Positions 1 through 64,000 of a stretch of 64,000 nucleotides of DNA are shown here, piece after piece. The DNA is from Synchiropus splendidus (Eukaryota > Chordata > Actinopteri > Syngnathiformes > Callionymidae), in the NCBI RefSeq assembly GCF_027744825.2, contig NC_071348.1, positions 17,951,563 to 18,015,562 of the forward strand, given 5' to 3'. The position numbers and the translations under genes were made by a program. How positions within the stretch are numbered: position 1 is the stretch's first letter; each line of letters begins with the position of its first letter. The notes beneath the pieces were generated by a model. It was not told the DNA's origin, did no database searches, and was given only the letters and a program-made list of their open reading frames with translations.

Positions 1-45
1 ACCAGAAATTGAATTGTTTGAAAAAACAACAAATAAAGTTTTTTT

Positions 46-103
<58 letters not shown>

Positions 104-967
104 ATCAAATTTAAGACATACCATTCTCACTATAAGACAACAAGCCATTTTAGTATGTACGAGCATGTTGGCATGTTCCCAATCTTCTTAATCTTTTCAT
201 TTACCTGAAACTGTCTGCTTACACAAATTGTATTACTAATCCTGAACTAAAGCCTGACGTTTTTGTACAACCATCTATGATAGGATAAATAGATGAATAT
301 TATTAGAAACTAGATATAGTTTATTTAAAAATTTTAACAAACTTTTTTCATTTGTTCAGCCATTTGTCAAATTTGAAAAAATAAAAGATGTATAACTTTT
401 GAGATGTCAAGAGCTTTTTATTTTCGCTACCAGTCACAAACCCCGCTTTTTTCACGAAATAGTATGAAATATATATATAAATATATATTTTTTTTTTTAC
501 AAGTAAAGCTTTTTTACTAATCACTGCCAATTCTAACTGACAAACAACAAATCACAGGGTTGGCATTGTAGTTTCTGACATACATTCAGTTTTTCATTTT
601 TAATCGTCCTAGACCTACATTTTCTTTACATATCTTCAAGCTGAATAGTGTTTTATCTTCTATTTGTTTACATTCACAAGGTGTACGGATTGCGCGGAAG
701 CATTTTTTTTTTTTTTTTACGCTAGTAGTCTCTCAATGAGGCACTGAATCCTGCAGAAGGCTTTTATTCCTTTTTATGAACTTGCATCTACCTATCTATC
801 CATCAGTCAGTTAAGTTTTAAAGTGTAAATGCATACGACGGAATATGCACATAGAAAATATCAGAAAAGTAAATATGAGAATCTACTTCAAAGAACAACT
901 TTGTTCATAGTGAAGGGAAAGAATAGAAACTCCATAGAAAGAACACCTGAGAAACAACAACAACAAC
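1..967. other. AT-rich non-coding flank
   Basis: No coding region was recognised here. The stretch is AT-rich, with several poly-T and poly-A runs (near 490, 705 and 965) and a CA microsatellite. It ends in an A-rich CAA tract that abuts the first copy of the 3.38-kb tandem repeat. The short open frames are low-complexity CA or TA translations and are not credible genes. Confidence 0.6.
50..99. repeat. (CA)n microsatellite
   Basis: An uninterrupted run of about 25 CA dinucleotides is read directly from the sequence. Such runs are typical of vertebrate, notably fish, DNA. Confidence 0.97.
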
Positions 968-968
968 A

Positions 969-2568
969 AAAAAAAACAATCTAACAAAGCTAACAAACAT
1001 TTTTGAAAGCAACAGTGTGATTATGTCTCATTTTTCACTCAAATTGAATTTTAACCGAGTGAATGTCTGCAAACGCATGAAAGCATGTTTGTGAACACAT
1101 CCTGATCACGCTTGGTGACCCAATATCGAATCCTATGGGAAGATGTCCCGGATCATACTTAGGCCGCCTTCAACGTATACAGCCAATGACTAGTACCTCG
1201 CTCCTAAAATAAGCCTCGATGCACTTTTTTTAAAAACGGTGGCAAAATTCGCCGTTCTGCCCATAAGAGGGCGAAAGTGATAGAATGAGATTAAGATTTA
1301 AAATGAGAAGACCCAAAATGTCGAGGGTGACTACGGTGATTAATACAATCTTGAATCTTGAGCACAGAGTGTCCCTTATTTGTCCCACAGAGGGGGAATG
1401 TTGGACTTGTTGGATCTACGCATCCGTAGGTAAATGCGGAATTGATGAACATATCACTTACAACTCCGAGACAATGCTTGTTATTGGTTTGGGTGTGTTC
1501 TTCTTGGTAGAATTTGTATGAACATCTTATAAACACCTCATCAACAACTCATACGAGAACTTTAAACGGAAGGAAGGAACACATATTGGATATGAAGTTC
1601 TATGAGGCTTTTCCACTGGACCTTTGGAGTCAAAGTGTAGACTGAGGTTCATGTTTGCATGTTACTACAGTACTTTTTGGGTTTTATTTTGTAATGATGT
1701 AGTGTTTCTGTTGGTTGGGGAGAAACTCTTGAAGGTGCTGCAATTTCCAGGACCATGTTACGATTTTCAAACGTTACTGTCAACATTTGCGTCAAAAGGA
1801 TACTTCTGCAAGGAATCTCAATTAATTCCAAAAGCAAATGGATACCGACAATATCCTTGAACAAAATCTGAAATTTAGAAAGAGCTAAATCTAATGCTGT
1901 TGTAATATATTCTCACTATGATGTGCTTTAAACATAAATGATGGAATAGTTATCTCCTGCAAAAGATAGAAATGATAAAAGTTGAAAATTAAAAGTTGAA
2001 TGCAGGCAAATATTTATGTTGAATGTTTGTGAGTAGCTTGTAAAATCTTTGATGTATGACTTCATTTTACCCTTTCCTCACTAGTAGCCATCACAAATCG
2101 GCGACCTCCATCTTGATCTTAGATGCTCACTCCGCCTATGAAAACCAGGCCATCAATTCAGACACATGTGACTCTGCTTGTCTGCCTGTGTAGCAGTCTC
2201 TCAACCATACATCATGGCAGGTCCCTTGTATTGTATTGTTTCTAAATAACAAGTACAACAATACATGGTATCCTCAGTTTAGACCTAGAACCTGGGCGAT
2301 TCAACAAGTTACACGTGTTCAAAGGTGCTCATTCAGAGAAACAATGATTGAGTTCTGGACCAGCAGGAGACCTTACAGATATTTCTTGTTGATGCCAGTG
2401 AGGAGAGAGTAACCGTACGTCTCGCAGAAGAATATTAACACATTAATTGATAATCTGAGGATCAAAAAACTTGAACAATGATCCCTCTTTCAGGATGGCC
2501 TCAAACTTTTCATCCACAATCTAACAGTCATGTGTAAAGGGTTCCCCCATTGTTTGGGGTGACACTGG
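969..2568. other. Unrecognised 1.6-kb leader of the tandem unit
   Basis: This stretch has no counterpart in element B. Polinton homology starts only at about 2,588, so this is probably flanking host or other repeat DNA carried into the duplication. The open frames inside (78, 81 and 71 aa) overlap each other on both strands and show no recognisable motif. They recur in all copies only because the DNA is duplicated. The same segment is at 4351-5950 and 7733-9332. Confidence 0.5.
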
Positions 2569-2587
2569 ATGACTTGTTTTTACAGTA

Positions 2588-3237
2588 TTCTCCTGACGGC
2601 GTGCTTGAGACCCGTCAACACAACATTGTCAGGGATAAAAAAGAACATCACTTTAAAAAACAGATCAGTTACGAAAAAACTCCGGGTCGTGTACGATAAG
2701 AGGCGCTTGTTTTCGGACGGCACAACCAAACCTTTCGGGTTTTGCACTGAGTTGCAAAAGATGAATAAAAATATCAAATTCATTGAAGGTTTACCTGAAT
2801 CTTTTGAAAATGAAGATGTATTTCCTACTGATAGAAAACATTTGATTATTCTTGACGATGTTATTTTTGAAGCTTCTGAAAACCCAGAGGTTGTCCGTGT
2901 TTTTACGCAGTACAGACATCATAAAAATATGAGTGTTATAATGCTGACGCAAAACTTATTTCATCATGGTAAATATAGTCGTACTATTAGTCTGAATAGC
3001 AATTACTTTGTATTGTTTAAGAATCCTCGCGATAAAATGCAGATAAAAGTTCTTGCTCAACAGATTTACCCGTCTCAAAGAGCTTTCTTTCTAGAAAGCT
3101 TTGAAGATGCTACAGCCGACGCTCACGGGTACTTAATTGTTGATCTAACACCCTCATGTCCAGAACGCTACAGACTAAGGACTGGGATACTTCCTCACAA
3201 GCGTCACACTGTGTACATACCAAAAACGTCTGCTTAA
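2588..3237 (+). pseudogene. Chimera of PolB C-terminal tail and Polinton ATPase, copy 1
   Basis: A 222-aa open frame runs from 2569. Residues from about 7 to 58 match the extreme C-terminus of the Polinton protein-primed DNA polymerase; the same tail, ending in TKPFGF and a stop, is at 52,330-52,501 in element B. From residue 59 the frame is the C-terminal half of the A32/FtsK-HerA packaging ATPase. It has a Walker B strand with two aspartates (LIILDD, about residues 92-97) and the downstream VIMLTQNLF sensor-type motif. The P-loop seen in element B at 52,583-52,606 is absent, so ATP binding is not expected. This is best read as a deletion fusion of two neighbouring genes. The start codon is uncertain and the first few residues are flank-derived. 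The gene is followed 3 nt later by the 76-aa gene. Confidence 0.8.
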
Positions 3238-3240
3238 GTT

Positions 3241-3471
3241 ATGTCAGCGCGTATAAAAAGAAACGATGGTTTACTTAAGGAACTATACCACGCTCCGTCA
3301 AAGAAACGTAAAGACATTTTAATGCGTAGTTCTCGGGACTTTATTCAAGCTCTTTGCGAGATCGCCCTGAATGTTTTGAAGGGGAATGTACCATTGTCGC
3401 AAGCTCAGTTAAAAAAACTGAAAAATCAGAAGAAAAACATCAGACTCTTGGCTAAAAAAAAGCGTGCGTGA
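3241..3471 (+). CDS. 76-aa basic Polinton protein, copy 1
   Basis: A short lysine/arginine-rich protein with a central hydrophobic helix (FIQALCEIALNVLKGNVPL) and a very basic end. Small proteins with this core are common next to the ATPase gene in Maverick/Polinton elements; this is from my general recollection of the family, and I know of no proven function. A DNA-binding or core role like that of adenoviral basic core proteins is only an inference. The ATG lies 3 nt after the ATPase stop, as in a compact viral gene block. The last codons overlap a GTG that opens the next small frame. The element B counterpart at 53,202 carries a nonsense codon. Confidence 0.65.
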   Translation: MSARIKRNDGLLKELYHAPSKKRKDILMRSSRDFIQALCEIALNVLKGNVPLSQAQLKKLKNQKKNIRLLAKKKRA

Positions 3472-3581
3472 AGCGTAAACGAAGGATTCTTAAAAAGCAA
3501 TCGGGTGGATTCCTGTTGCCGTTGCTAGCGGCTGCCGTTCCAATCATTGGAAATCTAATAGGAGGACTTGTAAAGAAGTAA
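3468..3581 (+). CDS. 37-aa basic/hydrophobic peptide, copy 1
   Basis: This frame overlaps the stop of the 76-aa gene (GTGA overlap). It encodes a Lys/Arg-rich head, a double glycine, and a strongly hydrophobic Leu/Ala/Ile-rich segment ending in two lysines. There is no ATG; the first possible codon is GTG at 3468. Expression would therefore need a non-AUG start, reinitiation or splicing. Short peptides of this composition recur at this position in Polinton-type elements. They resemble, in composition only, adenovirus core peptide X/mu or a membrane-active virion peptide. The frame ends 6 nt before the ATG of the next gene, which supports it being a real gene slot. Confidence 0.5.
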   Translation: MKRKRRILKKQSGGFLLPLLAAAVPIIGNLIGGLVKK

Positions 3582-3587
3582 AACGCC

Positions 3588-4388
3588 ATGAAGACTGTCC
3601 AGAAAATGTATCTCGTCTCTCCTCAGCAAATTAACCAGTTATCACGCCCATCCTCTGACATCCGTGAAACAGCCGAAGATGAATTGAATGAGAAGATGAG
3701 GACCGTTCTAAATGATTCTCAGTTAAACTCGTATGAGAAGATTAAACAGTATGATGGTCTATTGCAGAGATATTTAACCTTTACAAAACAGGATCAGAGA
3801 GACCAAAGGAGAGTAACTCTGACTTTACAACGAGACGGAGATCATCCCCACGACTCTGACAGTCGCGACCAAAGCGTTCTAAAAACACCCTCTGTAACGG
3901 ACGTCGTGGGTAAGGATATTCTAAACAGCCTTCCGTCAAAAGCTCGAAGAAATGCTGAATACATTATCCAGAGGATATCCAAAAACGGCGACGGTTGGAA
4001 TATGAATGGTGAATTTATGTATGAGGGAAATGCTGTAAAAGGCTCTCATGTGATTGATATATTCAAGTACCTTTCCCTACCGTATAAGAAAACAAGTTCT
4101 TCATTACCTGAGGGATGGTCCGAGTTTCTCGTCACATTATTAAAGCTAAACATCCCTCTCACCCTGCTGTCCAATCCTGAAGCGCGGCCTCAATATCAGA
4201 GACTTAAATCGAATTCTACCTCACGAAAGAAAAGTATAGCCGAGGGCTGGTCTCCCGACCCAAAGGACTCTAAAGTGACACCTCGACGACGCTTGACGCG
4301 TGTAGCGACCAAAAGGAAGAAATTGTCTCTAACACCTCGATGGGTTTCAAAAAAAAAACAATCTAACAAAGCTAACAAACATTTTTGA
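3588..4388 (+). CDS. Polinton protein of unknown function (254-aa type), copy 1, extended to 266 aa
   Basis: A hydrophilic protein with a charged N-terminal region, a conserved central block (about residues 105-190, with GKDILNSLPSKARRNAEYII) and an Arg/Lys-rich C-terminus. Proteins of this type sit beside the ATPase in Polintons and are unassigned; a virion or DNA-associated role is inference. The native C-terminus is TPRWVS, as in copy 3. In this copy the tandem junction replaces the stop, so translation continues 12 codons into poly-Lys and flank sequence. It starts at the ATG after the 37-aa frame. I do not know its function. Confidence 0.7.
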   Translation: MKTVQKMYLVSPQQINQLSRPSSDIRETAEDELNEKMRTVLNDSQLNSYEKIKQYDGLLQRYLTFTKQDQRDQRRVTLTLQRDGDHPHDSDSRDQSVLKTPSVTDVVGKDILNSLPSKARRNAEYIIQRISKNGDGWNMNGEFMYEGNAVKGSHVIDIFKYLSLPYKKTSSSLPEGWSEFLVTLLKLNIPLTLLSNPEARPQYQRLKSNSTSRKKSIAEGWSPDPKDSKVTPRRRLTRVATKRKKLSLTPRWVSKKKQSNKANKHF

Positions 4389-5950
4389 AAGCAACAGTGT
4401 GATTATGTCTCATTTTTCACTCAAATTGAATTTTAACCGAGTGAATGTCTGCAAACGCATGAAAGCATGTTTGTGAACACATCCTGATCACGCTTGGTGA
4501 CCCAATATCGAATCCTATGGGAAGATGTCCCGGATCATACTTAGGCCGCCTTCAACGTATACAGCCAATGACTAGTACCTCGCTCCTAAAATAAGCCTCG
4601 ATGCACTTTTTTTAAAAACGGTGGCAAAATTCGCCGTTCTGCCCATAAGAGGGCGAAAGTGATAGAATGAGATTAAGATTTAAAATGAGAAGACCCAAAA
4701 TGTCGAGGGTGACTACGGTGATTAATACAATCTTGAATCTTGAGCACAGAGTGTCCCTTATTTGTCCCACAGAGGGGGAATGTTGGACTTGTTGGATCTA
4801 CGCATCCGTAGGTAAATGCGGAATTGATGAACATATCACTTACAACTCCGAGACAATGCTTGTTATTGGTTTGGGTGTGTTCTTCTTGGTAGAATTTGTA
4901 TGAACATCTTATAAACACCTCATCAACAACTCATACGAGAACTTTAAACGGAAGGAAGGAACACATATTGGATATGAAGTTCTATGAGGCTTTTCCACTG
5001 GACCTTTGGAGTCAAAGTGTAGACTGAGGTTCATGTTTGCATGTTACTACAGTACTTTTTGGGTTTTATTTTGTAATGATGTAGTGTTTCTGTTGGTTGG
5101 GGAGAAACTCTTGAAGGTGCTGCAATTTCCAGGACCATGTTACGATTTTCAAACGTTACTGTCAACATTTGCGTCAAAAGGATACTTCTGCAAGGAATCT
5201 CAATTAATTCCAAAAGCAAATGGATACCGACAATATCCTTGAACAAAATCTGAAATTTAGAAAGAGCTAAATCTAATGCTGTTGTAATATATTCTCACTA
5301 TGATGTGCTTTAAACATAAATGATGGAATAGTTATCTCCTGCAAAAGATAGAAATGATAAAAGTTGAAAATTAAAAGTTGAATGCAGGCAAATATTTATG
5401 TTGAATGTTTGTGAGTAGCTTGTAAAATCTTTGATGTATGACTTCATTTTACCCTTTCCTCACTAGTAGCCATCACAAATCGGCGACCTCCATCTTGATC
5501 TTAGATGCTCACTCCGCCTATGAAAACCAGGCCATCAATTCAGACACATGTGACTCTGCTTGTCTGCCTGTGTAGCAGTCTCTCAACCATACATCATGGC
5601 AGGTCCCTTGTATTGTATTGTTTCTAAATAACAAGTACAACAATACATGGTATCCTCAGTTTAGACCTAGAACCTGGGCGATTCAACAAGTTACACGTGT
5701 TCAAAGGTGCTCATTCAGAGAAACAATGATTGAGTTCTGGACCAGCAGGAGACCTTACAGATATTTCTTGTTGATGCCAGTGAGGAGAGAGTAACCGTAC
5801 GTCTCGCAGAAGAATATTAACACATTAATTGATAATCTGAGGATCAAAAAACTTGAACAATGATCCCTCTTTCAGGATGGCCTCAAACTTTTCATCCACA
5901 ATCTAACAGTCATGTGTAAAGGGTTCCCCCATTGTTAGGGGTGACACTGG

Positions 5951-6619
5951 ATGACTTGTTTTTACAGTATTCTCCTGACGGCGTGCTTGAGACCCGTCAA
6001 CACAACATTGTCAGGGATAAAAAAGAACATCACTTTAAAAAACAGATCAGTTACGAAAAAACTCCGGGTCGTGTACGATAAGAGGCGCTTGTTTTCGGAC
6101 GGCACAACCAAACCTTTCGGGTTTTGCACTGAGTTGCAAAAGATGAATAAAAATATCAAATTCATTGAAGGTTTACCTGAATCTTTTGAAAATGAAGATG
6201 TATTTCCTACTGATAGAAAACATTTGATTATTCTTGACGATGTTATTTTTGAAGCTTCTGAAAACCCAGAGGTTGTCCGTGTTTTTACGCAGTACAGACA
6301 TCATAAAAATATGAGTGTTATAATGCTGACGCAAAACTTATTTCATCATGGTAAATATAGTCGTACTATTAGTCTGAATAGCAATTACTTTGTATTGTTT
6401 AAGAATCCTCGCGATAAAATGCAGATAAAAGTTCTTGCTCAACAGATTTACCCGTCTCAAAGAGCTTTCTTTCTAGAAAGCTTTGAAGATGCTACAGCCG
6501 ACGCTCACGGGTACTTAATTGTTGATCTAACACCCTCATGTCCAGAACGCTACAGACTAAGGACTGGGATACTTCCTCACAAGCGTCACACTGTGTACAT
6601 ACCAAAAACGTCTGCTTAA
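5951..6619 (+). pseudogene. PolB-tail/ATPase chimera, copy 2
   Basis: This is the exact +3,382 duplicate of the 222-aa chimera in copy 1, with identical protein sequence. The Walker B region is present and Walker A is absent. Confidence 0.8.
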
Positions 6620-6622
6620 GTT

Positions 6623-6853
6623 ATGTCAGCGCGTATAAAAAGAAACGATGGTTTACTTAAGGAACTATACCACGCTCCGTCAAAGAAACGTAAAGACATT
6701 TTAATGCGTAGTTCTCGGGACTTTATTCAAGCTCTTTGCGAGATCGCCCTGAATGTTTTGAAGGGGAATGTACCATTGTCGCAAGCTCAGTTAAAAAAAC
6801 TGAAAAATCAGAAGAAAAACATCAGACTCTTGGCTAAAAAAAAGCGTGCGTGA
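6623..6853 (+). CDS. 76-aa basic Polinton protein, copy 2
   Basis: Identical to copy 1 at protein level, with the same 3-nt spacing after the upstream ORF. Confidence 0.65.
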   Translation: MSARIKRNDGLLKELYHAPSKKRKDILMRSSRDFIQALCEIALNVLKGNVPLSQAQLKKLKNQKKNIRLLAKKKRA

Positions 6854-6963
6854 AGCGTAAACGAAGGATTCTTAAAAAGCAATCGGGTGGATTCCTGTTG
6901 CCGTTGCTAGCGGCTGCCGTTCCAATCATTGGAAATCTAATAGGAGGACTTGTAAAGAAGTAA
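6850..6963 (+). CDS. 37-aa basic/hydrophobic peptide, copy 2
   Basis: Duplicate of the GTG-opening frame described at 3468. No ATG is available. Confidence 0.45.
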   Translation: MKRKRRILKKQSGGFLLPLLAAAVPIIGNLIGGLVKK

Positions 6964-6969
6964 AACGCC

Positions 6970-7770
6970 ATGAAGACTGTCCAGAAAATGTATCTCGTCT
7001 CTCCTCAGCAAATTAACCAGTTATCACGCCCATCCTCTGACATCCGTGAAACAGCCGAAGATGAATTGAATGAGAAGATGAGGACCGTTCTAAATGATTC
7101 TCAGTTAAACTCGTATGAGAAGATTAAACAGTATGATGGTCTATTGCAGAGATATTTAACCTTTACAAAACAGGATCAGAGAGACCAAAGGAGAGTAACT
7201 CTGACTTTACAACGAGACGGAGATCATCCCCACGACTCTCACAGTCGCGACCAAAGCGTTCTAAAAACACCCTCTGTAACGGACGTCGTGGGTAAGGATA
7301 TTCTAAACAGCCTTCCGTCAAAAGCTCGAAGAAATGCTGAATACATTATCCAGAGGATATCCAAAAACGGCGACGGTTGGAATATGAATGGTGAATTTAT
7401 GTATGAGGGAAATGCTGTAAAAGGCTCTCATGTGATTGATATATTCAAGTACCTTTCCCTACCGTATAAGAAAACAAGTTCTTCATTACCTGAGGGATGG
7501 TCCGAGTTTCTCGTCACATTATTAAAGCTAAACATCCCTCTCACCCTGCTGTCCAATCCTGAAGCGCGGCCTCAATATCAGAGACTTAAATCGAATTCTA
7601 CCTCACGAAAGAAAAGTATAGCCGAGGGCTGGTCTCCCGACCCAAAGGACTCTAAAGTGACACCTCGACGACGCTTGACGCGTGTAGCGACCAAAAGGAA
7701 GAAATTGTCTCTAACACCTCGATGGGTTTCAAAAAAAAAACAATCTAACAAAGCTAACAAACATTTTTGA
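6970..7770 (+). CDS. Polinton unknown protein, copy 2 (266 aa)
   Basis: Duplicate of the 266-aa ORF, including the junction-derived 12-residue extension. One visible difference is His for Asp at residue 91. Confidence 0.65.
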   Translation: MKTVQKMYLVSPQQINQLSRPSSDIRETAEDELNEKMRTVLNDSQLNSYEKIKQYDGLLQRYLTFTKQDQRDQRRVTLTLQRDGDHPHDSHSRDQSVLKTPSVTDVVGKDILNSLPSKARRNAEYIIQRISKNGDGWNMNGEFMYEGNAVKGSHVIDIFKYLSLPYKKTSSSLPEGWSEFLVTLLKLNIPLTLLSNPEARPQYQRLKSNSTSRKKSIAEGWSPDPKDSKVTPRRRLTRVATKRKKLSLTPRWVSKKKQSNKANKHF

Positions 7771-9332
7771 AAGCAACAGTGTGATTATGTCTCATTTTTC
7801 ACTCAAATTGAATTTTAACCGAGTGAATGTCTGCAAACGCATGAAAGCATGTTTGTGAACACATCCTGATCACGCTTGGTGACCCAATATCGAATCCTAT
7901 GGGAAGATGTCCCGGATCATACTTAGGCCGCCTTCAACGTATACAGCCAATGACTAGTACCTCGCTCCTAAAATAAGCCTCGATGCACTTTTTTTAAAAA
8001 CGGTGGCAAAATTCGCCGTTCTGCCCATAAGAGGGCGAAAGTGATAGAATGAGATTAAGATTTAAAATGAGAAGACCCAAAATGTCGAGGGTGACTACGG
8101 TGATTAATACAATCTTGAATCTTGAGCACAGAGTGTCCCTTATTTGTCCCACAGAGGGGGAATGTTGGACTTGTTGGATCTACGCATCCGTAGGTAAATG
8201 CGGAATTGATGAACATATCACTTACAACTCCGAGACAATGCTTGTTATTGGTTTGGGTGTGTTCTTCTTGGTAGAATTTGTATGAACATCTTATAAACAC
8301 CTCATCAACAACTCATACGAGAACTTTAAACGGAAGGAAGGAACACATATTGGATATGAAGTTCTATGAGGCTTTTCCACTGGACCTTTGGAGTCAAAGT
8401 GTAGACTGAGGTTCATGTTTGCATGTTACTACAGTACTTTTTGGGTTTTATTTTGTAATGATGTAGTGTTTCTGTTGGTTGGGGAGAAACTCTTGAAGGT
8501 GCTGCAATTTCCAGGACCATGTTACGATTTTCAAACGTTACTGTCAACATTTGCGTCAAAAGGATACTTCTGCAAGGAATCTCAATTAATTCCAAAAGCA
8601 AATGGATACCGACAATATCCTTGAACAAAATCTGAAATTTAGAAAGAGCTAAATCTAATGCTGTTGTAATATATTCTCACTATGATGTGCTTTAAACATA
8701 AATGATGGAATAGTTATCTCCTGCAAAAGATAGAAATGATAAAAGTTGAAAATTAAAAGTTGAATGCAGGCAAATATTTATGTTGAATGTTTGTGAGTAG
8801 CTTGTAAAATCTTTGATGTATGACTTCATTTTACCCTTTCCTCACTAGTAGCCATCACAAATCGGCGACCTCCATCTTGATCTTAGATGCTCACTCCGCC
8901 TATGAAAACCAGGCCATCAATTCAGACACATGTGACTCTGCTTGTCTGCCTGTGTAGCAGTCTCTCAACCATACATCATGGCAGGTCCCTTGTATTGTAT
9001 TGTTTCTAAATAACAAGTACAACAATACATGGTATCCTCAGTTTAGACCTAGAACCTGGGCGATTCAACAAGTTACACGTGTTCAAAGGTGCTCATTCAG
9101 AGAAACAATGATTGAGTTCTGGACCAGCAGGAGACCTTACAGATATTTCTTGTTGATGCCAGTGAGGAGAGAGTAACCGTACGTCTCGCAGAAGAATATT
9201 AACACATTAATTGATAATCTGAGGATCAAAAAACTTGAACAATGATCCCTCTTTCAGGATGGCCTCAAACTTTTCATCCACAATCTAACAGTCATGTGTA
9301 AAGGGTTCCCCCATTGTTAGGGGTGACACTGG

Positions 9333-10001
9333 ATGACTTGTTTTTACAGTATTCTCCTGACGGCGTGCTTGAGACCCGTCAACACAACATTGTCAGGGAT
9401 AAAAAAGAACATCACTTTAAAAAACAGATCAGTTACGAAAAAACTCCGGGTCGTGTACGATAAGAGGCGCTTGTTTTCGGACGGCACAACCAAACCTTTC
9501 GGGTTTTGCACTGAGTTGCAAAAGATGAATAAAAATATCAAATTCATTGAAGGTTTACCTGAATCTTTTGAAAATGAAGATGTATTTCCTACTGATAGAA
9601 AACATTTGATTATTCTTGACGATGTTATTTTTGAAGCTTCTGAAAACCCAGAGGTTGTCCGTGTTTTTACGCAGTACAGACATCATAAAAATATGAGTGT
9701 TATAATGCTGACGCAAAACTTATTTCATCATGGTAAATATAGTCGTACTATTAGTCTGAATAGCAATTACTTTGTATTGTTTAAGAATCCTCGCGATAAA
9801 ATGCAGATAAAAGTTCTTGCTCAACAGATTTACCCGTCTCAAAGAGCTTTCTTTCTAGAAAGCTTTGAAGATGCTACAGCCGACGCTCACGGGTACTTAA
9901 TTGTTGATCTAACACCCTCATGTCCAGAACGCTACAGACTAAGGACTGGGATACTTCCTCACAAGCGTCACACTGTGTACATACCAAAAACGTCTGCTTA
10001 A
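9333..10001 (+). pseudogene. PolB-tail/ATPase chimera, copy 3
   Basis: Third identical copy of the 222-aa chimera. This copy is contiguous with the rest of element A. Confidence 0.8.
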
Positions 10002-10004
10002 GTT

Positions 10005-10235
10005 ATGTCAGCGCGTATAAAAAGAAACGATGGTTTACTTAAGGAACTATACCACGCTCCGTCAAAGAAACGTAAAGACATTTTAATGCGTAGTTCTCGG
10101 GACTTTATTCAAGCTCTTTGCGAGATCGCCCTGAATGTTTTGAAGGGGAATGTACCATTGTCGCAAGCTCAGTTAAAAAAACTGAAAAATCAGAAGAAAA
10201 ACATCAGACTCTTGGCTAAAAAAAAGCGTGCGTGA
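10005..10235 (+). CDS. 76-aa basic Polinton protein, copy 3
   Basis: Identical to copies 1 and 2. Confidence 0.65.
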   Translation: MSARIKRNDGLLKELYHAPSKKRKDILMRSSRDFIQALCEIALNVLKGNVPLSQAQLKKLKNQKKNIRLLAKKKRA

Positions 10236-10345
10236 AGCGTAAACGAAGGATTCTTAAAAAGCAATCGGGTGGATTCCTGTTGCCGTTGCTAGCGGCTGCC
10301 GTTCCAATCATTGGAAATCTAATAGGAGGACTTGTAAAGAAGTAA
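10232..10345 (+). CDS. 37-aa basic/hydrophobic peptide, copy 3
   Basis: Third copy of the GTG-opening frame. Confidence 0.45.
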   Translation: MKRKRRILKKQSGGFLLPLLAAAVPIIGNLIGGLVKK

Positions 10346-10351
10346 AACGCC

Positions 10352-11116
10352 ATGAAGACTGTCCAGAAAATGTATCTCGTCTCTCCTCAGCAAATTAACC
10401 AGTTATCACGCCCATCCTCTGACATCCGTGAAACAGCCGAAGATGAATTGAATGAGAAGATGAGGACCGTTCTAAATGATTCTCAGTTAAACTCGTATGA
10501 GAAGATTAAACAGTATGATGGTCTATTGCAGAGATATTTAACCTTTACAAAACAGGATCAGAGAGACCAAAGGAGAGTAACTCTGACTTTACAACGAGAC
10601 GGAGATCATCCCCACGACTCTGACAGTCGCGACCAAAGCGTTCTAAAAACACCCTCTGTAACGGACGTCGTGGGTAAGGATATTCTAAACAGCCTTCCGT
10701 CAAAAGCTCGAAGAAATGCTGAATACATTATCCAGAGGATATCCAAAAACGGCGACGGTTGGAATATGAATGGTGAATTTATGTATGAGGGAAATGCTGC
10801 AAAAGGCTCTCATGTGATTGATATATTCAAGTACCTTTCCCTACCGTATAAGAAAACAAGTTCTTCATTACCTGAGGGATGGTCCGAGTTTCTCGTCACA
10901 TTATTAAAGCTAAACATCCCTCTCACCCTGCTGTCCAATCCTGAAGCGCGGCCTCAATATCAGAGACTTAAATCGAATTCTACCTCACGAAAGAAAAGTA
11001 TAGCCGAGGGCTGGTCTCCCGACCCAAAGGACTCTAAAGTGACACCTCGACGACGCTTGACGCGTGTAGCGACCAAAAGGAAGAAATTGTCTCTAACACC
11101 TCGATGGGTTTCATGA
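10352..11116 (+). CDS. Polinton unknown protein, copy 3 (254 aa, native end)
   Basis: This copy has the native C-terminus (TPRWVS then TGA) and runs into the normal convergent 3' region before the protease. It differs from copy 1 by Ala for Val at residue 150. It shows that the 266-aa forms of copies 1 and 2 are products of the duplication junction. Confidence 0.7.
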   Translation: MKTVQKMYLVSPQQINQLSRPSSDIRETAEDELNEKMRTVLNDSQLNSYEKIKQYDGLLQRYLTFTKQDQRDQRRVTLTLQRDGDHPHDSDSRDQSVLKTPSVTDVVGKDILNSLPSKARRNAEYIIQRISKNGDGWNMNGEFMYEGNAAKGSHVIDIFKYLSLPYKKTSSSLPEGWSEFLVTLLKLNIPLTLLSNPEARPQYQRLKSNSTSRKKSIAEGWSPDPKDSKVTPRRRLTRVATKRKKLSLTPRWVS

Positions 11117-11150
11117 ATAATTACCTTGTACACGGTTATTGCCTTTTCAT

Positions 11151-11168
11151 CAATAAAATGTTTTATTG
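11151..11168. terminator. Bidirectional poly(A) signal between convergent gene blocks
   Basis: The motif CAATAAAATGTTTTATTG has inverted arms. It gives AATAAA on the plus strand, about 35 nt after the 254-aa stop, and AATAAA on the minus strand, downstream of the protease. It is well placed to end both convergent transcripts. In element B (54,335-54,352) the plus-strand AATAAA is mutated to AAAGAAA. Confidence 0.6.
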
Positions 11169-11221
11169 AATTACTATAAGATTACAGATTTTCTTTTCAA
11201 CACACGTACAAACAAAATAAG

Positions 11222-11765
11222 ATTAGTCACACGTTACAATAGTCATTAAAATACAGAAGAGAACAGTTTTATTGTTTCCACGGACAGTGGGCGCATCTTT
11301 TTAGACATTGTTGATGACCTTTCACAAAGTTGTATACCATGAGGTCATTTGTTAAGGTATCGTCGCTTTATAGACTTAATACTTCTTTGATAGACAACCC
11401 TCTAGCGCGATGACAGAGGTAGATGACGCAGTGATGACCACATACAAATGATAGGGGGTGCTGTAGTTGACCATTGTTGTACTTGATGTCGACTGAATGT
11501 TTTTTGAGAAACTTTAAAATATTTTCAGGGTAATGTGCAAAGTAGGGTCCCATTCCAAATGAGTCAAAGAAAGTTGTTCTACCGTCTTCTTCGAGAGTTA
11601 AAACCAGTGCTCTCCTGGTTTATGTGCCGGATGTGTGTTGACGATGAAATATGCAGGCAGTCTGAGGGGTTGTGTCAATTGAGGCAACCTGTCCGACGGC
11701 CATACACCGTAAAATGTGTCGCCCAAGAGACCTCTCAGCAGCCTCTGTAACTGGAGACTATCCAT
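11222..11765 (-). pseudogene. Adenain-like cysteine protease, element A (broken)
   Basis: The protein matches the intact element B protease (54,408-54,950) almost throughout. This copy carries a 4-bp deletion right after the catalytic His-Trp pair (near 11,608) and two nonsense codons (near 11,370 and 11,272). The visible blocks are the N-terminus beginning MDSLQLQRLL, the His-Trp motif, the Asp-Ser-Phe-Gly strand, and the Gln...Cys-Gly-His-His-Cys block. Adenain-family proteases mature capsid proteins. The start overlaps the end of the capsid gene by a few bases, the same arrangement as in element B. Confidence 0.85.
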
Positions 11766-13080
11766 AACTTTTATAATAATAGTCCACCAGCACTTGTCTT
11801 TTTGCATCAATCTCCAGAATGGAATCGTAACAAGCGTACACAATCAGTGTTACGGTGTTCGGTAAGGGTACTCTGAATCTCATCTCCAGTCTTAAATTCC
11901 CATTTGAGAGAGGCGAGAGAGCGTAGTTGTCGTCGGCTGGATTGAGATTAAATGCAAACAACGAATAACCGCTGCTAAAACCTTCGCGGTCAATGCTTAG
12001 AGGCAGATCCTTCAAATGTCTTCCTGTAGCTAGAATCATGTTATAAAACTCTCTGACCGCCATACCGTTATTAAACTGAGGTTGAAAAGCTTTAGCGGGG
12101 ATCTGTTGGCCGTCCTGACAGAGGGCTAGATATTCAGTGTTGTAATGATGAAAATTGAACGGGGAGAGATCTCTCCTACCGGTAAATGCCTCGTGATGTA
12201 CCAACCCTAAAACCACGTATTTAGGTATTGAACCCAGAAATAAATTCTCCTGGGTGCATATTCTTGAGTTTTCTGGAATGGAGTATGTTTTTACATTGAC
12301 TCGTGAGAGCGGGAAGAGAGCATTTCCTTTTAACACACCCGCTGCATGACCTATTCTCACAGCTGGCGAAACAGTGACTTTCTTCACAAACAGAGAGGCG
12401 CCGAGGATTTTCAGACGAAAGGTGGAGTCGCGGGGTCCGGTCAGGCAGAAGGCATCATTCGCTCTGGTGAGTTTAATTCTTAAATCGACAGAGTTTAATA
12501 ACAGTCTCTCGCAGAAAAATATGTCGCCGTGGAGAGGACCGAGAAGATGTACTTCTCTGGATCTGCTCGTGAACTCGGCCCTCTTATTAAGACCTGCGTT
12601 GGGACCGTTTACAGTGATGATCGAGTCAACTGACCCAGTTGTGTCTTGGTAAAAAAGACCGGCGCTAAACTGTGTTTTAAGAGTGTCGCCTGAAAAGTTG
12701 AGAAGTGTTTCAATCATAGCTCTGTACGGATTTGTGGAACTGGATTGTGAAATCATCCGATCACCCAGAACCACATTGCACTGGTCAAAGATTGTGTTTA
12801 GAGGGTAATTGATGAGACCGACCGCTGCGTCGTTAGCCAGCGGTGTGCCATCGGCGTTAGTAATTCTTGCACGCACATGTAGAAGGGTGTCGTTTAGGTC
12901 TAGATACTTTTCACCGTCTCCCGGTATAAAAGACTCAATAGGTCCTCCTTCGCTGATAGCGGCTACTGGTGCAATTTCAGTGTAAATTTTGTCTTTGATG
13001 GAAAGTTGCGTCATCGGGGTCGTGAATAAATCCAGTTCTGCCAATGTGCATTCAGCAGATTTCTGGTGTAGGAGTGCCAT
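11758..13080 (-). CDS. Polinton major capsid protein (double jelly-roll candidate), element A
   Basis: A 440-aa uninterrupted frame. Its size, lack of membrane segments, beta-strand-rich composition and position between protease and minor capsid genes fit the Polinton PY-type major capsid protein. In that family the protein forms a double jelly-roll capsomer related to adenovirus hexon. Blocks such as LDLNDTLLHVRARI near residue 60 and the C-terminal PNTVTLIVYACYDSILEID are conserved in the second copy at 54,943-56,232. That copy has frameshifts, so this one is the better preserved. The start is the first ATG, 20 nt beyond the stop of the 145-aa gene. Assignment rests on synteny and my recollection of the family; a fold search would confirm it. 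Confidence 0.78.
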   Translation of the reverse strand: MALLHQKSAECTLAELDLFTTPMTQLSIKDKIYTEIAPVAAISEGGPIESFIPGDGEKYLDLNDTLLHVRARITNADGTPLANDAAVGLINYPLNTIFDQCNVVLGDRMISQSSSTNPYRAMIETLLNFSGDTLKTQFSAGLFYQDTTGSVDSIITVNGPNAGLNKRAEFTSRSREVHLLGPLHGDIFFCERLLLNSVDLRIKLTRANDAFCLTGPRDSTFRLKILGASLFVKKVTVSPAVRIGHAAGVLKGNALFPLSRVNVKTYSIPENSRICTQENLFLGSIPKYVVLGLVHHEAFTGRRDLSPFNFHHYNTEYLALCQDGQQIPAKAFQPQFNNGMAVREFYNMILATGRHLKDLPLSIDREGFSSGYSLFAFNLNPADDNYALSPLSNGNLRLEMRFRVPLPNTVTLIVYACYDSILEIDAKRQVLVDYYYKSYG

Positions 13081-13100
13081 GTTACTGTATATAAGGTTTT

Positions 13101-13538
13101 TTAAAATATATCAGAGCTCCCTCTGGACTTCCTCTTGGACCGTTTGCTTCTGTCAACAGACTTCTTTCTTTTTTTGTTTGTACGTTTATTAGAGCTCTGT
13201 GTTACACATCGTCCTGGAGGGCGTCTCTTTGTCCTCCGCGATAAGACGGCTGTACCTCCTGACCCTTTCTGTCTCTGTTGATCGCTCATTCCTCTCAAGG
13301 TACGGGTGAACATATCCGTAGCTATGTTACCCACCGCTGATTTGAGATGTTGTTTCGCGATGGCAATACCTCTTTTCAAGAGCGGTGAATCAAACCGAAA
13401 CATTTTCGAGAAGAGGGAACCGATGCCACGTTCGTACATAACAGGGGCACCGTAGAAACCAGGTAGATCTCCGCCCACCTGTTTTTCATAATATTGTACA
13501 AATCTGTGAGGGTCGTCTCTTAAGCCTGCATGAACCAT
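13101..13538 (-). CDS. 145-aa basic virion-type protein, element A
   Basis: This protein has a short N-terminal region (MVHAGLRDDPHRFVQYYEKQ), a Gly/hydrophobic centre (about residues 38-85) and an extremely Arg/Lys-rich tail with nuclear-localisation-like clusters. The layout recalls the small proteins next to Polinton capsid genes, and adenovirus pVI/pX-type internal proteins in composition, but no residue-level family match is claimed. The gene lies between the major and minor capsid genes in both elements and stays open in both. That suggests either selection or insufficient time to decay. Confidence 0.65.
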   Translation of the reverse strand: MVHAGLRDDPHRFVQYYEKQVGGDLPGFYGAPVMYERGIGSLFSKMFRFDSPLLKRGIAIAKQHLKSAVGNIATDMFTRTLRGMSDQQRQKGSGGTAVLSRRTKRRPPGRCVTQSSNKRTNKKRKKSVDRSKRSKRKSRGSSDIF

Positions 13539-13627
13539 TGTGTTTGTTTACGACTTGGCCTGCAAAGACTGGTTATCTCTCTCCGGCGTTGTGATGGTGA
13601 ATGAATTTCCACATGACGATACAAGGG

Positions 13628-13640
13628 TTATATAATATCC
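13628..13640 (-). promoter_or_regulatory. TATA-like motif upstream of the 145-aa gene
   Basis: A TATATAA-type sequence lies about 95 nt upstream of the ATG on the minus strand, at the 3' edge of the minor capsid gene. The same motif is kept at the same place in element B near 56,778. It is a plausible late-type promoter, but no initiation site is known. Confidence 0.35.
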
Positions 13641-13642
13641 TC

Positions 13643-14584
13643 TCAAGTAACAGGTCTAAAGTATAGAGTCACCACGACCTTTCCAAAGGTAAAATTGACG
13701 GGTTTGTTAAGATTCGATTTAATTTGTATCTGAATATTTTCAATATGGTTCTTGGCCACCGGTAAATAGTAAGCAGGGTTAAAATGTTGTGTGATTATAT
13801 CTGAGTAGCTACCCTTGATTTCCACAGTTCTTAAAAGCGGTGCATATGCATCCCCTACAAGCTGCGGTCTTACAACGTCGCTGTAACAGTAGAGATGGTA
13901 AAACCCCACTTTTAAATCAACTGGATGGGGCGCTCTGTAGTCGCAAAAATGTATCCAATTACCAGGCTCTACACCTAGCATGTAAGCCAAAGGCGAGTTA
14001 AAAAGCACTAGGTTCTGCCCGTCTCCTTGAAGATCAATTTTTTGCCGTGCACTGTTAAACAGGAAGCGTATGTCGTTATTGGTTTTTTTAAAGGTTTGCT
14101 CCAACTCGGTTGTAATCTGATTAATAGAGCTGTAATATCCTCCCTTAAACTTCAGTTTGGAAATATCTGTTCCCGCCGTTTTGAAATGTCGATCAACCCC
14201 TCGTGATTCGTCTTTTTTCCTCTGAGCAGAGGCGCTGGCATCGGGATCTGGAGCCCTAAGACGAGCCATGGCTCTATGAAATTCATCTTTATACCGTCGT
14301 GTTGTGTTAGCCTCCGAATCTGATCCTCTAGGGGGAGCCGTGTTTGTGTTGGAATCAAGTACTCTATGGTTCGGTTTCCAGGAAAATGATGCTGTATCCT
14401 CTGGAATATTATGCCACGTGTGAGGGTATGTAATCTCCGTCAAAGCGACCTCCCATTTTCCGTTTAAATCGATATGTTGTGCTAAATCAACGCGGAAAGT
14501 ACCAATGGAGTTGTCTTTAAAAACATTTGCGCTGGCGTTTGATGGTAAAGTCACATAGAAGCCTGCGTTCTTTGAGTCGTACAT
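13643..14584 (-). CDS. Polinton minor capsid/penton candidate, element A
   Basis: A 313-aa intact frame. The N-terminus (MYDSKNAGFYVTLPSNASAN) is followed by a beta-rich region, a charged low-complexity insert (about residues 75-130), and a C-terminal domain ending near FGKVVVTLYFRPVT. Polintons encode a single jelly-roll minor capsid (penton) protein beside the major capsid gene, and size and position fit that role. The C-terminal segment is well conserved in element B, where the gene is interrupted. It starts at an ATG 35 nt downstream of a TATA-like motif. Similar proteins in invertebrate and fish elements are usually unnamed. Confidence 0.65.
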   Translation of the reverse strand: MYDSKNAGFYVTLPSNASANVFKDNSIGTFRVDLAQHIDLNGKWEVALTEITYPHTWHNIPEDTASFSWKPNHRVLDSNTNTAPPRGSDSEANTTRRYKDEFHRAMARLRAPDPDASASAQRKKDESRGVDRHFKTAGTDISKLKFKGGYYSSINQITTELEQTFKKTNNDIRFLFNSARQKIDLQGDGQNLVLFNSPLAYMLGVEPGNWIHFCDYRAPHPVDLKVGFYHLYCYSDVVRPQLVGDAYAPLLRTVEIKGSYSDIITQHFNPAYYLPVAKNHIENIQIQIKSNLNKPVNFTFGKVVVTLYFRPVT

Positions 14585-14618
14585 GGTGATATGATGCCTG
14601 GTGTAAAGAAGGACCTTC

Positions 14619-14628
14619 TTATATATTT
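14619..14628 (-). promoter_or_regulatory. TATA-like motif upstream of the minor capsid gene
   Basis: An AAATATATAA-type sequence on the minus strand lies 35 nt upstream of the ATG at 14,584 and overlaps the integrase 3' end. A TATATA sequence is conserved in element B near 57,695. Confidence 0.35.
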
Positions 14629-15688
14629 TTTATATCCGAAGCTTTTACCCAGCTGTTGAATTTTTCAGGCCAGTTCTTCCACTGGACAAAGACCTGCCTC
14701 TCTCCTTTAACGCAGCGTTCCATGAGAATCTTTTCAACGTGAAATACTTTATCCTTTACGAGTTGTACTTTTTGTAATTCTTGATCATAAAATGACCCCT
14801 GGATGGTCTCGCCGTCGAAATCTTTCAATTTATACACAGGCGGGGTGCGATGAATACATTCAGTTATCGTAAATATCTCATCTGTAAAACTCTGCTCATA
14901 CTTTTTGTCAAATACACTTCGTAGTTTTGATATCCTAACATGATCGCCCTCCTTTAATTTTGCCTTTTGCAGATCTTTCGATGGTCTAATGTAAAAATTG
15001 CAGAGTATTTTCTTTAGTTACTTCCATCGGTGTCATTTTTATACTACTGTGATAGCTGTGATTATAACTCTTTACTAGATCCTGTAAAACCTCAATGTAA
15101 CGTAATGTGTTTTTAGCCGTGAAATATCTCCACATCCGACTTTTAAGAGTGAGGTTAAATCTCTCAACCACAGAGGCCTTAACGTCACTCGCTGTTGAAA
15201 AATGATTAATACCCTTCCTTTCCATCAAAGCCCTGAAACTCTTGTTAAAAAAATCTTTCCCATCATCCGTCTGTAGCTTTGCAGGCGTCCCGCACTCCTC
15301 CAGCACTGTTTTGAACGCCTTCATTCTCTCGATCGGAGTCTTTCTTTTTAAAACGCGTACATATGCCCTCTTTGAAAATACATCTATAACGGTCAACAAG
15401 TAATTTTGATCGTCGTTATATCTAGCCAACGCCTGCATGTCGCATAGGTCGGCCTGGAATTGTTGAAGAGGCCTGTGAACAAATACTCTGTATCTCGGAA
15501 AGTTTACTCTGGCTGGTTTATGCAGGGTGTAGGCATCCTGTTTTGATAAAAAAATCTTTAATAGATTTAGAACTGACTGGTTTTCCAGTCTCAACCTGCA
15601 CCCCTGGACGAAGGCGACTCACACCTCCAGAGGTCCCGGGGTGAAGAGGATTGTAATAAACTCTTTTAATGATGTGTTTCACCGTCAT
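14619..15688 (-). pseudogene. Polinton integrase with chromodomain, element A (frameshifted)
   Basis: This is a retrovirus-type DDE integrase. The start is the ATG at 15,686-15,688 (MTVKH). It is followed by the N-terminal region with YYNPLHP, then the catalytic core at 14,986-15,594. The core has Asp in FQADLCDM, Asp in LQTDDGKDFF and Glu in VVERFNLTL. An SH3-like segment (GDHVRISKLR) comes next, then a chromodomain (FVQWKNWPEKFNSWV). At least two frameshifts break it: one upstream of 15,594 and one near 14,990, between the core and the SH3-like region. The enzyme integrates the element in the family. The chromodomain probably reads histone marks, as in other chromointegrases. Confidence 0.88.
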
Positions 15689-15813
15689 GTTAAACGAGAA
15701 ATGATTGAGCTGAGATCCAAATATACTTCTTAATGTTTTTTATTCCACAGGTTATGTAAGGATTCAAACGTAATGTTATACAAAGACAGTAAAAGAGTAA
15801 AAAAAAATAAACA
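15689..15813. other. Short intergenic segment right of the integrase
   Basis: This 125-bp AT-rich stretch is conserved in element B at 59,290-59,390, where an AT microsatellite then begins. No gene was seen. It separates the integrase start from the end of the next leftward gene. Confidence 0.4.
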
Positions 15814-16635
15814 TCACATACGAGGGAATCTCGTGTTTGTGACATCGCCCAGGACCGGCGTTCTATTCCAGATTCTACTTGCTGATTCCAGACGTTCAAT
15901 TAGAAGATCCTCAGGCTCATGTTTGATGTATTCATTCCAGACAGTTGATTTTCGACACCTCATTTCGAGCAAGACTGTCTCAGCCGTAGCCTTCGTTCTC
16001 ATTTTCCCCGGTTGTACGTCATTCAGGGTCAAGTAGTGTTGTACAGCAGGCAGAAAGTTCTTGTTACAGAGTCTCTTCATCAACGGGTGGAAATTAAGGC
16101 GGTAGAAATCATCCTCCATCTCTTCAAGACAGCTGTGTTGTAGTTGGCTGGGATGGTCTACTTGGCAACCGTAGCAGATCTCCCTCCAATACCTGCGTAT
16201 GGTTTTACCTAGTAGATGAAATACAACTGTCTTTAAAGCTTTCAAGAAGAAACCGCTTATCCATCCATCCGTGTCATCATTAGCTGCTGGTTCTTGGTCT
16301 TGAGAAGCAGTGGATAAAGCAGGCGGATGCACGTCGACAGTTTCGTTCCCGGGGCAGGCGGTTGCTGCCTTCCCTACAGGTTCCTCCTCGTCATCCACAT
16401 CTTGCATTTCAGTTGCAACAGAGTCGTCTGTGTCGTCTTTGACGTCCAATGAAGGACGGGCTCCGTCTGTCATGTCGTTGTTAGAACCCTCGTACTTATG
16501 ACCGTCAGCCGCAACGTGTTCTACCGCAGGATGTAGAGGTGACGGCGAGGAGTTGTTCATCCCGTACCCGGGGCCGCCTGTAGCAGCTCCGAGGAAGGTA
16601 GTGACGATACGTCTCGGAACACCTTCTGGCCTCAT
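15814..16635 (-). CDS. Cys/His-motif protein of unknown function
   Basis: A 273-aa frame. The first 125 residues are acidic and Ser/Pro-rich and look disordered. After that comes a compact domain containing CYGCQVDHPSQLQHSC, whose Cys-x2-Cys-x3-His-x5-His-x-Cys spacing could bind zinc. The frame stays open upstream of the ATG for 16 more codons to an AG after a pyrimidine-rich tract (near 16,687), so an upstream exon is possible. I recall similar Cys/His domains in unnamed proteins of fish and invertebrate mobile elements but cannot name the family. It lies outside the integrase and has no counterpart in element B. Confidence 0.55.
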   Translation of the reverse strand: MRPEGVPRRIVTTFLGAATGGPGYGMNNSSPSPLHPAVEHVAADGHKYEGSNNDMTDGARPSLDVKDDTDDSVATEMQDVDDEEEPVGKAATACPGNETVDVHPPALSTASQDQEPAANDDTDGWISGFFLKALKTVVFHLLGKTIRRYWREICYGCQVDHPSQLQHSCLEEMEDDFYRLNFHPLMKRLCNKNFLPAVQHYLTLNDVQPGKMRTKATAETVLLEMRCRKSTVWNEYIKHEPEDLLIERLESASRIWNRTPVLGDVTNTRFPRM

Positions 16636-16745
16636 CGTTGTCTTGGACGGTCTTGTTCCAACAGGTACGTCTGCATGGTGTTGCTCTGGAAAAAATCCTC
16701 TTTATAACAGCCATCAACAAGTAGGCGGTCCAGGGTGGGGCGGTC

Positions 16746-16994
16746 CTAAAACACAAGGGCATCATTCCATAAGCGGCTATGGTAGAAGAGACCGTCGATT
16801 TTTGGAGAAATCTCCTGGATTGTCTCACTCCAAGCATCCATCGGTATGGTTAACAGAGTACGAAAAACACCACAATCGGAATTAATATACTCCAGGACGA
16901 AATCTTCTTCTTCTTCACCTGTGACTCCTGTTGATACTTTATGGATGGCCCTGAAGGACCAACGTCCTGATCCTAACATTTGAATCACATCGTC
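16746..16994 (-). CDS. Small acidic protein or exon, weakly PC4-like
   Basis: An open frame of about 80 aa. It contains SGRWSFRAIHK, an acidic GEEEEDF loop, a beta-like VLEYINSD, and a C-terminal IPMDAWSETIQEI helix. The pattern of strands followed by a Trp-containing helix superficially resembles PC4/p15-type single-strand DNA-binding domains. That is a hypothesis only. It lies just upstream of the Cys/His gene on the same strand and could be its first exon. No clear donor was found and the start codon is uncertain (GTG at 16,988, ATG at 16,979). Confidence 0.35.
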   Translation of the reverse strand, partial: DDVIQMLGSGRWSFRAIHKVSTGVTGEEEEDFVLEYINSDCGVFRTLLTIPMDAWSETIQEISPKIDGLFYHSRLWNDALVF

Positions 16995-19600
16995 TTTTGC
17001 ACCTGCACGTCACTAACCTGCTGGTGCTTGACCTCGGCTTGCTTGCACCGTCACTTGAAATTACTGCATTTAATAAAAACAAGAGAAAAGAAACGCCCTT
17101 TAAACTTGACTGTAGCTTGCTGAATAAACGCATCCAACATACGCACTGGTGGATGCATTTAGACAATCATCAGCTGGTCATTTGGTCGATGCTGAGCCAG
17201 GATAATTAATAATTTAGCGATAACTTCCTTGGAGAAACATCTCACCCGTCCAGCTGGAGTTGCTGTCCTGGCAGCTGCCTCACTGTCCAGCTCATATTTG
17301 ATGTCACAGCAGTGTTTCTGTAAATGGAGATGCACTGCCAGTGTCCAGCTGAATCAGGTGTAACTGGATCACACGTCACCATCTTTGTATCTGCGGCCAA
17401 TTTAAGCGCAGAAAAACAAGGCGTTTGACAAATTTTATTGATGGTAAAGGCATAAAGGGAAATTTTAGGCGTGTTTTCCTTCTCCCATAGCTATTAATAG
17501 TAATATTGAAATGTTTATTTTTATCTTTGCTGAAGGGGACCCCACATATGACCTTGAAATGAATAAGGATCGGGCATGCGCATGATGTAACTTACTGAAA
17601 TTCAGTGACCGTTTTCTCCCACCAACTTTCATCTATTTGAAAACCTGATTCCCTGTTGTATGCTCCTCTCGTTTTTGACCTCAATCTCATTAATATATTT
17701 CAGAAACAATTCTCTTCTAGGGCTGAGTAGATTGTTGCTGAGTCAGGAGGTAGAGAAGGAAACCTGTGAAAGTTTTTATTTTTTTATTTATTTTAGACAA
17801 AATATATGATTTGATATTGTTTTGAGAGACTATTGTACGAGCGTGACAAGCATTTCTCCAAGTAAGAGGGAGGAAACACACGATTCTCTTTTTGGGCCAG
17901 AATTCTGAGTGGCTGAATTATATTTACAGCGCTTCTGAAATTGGGAGCAAACTTTAATAGCATGGAACGTAACCTTGGGATTCTTGACATTGGTAGGTCT
18001 TTTCATAGGCAGTGAGGAATATACTGGAGCATTAATAGAGGATGAGCATGAAAACATTTCCAGTTTGGACTAAGGTAAACATCAGTAAGACAGCAGATTT
18101 TATGAATATAAGAGGCTCAATAATAAAACTGTTTTGAATTTACACTTATGGAGTAACGATCTGCTGACCCGAGGAGACTTCCCACTCCAAACAAAATCAC
18201 TTGCTGTAGTTTATCAATGATTTTTTTTTTTTTCTTTTTAAATTTCTCCACCTCTGAAGGTCAGATTTGACTAGAGTCGTGCGTGAAGGTAAAGGTAGAG
18301 GATTTATTGTCAATTCTGCCATATGCATTACATATCAAGGATTGAAATGTGCAGCCACATGAACGCAGAGAGATTTAAAACAAGATTCTTTAAATCAAAG
18401 TGCAGGTTCTTGAAGCCTACCCCTTTTAATTGGATGACATATGCTTTTCTCATTTTTGACCCTATATCCTGAAAACATGAATAATAATTCACTATTGTTA
18501 TGCATGATGCCTTTAAACCCTAGAGATGAGCTCTGTGTGACTCTGCTAAAGACTTAATGCCCAAGTGGTTTCCATAATACCTCTTATGAAGACCCTCCAA
18601 TATTTATAACGTACAGAACATTAAGAATCACCCGTTATAATGTACTTAAATATGTAATAATAATGTATATGTAATAATGTATAATCAAAAAACATGTTTT
18701 ATTAGTGCATAATTTACATTTTCCCTTTGGTTTCCTTGTTTATACATTCTGTTTATAAATGCTAATGATAATGCTAATAACAGACATATGTAGATCGTAG
18801 TTATGAGAACACAGAAGTGTAAGAGCTGTTGCCACGAAAGAGCATTACAAGGGTACTGTGCTATAAAACGGTTATTATTCATGATGCTAATGTCGAATCA
18901 GCGTAGCATTTTTGTGTGGTCATCTTTGCTAAGTATGGAAGTCAAAAGTCGTGGGACAACCTGGGAGTAAGTTCAGGTGGTCATGGAAAAGTGGACAGGA
19001 AGTTAATATACTGTAGGATTTCACAGCTTCTATTGACTGAATTGACTGATCTGCATCTTGTGACATTTATGAGACATTTATCTGAGAAACTTAAGGGAAA
19101 TCAAACATATGCAGTGGCAGGAAGTAGCAATGAAAGCAACCGTGAAGCTATTTAGTGAAATCTCGCAGAAAAGCATTTCCTCCTCCCAGAGGCTCTTTGA
19201 CTGTGTGTGTGATTGCAATGGCAATGATCTTGAATCCACTTCGTGGGGACTGTCTTTCCTTATTTTATACTGAACAACAAGCACGGCTCTATTTACTGTT
19301 TCGTTCAAATGAAACACAACATACCAGGGCCCATCACTGTGTTCTGAAACCTCCTTTGAGTCGGGTCTGTTTCAAGCACTGAGTCAATAAGCGTCATGCA
19401 ATCTTGAGCTGCGTTTTTAATGTGTGCAGTTTTGGTGCGTGTTGCTCGCTCGGTGCCCAGAGAGTATAGAGAGCTGCAGATGGTAACAGGCAGGGAGGTG
19501 GGAAACCTTGTCTCTCTTGCACCTCAGACTGTGCTGAAACCTGATTTGTAAACATGCTCACAGGAACCATCTGCCGCTGAGTTCATGTTTTCCTCTGCAT
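16995..19600. other. 2.6 kb without recognised genes
   Basis: Open frames here are short (under 80 codons), overlap on both strands and lack motifs. The sequence is AT-rich and unlike either Polinton. It is probably host intergenic or intronic DNA between the two elements. I see no matching right terminal repeat for element A. Confidence 0.5.
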
Positions 19601-19604
19601 TTTT

Positions 19605-19800
19605 TGATTTGGGATTCTATAAATAGACAGAGAGATGAAGGAGACCACTATATGTCAAATCTGTATGATTGATGGTCCCCCGGGAGTAATAAAACCCTCC
19701 CCTTCCGGAAGTAATAAACCCCACCCCTTTTTATATCAAAAAGAAATTAAAATAATTACCCTCCTCATTTTTATATCAACAGGAAATTAAAATAATGAAG
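19605..19800 (+). repeat. Left arm of a large inverted repeat (candidate TIR of element B)
   Basis: The sequence from about 19,652 (ATGTCAAATCTGTATG, then GGTCCCCCGGGAGTAATAA) recurs in inverted orientation at 59,950-60,131. Weaker similarity extends outward to about 19,605 and 60,180. The arm contains two to three internal subrepeats of about 40 bp, rich in AAATTAAAATAAT and a C-rich patch. Polintons carry terminal inverted repeats, and this pair encloses PolB through integrase. The outer ends and any 6-bp target duplication could not be fixed by eye. Confidence 0.6.
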
Positions 19801-19960
19801 GTCCAAGGGGTAGCTTCACCCTTGTGTGATGCAGGGGGTGGGGGTCAGCCACATCCTCACAGACGCAAGGGTCAGGCAGGGTCAGCGGGAGGGTGGGTGT
19901 GTGATGAGACACCGGGAGGATTACCTTAGGGGTGTGGGTAAAAAAAAAGGGGTAAAACAA
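19800..19960. other. G/C-skewed subterminal segment
   Basis: A purine/GGGTG-rich stretch between the inverted-repeat arm and the first A module. No gene was seen. Confidence 0.4.
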
Positions 19961-20500
19961 AAAGAAAGAAATACTTTTAGTTTTCAGCATTAGTCAATGT
20001 TTGAACTGTTTCTGCATTGCAGGCTAAATAATCAAAACACATTAGTAGCGACAATATTATTTCGGGTTTAAACATTTTAGAAGTTATTTAACATCTTATG
20101 AAGAAGTTTTTCATTCTTGAAATATTTCTTAAAGATAAAACAGTAGAAAGAAAACACTTCTTAGTCTTCACTAATAGTTCAAACGACGCAGCTACCCAAC
20201 TCATGCACCATTTTTCAAAATGCGTTTAAACAGATAATTTGTACTTGTTTGAGAAATACTTTTAGTTTTCAGAATAGAACAAAAGAAAGAAATACTTTTA
20301 GTTTTCAGAAAATAAGGTTGAGTGAACAAGGATAAAACAAAAGAAAGAAATACTTTAGTTTTCAGCATTAGTTCAAATAACACAGCTATTCAACTCATAT
20401 GAGTTTCTGTTGAATCAGTCTATTTAATTTTACACCCTGTGTGAGTTTTAAACGATGCAATTTTACTTACTCAGGAAATACTTAAAAAAGGGGTAAACAG
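19961..20500. repeat. A module, copy 1 (shortened)
   Basis: This copy matches 23,919-24,430 and 45,972-46,480. It contains several tandem versions of an AAAGAAAGAAATACTTTTAG-type ~40-bp motif. Compared with the other copies it lacks about 0.8 kb immediately before the B exons. It is AT-rich and no coding potential was recognised. Confidence 0.75.
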
Positions 20501-20503
20501 CGG

Positions 20504-21208
20504 TGTGACAACAGGCATTATGCCTGACTCTTTCTCAGACACCGAAACATACCACATTTTACATCAGTTCCGGGGTAACCTTCGCTGTTGACCAGACCTT
20601 CCAGAACTTCATCCTCCTTTCCAAAAGGACTCCAGACTACCCATGGATGCCTCTTCCTCTGCACGTCGTAGGTGAATATTTATCTATCTATCCATCTATC
20701 TATATCTATACAGTATACATATAGGTATATACATATATGTGTATCTATGTATTTACATTTACATATATAAGTATAATAAAAACGTTACGCCATGTTTATC
20801 ACGTACCATGTCTCTTTTCATTGACAGACGTCGTCACTCATCTGTGTGACGTTCATTTAACGCAGAGTGATACTGGTAAAAATATTGAATTATTTTATAA
20901 TTCGTTGTTAATATCTCTATTATGTGTTACAACAGCCGCACTTCTATTTTTCAGATATTATCGCCTCCGCGAATAACTTCCCGGAGACGCTGATCGGCGC
21001 TGAGGAGCTTGAGCGGTTAATGCGTGTAACTTTTGAAGACGGAGATGCCCGTGCGGATCTGTCGGCTGTGAATCTGAGAGCGAGTCTTCAAGTCAGCGGC
21101 ACCGAGGCTCAGAACACGCCGTGTATTATAATAATCAACAGCGAGGACGAGTTCGTCCGGGGCCGAGTACAGGAAATCGATCGAAGGGGAGTAACCAACG
21201 CTCTCTGA
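20504..21208 (+). CDS. B exons i-iii, copy 1: interrupted gene of unknown function
   Basis: Three exons are inferred from splice signals. Exon i is open from about 20,504 to 20,671 and ends before GTGAAT. Exon ii is 20,828-20,875 (48 nt) between CAG and GTAAAA. Exon iii is 20,955-21,208, after TTTTTCAG, and ends in TGA. Both introns are phase 1, and the joined frame stays open across all three exons. Exon i encodes FYISSGVTFAVDQ, exon ii a 16-residue Cys/His-containing piece, and exon iii an acidic region (EELERLMRVTFEDGD, then an IIII-SEDEF block). No family was recognised. Two more copies exist (25.25 and 47.3 kb). The true 5' exon is unknown. An out-of-frame donor-like GTGAGA at 21,262 leaves open that exon iii once spliced onward to C1. 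Confidence 0.45.
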
Positions 21209-21342
21209 GCCGTAAGCGACGGTTAATTCGGCACGGAAGACAGGACCGGCGCGAGTCATTGGTGAGAAGGAGACAGCGATTCTAATCATAATTACGATAA
21301 CTAGGTAAAGAATAGCGGTATTTATTAAGTGTATATAGATGC

Positions 21343-21348
<6 letters not shown>

Positions 21349-21420
<72 letters not shown>
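21349..21420. repeat. (GT)n microsatellite before C1 of unit 1
   Basis: About 36 uninterrupted TG dinucleotides end immediately before the C1 acceptor region. A similar tract is at 48,049-48,130. Confidence 0.97.
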
Positions 21421-21422
<2 letters not shown>

Positions 21423-21430
21423 ATGAAAAG

Positions 21431-21942
21431 GTCACCCGGAACCCGGAAATCAGACACGACCGGGAAGTCATCCGGACCCTGTGGATGCTGATCATTCATT
21501 GAACGGGTCGCTCCAACTGTTCAACGGTGAGAGCAAAACATTCAGTTCAATAAAAAAAAGTATTTTAAGCACAGTCTGTCGATGTATTTTATATTTAACT
21601 ACCTATGTTTTTTGTTTTATTCAACGCCTGTGCGTATGAAAACAGACGATCAGTCAGAGGTCGAAGGAGTAGGGCACCCGCTCGTTGATTCTTTAACTCA
21701 CCAGACGCCTCAGCTGATAGGAGGTGGGAAAAAACATTTTGGAGTGATAGTTTACGTTTCACTGCTGTATTTATTTATTTATTTTTTCACATGAAAACAG
21801 ATACAAAGACAACGAGCACGCCACACCTTCTACCTGTCGCTTCAACACCAACACCAACACCAACGTTTGGTAAGATACGAATCTCAATTTTTTTCAACAC
21901 ATCTCTACCGTTCAGTATCAGTTGAATGGTTGTATGTTCGCT

Positions 21943-21986
<44 letters not shown>

Positions 21987-23935
21987 TACGTGCGTGCGTG
22001 CGTGTGTGTGTGTTTTATCTGTAATGCGGTTTGTCTATGTTCCGGCTATGTGCTTTTAGACGGTGTCATTTTACTATTGAAGGTGTTTGAGTAACTGTTG
22101 CTGCTAAGCGTCATTGTGATTTTACTACTATGCTTTAACGACGACGGACACTAGAGGTCGCGATTACTATTTCACACTGTGCCTTAACGACGGCGACCAC
22201 TAGAGGTCGGGATTTTACTCACTGTAATGTGCTTTAATGACGGCGGCCACTAGAGGTCGGGATTTTACTAACTGTAATGTGCTTTAACGACGGCGGCCAC
22301 TAGAGGTCGTGATTTTACTAATTGTAATGTGCTTTAACGACGGCGGCCACGTGAGGTCGAGATTACTATTTCACACTATGCTTTAACGATGGCGACCACT
22401 AGAGGTCGGGATAACTATTTTACACTATGCTTTAACGACGGCGGCCACTAGAGGTCGTGATTTTACTAACTGTAATGTGCTTTAACGACGGCGGCCGCTA
22501 GAGGTCGTGATTTTACTAACTGTAATGTGCTTTAACGACGCCGGCCGCTAGAGGTCGTGATTTTACTAACTGTAATGTGCTTTAACGACGGCGGCCACTA
22601 GAGGTCGTGATTTTTACTAACTGTAATGTGCTTTAATGACGGCGGCCACTAGAGGTCGTGATTTTACTAACTGTAATGTGCTTTAACGACGGCGGCCACT
22701 AGAGGTCGTGATTTTACTAACTGTAATGTGGTTTAACGACGGCGGCCGCTAGAGGTCGTGATTTTACTAATTGTAATGTGCTTTAACGACGGCGGCCACT
22801 AGAGGTCGTGATTTTACTTTTTTATATTTAACTACCTATGTTTTTTGTTTTATTCAACGCCTGTGCGTATGAAAACAGACGATCAGTCAGAGGTCGAAGG
22901 AGTAGGGCACCCGCTCGTTGATTCTTTGACTCACCAGACGCCTCAGCTGATAGGAGGTGGGAAAAAACATTTTGGAGTGATAGTTTACGTTTCACTGCTG
23001 TATTTATTTATTTATTTTTTCACATGAAAACAGATACAAAGACAACGAGCACGCCACACCTTCTACCTGTCGCTTCAACACCAACACCAACACCAACGTT
23101 TGGTAAGATACGAAGGTCGTGATTTTACTAATTGTAATGTGCTTTAACGACGGCGGCCACTAGAGGTCGTGATTTTACTAACTGTTATGTGCTTTAACGA
23201 CGGCGGCCACTAGAGGTCGTGATTTTACTAATTGTAATGTGCTTTAACGGCGGCGGCCACTAGAGGTCGTGATTTTACTAACTGTAATGTGCTTTAACGA
23301 CGGCGACCACTAGAGGTCGTGATTTTACTAATTGTAATGTGGTTTAACGACGGCGTCCACTAGAGGTCGTGATTTTACTAACTGTAATGTGGTTTAACGA
23401 CGGCGGCCGCTAGAGGTCGTGATTTTACTAATTGTAATGTGCTTTAACGACGGCGGCCACTAGAGGTCCTGATTTTACTAACTGTAATGTGGTTTAACGA
23501 CGGCGGCCACTAGAGGTCGTGATTTTACTTATTGTAAAGTGGTTTAATGAGAGTATACACTAGTGATTTACTATTTGTTTTTACGCTTTAAATGTTGATC
23601 CTTAGTAGATCCCTACATTTACACTCTGTTTATATTAATATCATATTAACTGCTATCCGAGGTCTTGCTTCTAGATTGTATTTACATTTGTGTTGTTGTC
23701 GGTATTCTGTTTCAGCTCTCCCCTCTGGGTCTTGGCCTTTGTGGGAGACATCGACGCCGGTTTCCTCAGTACCTCTGGATCTACTATCCGGACCGTTCCC
23801 TGCTGAAGACTCAACGTCGGCATCTGGGCTATCCGCACCTCCACAGCCACCGTCGCCGACACCATCAGCACCGCCAGCAACCACAGACAAGCCGCGGACA
23901 TCGCCCCGGATACCAAAACAAAAAGAAAGAAATAC
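21431..23935 (+). repeat. C-D-E unit 1
   Basis: C1 is 21,431-21,526 (96 nt), C2 is 21,646-21,723 (78 nt) and C3 is 21,801-21,869 (69 nt). Each follows an AG and precedes GTGAGA, GTGGGA or GTAAGA. All are phase 1-1, so each is a frame-neutral cassette. The encoded pieces are rich in Pro, Thr, Ser and His. The next intron carries a GT/GC-variant tract and the 50-bp minisatellite, interrupted at 22,822-23,113 by a stray C2-C3 fragment. Exon E starts at 23,716 after TGTTTCAG and is fused near 23,915 to the second A module, so its 3' part is missing. Confidence 0.75.
22110..23545. repeat. 50-bp minisatellite, first block
   Basis: Tandem copies of a 50-bp unit (core AACGACGGCGGCCACTAGAG, then GTCGTGATTTTACTAACTGT). 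Variants include GGCCGCTAG (a NotI-type GCGGCCGC), TAATTG for TAACTG and TGGTTT for TGCTTT. Period 50 is clear because the same columns recur every 50 bases. The block lies within the C3-E intron. Confidence 0.95.
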
Positions 23936-25250
23936 TTTTCGTTTTCAGCATTAGTCAATGTTTGAACTGTCTCTGCATTGTAGGCTAAATAATCAAAACA
24001 CGTTAGTAGCTACAATATTATTTCGGGTTTAAACATTTTAGAAGTTATTTAACATCTTATGAAGAAGTTTTTCATTCTTGAAATATTTCTTCAAGATAAA
24101 ACAGTAGAAAGAAAACACTTTTTAGTCTTCACTAATAGTTCAAACGACACAGCTACCCAACTCATGCACCATTTTTTCAAAATGCGTTTAAACAGATAAT
24201 TTGTACTTGTTTGAGAAATACTTTTAGTTTTCAGAATAGAACAAAAGAAAGAAATACTTTTAGTTTTCAGAAAATAAGGTTGAGTGAACAAGGATAAAAC
24301 AAAAAAGAAAGAAATACTTTAGTTTTCAGCATTAGTTCAAATGACACAGCTATTCAACTCATATGAGTTTCTGTTGAATCAGTCTATTTAATTTTACACC
24401 CTGTGTGAGTTTGAAACGATGCATTTTTAGAGTCTGTGATAACCAGTTAATTTGCTGCGGAGATGCGAGTTCTTTCCTGGACGGTTGAATCTTCAAAAGA
24501 GACAGTCTGAAGGCGGACCTCATTGTCTTCAGACAACATTGTTTAGGCTGTAGGAAATACACTTCTGTACCTTCCACGTGTTCGTTTTCTCGTGAGAATG
24601 ACAACCAAAAACACCCCAACTTAAAATCCAAAAGAATTTACACCCTGACAGAGGCGTCTAATTACCCTAACAGAGCTCTGGGCCCGCAACTACACCTGGC
24701 TTTGCCTCAGCTCCGATGGTGTAGAGTGACAAAGACTATCTCAGGCCCTGACCCCTTTTATTACACATTTCAGTTCATTTTGGAGTTGCAGTCTCCACTG
24801 ATTGATCCTGGTCTTCTTACGGTCCAGGTCGTCATGGGTCAAATTCCAGATCTTGTGCCGTCTCCACCACATCTGGAAACACCTTTCGAATATTTATACA
24901 TCTGTCTTTAATTGGCGACAATGGCAGAGCGGATGACCCAAGCCATTCTTTTTTTGGCATCCTGCTTCTGTCACCATGTCCGTTCTCCATCTGATTATTT
25001 GTTTTACGTCGCCGCGGTTCATACCTCTGAGCTACCTAGCAGACATTGATCCTGGTCTTCTTATGGTCCAGGTCGTCATGGGTCAAATTCCAGATCTTGT
25101 GCTGTCTCCACCACATCTGGAAACACCTTTAGAATATTTATACATCTGTCTTTAATTGGCGACAATGGCAGAGTGGGTGACCCGATCCAAATCAACAAAG
25201 ACGTCACCTAGGACCTACCCACACGGACGGAGTATTTAGGTGATCCGATT
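23919..25250. repeat. A module, copy 2 (full length)
   Basis: Near-identical to 45,972-47,290. It includes the AAGAAATACTTT tandem motifs, then about 0.8 kb of unrecognised sequence with a 90-codon minus-strand frame (24,359-24,631) conserved in the other copy only through duplication. A ~140-bp internal direct repeat (24,800-24,945 and 25,045-25,185, around GATCCTGGTCTTCTTA) is also present. Confidence 0.8.
24921..25049 (+). CDS. 42-codon frame with hydrophobic N-terminus (possible first exon)
   Basis: It starts ATG and encodes MAERMTQAILFLASCFC, then a Tyr/Val/His-rich tail. The start resembles a short signal peptide or anchor, and it lies upstream of exon i. The identical frame is at 46,976-47,104. 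No donor was defined; it may be chance. Confidence 0.2.
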   Translation: MAERMTQAILFLASCFCHHVRSPSDYLFYVAAVHTSELPSRH

Positions 25251-25915
25251 CAGACCACATTTTACATCAGTTCCGGGGTAACCTTCGCTGCTGACCAGAC
25301 CTTCCAGAACTTCATCCTCCTTTCCAAAAGGACTCCAGACTACCCATGGATGCCTCTTCCTCTGCACGTCGTAGGTGAATATTTATCTGTCTATCTATCC
25401 ATCTATCTATATCTATACAGTATACATATAAGTATATACATATATGTGTATCTATGTATTTACATTTACATATATAAGTATAATAAAAACGTTACGCCAT
25501 GTTTATCACGTACCATGTCTCTTTTCATTGACAGACGTCGTCACTCATCTGTGTGATGTTCATTTAACGCAGAGTGATACTGGTAAAAATATTGAATTAT
25601 TTTATAATTCGTTGTTAATATCTCTATTATGTGTTACAACAGCCGCACTTCTATTTTTCAGATATTATCGCCTCCGCGAATAACTTCCCGGAGACGCTGA
25701 TCGGCGCTGAGGAGCTTGAGCGGTTAATGCGTGTAACTTTTGAAGACGGAGATGCCCGTGCGGATCTGTCGGCTGTGACTCCGAGAGCGAGTCTTCAAGA
25801 CAGCGGCACCGAGGCTCAGAACACGCCGTGTATTATAATAATCGACAGCGAGGACGAGTTCGTCCGGGGCAGAGTACAGGAAATCGAGCGAAGGGGAGTA
25901 ATCAACGCTCTCTGA
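25190..25915 (+). CDS. B exons i-iii, copy 2
   Basis: Exon i ends at 25,374, exon ii is 25,535-25,582 and exon iii is 25,662-25,915. Splice sites match those of copy 1. In exon i the frame runs upstream through GDPIQINKDV, with a TAG codon at 25,209 where copy 3 reads GAG. Exon ii differs by one substitution (GATGTT for GACGTT, silent). Exon iii ends in the same stop as copy 1. No recognised domain; see copy 1 for the description. Confidence 0.45.
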
Positions 25916-26052
25916 GCCGTAAGCGACGGTATAATTCGGCACGGAAGACAGGACCGGCGCGAGTCATTGGTGAGAAGGAGACAGCGATTCTAATCATAAT
26001 TACGATAACTAGGTAAAGAATAGCGGTATTTATTAAGAAAGAAGGAATTCAC

Positions 26053-26542
26053 ACACGACCGGGAAGTCATCCGGACCCTGTGGATGCTGATCATTCATTG
26101 AACGGGTCGCTCCAACTGTTCAACGGTGAGAGCAAAACATTCAGTTCAATAAAAAAAAAGTATTTTAAGCACAGTCTGTCGATGTATTTTATATTTAACT
26201 ACCTATGTTTTTTGTTTTATTCAACGCCTGTGCGTATGAAAACAGACGATCAGTCAGAGGTCGAAGGAGTAGGGCACCCGCTCGTTGATTCTTTAACTCA
26301 CCAGACGCCTCAGCTGATAGGAGGTGGGAAAAAACATTTTGGAGTGATAGTTTACGTTTCACTGCTGTATTTATTTATTTATTTTTTCACATGAAAACAG
26401 ATACAAAGACAACGAGCACGCCACACCTTCTACCTGTCGCTTCAACACCAACACCAACACCAACGTTTGGTAAGATACGAATCTCAATTTTTTTCAACAC
26501 ATCTCTACCGTTCAGTATCAGTTGAATGGTTGTATGTTCGCT

Positions 26543-26578
<36 letters not shown>

Positions 26579-27729
26579 TGCGTGCGTGCGTACGTGCGTG
26601 CGTGCGTGTGTGTGTGTTTTATCTGTAATGCGGTTTGTCTATGTTCCGGCGATGTGCTTTTAGACGGTGTCATTTTACTATTGAAGGTGTTTGAGTAACT
26701 GTTGCTGCTAAGCGTCATTGTGATTTTACTACTATGCTTTAACGACGACGGACACTAGAGGTCGCGATTACTATTTCACACTATGCTTTAACGACGGCGG
26801 CCACGTGAGGTCGAGATTACTATTTCACACTATGCTTTAACGATGGCGACCACTAGAGGTCGGGATTACTAATTTACACTATGCTTTAACGACGGCGGCC
26901 ACTAGAGGTCGTGATTTTACTAACTGTCATGTGCTTTAACGACGGCGGCCACTAGAGGTCGTGATTTTACTAACTGTCATGTGCTTTAACGACACCGGCC
27001 GCTAGAGGACGTGATTTTACTAACTGCAATGTGCTTTAACGACGGAGGCCGCTAGAGGTCGTGATTTTACTAACTGTAATGTGCTTTAACGACGGCGGCC
27101 ACTAGAGGTCGTGATTTTACTAACTGTAATGTGCTTTAATGAGGGCGGCCACTAGAGGTCGTGATTTTACTAATTGTAATGTGCTTTAACGACGGCGGCC
27201 AATAGAGGTCGAGATTTTACTAACTGTTATGTGCTTTAACGACGGCGGCCACTAGAGGTCGTGATTTTACTAACTGTAATGTGGTTAAACGACGGCGTCC
27301 ACTAGAGGTCGTGATTTTACTAATTGTAATGTGGTTTAATGACAGTATACACTAGTGATTTACTATTTGTTTTTACGCTTTAAATGTTGATCCTTAGTAG
27401 ATCCCTACATTTACACTCTGTTTATATTAATATCATATTAACTGCTATCCGAGGTCTTGCTTCTAGATTGTATTTACATTTGTATTGTTGTCGGTATTCT
27501 GTTTCAGCTCTCCCCTCTGGGTCTTGGCCTTTGTGGGAGACATCGACGCCGGTTTCCTCAGTACCTCTCGATCTACTATCCGGACCGTTCCCTGCTGAAG
27601 ACTCGACGTCGGCATCTGGGCTATCCGCACCTCCCCAGCCACCGTCGCCGACACCATCAGCACAGCCAGCAACCACAGACAAGCCGCGGACATCGCCCCG
27701 GATAGCAAAACAAAAAGAAAGAAATACTT
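26053..27729 (+). repeat. C-D-E unit 2
   Basis: C1 is 5'-truncated and lacks the GT tract and acceptor; it ends at 26,125. C2 is 26,246-26,323 and C3 is 26,401-26,469. The minisatellite is about 26,730-27,345. E is 27,508-27,729, after which a (GT)n tract leads straight into C1 of unit 3. Confidence 0.75.
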
Positions 27730-27763
27730 GTGTGTGTGTGTGTGTGTGTGTGTGCATGAAAAG

Positions 27764-28276
27764 ATCACCCGGAACACGGAAATCAGACACGACCGGGAAG
27801 TCATCCGGACCCTGTGGATGCTGATCATTCATTGAACGGGTCGCTCCAACTGTTCAACGGTGAGAGCAAAACATTCAGTTCAATAAAAAAAAAGTATTTT
27901 AACCACAGTCTGCCGATGTATTTTATATTTAACTACCTATGTTTTTTGTTTTATTCAACGCCTGTGCGTATGAAAACAGACGATCAGTCAGAGGTCGAAG
28001 GAGTAGGGCACCCGCTCGTTGATTCTTTAACTCACCAGACGCCTCAGCTGATAGGAGGTGGGAAAAAACATTTTGGAGTGATAGTTTACGTTTCACTGCT
28101 GTATTTATTTATTTATTTTTTCACATGAAAACAGATACAAAGACAACGAGCACGCCACACCTTCTACCTGTCGCTTCAACACCAACACCAACACCAACGT
28201 TTGGTAAGATACGAATCTCAATTTTTTTCAACACATCTCTACCGTTCAGTATCAGTTGAATGGTTGTATGTTCGCT

Positions 28277-28315
<39 letters not shown>

Positions 28316-29338
28316 GTGTGTGTTTTATCTGTAATGCGGTTTGTCTATGTTCCGGCTATGTGCTTTTAGACGGTGTCATTTTACTATTGAAGGTGTTTGA
28401 GTAACTGTTGCTGCTAAGCGTCATTGTGATTTTAATACTATGCTTTAACGACGGCGGCCGCTAGAGGTCGTGATTTTACTAATTGTAATGTGCTTTAACG
28501 ACGGCGGCCACTAGAGGTCGTGATTTTACTAACTGTAATGTGCTTTAACGACGGCGGCCACTAGAGGTCGGGATTTTACTAACTGTAATGTGCTTTAATG
28601 AGGGCGGCCACTAGAGGTCGTGATTTTACTAATTGTAATGTGCTTTAACGACGGCGGACGCTAGAGGTCGTGATTTTACTAACTGTAATGTGCTTTAACG
28701 ACGGCGGCCACTAGAGGTCGAGATTTTACTAACTGTAATGTGCTTTAATGAGGGCGGCCACTAGAGGTCGTGATTTTACTAATTGTAATGTGCTTTAACG
28801 ACGGCGGCCAATAGAGGTCGAGATTTTACTAACTGTTATGTGCTTTAACGACGGCGGCCACTAGAGGTCGTGATTTTACTAACTGTAATGTGGTTAAACG
28901 ACGGCGTCCACTAGAGGTCGTGATTTTACTAATTGTAATGTGGTTTAATGACAGTATACACTAGTGATATACTATTTGTTTTTACGCTTTAAATGTTGAT
29001 CCTTAGTAGATCCCTACATTTACACTCTGTTTATATTAATATCATATTAACTGCTATCCGAGGTCTTGCTTCTAGATTGTATTTACATTTGTATTGTTGT
29101 CGGTATTCTGTTTCAGCTCTCCCCTCTGGGTCTTGGCCTTTGTGGGAGACATCGACGCCGGTTTCCTCAGTACCTCTCGATCTACTATCCGGACCGTTCC
29201 CTGCTGAAGACTCGACGTCGGCATCTGGGCTATCCGCACCTCCCCAGCCACCGTCGCCGACACCATCAGCACAGCCAGCAACCACAGACAAGCCGCGGAC
29301 ATCGCCCCGGATAGCAAAACAAAAAGAAAGAAATACTT
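27764..29338 (+). repeat. C-D-E unit 3
   Basis: C1 27,764-27,859; C2 27,980-28,057; C3 28,135-28,203; minisatellite about 28,430-28,965; E 29,117-29,338. All splice dinucleotides of the C exons are present. Confidence 0.75.
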
Positions 29339-29368
29339 GTGTGTGTGTGTGTGTGTGTGCATGAAAAG

Positions 29369-31289
29369 ATCACCCGGAACCCGGAAATCAGACACGACCG
29401 GGAAGTCATCCGGACCCTGTGGATGCTGATCATTCATTGAACGGGTCGCTCCAACTGTTCAACGGTGAGAGCAAAACATTCAGTTCAATAAAAAAAAAGT
29501 ATTTTAACCACAGTCTGTCGATGTATTTTATATTTAACTACCTATGTTTTTTGTTTTATTCAACGCCTGTGCGTATGAAAACAGACGATCAGTCAGAGGT
29601 CGAAGGAGTAGGGCACCCGCTCGTTGATTCTTTAACTCACCAGACGCCTCAGCTGATAGGAGGTGGGAAAAAACATTTTGGAGTGATAGTTTACGTTTCA
29701 CTGCTGTATTTATTTATTTATTTTTTCACATGAAAACAGATACAAAGACAACGAGCACGCCACACCTTCTACCTGTCGCTTCAACACCAACACCAACACC
29801 AACGTTTGGTAAGATACGAATCTCAATTTTTTTCAACACATCTCTACCGTTCAGTATCAGTTGAATGGTTGTATGTTCGCTATTGTGTGTGTGTGTATGT
29901 GTGTGTGTGTGCGTGTGTGTGTGTTTTATCTGTAATGCGGTTTGTCTATGTTCCGGCTATGTGCTTTTAGACGGTGTCATTTTACTATTGAAGGTGTTTG
30001 AGTAACTGTTGCTGCTAAGCGTCATTGTGATTTTAATACTATGCTTTAACGACGGCGGCCGCTAGAGGTCGTGATTTTACTAATTGTAATGTGCTTTAAC
30101 GACGGCGGCCACTAGAGGTCGTGATTTTACTAACTGTAATGTGCTTTAACGACGGTGGCCACTAGAGGTCGTGATTTTACTAACTGTAATGTGCTTTAAC
30201 GACGGCGGCCACTAGAGGTCGGGATTTTACTAACTGTAATGTGCTTTAACCACGGCGGCCACTAGAGGTCGTGATTTTACTAATTGTAATGTGCTATAAC
30301 GACGACGGCCGCTAGAGGTCGTGATTTTACTAATTGTAATGTGCTTTAACGACGGCGGCCACTAGAGGTCGTGATTTTACTAACTGTAATGTGCTTTAAC
30401 GACGGCGGCCATTAGAGGTCGGGATTTTACTAACTGTAATGTGCTTTAATGAGGGCGGCCACTAGAGGTCGTGATTTTACTAATTGTAATGTGCTTTAAC
30501 GACGGCGGACGCTAGAGGTCGTGATTTTACTAACTGTAATGTGCTTTAACGACAGCGGCCGCTAGAGGTCGTGATTTTACTAACTGTAATGTGCTTTAAC
30601 GACGGCGGCCGCTAGAGGTCGTGATTTTACTAACTGTAATGTGCTTTAACGACGGCGGCCACTAGAGGACGTAATTTTACTAATTGTAATGTGCTTTAAC
30701 GACGGCGGCCACTAGAGGACGTGATTTTACTAACTGTTATGTGGTTTAACGACGGCGGCCGCCAGAGGTCGTGATTTTACTAATTGTAATGTGCTTTAAC
30801 GATGGCGTCCACTAGAGGTCGTGATTTTACTAACTGTAATGTGGTTAAACGACGGCGTCCACTAGAGGTCGTGATTTTACTAATTGTAATGTGGTTTAAT
30901 GACAGTATACACTAGTGATTTACTATTTGTTTTTACGCTTTAAATGTTGATCCTTAGTAGATTCCTACATTTACACTCTGTTTATATTAATATCATATTA
31001 ACTGCTATCCGAGGTCTTGCTTCTAGATTGTATTTACATTTGTATTGTTGTCGGTATTCTGTTTCAGCTCTCCCCTCTGGGTCTTGGCCTTTGTGGGAGA
31101 CATCGACGCCGGTTTCCTCAGTACCTCTGGATCTACTATCCGGACCGTTCCCTGCTGAAGACTCGACGTCGGCATCTGGGCTATCCGCACCTCCACAGCC
31201 ACCGTCGCCGACACCATCAGCACAGCCAGCAACCACAGACAAGCCGCGGACATCGCCCCGGATACCAAAACAAAAAGAAAGAAATACTT
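29369..31289 (+). repeat. C-D-E unit 4
   Basis: C1 29,369-29,464; C2 29,585-29,662; C3 29,740-29,808; minisatellite about 30,030-30,905; E 31,068-31,289. Splice sites are intact for C1-C3. Confidence 0.75.
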
Positions 31290-31319
31290 GTGTGTGTGTG
31301 TGTGTGTGTGCATGAAAAG

Positions 31320-33217
31320 ATCACCCGGAACCCGGAAATCAGACACGACCGGGCAGTTATCCGGACCCTGTGGATGCTGATCATTCATTGAACGGGTTGC
31401 TCCAACTGTTCAACGGTGAGAGCAAAACATTCAGTTCAATAAAAAAAAGTATTTTAACCACAGTCTGTCGATGTATTTTATATTTAACTACCTATGTTTT
31501 TTGTTTTATTCAACGCCTGTGCGTATGAAAACAGACGATCAGTCAGAGGTCGAAGGAGTAGGGCACCCGCTCGTTGATTCTTTAACTCACCAGACGCCTC
31601 AGCTGATAGGAGGTGGGAAAAAACATTTTGGAGTGATAGTTTACGTTTCACTGCTGTATTTATTTATTTATTTTTTCACATGAAAACAGATACAAAGACA
31701 ACGAGCACGCCACACCTTCTACCTGTCGCTTCAACACCAACACCAACACCAACGTAAGATACGAATCTCAATTTTTTTCAACACATCTCTACCGTTCAGT
31801 ATCAGTTGAATGGTTGTATGTTCGCTATTGTGTGTGTGTGTGTGTGTGTGTGCGCGTACGTGCGTGCGTGCGTGCGTGTGTGTGTGTGTGCGTGTGTGTG
31901 TGTTTTATCTGTAATGCGGTTTGTCTATGTTCCGGCTATGTGCTTTTAGACGGTGTCATTTTACTATTGAAGGTGTTTGAGTAACTGTTGCTGCTAAGCG
32001 TCATTGTGATTTTACTACTATGCTTTAACGACGACGGACACTAGAGGTCGCGATTACTATTTCACACTGTGCCTTAACGACGGCGACCACTAGAGGTCGG
32101 GATTTTACTAACTGTAATGTGCTTTAATGACGGCGGCCACTAGAGGTCGTGATTTTACTAACTGTAATGTGCTTTAATGACGGCGGCCACTAGAGGTCGT
32201 GATTTTACTAATTGTAATGTGCTTTAACGACGGCGGCCACTAGAGGTCGGGATTTTACTAACTGTAATGTGCTTTAACGACGGCGGCCACTAGAGGACGT
32301 GATTTTACTAATTGTAATGTGCTTTAACGACCGCGGCCGCTAGAGGTCGTGATTTTACTAACTGTAATGTGCTTTAACGACGTCGGCCGCTAGAGGTCGT
32401 GATTTTACTAACTGCAATGTGCTTTAACGACGGCGGCCGCTAGAGGTCGTGATTTTACTAACTGTAATGTGCTTTAACGACGGCGGCCACTAGAGGTCGT
32501 GATTTTACTAATTGTAATGTGCTTTAACGACGGCGGCCACTAGAGGTCGTGATTTTACTAACTGTAATGTGCTTTAACGACGGCGGCCACTAGAGGTCGT
32601 GATTTTACTAATTGTAATGTGCTTTAACGACGGCGGCCACTAGAGGTCGTGATTTTACTAATTGTAATGTGCTTTAACGACGGCGGCCACTAGAGGTCGT
32701 GATTTTACTAATTGTAATGTGCTTTAACGACGGCGGCCACTAGAGGTCGCGATTTTACTAACTGTAATGTGGTTTAACGATGGCGTCCACTAGAGGTCGT
32801 GATTTTACTTATTGTAAAGTGGTTTAATGAGAGTATACACTCGTGATTTACTATTTGTTTTTACGCTTTAAATGTTGATCCTTAGTAGATCCCTACATTT
32901 ACACTCTGTTTATATTAATATCATATTAACTGCTATCCGAGGTCTTGCTTCTAGATTGTATTTACATTTGTGTTGTTGTCGGTATTCTGTTTCAGCTCTC
33001 CCCTCTGGGTCTTGGCCTTTGTGGGAGACATCGACGCCGGTTTCCTCAGTACCTCTGGATCTACTATCCGGACCGTTCCCTGCTGAAGACTCGACGTCGG
33101 CATCTGGGCTATCCGCACCTCCACAGCCACCGTCGCCGACACCATCAGCACAGCCAGCAACCACAGACAAGCCGCGGACATCGCCCCGGATACCAAAACA
33201 AAAAGAAAGAAATACTT
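31320..33217 (+). repeat. C-D-E unit 5
   Basis: C1 31,320-31,415; C2 31,535-31,612; C3 from 31,690. C3 has a 5-base deletion (TTTGG) at its end near 31,754, which moves the donor and changes its phase. Minisatellite about 32,025-32,825; E 32,996-33,217. Confidence 0.75.
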
Positions 33218-33247
33218 GTGTGTGTGTGTGTGTGTGTGCATGAAAAG

Positions 33248-33762
33248 ATCACCCGGAACCCGGAAATCAGACACGACCGGGAAGTCATCCGGACCCTGTG
33301 GATGCTGATCATTCATTGAACGGGTCGCTCCAACTGTTCAACGGTGAGAGCAAAACATTCAGTTCAATAAAAAAAAAGTATTTTAACCACAGTCTGTCGA
33401 TGTATTTTATATTTAACTACCTATGTTTTTTGTTTTATTCAACGCCTGTGCGTATGAAAACAGACGATCAGTCAGAGGTCGAAGGAGTAGGGCACCCGCT
33501 GGTTGATTCTTTAACTCACCAGACGCCTCAGCTGATAGGAGGTGGGAAAAAACATTTTTGGAGTGATAGTTTACGTTTCACTGCTGTATTTATTTATTTA
33601 TTTTTTCACATGAAAACAGATACAAAGACAACGAGCACGCCACACCTTCTACCTGTCGCTTCAACACCAACACCAACACCAACGTTTGGTAAGATACGAA
33701 TCTCAATTTTTTTCAACACATCTCTACCGTTCAGTATTAGTTGAATGGTTGTATGTTCGCTA

Positions 33763-33795
<33 letters not shown>

Positions 33796-34915
33796 TACGT
33801 GCGTACGTGCGTGCGTGCGTGCGTGTGTGTGTGTGTGCGTGTGTGTGTGTTTTATCTGTAATGCGATTTGTCTATGTTCCGGCTATGTGCTTTTAGACGG
33901 TGTCATTTTACTATTGAAGGTGTTTGAGTAACTGTTGCTGCTAAGCGTCATTGTGATTTTAATACTATGCTTTAACGACGGCGGCCGCTAGAGGTCGTGA
34001 TTTTACTAATTGTAATGTGCTTTAACGACGGCGGCCACTAGAGGTCGGGATTTTACTAACTGTAATGTGCTTTAACGACGGCGGCCACTAGAGGTCGTGA
34101 TTTTACTAATTGTAATGTGCTTTAACGACGGCGGCCACTAGAGGTCGTGATTTTACTAACTGCAATGTGCTTTAACGACGGCGGCCGCTAGAGGTCGTGA
34201 TTTTACTAATTGTAATGTGCTTTAACGACGGCGGCCACTAGAGGTCGTGATTTTACTAACTGTAATGTGCTTTAACGACGGCGGCCACTAGAGGTCGTGA
34301 TTTTACTAATTGTAATGTGCTTTAACGACGGCGGCCACTAGAGGTCGTGATTTTACTAATTGTAATGTGCTTTAACGACGGCGGCCACTAGAGGTCGTGA
34401 TTTTACTAATTGTAATGTGCTTTAACGACGGCGGCCACTAGAGGTCGCGATTTTACTAACTGTAATGTGGTTTAACGATGGCGTCCACTAGAGGTCGTGA
34501 TTTTACTTATTGTTAAGTGGTTTAATGAGAGTATACACTCGTGATTTACTATTTGTTTTTACGCTTTAAATGTTGATCCTTAGTAGATCCCTACATTTAC
34601 ACTCTGTTTATATTAATATCATATTAACTGCTATCCGAGGTCTTGCTTCTAGATTGTATTTACATTTGTGTTGTTGTCGGTATTCTGTTTCAGCTCTCCC
34701 CTCTGGGTCTTGGCCTTTGTGGGAGACATCGACGCCGGTTTCCTCAGTACCTCTGGATCTACTATCCGGACCGTTCCCTGCTGAAGACTCGACGTCGGCA
34801 TCTGGGCTATCCGCACCTCCACAGCCACCGTCGCCGACACCATCAGCACAGCCAGCAACCACAGACAAGCCGCGGACATCGCCCCGGATACCAAAACAAA
34901 AAGAAAGAAATACTT
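33248..34915 (+). repeat. C-D-E unit 6
   Basis: C1 33,248-33,343; C2 33,464-33,541; C3 33,620-33,688; minisatellite about 33,965-34,525; E 34,694-34,915. An extra T lies in the C2-C3 intron. Confidence 0.75.
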
Positions 34916-34947
34916 GTGTGTGTGTGTGTGTGTGTGTGCATGAAAAG

Positions 34948-37013
34948 ATCACCCGGAACCCGGAAATCAGACACGACCGGGAAGTCATCCGGACCCTGTG
35001 GATGCTGATCATTCATTGAACGGGTCGCTCCAACTGTTCAACGGTGAGAGCAAAACATTCAGTTCAATAAAAAAAAAAGTATTTTAACCACAGTCTGTCG
35101 ATGTATTTTATATTTAACTACCTATGTTTTTTGTTTTATTCAACGCCTGTGCGTATGAAAACAGACGATCAGTCAGAGGTCGAAGGAGTAGGGCACCCGC
35201 TGGTTGATTCTTTAACTCACCAGACGCCTCAGCTGATAGGAGGTGGGAAAAAACATTTTGGAGTGATAGTTTACGTTTCACTGCTGTATTTATTTATTTA
35301 TTTTTTCACATGAAAACAGATACAAAGACAACGAGCACGCCACACCTTCTACCTGTCGCTTCAACACCAACACCAACACCAACGTTTGGTAAGATACGAA
35401 TCTCAATTTTTTTCAACACATCTCTACCGTTCAGTATCAGTTGAATGGTTGTATGTTCGCTATTGTGTGTGTGTGTGTGTGTGTGTGTGCGCGTACGTGC
35501 GTACGTGCGTGCGTGCGTGCGTGTGTGTGTGTGTGCGTGTGTGTGTGTTTTATCTGCAATGCGATTTGTCTATGTTCCGGCTATGTGCTTTTAGACGGTG
35601 TCATTTTACTATTGAAGGTGTTTGAGTAACTGTTGCTGCTAAGCGTCATTGTGATTTTAATACTATGCTTTAACGACGGCGGCCGCTAGAGGTCGTGATT
35701 TTACTAATTGTAATGTGCTTTAACGACGGCGGCCACTAGAGGTCGGGATTTTACTAACTGTAATGTGCTTTAACGACGGCGGCCACTAGAGGTCGTGATT
35801 TTACTAATTGTAATGTGCTTTAACGACGGCGGCCACTAGAGGTCGTGATTTTACTAACTGCAATGTGCTTTAACGACGGCGGCCACTAGAGGGCGTGATT
35901 TTACTAACTGTTATGTGCTTTAACGACGGCGGCCACTAGAGGTCGTGATTTTACTAATTGTAATGTGCTTTAACGACGGCGGCCACTAGAGGTCGTGATT
36001 TTACTAATTGTAATGTGCTTTAACGACGGCGGCCACTAGAGGTCGTGATTTTACTAACTGTAATGTGCTTTAACTACGGCGGCCACTAGAGGTCGTGATT
36101 TTACTAACTGTAATGTGCTTTAATGAGGGCGGCCACTAGAGGTCGTGATTTTACTAATTGTAATGTGCTTTAACGACGGCGGACGCTAGAGGTCGTGATT
36201 TTACTAACTGTAATGTGCTTTAACGACAGCGGCCGCTAGAGGTCGTGATTTTACTAACTGTAATGTGCTTTAACGACGGCGGCCGCTAGAGGTCGGGATT
36301 TCACTAACTGTAATGTGCTTTAACGACGGCGGCCACTAGCGGTCGTGATTTTACTAACTGTAATGTGCTTTAACGACGGCGGCCACTAGAGGTCGTGATT
36401 TTACTAACTGTTATGTGGTTTAACGACGGCGGCCGCTAGAGGTCGTGATTTTACTAATTGTAATGTGCTTTAACGACGGCGGCCACTAGAGGTCGTGATT
36501 TTACTAACTGTAATGTGCTTTAACGACGGCGTCCACTAGAGGTCGTGATTTTACTAACTGTAATGTGGTTAAACGACGGCGTCCACTAGAGGTCGTGATT
36601 TTACTAATTGTAATGTGGTTTAATGACAGTATACACTAGTGATTTACTATTTGTTTTTACGCTTTAAATGTTGATCCTTAGTAGATCCCTACATTTACAC
36701 TCTGTTTATATTAATATCATATTAACTGCTATCCGAGGTCTTGCTTCTAGATTGTATTTACATTTGTATTGTTGTCGGTATTCTGTTTCAGCTCTCCCCT
36801 CTGGGTCTTGGCCTTTGTGGGAGACATCGACGCCGGTTTCCTCAGTACCTCTGGATCTACTATCCGGACCGTTCCCTGCTGAAGACTCGACGTCGGCATC
36901 TGGGCTATCCGCACCTCCACAGCCACCGTCGCCGACACCATCAGCACAGCCAGCAACCACAGACAAGCCGCGGACATCGCCCCGGATACCAAAACAAAAA
37001 GAAAGAAATACTT
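34948..37013 (+). repeat. C-D-E unit 7
   Basis: C1 34,948-35,043; C2 35,165-35,242; C3 35,320-35,388; minisatellite about 35,665-36,630 (one of the longest blocks); E 36,792-37,013. Confidence 0.75.
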
Positions 37014-37041
37014 GTGTGTGTGTGTGTGTGAGCATGAAAAG

Positions 37042-37548
37042 ATCACCCGGAACCCGGAAATCAGACACGACCGGGAAGTCATCCGGACCCTGTGGATGCT
37101 GATCATTCATTGAACTCCAACTGTTCAACGGTGAGAGCAAAACATTCAGTTCAATAAAAAAAAAGTATTTTAACCACAGTCTGTCGATGTATTTTATATT
37201 TAACTACCTATGTTTTTTGTTTTATTCAACGCCTGTGCGTATGAAAACAGACGATCAGTCAGAGGTCGAAGGAGTAGGGCACCCGCTCGTTGATTCTTTA
37301 ACTCACCAGACGCCTCAGCTGATAGGAGGTGGGAAAAAACATTTTGGAGTGATAGTTTACGTTTCACTGCTGTATTTATTTATTTATTTTTTCACATGAA
37401 AACAGATACAAAGACAACGAGCACGCCACACCTTCTACCTGTCGCTTCAACACCAACACCAACACCAACGTTTGGTAAGATACGAATCTCAATTTTTTTC
37501 AACACATCTCTACCGTTCAGTATCAGTTGAATGGTTGTATGTTCGCTA

Positions 37549-37581
<33 letters not shown>

Positions 37582-39142
37582 TACGTGCGTGCGTGCGTGC
37601 GTGTGTGTGTGTGTGCGTGTGTGTGTGTTTTATCTGGAATGCGGTTTGTCTATGTTCCGGCTATGTGCTTTTAGACGGTGTCATTTTACTATTGAAGGTG
37701 TTTGAGTAACTGTTGCTGCTAAGCGTCATTGTGATTTTACTACTATGCTTTAACGACGACGGACACTAGAGGTCGCGATTACTATTTCACACTGTGCCTT
37801 AACGACGGCGACCACTAGAGGTCGGGATTTTACTCACTGTAATGTGCTTTAATGACGGCGGCCACTAGAGGTCGGGATTTTACTAACTGTAATGTGCTTT
37901 AACGACGGCGGCCACTAGAGGTCGTGATTTTACTAATTGTAATGTGCTTTAACGACGGCGGCCACTAGAGGTCGTGATTTTACTAACTGTAATGTGCTTT
38001 AACGACGGCGGCCACTAGAGGACGTGGTTTTACTAACTGTAATGTGCTTTAACGACGGCGGCCACTAGAGGTCGGGATTTTACTAACTGTAATGTGCTTT
38101 AACGACGTCGGCCGATAGAGGTCGTGATTTTACTAACTGCAATGTGCTTTAACGACGGCGGCCGCTAGAGGTCGTGATTTTACTAACTGTAATGTGCTTT
38201 AACGACGGCGGACGCTAGAGGTCGTGATTTTACTAACTGTAATGTGCTTTAACGACAGCGGCCACTAGAGGACGTGGTTTTACTAACTGTAATGTGCTTT
38301 AACGACGGCGGCCACTAGAGGTCGGGATTTTACTAACTGTAATGTGCTTTAACGACGTCGGCCGATAGAGGTCGTGATTTTACTAACTGCAATGTGCTTT
38401 AACGACGGCGGCCGCTAGAGGTCGTGATTTTACTAACTGTAATGTGCTTTAACGACGGCGGACGCTAGAGGTCGTGATTTTACTAACTGTAATGTGCTTT
38501 AACGACAGCGGCCGCTAGAGGTCGTGATTTTACTAACTGTAATGTGGTTTAACGACGGCGGCCGCTAGAGGTCGTGATTTTACTAATTGTAATGTGCTTT
38601 AACGATGGCGGCCACTAGAGGTCGTGATTTTACTAACTGTAATGTGCTTTAACGACGGCGTCCACTAGAGGTCGTGATTTTACTAACTGTAATGTGGTTA
38701 AACGACGGCGTCCACTAGAGGTGGTGATTTTACTAATTGTAATGTGGTTTAATGACAGTATACACTAGTGATTTACTATTTGTTTTTACGCCTTAAATGT
38801 TGATCCTTAGTAGATTCCTACATTTACACTCTGTTTATATTAATATCATATTAACTGCTATCCGAGGTCTTGCTTCTAGATTGTATTTACATTTGTATTG
38901 TTGTCGGTATTCTGTTTCAGCTCTCCCCTCTGGGTCTTGGCCTTTGTGGGAGACATCGACGCCGGTTTCCTCAATACCTCTGGATCTACTATCCGGACCG
39001 TTCCCTGCTGAAGACTCGACGTCGGCATCTGGGCTATCCGCACCTCCACAGCCACCGTCGCCGACACCATCAGCACAGCCAGCAACCACAGACAAGCCGC
39101 GGACATCGCCCCGGATACCAAAACAAAAAGAAAGAAATACTT
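37042..39142 (+). repeat. C-D-E unit 8
   Basis: C1 37,042-37,130 carries a 7-base deletion, so it is no longer a multiple of three. C2 37,251-37,328; C3 37,406-37,474. The minisatellite (about 37,740-38,755) contains an internal repeat of a five- to six-unit block. E 38,921-39,142. Confidence 0.75.
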
Positions 39143-39170
39143 GTGTGTGTGTGTGTGTGTGCATGAAAAG

Positions 39171-39683
39171 ATCACCCGGAACCCGGAAATCAGACACGAC
39201 CGGGAAGTTATCCGGACCCTGTGGATGCTGATCATTCATTGAACGGGTTGCTCCAACTGTTCAACGGTGAGAGCAAAACATTCAGTTCAATAAAAAAAAA
39301 GTATTTTAACCACAGTCTGTCGATGTATTTTATATTTAACTACCTATGTTTTTTGTTTTATTCAACGCCTGTGCGTATGAAAACAGACGATCAGTCAGAG
39401 GTCGAAGGAGTAGGGCACCCGCTCGTTGATTCTTTAACTCACCAGACGCCTCAGCTGATAGGAGGTGGGAAAAAACATTTTGGAGTGATAGTTTACGTTT
39501 CACTGCTGTATTTATTTATTTATTTTTTCACATGAAAACAGATACAAAGACAACGAGCACGCCACACCTTCTACCTGTCGCTTCAACACCAACACCAACA
39601 CCAACGTTTGGTAAGATACGAATCTCAATTTTTTTCAACACATCTCTACCGTTCAGTATCAGTTGAATGGTTGTATGTTCGCT

Positions 39684-39727
<44 letters not shown>

Positions 39728-41189
39728 TACGTGCGTGCGTGCGTGCGTGTGTGTGTGTGTGCGTGTGTGTGTGTTTTATCTGTAATGCGGTTTGTCTATG
39801 TTCCGGCTATGTGCTTTTAGACGGTGTCATTTTACTATTGAAGGTGTTTGAGTAACTGTTGCTGCTAAGCGTCATTGTGATTTTAATACTATGCTTTAAC
39901 GACGGCGGCCGCTAGAGGTCGTGATTTTACTAATTGTAATGTGCTTTAACGACGGCGGCCACTAGAGGTCGTGATTTTACTAACTGTTATGTGCTTTAAC
40001 GACGGCGGCTACTAGAGGTCGTGATTTTACTAATTGTAATGTGCTTTAACGACGGCGGCCACTAGAGGTCGTGATTTTACTAATTGTAATGTGCTTTAAC
40101 GACGGCGGCCACTAGAGGTCGAGATTTTACTAACTGTAATGTGCTTTAACCACGGCGGCCACTAGAGGTCGTGATTTTACTAATTGTAATGTGCTTTAAC
40201 GACGACGGCCGCTAGAGGTCGTGATTTTACTAATTGTAATGTGCTTTAACGACGGCGGCCACTAGAGGTCGTGATTTTACTAACTGTAATGTGCTTTAAC
40301 GACGGCGGCCATTAGAGGTCAGGATTTTACTAACTGTAATGTGCTTTAATGAGGGCGGCCACTAGAGGTCGTGATTTTACTAATTGTAATGTGCTTTAAC
40401 GACGGCGGACGCTAGAGGTCGTGATTTTACTAACTGTAATGTGCTTTAACGACAGCGGCCGCTAGAGGTCGTGATTTTACTAACTGTAATGTGCTTTAAC
40501 GACGGCGGCCGCTAGAGGTCGTGATTTTACTAACTGTAATGTGCTTTAACGACGGCGGCCACTAGAGGACGTAATTTTACTAATTGTAATGTGCTTTAAC
40601 GACGGCGGCCACTAGAGGTCGTGATTTTACTAACTGTAATGTGGTTAAACGACGGCGTCCACTAGAGGTCGTGATTTTACTAATTGTAATGTGGTTTAAC
40701 GATGGCGTCCACTAGAGGTCGTGATTTTACTAACTGTAATGTGGTTAAACGACGGCGTCCACTAGAGGTCGTGATTTTACTAATTGTAATGTGGTTTAAT
40801 GACAGTATACACTAGTGATTTACTATTTGTTTTTACGCTTTAAATGTTGATCCTTAGTAGATTCCTACATTTACACTCTGTTTATATTAATATCATATTA
40901 ACTGCTATCCGAGGTCTTGCTTCTAGATTGTATTTACATTTGTATTGTTGTCGGTATTCTGTTTCAGCTCTCCCCTCTGGGTCTTGGCCTTTGTGGGAGA
41001 CATCGACGCCGGTTTCCTCAGTACCTCTGGATCTACTATCCGGACCGTTCCCTGCTGAAGACTCGACGTCGGCATCTGGGCTATCCGCACCTCCACAGCC
41101 ACCGTCGCCGACACCATCAGCACAGCCAGCAACCACAGACAAGCCGCGGACATCGCCCCGGATACCAAAACAAAAAGAAAGAAATACTT
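39171..41189 (+). repeat. C-D-E unit 9
   Basis: C1 39,171-39,266; C2 39,386-39,463; C3 39,542-39,610; minisatellite about 39,890-40,805; E 40,968-41,189. Confidence 0.75.
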
Positions 41190-41219
41190 GTGTGTGTGTG
41201 TGTGTGTGTGCATGAAAAG

Positions 41220-43126
41220 ATCACCCGGAACCCGGAAATCAGACACGACCGGGAAGTCATCCGGACCCTGTGGATGCTGATCATTCATTGAACGGGTCGC
41301 TCCAACTGTTCAACGGTGAGAGCAAAACATTCAGTTCAATAAAAAAAAAGTATTTTAACCACAGTCTGTCGATGTATTTTATATTTAACTACCTATGTTT
41401 TTTGTTTTATTCAACGCCTGTGCGTATGAAAACAGACGATCAGTCAGAGGTCGAAGGAGTAGGGCACCCGCTCGTTGATTCTTTAACTCACCAGACGCCT
41501 CAGCTGATAGGAGGTGGGAAAAAACATTTTGGAGTGATAGTTTACGTTTCACTGCTGTATTTATTTATTTATTTTTTCACATGAAAACAGATACAAAGAC
41601 AACGAGCACGCCACACCTTCTACCTGTCGCTTCAACACCAACACCAACACCAACGTAAGATACGAATCTCAATTTTTTTCAACACATCTCTACCGTTCAG
41701 TATCAGTTGAATGGTTGTATGTTCGCTATTGTGTGTGTGTGTGTGTGTGTGTGCGCGTACGTGCGTACGTGCGTGCGTGCGTGCGTGTGTGTGTGTGTGC
41801 GTGTGTGTGTGTTTTATCTGTAATGCGGTTTGTCTATGTTCCGGCTATGTGCTTTTAGACGGTGTCATTTTACTATTGAAGGTGTTTGAGTAACTGTTGC
41901 TGCTAAGCGTCATTGTGATTTTACTACTATGCTTTAACGACGACGGACACTAGAGGTCGCGATTACTATTTCACACTGTGCCTTAACGACGGCGACCACT
42001 AGAGGTCGGGATTTTACTAACTGTAATGTGCTTTAATGACGGCGGCCACTAGAGGTCGTGATTTTACTAACTGTAATGTGCTTTAACGACGGCGGCCACT
42101 AGAGGTCGTGATTTTACTAATTGTAATGTGCTTTAACGACGGCGGCCACTAGAGGTCGGGATTTTACTAACTGTAATGTGCTTTAACGACGGCGGCCACT
42201 AGAGGAAGTGATTTTACTAATTGTAATGTGCTTTAACGACCGCGGCCGCTAGAGGTCGTGATTTTACTAACTGTAATGTGCTTTAACGACGTCGGCCGCT
42301 AGAGGTCGTGATTTTACTAACTGCAATGTGCTTTAACGACGGCGGCCGCTAGAGGTCGTGATTTTACTAACTGTAATGTGCTTTAACGACGGCGGCCACT
42401 AGAGGTCGTGATTTTACTAATTGTAATGTGCTTTAACGACGGCGGCCACTAGAGGTCGTGATTTTACTAACTGTAATGTGCTTTAACGACGGCGGCCACT
42501 AGAGGTCGTGATTTTACTAATTGTAATGTGCTTTAACGACGGCGGCCACTAGAGGTCGTGATTTTACTAATTGTAATGTGCTTTAACGACGGCGGCCACT
42601 AGAGGTCGTGATTTTACTAATTGTAATGTGCTTTAACGACGGCGGCCACTAGAGGTCGCGATTTTACTAACTGTAATGTGGTTTAACGATGGCGTCCACT
42701 AGAGGTCGTGATTTTACTTATTGTAAAGTGGTTTAATGAGAGTATACACTCGTGATTTACTATTTGTTTTTACGCTTTAAATGTTGATCCTTAGTAGATC
42801 CCTACATTTACACTCTGTTTATATTAATATCATATTAACTGCTATCCGAGGTCTTGCTTCTAGATTGTATTTACATTTGTGTTGTTGTCGGTATTCTGTT
42901 TCAACTCTCCCCTCTGGGTCTTGGCCTTTGTGGGAGACATCGACGCCGGTTTCCTCAGTACCTCTGGATCTACTATCCGGACCGTTCCCTGCTGAAGACT
43001 CGACGTCGGCATCTGGGCTATCCGCACCTCCACAGCCACCGTCGCCGACACCATCAGCACAGCCAGCAACCACAGACAAGCCGCGGACATCGCCCCGGAT
43101 ACCAAAACAAAAAGAAAGAAATACTT
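41220..43126 (+). repeat. C-D-E unit 10
   Basis: C1 41,220-41,315; C2 41,436-41,513; C3 from 41,591 with the same 5-base donor deletion as unit 5. Minisatellite about 41,930-42,735. E is expected at 42,905-43,126, but its acceptor reads TTTCAACT, so the AG is lost. Confidence 0.75.
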
Positions 43127-43156
43127 GTGTGTGTGTGTGTGTGTGTGCATGAAAAG

Positions 43157-44417
43157 ATCACCCGGAACCCGGAAATCAGACACGACCGGGAAGTTATCCG
43201 GACCCTGTGGATGCTGATCATTCATTGAACGGGTTGCTCCAACTGTTCAACGGTGAGAGCAAAACATTCAGTTCAATAAAAAAAAAGTATTTTAACCACA
43301 GTCTGTCGATGTATTTTATATTTAACTACCTATGTTTTTTGTTTTATTCAACGCCTGTGCGTATGAAAACAGACGATCAGTCAGAGGTCGAAGGAGTAGG
43401 GCACCCGCTCGTTGATTCTTTAACTCACCAGACGCCTCAGCTGATAGGAGGTGGGAAAAAACATTTTGGAGTGATAGTTTACGTTTCACTGCTGTATTTA
43501 TTTATTTATTTTTTCACATGAAAACAGATACAAAGACAACGAGCACGCCACACCTTCTACCTGTCGCTTCAACACCAACACCAACACCAACGTAAGATAC
43601 GAATCTAAATTTTTTTCAACACATCTCTACCGTTCAGTATCAGTTGAATGGTTGTATGTTCGCTATTGTGTGTGTGTGTGTGCGCGTACGTGCGTACGTG
43701 CGTGCGTGCGTGCGTGTGTGTGTGTGTGCGTGTGTGTGTGCGTGTGTGTGTGTTTTATCTGTAATGCGGTTTGTCTATGTTCCGGCTATGTGCTTTTAGA
43801 CGGTGTCATTTTACTATTGAAGGTGTTTGAGTAACTGTTGCTGCTAAGCGTCATTGTGATTTTACTACTATGCTTTAACGACGACGGACACTAGAGGTCG
43901 CGATTACTATTTCACACTGTGCCTTAAGGACGGCGACCACTAGAGGTCGGGATTTTACTAACTGTAATGTGCTTTAACGACGGCGGCCACTAGAGGTCGT
44001 GATTTTACTTATTGTAAAGTGGTTTAATGAGAGTATACACTAGTGATTTACTATTTGTTTTTACGCTTTAAATGTTGATCCTTAGTAGATCCCTACATTT
44101 ACACTCTGTTTATATTAATATCATATTAACTGCTATCCGAGGTCTTGCTTCTAGATTGTATTTACATTTGTGTTGTTGTCGGTATTCTGTTTCAGCTCTC
44201 CCCTCTGGGTCTTGGCCTTTGTGGGAGACATTGACGCCGGTTTCCTCAGTACCTCTGGATCTACTATCCGGACCGTTCCCTGCTGAAGACTCGACGTCGG
44301 CATCTGGGCTATCCGCACCTCCACAGCCACCGTCGCCGACACCATCAGCACCGCCAGCAACCACAGACAAGCCGCGGACATCGCCCCGGATACCAAAACA
44401 AAGAGAAAGAAATACTT
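43157..44417 (+). repeat. C-D-E unit 11 (short minisatellite)
   Basis: C1 43,157-43,252; C2 43,373-43,450; C3 from 43,528 with the 5-base donor deletion. The minisatellite is only about three units (43,865-44,015). E is 44,196-44,417. Confidence 0.75.
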
Positions 44418-45985
44418 GTGTGTGTGTGTGTGTGTGTGCGCGTACGTGCGTACGTGCGTCCGTGCGTCTGTGTGTGCGTTTTATCTGTAATGCGGTTTGT
44501 CTATGTTCCGGCTTTGTGCTTTTAGACGGTGTCATTTTACTATTGAAGGTGTTTGAGTAACTGTTGCTGCTAAGCGTCATTGTGATTTTACTACTATGCT
44601 TTAACGACGACGGACACTAGAGGTCGCGATTACTATTTCACCCTATGCTTTAACGATGGCGACCACTAGAGGTCGGGATTACTAATTTACACCATGCTTT
44701 AACGACGGCGGCCACTAGAGGTCGTGATTTTACTAACTGTAATGTGCTTTAACGACGGCGGCCACTAGAGGTCGTGATTTTACTAATTGTAATGTGCTTT
44801 AATGACGGCGGCCGCTAGAGGTCGTGATTTTACTAACTGTAATTAGCTTTAACGACGGCAGCCACTAGAGGTCGTGATTTTACTAACTGTAATGTGCTTT
44901 AACGACGGCGGCCACGAGAGGTCGTGATTTTACTAACTGTAATGTGCTTTAACGACGGCGGCCACTAGAGGTCGTGATTTTACTAATTGTAATGTGCTTT
45001 AACGACGGCGGCCACTAGAGGTCGTGATTTTACTAACTGTAATGTGGTTTAACGACGGCGGCCACTAGAGGTCGTCATTTTACTAACTGTAATGTGCTCT
45101 AACGACGGCGGCCACTAGAGGTCGTGATTTTACTAACTGTAATGTGGTTTAACGACGGCGGCCACTAGAGGTCGTGATTTTACTAATTGTAATGTGCTTT
45201 AACGACGGCGGCCACTAGAGGTCGTGATTTTACTAATTGTAATGTGCTTTAAGGACGGCGGCCACTAGAGGTCGTGATTTTACTAACTGTAATGTGCTTT
45301 AACGACGGCGGCCGCTAGAGGTCGTGGTTTTACTAATTGTAATGTGCTTTAACGACGGCGGCCACTAGAGGTCGTGATTTTACTAACTGTAATGTGCTTT
45401 AACGACGGCGGCCACTAGAGGTCGTGATTTTACTAATTGTAATGTGGTTTAACGACGGCGTCCACTAGAGGTCGTGATTTTACTAACTGTAATGTGGTTT
45501 AACGACGGCGGCCGCTAGAGGTCGTGATTTTACTAATTGTAATGTGCTTTAACGACGGCGGCCACTAGAGGTCGTGATTTTACTAATTGTAATGTGGTTT
45601 AATGACAGTATACACTAGTGATTTACTATTTGTTTTTACGCTTTAAATGTTGATCCTTAGTAGATCCCTACATTTACACTCTGTTTATATTAATATCATA
45701 TTAACTGCTATCCGAGCTCTTGCTTCTAGATTGTATTTACATTTGTATTGTTGTCGGTATTCTGTTTCAGCTCTCCCCTCTGGGTCTTGGCCTTTGTGGG
45801 AGACATCGACGCCGGTTTCCTCAGTACCTCTGGATCTACTATCCGGACCGTTCCCTGCTGAAGACTCGACGTCGGCATCTGGGCTATCCGCAACTCCACA
45901 GCCACCGTCGCCGACACCATCAGCACCGCCAGCAACCACAGACAAGCCGCGGACATCGCCCCGGATACCAAAACAAAAAGAAACA
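44418..45985 (+). repeat. D-E unit 12 lacking C exons
   Basis: After E of unit 11, the GT tract joins directly to the GC-variant GT tract of the C3-E intron (near 44,440), so C1-C3 are absent. The minisatellite is about 44,585-45,605. E starts at 45,771 and is fused near 45,975 to the third A module. Confidence 0.75.
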
Positions 45986-47290
45986 AATACTTTTAGTTTT
46001 CAGCATTAGTCAATGTTTGAACTGTTTCTGCATTGTAGGCTAAATAATCAAAACACGTTAGTAGCTACAATATTATTTCGGGTTTAAACATTTTTGAAGT
46101 TATTTAACATCTTATGAAGAAGTTTTTCATTCTTGAAATATTTCTTAAAGATAAAACAGTAGAAAGAAAACACTTTTTAGTCTTCACTAATAGTTCAAAC
46201 GACACAGCTACCCAACTCATGCACCATTTTTTCAAAATGCTTTTAAACAGATAATTTGAACTTGTTTGAGAAATACTTTTAGTTTTCAGAATAGAACAAA
46301 AGAAAGAAATACTTTTAGTTTTCAGAAAACAAGGTTGAGTGAACAATGATGAAACAAAAAAGAAAGAAATACTTTAGTTTTCAGCATTAGTTCAAATGAC
46401 ACAGCTATTCAACTCACATGAGTTTCTGTTGAATCAGTCTATTTAATTTTACACCCTGTGTGAGTTTGAAACGATGCATTTTTAGAGTCTGTGATAACCA
46501 GTTAATTTGCTGCGGAGACGCGAGTTCTTTCCTGGACGGTTGAATCTTCAAAAGAGACAGTCTGAAGGCGGACCTCATTGTCTTCAGACAACATTGTTTA
46601 GGCTGTAGGAAATACACTTCTGTACCTTCCACGTGTTCGTTTTCTCGTGAGAATGACAACCAAAAACACCCCAACTTAAAATCCAAAAGAATTTACACCC
46701 TGACAGAGGCGTCTAATTACCCTAACAGAGCTCTGGGCCCGCAACTACACCTGGCTTTGCCTCAGCTCCGATGGTGTAGAGTGACAAAGACTATCTCAGG
46801 CCCTGACCCCTTTTATTACACATTTCAGTTCATTTTGGGGGTGCAGTCTCCACTGATTGATCCTGGTCTTCTTACGGTCCAGGTCGTCATGGGTCAAATT
46901 CCAGATCTTGTGCCGTCTCCACCACATCTGGAAACACCTTTAGAATATTCATACATCTGTCTTTAATTGGCGACAATGGCAGAGCGGATGACCCAAGCCA
47001 TTCTTTTTTTGGCATCCTGCTTCTGTCACCATGTCCGTTCTCCATCTGATTATTTGTTTTACGTCGCCGCGGTTCATACCTCTGAGCTACCTAGCAGACA
47101 TTGATCCTGGTCTTCTTATGGTCCAGGTCGTCATGGGTCAAATTCCAGATCTTGTGCTGTCTCCACCACATCTGGAAACACCTTTAGAATATTTATACAT
47201 CTGTCTTTAATTGGCGACAATGGCAGAGTGGGTGACCCGATCCAAATCAACAAAGACGTCACCGAGGACCTACCCACACGGACGGAGTAT
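45972..47290. repeat. A module, copy 3
   Basis: Near-identical to 23,919-25,250, including the tandem AAGAAATACTTT motifs, the ~140-bp internal direct repeat and the 42-codon frame at 46,976-47,104. No recognised gene. Confidence 0.8.
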
Positions 47291-47887
47291 TTAGGTGACC
47301 CGATTCAGACCACATTTTACATCAGTTCCGGGGTAACCTTGGCTGTTGACCAGACCTTCCAGAACTTCATCCTCCTTTCCAAAAGGACTCCAGACTATCT
47401 ATCTATATCTATACAGTATACATATAAGTATATACATATATGTGTATCTATGTATTTACATTTACATATATAAGTATAATAAAAACGTTACGCCATGTTT
47501 ATCACGTACCATGTCTCTTTTCATTGACAGACGTCGTCACTCATCTGTGTGACGTTCATTTAACGCAGAGTGATACTGGTAAAAATATTGAATTATTTTA
47601 TAATTCGTTGTTAATATCTCTATTATGTGTTACAACAGCCGCACTTCTATTTTTCAGATATTATCGCCTCCGCGAATAACTTCCCGGAGACGCTGATCGG
47701 CGCTGAGGAGCTTGAGCGGTTAATGCGTGTAACTTTTGAAGACGGAGATGCCCGTGCGGATCTGTCGGCTGTGAATCCGAGAGCGAGTCTTCAAGACAGC
47801 GGCACCGAGGCTCAGAACACGCCGTGTATTATAATAATCGACAGCGAGGACGAGTTCGTCCGGGGCCGAGTACAGGAAATCGACTGA
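47210..47887 (+). CDS. B exons i-iii, copy 3
   Basis: Exon i is open through GDPIQINKDVTEDL, but its 3' end and donor (present in copies 1 and 2) are deleted at about 47,398, where a CTAT microsatellite starts. Exon ii is 47,531-47,578 and exon iii is 47,658-47,887. A substitution in exon iii creates an earlier stop, seven codons short of copies 1 and 2. This copy therefore cannot splice exon i to exon ii in the same way. Confidence 0.4.
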
Positions 47888-48048
47888 AGGGGAGTAATCA
47901 ACGCTCTCTGAGCCGTAAGCGACGGTATAATTCGGCACGGAAGACAGGACCGGCGCGAGTCATTGGTGAGAAGGAGACAGCGATTCTAATCATAATTACG
48001 ATAACTAGGTAAAGAACAGCGGTATTTATTAAGTGTATATACATGCGT

Positions 48049-48057
48049 ATGTGTGTG

Positions 48058-48130
<73 letters not shown>
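48049..48130. repeat. (GT)n microsatellite before the last C block
   Basis: A run of TG dinucleotides with one GC variant directly upstream of C1 of unit 13, mirroring 21,349-21,420. Confidence 0.95.
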
Positions 48131-48132
<2 letters not shown>

Positions 48133-48140
48133 ATGAAAAG

Positions 48141-48558
48141 ATCACCCGGAACCCGGAAATCAGACACGACCGGGAAGTCATCCGGACCCTGTGGATGCTG
48201 ATCATTCATTGGACGGGTCGCTCCAACTGTTCGACGGTGAGAGCAAAACAAAAAAAGTATTTTAAGCACATTCTGTTGATGTGTTTTATATTTAACTGCC
48301 TATGTTTTTGTTTTATTCAACACCTGTGCGTATGAAAACAGACAGCCAGTCAGAGGTCGAAGGAGTAGGGCGCCCGCTCGTGGATTCTTTCACTCACCAG
48401 ACGCCTCAGCTGATAGGAGGCGGGAAAAAACATTTGGAGTGATAGTTTACGTTTCACTGCTGTATTTATTTATTTATTTTTTCACATGAAAACAGATACA
48501 AAGGCAACGAGCACGCCACACCTTCTGCCTGTCGCTTCAACGCCACCACCACCGTTTG
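48141..48558 (+). CDS. C1-C2-C3 exons of unit 13 (most diverged copy)
   Basis: C1 48,141-48,236 (96 nt), C2 48,342-48,419 (78 nt), C3 48,496-48,558 (63 nt). Frame and phase 1-1 structure are retained despite several substitutions and a 6-base in-frame shortening of C3. The C2 donor reads GC (GAG then GCGGGA) instead of GT. This block lies nearest the complete terminal exons, so it may be the ancestral copy. Confidence 0.45.
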
Positions 48559-48635
48559 GTAAGATGTAAATCTCCAATTTTTTTTCAACACATCTCTACC
48601 GTTCAGTATCAGCTGAATGGCTGTATGTTCGCTAT

Positions 48636-48686
<51 letters not shown>

Positions 48687-48839
48687 TTTAATGATGTGTC
48701 TGCAATTCGTTGTGTTAGAGCATCAAGGTGCCTGTTATCTGTAATGTGGTTTATCTATGTTCCGGCTTTATGCTTTTAGATAGCGTAATTTTATTATTGA
48801 AGGTGTTTGGGTAACTGTTACTGCTAAACAACATTGTGA

Positions 48840-49095
48840 TTTTACTACTATGCTTTAATGACTGCGGCCACTAGAGGTCGTGATTACTATTTACACTATG
48901 CTTTAACGACGTTGACCACTAGAGGTCATGATTACTATTTGCACTATGCTTTAACGTCACCGGTCGCTAGAGGTCGCAATTACTATTAACACTATGCTTT
49001 AACGACGGCGGTCACTAGAGGTCGCGATTGCTATTTACACTGTGCTTTAACGATGATGACCACTAGAGGTAATTGTAATGTGCTTTAATACATAT
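48840..49095. repeat. Diverged minisatellite remnant in unit 13
   Basis: Five to six degenerate versions of the 50-bp unit, far more divergent than those in units 1-12. This suggests the ancestral seed from which the array expanded. Confidence 0.7.
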
Positions 49096-49115
49096 ACACT
49101 ATGTATTATACTATA

Positions 49116-49116
<1 letters not shown>

Positions 49117-49198
<82 letters not shown>
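49117..49198. repeat. (TA)n microsatellite
   Basis: About 40 TA dinucleotides within the last C3-E intron. Confidence 0.97.
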
Positions 49199-49201
<3 letters not shown>

Positions 49202-49572
49202 TTCTTATACACTAATGATTCGTGATTTGCTATTTGTTTTTATGCTTTAAATGACGGTCCTGAGTAGGTCCATACATTGAGTTTTTTATTTATTTATTTT
49301 TAACGCTCTTTAGGATATGCTTCTGTTGTGATGATGGTTTTCGTGATGCTACACGTGTTGTTGTTTTATTATAGCCTTCGCTAGAAAACAACACGGCTCA
49401 ACACTGGTTATATGATTACGTAATTTTGTTTTTCCGCAGGTCGTATTTTTTCATATTGTACTAGGGTTATTTTCATACTACTCTGTTTATATTAATATCA
49501 TATTAACTGCTATCCGAGGTCTTGCTTCTAGATTGTATTTACATTTGTATTGTTGTCAAAATTCTGTTTCAG

Positions 49573-50224
49573 CTCTCCCTCCTGGGTCTTGGCCTTTGTG
49601 GGAGACATCGACGCTGGTTTCCTCATTACCTCTGGATCTACTATCCGGATCGTTCCCTACTGAAGACTCGACGTCGGCATCTGGGCAATCCGCACCTCCA
49701 CAGCCACCGTCGCCGCCACCATCAGCACCGCCAGCAACCACAGACAACCCGCGGATAGCACCCCGGACACCAACGTCGACTTGCGCCGCATCACCCCCTG
49801 ACCAAACCCTGCCTCTACCCCCTGCCCCCGAGCGCTCTGTCACAGCTACCCAAGACAGACCCCACGCTCCAGTGTCGCCGACCCTATTAGCGTTCCATGA
49901 TGCAACGGCTGTAAAACAACAGCTTGAATTCAGAGTACGTACGCTTGAACGTCGTCTTCATCAGAGTGAAATACAGAGTCGTCGTCTAGCACGTCAAGCG
50001 CGTCAAGCACGTAAATACCGCCGTTCTGCGAGAAATATACGTGAAGGTAAGATTAACAACCATTTCAACGAGTAATCAGCAGGGATGCATATGTCTTAAA
50101 TATTATGATAATCGTTACAGAATTCATCTTTAAGGACGTCACGAATAAAGCGCTGGTGTCTGAAGTTCTGAGACTCCTAAAACAACAAGGACCTGGTGGT
50201 AACAGACGTCGTGGACTGATCTGA
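49573..50224 (+). CDS. Complete E exon and terminal exon of the array gene
   Basis: Exon E is 49,573-50,046 (474 nt, phase 1-1), between TGTTTCAG and GTAAGA. The terminal exon is 50,121-50,224, after GTTACAG, and ends in TGA. Joining them keeps the frame open. The protein piece has three parts: a Pro/Ser/Thr-rich stretch of about 100 residues; a heptad-like helix (QQLEFRVRTLERRLHQSE) followed by an Arg/Gln-rich basic segment; and a short helical C-terminal exon (KALVSEVLRLLKQQ). A dimerising nuclear protein is a reasonable guess; no family was recognised. Only this copy has the coiled-coil part. It ends about 210 bp before PolB, on the same strand. Confidence 0.5.
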
Positions 50225-50436
50225 CTGAAGTTCGACCCCAGTAAGGTCCATTTGGATCCTCATTATTTAAAAGCAGTGATGGGTGATTACGGTTTGAGGT
50301 TGCTGTTGCACTGCGGGTGATTGTGTTTTGAGGTCGCTGTTGCATCGCGGGTGATTGTGTTTTGAGACTGTTGTTTTGTTTATTAAATGTTTTTTAATTA
50401 TTATTTTATTGTTATTGTTATTATTGTTATTACGCT

Positions 50437-52501
50437 ATGGCCAACCATGATGGTTTTCCTTCCGGTTCTGACCCTGAATCCACACACAACCAGGACACTA
50501 CACCACACCTCATTGACCAGAGTGCTTCACCAACACGTATGTTTCTGTCTCACTTGTTTGACAACGTGTCTGAGGAGGATGTAGTGCAGGTCTATGATCC
50601 GAGTATAAATGAAAACATGGAGTCAATTTTTTTCGGCGAGAGAGAGGATAACCGAATTTTAAATATGGTTCCTGCATCATCTCGTGAGGGTAGGGCTGAT
50701 ACCTCTTTAGACAATGGCGATCGGTTAGAAAGGTTTGTTGATAATCTGCAGACGACTGATTCAGGGACAACTGCTCTTGACCCTCTGGTAGATGTGTCTG
50801 ACTCTAACTGTAGCGATGACAATGTTGATGATGACGGTGATTCGCTTCAGGAAGGATGTTGTATTAGAGGTACCGGTATTGAATCAGAAGTCATAGAGCC
50901 TTTTAACACCGATAGGATAAGAAGGGTGCTAACACGTCCTGCTGTACCGGACACTCCTGATTTAGCTACTTTCTACAGAGGTTGGATGCAACAGGTCAGG
51001 GAGTTGGCTGATGAAGCGCAGAGACTGGCAGATCGAGAGGATGTGGTTCAGCTTGAAGTGGTAGGTGAAGATGTTCAAGAACACGTTATTGTTGTGGTTG
51101 AAGGCGACGGTGGAAATATCTACCCTGCTTTTGAGGACCTCCTTAGCAACACAGTGCAATCTGACAGAGTCATCGCTATGGGTAAGAGAATTGAATTAAC
51201 GGTCCAAATTGTACATATCCCTCGAGGAGGCGCGAAACGCAAGCTCGAGAAGACGCTGGATGCCAAAATTTTTGTTAAAAAAAGACGACATCTCTATGTA
51301 GTTGGTGGTGATGGAACCAAGCAGCTTTGCGTCGCAATCAGCCTTTCTTGTCTCCTTAATCCTAACCGTGCGTATCAAGATTGTGTTGAGTTGGGGAGGG
51401 AATTATTAAACAAAGCTGGTTTAGATTCTCAAACACCTATCATATTCACAGATATACCCCTGTTTGAACGGATAGTGAGGCGTAAAATTGTTGTGTTTAA
51501 TAAAACGACAGCAAACCAGCCATTAGCGCATTATGCCACCGGTTTTGCTGATGGTTCGGAGCCCTTATTCTTGTTTCTACTTCAGGGACACTATTACGGG
51601 GTGAAGAACCCTAAAGGTTTGTTAGGAACACGTTACTTTTGCGTCAGCTGTCATAAGGGGTATGAAGATAAATCAAAACACATATGCAAAGCTCACTGTA
51701 GCGTTTGTCACGATCCTGTTTGCCCTACAGAGGTCCCAGACCCGGTAACTTGTGACGACTGTCGCAGGGTTTGTCACAACCCAGCAAAGAGACAGGTGGC
51801 TAAGACTTGTCTTAATAGCCTATGGGGAAAGTTTTGTCAGAGAGTGAACATGTCTCAGGTTTCTGTAGTGTCAGACCCCAACGAGTTTTTCAGTTTCATG
51901 TTTTCAGGGAAATACAAGGTCAGCTACTTTAACGTGCTGGATGAGAAAAAAGTTGTGATCCAGTGGCGTTACAATGGTCTCTACCCTCCTGGTAAAAGCA
52001 GCAATGTTTTTATCGGAGCTTTTACCACTGCTTATGCTCGTCTGAAGTTGTACAGTTACATGGAGAAATTGCAGGAGAATGTTCTCTACGTTGACCCAGA
52101 CAGCTTGATATATGTTGTGAAAGACGGCGAGACGCCTTTAAAATTAGGTAACTATCTCGGTGATCTGACTGATGAACTCGACGGGGATAGCATCAAGGAC
52201 TTTGTTTCGGCGGGTCCTAGGTCGTAAGCTTATAGGAACAAAGGACAGAAGAAGGTTGTGATTAAAATTAAAGGTATCACGCAAACAAAAGAATCTTGTG
52301 AGCGGATAAACTTTGACTCCGTCTGTAGAGGGCTATTTGCAGAATTCACCTGATGGGGTGCTTGAGACCTGCCAACACAACATTGAGAGGGATAAAAAGA
52401 ACATCGCAGTAAAAAACAGATCAGTTATTAAAAAACTCCGGGTCGTGTACGATAAGAGGCGATTATTTTCGGATGGGACAACCAAACCTTTCGGGTTCTG
52501 A
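50437..52501 (+). pseudogene. Polinton DNA polymerase B, internally deleted, element B
   Basis: A 596-aa frame. It begins with an acidic N-terminal region and a domain (about residues 250-395) typical of Polinton PolB N-termini. A Cys-rich zinc-binding-like block follows (about 402-446). The frame then jumps directly to the polymerase motif B region (CLNSLWGK, 458-465) and motif C at 551-556, which reads YVDPDS where the family has Thr. The exonuclease motifs, the palm motif A and the protein-priming insertions are missing, so an in-frame deletion at about residue 448 removed the core. A TAA at 52,225-52,227 and a downstream frameshift separate the last ~90 codons, which end at 52,501. It cannot be an active polymerase. 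Confidence 0.88.
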
Positions 52502-52529
52502 GTTTTGGGTGGATGAGGGGTCATTATCG

Positions 52530-53198
52530 AAGAAATTAATTTCGATCCACATTTGAAAACACCATTTTCATGTCTAGTGGTGGGACCATCAGGGTCAGGA
52601 AAGACCCATTTTGTAAAATGTATACTTGAAAATTGTGTGAACTTGAAAAAAATGTAATGGATGATGTCAATGTAAATATTGTACGGATTTATACTTCTTT
52701 TCAACCTTTGTACAGTGAATTGCAAAAGATGAATAAAAATATCAAATTCATTGAAGGTTTACCTGAATCTTTTGAAAATGAAGATCTATTTCCTTCTGAT
52801 AGAAAACATTTGATTATTCTTGACAATGTTATTTTTGAAACTTCTGAAAACCCTGAGGCATTTTTACACAGTAGAGACATCATAAAAATATGAGTGTTAT
52901 AATGCTTACGCAAAACTTATTTCATCGTGGTAAATATAGTCGTACTATTAGTCTGAATATCAATTACTTTGTATTGTTTAAGAATCCTCGCGATAAAATG
53001 TAGATAAAAGTTGTTGCTCAACAGGTTTACCCGTCTCAAAGAGCTTTCTTTCTAGAAATCTTTGAAGATGTTACAGCTGGCGCTCACGGGTACTTAATTG
53101 TTGATCTAACACCCTCATGTCCAGAACGCTACAGACTAAGGACTGGGATACTTCCTCATCAACGTCACACTGTGTCCATACCAAAAACGTCTGCTTAA
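52530..53198 (+). pseudogene. Polinton A32/FtsK-type packaging ATPase, element B (broken)
   Basis: The P-loop is present (GPSGSGKT, coded at 52,583-52,606), as are Walker B (LIILDN, with the second acidic residue changed to Asn) and the TQNLF motif. A frameshift near the start, a TAA after the first ~40 codons (near 52,656), a small deletion near 52,858 and a TAG near 53,001 break the frame. The family packages genomes into capsids. This copy shows what was lost from the element A chimera. Confidence 0.85.
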
Positions 53199-53201
53199 GT
53201 T

Positions 53202-53432
53202 ATGTCAGTGCGTATAAAAAGAAACGCGGGTTTACTTAAGGAACTCTAGCATGCTCCTTCAAAGAAACGTAAAGACATTTTGATGCATAGTTCTCGGGAC
53301 TTTATTCAAGCTCTCGGTGAGATCGCCCTGAATGTTTTGAAGGGGACTGTACCATTGTCGCAGGCTCAGTTCAAAAAACTGAAAAAACAGAAGAAAAACA
53401 TCAGACTCTTGGCTAATAAAAAAGTGTGCGTG
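53202..53432 (+). pseudogene. 76-aa basic protein, element B (nonsense)
   Basis: Homologous to 3241-3471. A TAG interrupts it near codon 16, and the end is frameshifted into the following peptide frame. The hydrophobic FIQAL...LNVLKG core is still readable. Confidence 0.75.
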
Positions 53433-53439
53433 AAGCGTG

Positions 53440-53524
53440 AAGGATTCTTAAAAAGCTGTTGCCGTTGCTATCGGCAGCTGTTCCAATCATTGGAAATCTA
53501 ATAGGACGACTTGTAAAGAAGTAA
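53440..53524 (+). pseudogene. Hydrophobic peptide slot, element B (decayed)
   Basis: The region corresponding to the 37-aa peptide has lost about 20 bases. It keeps only the LPLL and IIGNLIG-type coding pieces in different frames. Confidence 0.5.
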
Positions 53525-53530
53525 AACACG

Positions 53531-54300
53531 ATGAAGACTGTCCAGAAAATGTATCTCGTCTTTCCTCAGCAAATTATCCAGTTATGACGTCCAACCACCG
53601 ACATCCGTGAAACTGCCAAAGATGAATTGAATGAGAAGATGAGGACCATTCTAAATGATTCTCAGTCTAACTCGTATGAGAAGATAAAAAAGTATAATGC
53701 TCGATTGCAGAGATATTTAACCTTTACTAAAGAGGATCAGAGAGACCAAAGGAGAGTAACTCTGACTTTACAATGAGATGGAGTCAGCGATCATCCCCAC
53801 GACTCTGACAGTCGTGTCGAAAGTGTTCTAAAAACACCCACTGTAACAGATGACTTGGGTAAGGATATTCTAAATAGCCTTCCGTCAAAAGCTCGAAGAA
53901 ATGCTGAATACATTATCCAGAGGATATCCAAAGACGGTGGTGGTTGGAATATGAATGGTGAATTTATGTATGAAGGAAGTGCTGTAAAAGGCTCTCATGT
54001 GATCGATATATTCAAGTACCTTTCCCTACCGTATAAGAAAACAAGTTCTTCGTTACCTGAGGGATGGTCCGAGTTTCTCGTCACATTATTAAAGCTAAAA
54101 TGCTTCTCACACTGCTGTCCAATCCTGAATCGAGGGCTCAATATCAGAGACTTAAATTGAATTCTATCTTACGAAAGAAAAGTATAGCTGAGAGCTGGTC
54201 TCCCGACCCAAAGGACCCTAAAGTGACACCTCAACGACGCTTGACGCGTGTAGTGACCAAAGGGAAGAAATTGTCTCTAACACCTCGATGGGTTTCCTGA
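53531..54300 (+). pseudogene. 254-aa unknown Polinton protein, element B (broken)
   Basis: It starts MKTVQKMYLV as in element A. A TGA near codon 19, another near 53,774 and a frameshift near 54,105 disrupt it. The central GKDILNSLPSKARRNAEYII block remains open (53,855-54,160), as does the basic C-terminus ending TPRWVS. Confidence 0.8.
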
Positions 54301-54407
54301 ATAATTGTCTTGTACACAGTTATTGTCTTTTCATCAAAGAAATGTTTTATTGAATTACCATGAGATTACAGTTTTTTTTTAAATACACACACGCACAATA
54401 AGATTAG

Positions 54408-54950
54408 TCACACGTTACAATAGTCTTTAAAATACAGAAGAGAACAGTTTTGTTGTTTCCATGGACAGTGTGCACATCTTTTTAGACATTGTTGATGTCC
54501 TTTCACAAAGTTGTATAGCATGAGGTCGTTTTTTAAGTTATCGTCACTGTATAGACTTAATACTTCTCCGATAGACAGCCCTCTAGCACGATGACAGAGG
54601 TAGAAGACGCAATGATGACCACATACAAACGATAGAGGGTGCTGTAGTTGACCATTGTTGTACTTGATGACCTCTGAATGTTTCTTGAGGAACTTTAAAA
54701 TATTTTCAGGGTAATGTGCAAAGTAGGGCCCCATTCCAAACGAGTCAAAGAAAGTTGTTCTCCCGTCTTCTTTGAGAGTTAAAGCCAGCCAGTGCACTTC
54801 TGGTTTATGTGCCGGATGTGTGTTGACGATGAAATATGCAGGCAGTCTGAGGGGTTGTGTCAATTGAGGCAACTTATCCGACGGCCACACACCGTAAAAT
54901 GTGTCGCCCATGAGACCTCTCAGCAGCCTCTGTAACTGGAGACTATCCAT
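54408..54950 (-). CDS. Adenain-like cysteine protease, element B (intact)
   Basis: About 180 aa from the ATG at 54,950 (MDSLQLQRLL). The open frame extends 26 codons further upstream, but this ATG matches the gene start and overlaps the capsid stop by 8 nt. Catalytic features in order are His-Trp (VHWLAL), an acidic strand (FFDSFG), and Gln...Ser-Phe-Val-Cys-Gly-His-His-Cys. This is the His-Asp-Gln-Cys layout of the adenovirus-type C5/Ulp1-fold proteases that process virion proteins. A Cys-rich tail (RCAHCPWKQQNC) follows. It is one of only two open core genes in element B. Confidence 0.85.
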   Translation of the reverse strand: MDSLQLQRLLRGLMGDTFYGVWPSDKLPQLTQPLRLPAYFIVNTHPAHKPEVHWLALTLKEDGRTTFFDSFGMGPYFAHYPENILKFLKKHSEVIKYNNGQLQHPLSFVCGHHCVFYLCHRARGLSIGEVLSLYSDDNLKNDLMLYNFVKGHQQCLKRCAHCPWKQQNCSLLYFKDYCNV

Positions 54951-56232
54951 AACTTTTATAATAATAGTCCACCAGCACTTGTCTTTTTGCATCAATCTCC
55001 AGAATGGAATCATAACAAGCGTACACAATCAGTGTTAGGGTGTTTGGTGAAGCAACTCTGAATCTCATCTCCAGTCTTAAATTCCCTTTTGAGACAGCTG
55101 AGAGAGCGTCGTTGTCATCGGCTGGATTGAGATTAAATGCAAACAGCGAATATCCGCTGTTAAAACCTTCGCGGTCAATGCTTAGATACTTCAAATGTCT
55201 TCCTGTAGCTAGAATCATGTTATAAAACTCTTTGACCGCCATACCGTTGTTAAACTGAGGTTGAAAAGCTTTAGCGGGGATCTGTCGACCGTCCTGACAG
55301 AGGGCTAGATATTCATGTTGAACGGGCAGAGATCTTTCCTACCGGAAAATGCCTCATGACGCACCATCCCTAAAACCACGGATTTAGGTCTTGAACCCAG
55401 AAATAAACTCTCCTGGGTACATATTCTCGAGTTCTCTGGAATGGAGTATGTTTTTACGTTGACTCGTGAGAGGGGGTAGAGAGCATTTCCTTTTAACAAA
55501 CCCGCTGCATGACGTATTCTCACAGCTGGCGAAACAGTGACTTTCTTCACAAACAGAGAGGTGCCAAGGATTTTCAGACGAAAGGTGGAGTTGCGAGGTC
55601 CGGTCAGGCAGAAGGCATCATTCGCCCTGGTGAGTTTAATTCTTAAATCGACCGAGTTTAATAACAGTCTCTCACAGAAAAATATGTCGCTGTGCAGAGG
55701 ACTGAGAAGATGTACTTCTCTGGACCTGCTCGTGAACTCAGCCCGTTTATTAAGGCCTGCGTTGGGACCGTTTACAGTGATGATCGAGTCAACCGACCCA
55801 GGTGTGTCTTGGTAAAAAAGGCCGGCGCTAAACTGTGTTTTAAGAGTGTCGCCTGAAAAGTTGAGAAGTGTTTCGATCATAGCTCTGTACGGGTGAGTGG
55901 AACTGGACTGCGAAATCATCCGATCCCCCAGAACCACATCGCACTGGTCAAAGATTGTGTTTAGAGGATAATTGATGAGACCGACTGCTGCGTCGTTAGC
56001 CAGCGGTGTGCCATCGGCGTTAGTAATTCTTGCACGCACGAGTAGAAGGGTGTCGTTTAGGTCTAGATACTTTTCGCCGTCTCCTGGTATAAAAAACTCA
56101 ATCGCTGATCGCGGCTACTGGAGCAATTTCAGTGTAAATTTTGTCCTCGATGGAAAGCCGTGTCATCGGCGGCGTGAATAAATCCAGTTCTGCCAATGTG
56201 CATTCAGCAGATTTCTGGTGTAGGAGTGCCAT
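54943..56232 (-). pseudogene. Polinton major capsid protein, element B (frameshifted)
   Basis: Homologous over its length to 11,758-13,080. It is split into open segments at 54,943-55,242, 55,305-56,039 and an N-terminal piece starting at 56,232. Small deletions near 55,313 and 56,100 and other indels cause the breaks. Identity to the element A copy is high. Confidence 0.85.
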
Positions 56233-56252
56233 GTTACTGTATATAAGGTTTT

Positions 56253-56690
56253 TTAAAGTATATCAGAGCTCCCTCTGGACTTCCTCTTGGCCCGTTTGCT
56301 TCTGTCAACTGACTTCTTTCTTTTTTTGTTTGTACGTTTATTAGAGCTCTGTGTTACATGTCGTCCTGGAGGGCGTCTCTTTGTTCTTCGTGATAAGACA
56401 GCTATACCTCCTGACCCTTCCTGTCTCTGTTGATCGCTCATTCCTCTCATGGTACAGGTGAACATATCTGTGGCTATGTTACCCACTGCTGATTTGAGAT
56501 GGGGTTTCGCTATGGCGATACCTCTTTTCAACAAAGGTGATATAAACCGAAACATTTTTGAGAAGAGGGAACCGATGCCTCGTCCGTACATAACCGGGGC
56601 ACCGTCAAAACCGGGTAGCTCTCCGCCCACCTGTTTTTCATAATATTGTACAACTCTGTGCGGGTCGTCTCTTAAGCCTGCATGAACCAT
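56253..56690 (-). CDS. 145-aa basic virion-type protein, element B
   Basis: An intact homologue of 13,101-13,538 with the same start (MVHAGLRDDPHR). The frame is also open nine codons upstream of this ATG. It has the same Gly/hydrophobic middle and Arg/Lys-rich tail, and lies between the two capsid genes. Function is unknown; an internal virion protein is an inference. Confidence 0.65.
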   Translation of the reverse strand: MVHAGLRDDPHRVVQYYEKQVGGELPGFDGAPVMYGRGIGSLFSKMFRFISPLLKRGIAIAKPHLKSAVGNIATDMFTCTMRGMSDQQRQEGSGGIAVLSRRTKRRPPGRHVTQSSNKRTNKKRKKSVDRSKRAKRKSRGSSDIL

Positions 56691-56792
56691 TGTGTTTGTT
56701 TTTGACTTGGTCTGCAAAGGCTGGTTATCCCTTTGGTGTTGTTGTGATCAATGAATTTCCAGACGTCGATGCAAGGGCTATATAATATCCTC

Positions 56793-57658
56793 TCAAGTAA
56801 CAGGTCTAAAGTGTAGAGTCAACACCACCTTTCCAAATGTAAAATTGACTGGTTTGTTAAGATCTGGTTTAATTTGTGTCTGAATATTTTCAATATGGTT
56901 CTTGGCAATCGGTAAATAGTAAGCAGGGTTAAAATGCTGTGTGATTATATCTGAGTAACTACCCTTGATTTCCACCGTTCTTAAAAGCGGTGCAATATGC
57001 ATCCTCTACAAGCTGCGGTCTTACAACGTCAGTAGAGATGGTAAAACCCCACTTTTAAATCAACAGGATGGGGCGCTCTGAACTCGCAATAAATGATGCA
57101 ATTAGCAGGATCTACACCTAACATGTAAGCCAAAGGCGAGTTAAAAAGCACTAGGTTCTGACTGTCTCCTTGAAGATCAATGTTTTGCCGTGCACGGTCA
57201 AACAGGAAGCGTATATTCTCATTGTTTTTTTTTTAAAGTTTGCTCCATCTCGGTTGTAATCTGATTAAGTGAGCTGTAATATCCAACCGTCTTTTTTCCT
57301 CTGAGCTGAGGCGCTGGCGTCAGGATCCGGAGCCCAAAGTCTCGCCATGGCTCTATGAAATTCATCTTTATGAAGCCGCGACGTGTTACCATCTGAATCT
57401 GATCCTCTCGGAGCAGCCGTGTTGGTGTTGGAGTCAGCTCCTCTATGGTTTGGTTTCCAGTAAAATGACGACGTATCCTCTGGAATATTATGCCACGTGT
57501 GAGGGTATGTAATCTCCGTCAAAGCAACCTCCCATTTTCCGTTTAAATCGATATGTTGTGCTAAATGCGGAAAGTACCAATTGAGTTGTCTTTAAAAACT
57601 TTTGCACTGGCGTTTGATGGTAAAGTCACATAGAAGCCCCATTCTTTGAGCCCTACAT
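56793..57658 (-). pseudogene. Minor capsid/penton candidate, element B (broken)
   Basis: Homologue of 13,643-14,584. The second codon is TAG. Deletions remove part of the insert (near 57,285) and part of the first domain (near 57,567), and frameshifts isolate a C-terminal piece at 56,793-57,002. Confidence 0.8.
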
Positions 57659-57692
57659 GATGATATGATGCCTGGTGTCAAGGAGGATCGTC

Positions 57693-59289
57693 TTATATAT
57701 ATTTTACATCTGAAGCTTTTACCCAGCTGTTGAATTTTTCAGGCCAGTTCTTCCACTGGACAAAGACTTGTCTCTCTCCTTTAACGGCGCGTTCCTTGAG
57801 AACGAGTTGTACTTTTTGTAATTCTTGATCATAAAATGACCCCTGGATGGGTTTGCCATCGAAATCTTTCAATTTATACACAGGCGGGTTGCGATGAATA
57901 CATTCAGTTATTGTAAATATCTCATCTGTAAAACTCTGCTCGTACTTTTTGTCAAATACACCTCGTAGTTTTGATATCCTAACATGATCGCCCTCCATAA
58001 ATTTGGCTTCTGCCGACCTTTTGACGGTCTAATGTAAAGATTGTCAAACACCAATCTAAAGAAATTTCGACAGGAGGCAAAATTTATTTACTTACTTCCA
58101 TCGGTGTCATTTTTATACGACTGTGATAGCTGTGATTATAACTCTTTACTAGATCCTGTAAAACCTCGATGTAACGTTTGTGTAATGTAATGTTTTTAGC
58201 TGTAAAATATCTCCACATCAGATTTTTAAGAGTGCGGTTAAATCTCTTTACCACAGGGGCCTTAACGTCACTCGCTGTTGAAAAATTTCCATCAAAGCCC
58301 GGAAACTCTTCTTAAAAAAATTATTTACCGTCATCCGTCTGTAGCTTTGCAGGCGTCTCGCTCTCCTCCAGCACTGATTCGAACGCCTTCACTGTCTCAA
58401 TCGCAGTCTTTCTTTTTAAAACGCGTACATAGGCCTTTTTTGAAAATACATCGATAACGGTCAACAAGTAATTTTGATCGTCGTTATATCTAGCCAATGC
58501 CTGCATGTCTTCTGTTCATCACTTTTATGGACAGAATTTCTAGGCGTAGCCAGGGGTTGGAGGGGATCCGGTTCGGGAACCACAGAATTTCATCTCTGCT
58601 ATTTGCGGACGATGTTGTTCTGCTGGCCTCATCGGACCGGGACCTTCAGCATGCACTGGGGGGGTTTGCAGCCGAGTGTGAAGCGGCCGGGATGAGGATC
58701 AGCACCTCCACGTCTGAGGCCATGGTTCTCGACCGGAATAAGGTGGTTTGCTTTCTCCGGGTCGGTGGAGAGTTCTTGCCCCAAGTGGTGGAATTTAAGT
58801 ATCTCGGGGTCTTGTTCTCGAGTGAGGCAAAAGGGGAGCGTGAGATTGATAAACGGGTCGGTGCAGCGGCAGCAGTGATGCGGTCGCTGTATCGGACCGT
58901 CGTGGTGAAGAGGGAGCTGAGTCGCAAGAGGAAGCTCTCGATTTACCGATCGATCTACGTTCCCACCCTCACCTATGGTCACGAGCTTTGGGTAATGACC
59001 GAAAGGATGAGATCGCGGATACAACCGGCTGAAATGAGTTTCCTCCGCCCGGTGGCTGGGCGCACCCTTAGAGATAGGGTGAGGAGTTCGGTCATCCGGG
59101 AGGAGCTCGGGGTGGAGCCGCTGCTCCTCCACATCGAGAGGGACCAGTTGAGGTGGCTCGGGCATCTGATCCTGGACGCTTCCCTGGGGAGGTGTGTCCT
59201 ACCGGGAGGCGAAGGCGATCCACCCCTCCATAGCTCCCGGGGTGAAGAGGATTGTAATAAACTCTTTTAATGATGTGTTTCACCGACAT
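57693..59289 (-). pseudogene. Polinton chromodomain integrase, element B (interrupted)
   Basis: The N-terminus (MSVKHIIKRVYYNPLHPGSY) lies at 59,230-59,289. Core pieces are at 58,321-58,506, including ALARYNDDQNYLLTVIDVFS and LQTDDGK followed by a TAA. A decayed remainder lies at 58,080-58,320. The SH3-like segment and chromodomain (FVQWKNWPEKFNSWV) are at 57,693-57,998. A non-LTR retrotransposon fragment sits at 58,508-59,213, in place of about 180 bp that element A retains. Confidence 0.87.
58508..59213 (+). mobile_element. Non-LTR retrotransposon reverse transcriptase fragment
   Basis: The plus-strand frame encodes an RT piece with the FADDVVLLAS catalytic motif (palm C box), a thumb-like region, and a downstream STYR/YGHELWVMTERMRSR-type block common in fish LINE families. 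The fragment is truncated at both ends. It lies antisense inside the integrase, with boundaries read from loss of Polinton homology. I do not assign the clade. Confidence 0.85.
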
Positions 59290-59436
59290 GTTAAACGAGA
59301 AATGAATGAGCTGAGATCCGAATATGCTTCTTAATGTTTTTTATTCAACAGGTTATGTCAGCATTCGAACGTAATGCTATACGAAGATATAAGATATAAA
59401 AAGATATTAAATATATATACATATATACACATAAAA

Positions 59437-59437
59437 A

Positions 59438-59515
<78 letters not shown>
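59437..59515. repeat. (TA)n microsatellite
   Basis: An uninterrupted TA run between the element B subterminal sequence and a piggyBac fragment copy. Confidence 0.95.
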
Positions 59516-59839
<324 letters not shown>

Positions 59840-59949
59840 CACACAGGGTGATATTTATACAGCTGTCCAAACCCCTCCCTTCGTTATTTTCCTTCCAGTT
59901 ATAAAACAAGGTAGGATAGGGTTAATTATTCCCCTTCCTGTCATAAAAC

Positions 59950-60180
59950 AAGCGTGGTGGTTACTATTTTAATTTCCTTTTGACATAAAAAAGGGAGAGG
60001 GGTATTATTTTAATTACTTTTTGATATAAAAAGGGGGAGGGGTTGTTATTTTAATTTCTTTTTTATATAAAAAAGGGGCGGGAGGGGTTTTATTACCTCC
60101 GGGGGACCATAAAGCAATACAGGTTTGACATTTTGGTGTATGCTTCTACTCTCTCACACCCTTATTTTACAAACCCAGGT
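59950..60180 (-). repeat. Right arm of the large inverted repeat (candidate TIR of element B)
   Basis: In reverse orientation it reads ATGTCAAACCTGTATT, then GGTCCCCCGGAGGTAATAA, then repeated AAATTAAAATAA/TTTTTATAT subrepeats. It matches 19,605-19,800. It contains three to four subrepeats against two to three on the left. Confidence 0.6.
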
Positions 60181-60189
60181 CGGTTTCAT

Positions 60190-60700
60190 TTGCCATTAAA
60201 AGAAAAGTGGAAATGGAACTTCAAAGTCTCCACGACCGAACAGCATCCGATTCCAAGAATGGAGGATATGATGTCAAGCCTGGCAGGGGGACAGAAGTTC
60301 ACAAAACTCAATATGAGCCATGCATATCAGCAAATAGTCCTTGAAGAGGAATCAAGGAAGTTTGTGAGTGTCAGCACTCACAAAGGTCTTTTTACATATA
60401 CACGTCTGCCTTTTGGAGTAAACTCCAGTCCTGCTATTTTCCAACGCACCATGGAGAATGTACTTCAAGGTATGGCAAATGTGGCAGTGTATTTAGAGGA
60501 CATTATATTGAGAGGAAGAGATGACAGCATCTGCAAACACTCAACGAAGTGCTGCAGAGGTTGGAGGATAAAGGGCTGTGGTTGAAACGGAGCAAGCGTC
60601 AGTTCATGGAAAACAAAGTAACATTCTTGAGTAATCAAGTGGACAGGACAGGCCTGCATCCAATGTCAGCGAAGGTCAAAGCAGTCCAGGATGCTCTGGT
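60190..60700 (+). pseudogene. Ty3/gypsy reverse transcriptase, 5' part
   Basis: The RT fingers/palm is recognisable: HPIPRMEDMMSSLAGG, KLNMSHAYQQIVLE, and TRLPFGVNSSPAIFQRTME. In the catalytic box, YLEDI stands where the family has Tyr-x-Asp-Asp. A frameshift near 60,530 precedes LEDKGLWLKRSKRQF. No LTR was identified. The element is split from its 3' part at about 60,700 by a DNA transposon. Confidence 0.88.
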
Positions 60701-60776
60701 ACCATATCTGCCCCATTTTTCAATGTTCATCTTGTTCAATGCTCTCCACATAATGGACAGAATGTAACAGATGTTA

Positions 60777-61786
60777 TTCTTGCATTTCACAAAACAGGTA
60801 CTTGTTTTACTGTCAGATCTGGCATCTTTTCCGTTTCTTCACAATTGTATCCAATGCATCCATTGCAGATTGGTTGGGTGATGTGAGCTTGACCTTTTCA
60901 ATGACGGCAGTTGCTGGGCATCGAGGTGGCCTGGCTCGACTCTGCAGCTTGGGAGTGACAAGTGCTTTGCTAAGTTCTTCCAGGAAAAGCCGACGTCGGT
61001 TCCGTTTGAGCAAATATTGAGCAATGCAGAGGTCTGCCCTGCACCTTCAGAATTTCCTTGGGAAGTTCTGGCTTATTTTTTCTGACTGTTCCCGCTGTTC
61101 AGCTTTCTATTCTGCAGTTCATCTCCAAGGCGATAGGATGTAAATGTAAATGTGACGTCACGTGATTTTATGACATTGCAGCCCTTTATTCATCTCCAGC
61201 ACCACACGCATCCCCTGATTCTTCTCGGCTGCTCCTCCAGGTAGCTTTCCACTGTATACGTGCATATTCCCGGCATAGCTAGATTTTGCTTCACAGGCCA
61301 CCCATATTTTGATGCCATACTTGGCGGGCTTGTTAGGCATGTACTGTAAACCTTCTGGAGCTCATTTTTGGTGTGTTTGTCAAAGAGACTACATGAGAAC
61401 ACTGACAAGAACAAGGGAGAGAAAGTTTCCCCTCTACACACAGCTGGGTCTGAATGGCTATTCAGACAATCAAATCAATCAAAATACACATAGCTGGGCA
61501 GTCTAAATAGGTATATCAGAGAGACATGTTTATTTTGGGTCTGAACAGCCACTTACCCACATTAAAGAATCCGGGTCAAAATGACCTGCAACATCATCTT
61601 TGTGTACCAACTCTGTACAGACACTTCACTTGACATCAAATTGTCCAGATTTTACACATCTGTTCATGACCCTTAATGAGGAAAAGTCACAAAATTTCAT
61701 GAAGAAAAAGTCAGGATAACCACTACTTTTATGAACACAAAAACGGATATGGGTCAAATTGACCCTAAGCATAATACGAGGGTTAA
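60777..61786 (-). mobile_element. piggyBac-like element remnant inserted in gypsy
   Basis: Minus-strand transposase pieces include MPNKPAKYGIKIWVACEAKS (61,280-61,340), a middle segment (GDELQNRKLN near 61,110) and the C-terminal segment at 60,780-61,020. The right end reads, on the minus strand, TTAA followed by CCCTCGTATTATGC. It matches the TTAA target and CCC-starting ends of piggyBac. GGGTCAAAWTGACC-type subterminal motifs lie at 61,574 and 61,751. Beyond 61,786 the gypsy frame resumes with [14 protein letters not shown]. The left terminus was not found. Confidence 0.72.
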
Positions 61787-63170
61787 AGCTTTTCTAGGTT
61801 TGCTAAACTTTTATAACAAATTCTTGCCGAACTTGTCTACTGTGCCGGCTCCATTACACAAGTTACTGAGGAAAGATGAGAAATGGAGGTGGGCGGTTGA
61901 GCAAGAAGAGGCTTTTAAGCAGGCAAAGAAGTTACTACAAAGCAGTCAAGTGTTGGTTCATTACGATGAACAAAAACAACTGGTACTGTCATGTGATACC
62001 TCACCTTATGGGGTGGGGGCAGTCTTGGCACACAGACTGGAAGGGGGAGCAGAAAACTCATGGGAGGCACAGCTTTTCCTTCATGAAACAGACTGAATAA
62101 GGGCTTATGGTCTGTGTACAAATCACAAATTTAAGTCCACACAAATATTTGTGAAAGTACTGCACCCCAAAAATAACTGCTAAGCCCTCTTTATCCAACT
62201 GCAAATAGTTTTTTTCTGCTGCTGTGAGTGTGTGTGACGCATGAGTTCTCAGAGGATCATGAGATGGGCTATTCTGTTAAGAGCATATGAATATGCCATG
62301 GTGTACCGACGTGGACAGGACAATGCAAACGCAGATGCTCTCAGTAGACTTCCACTTCCAGAGAAACTTGGGCATCCAGACTCAGAAGACCAGGTATTAT
62401 TGGTAGAGCAGGATCAGAGTTCAGTGGTCAACTCGGAAGAGCTTTGTAGGTGGACCAGTAAAGACCCCGTACTCGCCCGAGAGAATAAATACATACTCAG
62501 AGGGTGGCCCTGTAACCTGGATGTTGCTTTCAGTCCATACACTATGAAGCAACAGGAGCTGAGTGTACAAGATGGGTGTGTACTGTGGGTGTGCCGTGTG
62601 GTGATTCGGGAAAAAGGATGTGGTCTTACGTGGAAGCAGCATCAATTGCACCCTGAAATGAGTTAAATGAAGGGTTTGGCTCGTAGCTATATGTGGTGGC
62701 CTAATATAGACAGTGATATTGAAAGTTCGGTCAAATCGTGTTCCACTTGTCAGGAACACCAGAACGCTTCGGCCTGTGCACCGCTACACCCGTGGGAGTG
62801 ACCTGACCAACGGTGACGACGACTTTAAGTTGATTATGCTGGGCCGTTCATGGGAAAGATGTTCTTGGTGGTGATTGATGCACATTCAAAGTGGTTGGAG
62901 GTCTACCCTGTTTCGACAGTAGAGTTTTATTCAGTTATCGGATAACTTCATAGTCAACAACAGGACTGTCTCCTGCAGAAATGTTGATGGGGAGGAAGTT
63001 GAGGTGCATGTTGGATCTGCTACACCCAAATTTGAAGAAGAAAGTGGAACTGAAACAGTCAAACCAGAAAGTTCAGCATGATCAACATGCTCGGTTCAGA
63101 AGTTTTCAGAATAGGCGACCAGGCCCGGAAGAGCGCTCGAGGCCGAGGTGCTGGAAGGAGCGAATTCAAT
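61787..63170 (+). pseudogene. Ty3/gypsy RT thumb, RNase H and integrase remnants
   Basis: The order follows a gypsy pol. The connection domain is [19 protein letters not shown]. RNase H has [13 protein letters not shown], then a deletion, then RGQDNANADALSRLP. The integrase zinc-binding part is MWWPNIDSD and CSTCQEHQN (62,690-62,760). A frameshifted integrase core lies near 62,835-62,930. The C-terminal part contains MLMGRKLRCMLDLLHPN (62,981). Many stops and indels show an old, dead copy. Confidence 0.85.
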
Positions 63171-63184
63171 ACGAATAATAATAA

Positions 63185-64000
63185 AAAAAAAAGTCAGCCA
63201 ACTACCCCGGGAGAAGCTGCTGCCGATGATTGTCCACGCACAGAGCGGCACAAGCGCTGAGTCTCCTGCTGTTAAATCCACTCCTGCGGTGATGCGACAA
63301 GTCTCTGCCGTCACTGCGATGAGACCTCAGTCCTGCCTGAAGTTTCCGTGGTCCAGATGAGCCGCTCCACACCCCTTCAAGTCTCAAGCTTCTTCTCTTG
63401 ATGTGCCAGATGCGCCGGCTCCAGCTGTAATTTCACAATTACAGAGTCACTCATTCACGCCTCTGTAATTTCACAATCACATTTTGCGGAGTGCCCTGGC
63501 ACTTCCAGTGAAGTAGAAAGGCTGGTGTAATATTCCTGGAATATGTTTGTGTCCAGCTGTCCGTGGAGCCTGCCTCCCTCGCAAACAGTCCTTTAGCACG
63601 GGGCAGAAATTTTGAGCGGACCTCCAATCCTGGGGCGTCCCCCCAAAGCATGGCTACTTCAAGGCTAGCAGGCAGTCCTCTGCCCCCCTAAGTGCAGTTC
63701 ACTATTCGAAATGCTAAAGCACCCGCAACACTCAAAGCAAATAATGCCAAATGGGTGTGGACTGCCGTCTGTTGGGTAAACATCCACTGCTAGTCTCATT
63801 CAATCCAGACTATTTCCCGGCGCAGTTCTGACACTCTACTGGCACGAGGACCGCACGTGGTCAGGTACGGAGCTTAATAGGTGGAGGGTTTGGATTTGTG
63901 GCGCAGCGTTCCCTCTCACTCAGCGGTCATGCGCGATGCCCTCGCACCTGGAGCTTGACCTCCCCCTTGAGGAGTGACCATCCCACCCGGCGCTGACAGA
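63185..64000. other. Unrecognised sequence at the right end
   Basis: GC-richer than the rest. No gene or repeat family was recognised, and the open frames are short and overlapping. It may include the 3' remnant of the gypsy element or host DNA. Confidence 0.4.

Follow-up and report, generated by a model that had tools for sequence, protein, structure and literature searches.

Layout of the exon array and its Polinton-derived host

The window, the whole 64,000-nucleotide stretch of Synchiropus splendidus DNA analysed here, carries a plus-strand array of short exons. The 12 C1-C2-C3 blocks and the stray C2-C3 described in an earlier sequence-only reading were all recovered, one C1 (26044) lacking its 5′ part, giving 13 copies of exon C2, 13 of C3, 12 of C1 and 13 of E (12 truncated, one complete). 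The array opens with a B block (20539..21205; B1 20539-20671, B2 20828-20875, B3 from 20955 to an in-frame TGA), followed by the first C1-C2-C3 block (21431..21869), the stray C2-C3 (22879..23102) and a truncated E (23716..23937) that is fused to a 515-bp segment and has no TG donor. A second B block (25251..25912; B1 to 25374, B2 25535-25582, B3 from 25662 to TGA) and the C block with the shortened C1 (26044..26469) precede the main array (27508..44417). Here, truncated E copies start at 27508, 29117, 31068, 32996, 34694, 36792, 38921, 40968, 42905 and 44196, every one followed by a TG tract, and C blocks start at 27764, 29369, 31320, 33248, 34948, 37042, 39171, 41220 and 43157, with a 50-bp minisatellite between C3 and the following E. 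The resulting unit of 1.6-2.1 kb comprises TG, C1-C2-C3, minisatellite and truncated E, and multi-unit blocks themselves repeat inside the array. Downstream lie the last truncated E (45771..45992), fused to the 515-bp segment (45970..46484, plus strand; also at 19954-20465 and 23915-24429), a third B block (47306..47884; 3′ end of B1 lost, two in-frame stops in B3), the terminal C1-C2-C3 (48141..48558), the complete E (49573..50046; phase 1-1, donor AAG/GTAAGA scoring 7.1, top 0.0% of 4,548 GTs) and the last exon, F (50121..50224), with its stop at 50222-50224.

Sequence features support placing this array inside a Polinton-like element of 40.5 kb, bounded by (AG)3//(CT)3 end motifs (19629-60154). 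The left terminal inverted repeat (19629..19794) starts with AGAGAG and matches 60154-59965 in inverted orientation (73% over 190 columns), and the right repeat (59965..60154) ends in CTCTCT, a combination on record as a Maverick end motif (PMC8097293). The hexamers at the two element ends, ATAGAC and CACACC, do not match as a 6-bp target-site duplication; since the locus may be rearranged or duplicated and need not retain one, we call the element Polinton-derived. In Pfam profile searches, the PolB reading frame (50437..52227, plus strand) matched PF03175 (DNA_pol_B_2) over profile positions 366-463 of 468, the C-terminal part alone, at 24.4 bits, slightly below the cut-off of 25.8; most of the domain thus appears to be missing or unrecognised. 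The remaining core (52336..58509) comprises a candidate ATPase/PM side (Pox_A32, 18.7 bits, under the cut-off of 22.8), a putative C5-like protease (54408-55028, minus strand; Peptidase_C5, 19.2 bits, under 21.3) and putative capsid fragments. It resembles a left Polinton piece at 91% over 52713-57284 and 85% over 57288-58509, the similarity ending at 58509, next to a frame that looks RT-like (58497-59270). The left piece carries an rve integrase (PF00665, 14986-15594; 39 bits, above the cut-off of 32.6). A capsid candidate (11758-13080) had no Pfam match, and a capsid fold predicted without an alignment reached a pLDDT of 31, useless for the double jelly-roll question.

Vertebrate Mavericks are described as two inward-facing modules on opposite strands, PolB-ATPase and protease-capsid-integrase, with accessory regions outside, and the intact elements in that account measure 12.7-24.6 kb and have genes without introns (PMC8097293). 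Relative to that description, the present element shares the end motifs and appears to share the two-module layout, but is 40.5 kb long, appears to lack most of PolB, shows no matching target duplication, appears to have spread by segmental duplication and probably carried a spliced accessory gene.

Exon frames, splice sites and a predicted protein

The array had been read as a phase-1 cassette gene whose exon lengths are all multiples of three. This is true of exon C2 (78 nt in 13/13 copies), the complete E (474 nt) and B2 (48 nt), but fails in some copies of C1 and C3. C1 measures 96 nt in 10 of the 11 copies that keep their start and 89 nt, with a broken frame, at 37042; C3 measures 69 nt in nine copies, 64 nt with a broken frame in three (31690, 41591 and 43528) and 63 nt in the terminal copy only. 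Truncated E, at 222 nt, is also a multiple of three, and GTGTGT comes next in 10 of 12 copies. Among the AG and GT sites said to flank the exons, the terminal C2 donor reads GC (in three other genome copies it reads GT twice and GC once), and the acceptor of the E at 42905 reads AA. With scores built from splice-site position frequencies, the donors of C1, array C2, 69- and 63-nt C3 and complete E fall in the top 0 to 1.5% of the 4,548 GTs, and the C1 acceptors (-5.3 to -8.1) and C2 acceptors (about -3.5) fall in the range of the window's ordinary AGs. None of the three frames of C3 is closed by a stop in the three listed copies, which makes this exon uninformative on phase. An in-frame TGA precedes the B3 donor in 3/3 window copies and in all five copies caught by our pattern, which missed one further copy.

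These data make it highly improbable that variable numbers of C1-C2-C3 cassettes are included while truncated E is skipped, as originally proposed. The lengths of C1 and C2 in most copies, the good C1-C3 donors of the array and the AG/GT retained by C exons in diverged copies fit such a gene, but its C1 and C2 acceptors cannot be told from background, the frame is broken in 3/13 C3 and 1/11 C1 copies, and B3 runs into a stop. Moreover, only 28-34 nt separate the truncated-E donor from the C1 acceptor in nine copies, so that the two sites would be too close to be spliced together. A composite E-TG-C1 exon was rejected, with stops in all three frames in the eight copies caught, and an unspliced ATG frame for E was dropped, being present in 12/12 truncated copies but not in the complete one.

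The sole public model also contradicts the skipping of truncated E. P0001, an NCBI-predicted S. splendidus protein named 'translation initiation factor IF-2-like', a name that probably reflects composition only, consists, as judged from its sequence, of four truncated-E modules followed by the opening 12 residues of another, with C1-C3 absent. Its modules match the 12 truncated E copies of the window in frame at 93-97% identity over 75 residues, in a variant order different from that of the window. As this model joins truncated E to truncated E, variable Pro/Ser/Thr-rich proteins stay among the candidates: 222-nt phase-1 exons would be joined through the TG donor with the C blocks skipped, yielding proteins in which the count of 74-residue modules varies and whose end may be the basic coiled stretch encoded by complete E and F. 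We consider such a working gene unlikely. P0001 comes from the same species, on a contig of 34,533,849 bp, equal in length to our contig C5; truncated E has no in-frame stop in 11 pattern-caught copies, an intact acceptor in 11/12 (42905 excepted) and a TG donor in 10/12; and complete E shows 0 indels and 0 stop variants in 30 near-identical copies, retrieved with a query that favoured ungapped copies. However, P0001 is a pipeline prediction that shifts frame at one junction and ends at the position of a stop in one window copy, the TG donors score only -0.1, E evolves near neutrality, and the length of the array interval varies more than fourfold among genomic copies.

Protein searches with E returned P0001 only, with P0001 itself only, and with B1 nothing; these cover proteins between 0.55 and 1.75 times as long as the query, and any longer relatives would escape them. 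A viral-contig search with E, PolB and capsid gave no match, a PDB search gave none for E and chance-level rows for B3, and Pfam offered no useful family. We found no printed account of such a Polinton exon array in the open-licence literature.

For the phase-1 chain over B2..E, scored as B2, C3 and E with the upstream acceptor 49465 and without B3, C1 and C2, 0/100 shuffles matched the real score in each of three settings. The score of the array unit alone was matched by 7, 20 and 10 of 100 shuffles, and the one unusual value for this unit was how many candidate exons it holds at the loosest setting (1/100). Codon usage, which is suggestive only, favoured the originally proposed frame as the best forward frame in 7/9 exons, failing for C3 and the N-terminal part of E; 7% of stop-free shuffles did equally well, and P was 0.013 against other window DNA. 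The ordinary score of the array unit, together with the lack of Pfam families and of relatives outside S. splendidus in the length-limited searches, would suit frames that arose by chance in a satellite-like repeat that was never a gene. We regard this as very doubtful given the B2..E result, the splice dinucleotides of diverged copies and the substitution pattern of F described below.

Unexpanded copies and selection

Four of the five diverged loci read contain B1-B2-B3-C1-C2-E-F once, in this order, with 1-3 minisatellite cores; the fifth has two E-F. Wherever both ends of a C exon align in diverged copies, AG and GT are kept. Between two diverged copies, F differs by N2:S8 when read in the spliced frame; the two alternative frames give 8:2 and 9:1. 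Of six F comparisons this gave the strongest result (P 0.0008 for that one alone, uncorrected); the remaining five gave N1:S5, 2:2, 2:1, 3:3 and 4:3. In the spliced frame, F has thus been subject to purifying selection in the past, which supports an E-F intron and sets this gene apart from intronless ones. Because the exons are single and keep their splice sites in unexpanded copies, and because of the selection on F, a spliced accessory gene probably existed in the element. The cassette-gene idea therefore survives in part: the array derives from a spliced gene and its frames are mostly right. A working twelvefold cassette gene is not supported, given broken frames in several copies, near-neutral E and an interval length that differs in 40/40 duplicates.

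E substitutions numbered N19:S4 in 30 copies and N28:S11 in another comparison, and E looks near the neutral expectation in the comparisons made. Array and terminal copies differ at 27/432 exon and 10/274 intron positions (Fisher P 0.17), the intron count leaving out the 46 nt that follow C3, in which 4 differences lie (14/320 when included). Diversifying selection could also be a source of the higher exon divergence.

Distribution in the genome and origin of the array

F occurs at ~137 places in the S. splendidus genome and exon C2 at 854. Upstream of three other F copies we counted 19, 12 and 9 exact C2 exons among the matches listed. On large contigs, 75/77 exact F copies are oriented toward the nearer chromosome end; 6/12 listed diverged copies on contig C2 are. 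From 183 first-look candidates, 40 left-flank copies were scored, and downstream of every one, 10.4-46.6 kb away, lies an exact F on the same strand. This interval takes 40 different lengths in 40 near-identical duplicates (32.1 kb in the window); it is a total length, unit counts being resolved only in the copies with 19, 12 and 9 exons C2. DNA beyond the right terminal repeat is 99.7-100% identical in 5/6 copies read, so that flank outside the element was copied along with the block, as in segmental duplication. A 188-bp satellite lies at 7/7 readable array-side contig ends (eight fetched, one reading N) and also 120 kb past one F. Most chromosomes carry the block close to an end, copied with a single orientation, and the satellite-bearing ends are probably the centromere side, making the location pericentromeric. 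An artefact of a single assembly region was rejected, as units and flanks recur across many contigs.

The block might have become a structural component of chromosome ends beside the 188-bp satellite, spread in one direction over most centromere-side ends as a boundary or transcript source for pericentromeric chromatin, with one-strand CTCF-like arrays inside a transcribed, length-variable exon array and variable proteins as a by-product. This seems rather improbable to us. The minisatellite core CCACTAGAGGTCG, present in 116 exact copies, has one core mismatch to the CTCF site CCASYAGRKGGCRS (consensus from PMC6746451) and does not match it, and the strict pattern occurs once in the window.

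We favour, with a probability of roughly 0.75, a hypervariable macrosatellite that arose through unequal exchange and sits in a recent, co-oriented segmental duplication, probably a pericentromeric one. The exons seem to have multiplied as a side effect of repeat turnover; the array does not look like a working modular gene and presumably has no protein function at present. Ancestrally, a Polinton would have held a spliced accessory gene between its terminal repeat and PolB, with exons B1-B2-B3 and C1-C2-C3-E-F, perhaps in two transcripts. Tandem duplication with breakpoints within E and at the 515-bp terminal segment may have come first, and a deletion may then have fused truncated E to the TG tract ahead of C1, creating the 1.6-2.1 kb unit. 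Unequal exchange among units, aided by the TG and minisatellite tracts, would have altered unit number freely and produced the macrosatellite. Later, block and flanks would have spread in one orientation through segmental duplication or interchromosomal exchange at satellite-rich ends, and not through separate Polinton insertions.

Macrosatellites such as D4Z4 and DXZ4 consist of kilobase tandem units of highly variable number, and open frames or CTCF-type sites occur in some of them. The present array likewise has kilobase tandem units in very variable number, but its unit comes from part of a Polinton accessory gene, and the block as a whole lies at ~137 places. Human subtelomere duplicon families reportedly share blocks among many chromosome ends; unlike them, the block here carries Polintons and the ends bear the 188-bp satellite. 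The locus would allow dating of the spread of a virus-like transposon by segmental duplication, on satellite-rich ends and with its orientation retained. It also suggests that a spliced gene existed in a Polinton, a feature not seen in the intact vertebrate elements of the published account cited above. Within one genome, the copies form a natural series that begins with a single set of exons and extends to intervals of 10-47 kb, in which the growth and homogenisation of the exon array and any transcripts that result can be measured directly.

An exon array inside a Polinton-type element

The window (64,000 bases, 42% G+C) contains two Polinton-type pieces. The left piece carries a 3,382-bp segment with an ATPase and a second frame, present three times in tandem (968–11113) at 99.94% identity, which reflects either a very recent origin or an assembly effect; capsid-type frames and an integrase exceeding its Pfam cut-off are also found in this piece. 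The right piece is delimited by an inverted pair (19629/60154) starting with AGAGAG and ending with CTCTCT, a common Maverick end motif according to PMC8097293. As its PolB matches only approximately the last fifth of the profile, the right element looks defective. No target-site duplication was seen there, the 6 bases outside its two ends being different.

The sequence-only reading had proposed an array inside a Polinton, made of 12 C1-C2-C3 exon blocks and a stray C2-C3. Our analysis agrees on both points: the array lies between the left terminal repeat and PolB of the right piece, the location also given for the Maverick accessory region in PMC8097293, and we counted 12 copies of exon C1 and 13 each of C2, C3 and E. 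At its right end, a terminal copy with complete E is followed by exon F, with PolB 213 bases further. Elsewhere E is truncated to 222 nt and continues into a TG tract in 10 of 12 copies, passing from there directly into C1 in 9. A 515-bp segment (starts at 19954, 23915 and 45970) begins where the remaining two truncated copies stop, suggesting that a first tandem duplication had its breakpoints in E and at this segment. The small units appear to have arisen later, by deletion of the DNA separating truncated E from the TG tract, and multi-unit blocks themselves recur within the array. The units also contain a 50-bp minisatellite (22131–49070), whose core CCACTAGAGGTCG, found on one strand in 116 exact copies in the window, has a single mismatch to the CTCF core consensus.

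Recent spread of the block through the genome

The spread of this block was recent and took the form of segmental duplication, with the exon array behaving like a macrosatellite. Genome-wide, we found 5,911 occurrences of a minisatellite 30-mer, 854 places matching a 25-mer of exon C2 (≤1 mismatch) and 137 matching a 32-mer of F (≤2 mismatches). The 87 exact F places are distributed over 23 contigs, including 18 of contigs C1–C19 of this genome, and on large contigs 75 of 77 exact copies are directed to the nearer contig end (on contigs C5, C7, C8 and C16–C19, positions under 10 Mb were counted as the low end, later confirmed for C5). Contig C2 accounts for 12 of the 13 diverged F copies listed out of 50; 6 of the 12 are directed to the nearer end, the pattern expected if they were inserted long ago and independently. 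The thirteenth, mid contig C1, was left out of this count. DNA outside the element is shared as well. Of 183 first-look candidates for its left flank, 40 were scored (100% identity, rounded); each of these has an exact F on the same strand, 10.4 to 46.6 kb downstream. Right-flank DNA was common to 5 of the 6 copies read, the piece fetched for the sixth lying inside the core. Between same-strand neighbours, 12 of 58 exact F spacings measure 195 to 225 kb, which may reflect a larger repeat unit; on contigs C3–C20 the spacing is often 205–221 kb.

A 188-bp satellite is present at all seven readable array-side contig ends, one further end reading N, and the start of contig C12, which is an opposite end, contains 8 CCCTAA. 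Together with the copy mid contig C1, these ends fit a centromere-side position of the block, which we infer. The satellite, whose strand follows the chromosome end, was also observed 120 kb beyond one F copy (fetched pieces for the ends and this site: L051, L053, L055, L059, L060, L062, L064 and L049). Another piece (L048, C15:19026000) revealed an inverted Polinton piece 60 kb beyond an F copy, ~88–93% identical to the ATPase region of the window.

A probable ancestral spliced gene

An ancestral spliced gene is likely real. The frames proposed from sequence alone held in part: codon usage favours them over the other forward frames in 7 of 9 exons (4.3 expected from stop-free shuffles, 7% of which reach 7), and they are broken in 3 of 13 C3 and 1 of 11 C1 copies. 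Five diverged copies were read, all from contig C2. Four carry B1-B2-B3-C1-C2-E-F once, with 1–3 minisatellite cores and, in three, C3; the fifth has two E-F without B. The AG and GT of the model's splice sites are kept wherever both exon ends aligned, and the E and F frames are open in some copies and broken by shifts and stops in others. Between two diverged copies, the strongest of six F comparisons gave 2 amino-acid-changing versus 8 silent changes in the spliced frame, the other frames giving 8:2 and 9:1. This indicates that F is a genuine coding exon, joined to E by splicing and under constraint in the past. For E, no constraint was detected between array and terminal copy (N12:S2), among 30 near-identical copies (N19:S4) or in one diverged pair (N28:S11).

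Splice sites and the predicted protein

Good donors were found at C1, array C2, C3 and complete E, and fair to good acceptors at B2, B3 and E, but not at C1 and C2. The phase-1 chain score over B2 to E was matched by 0 of 100 shuffles, but the chain consisted of B2, C3 and an E with an acceptor further upstream; for the array unit on its own, 7 to 20 of 100 shuffles matched the score. None of the 5 B3 copies caught stays in frame as far as the donor preceding C1, and B and C-E-F may therefore belong to separate transcripts. In the diverged copies, B3 is either disrupted earlier or has the same stop after it. Truncated E lies 28–34 nt from the C1 acceptor in 9 copies. Known vertebrate introns are longer, so the two exons are predicted to be mutually exclusive in splicing.

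The sole protein relative found in length-limited searches, P0001 (Synchiropus splendidus, "translation initiation factor IF-2-like"), consists of successive truncated E modules, apparently joined via the donor in the TG tract, and changes frame once. From this model we know that an array of truncated E type was modelled by the annotation pipeline; a present-day variable protein from the array is possible, if unsupported. C2 and C3 both start immediately after ATGAAAACAG (21636, 21791 and 24 further places), and the window has 26 copies of the 11-mer ATGAAAACAGA, equal to the number of C2 and C3 copies. B3 encodes IIIIDSEDE (47658–47884 and other B3 copies), which we take to resemble a SUMO-interacting motif.
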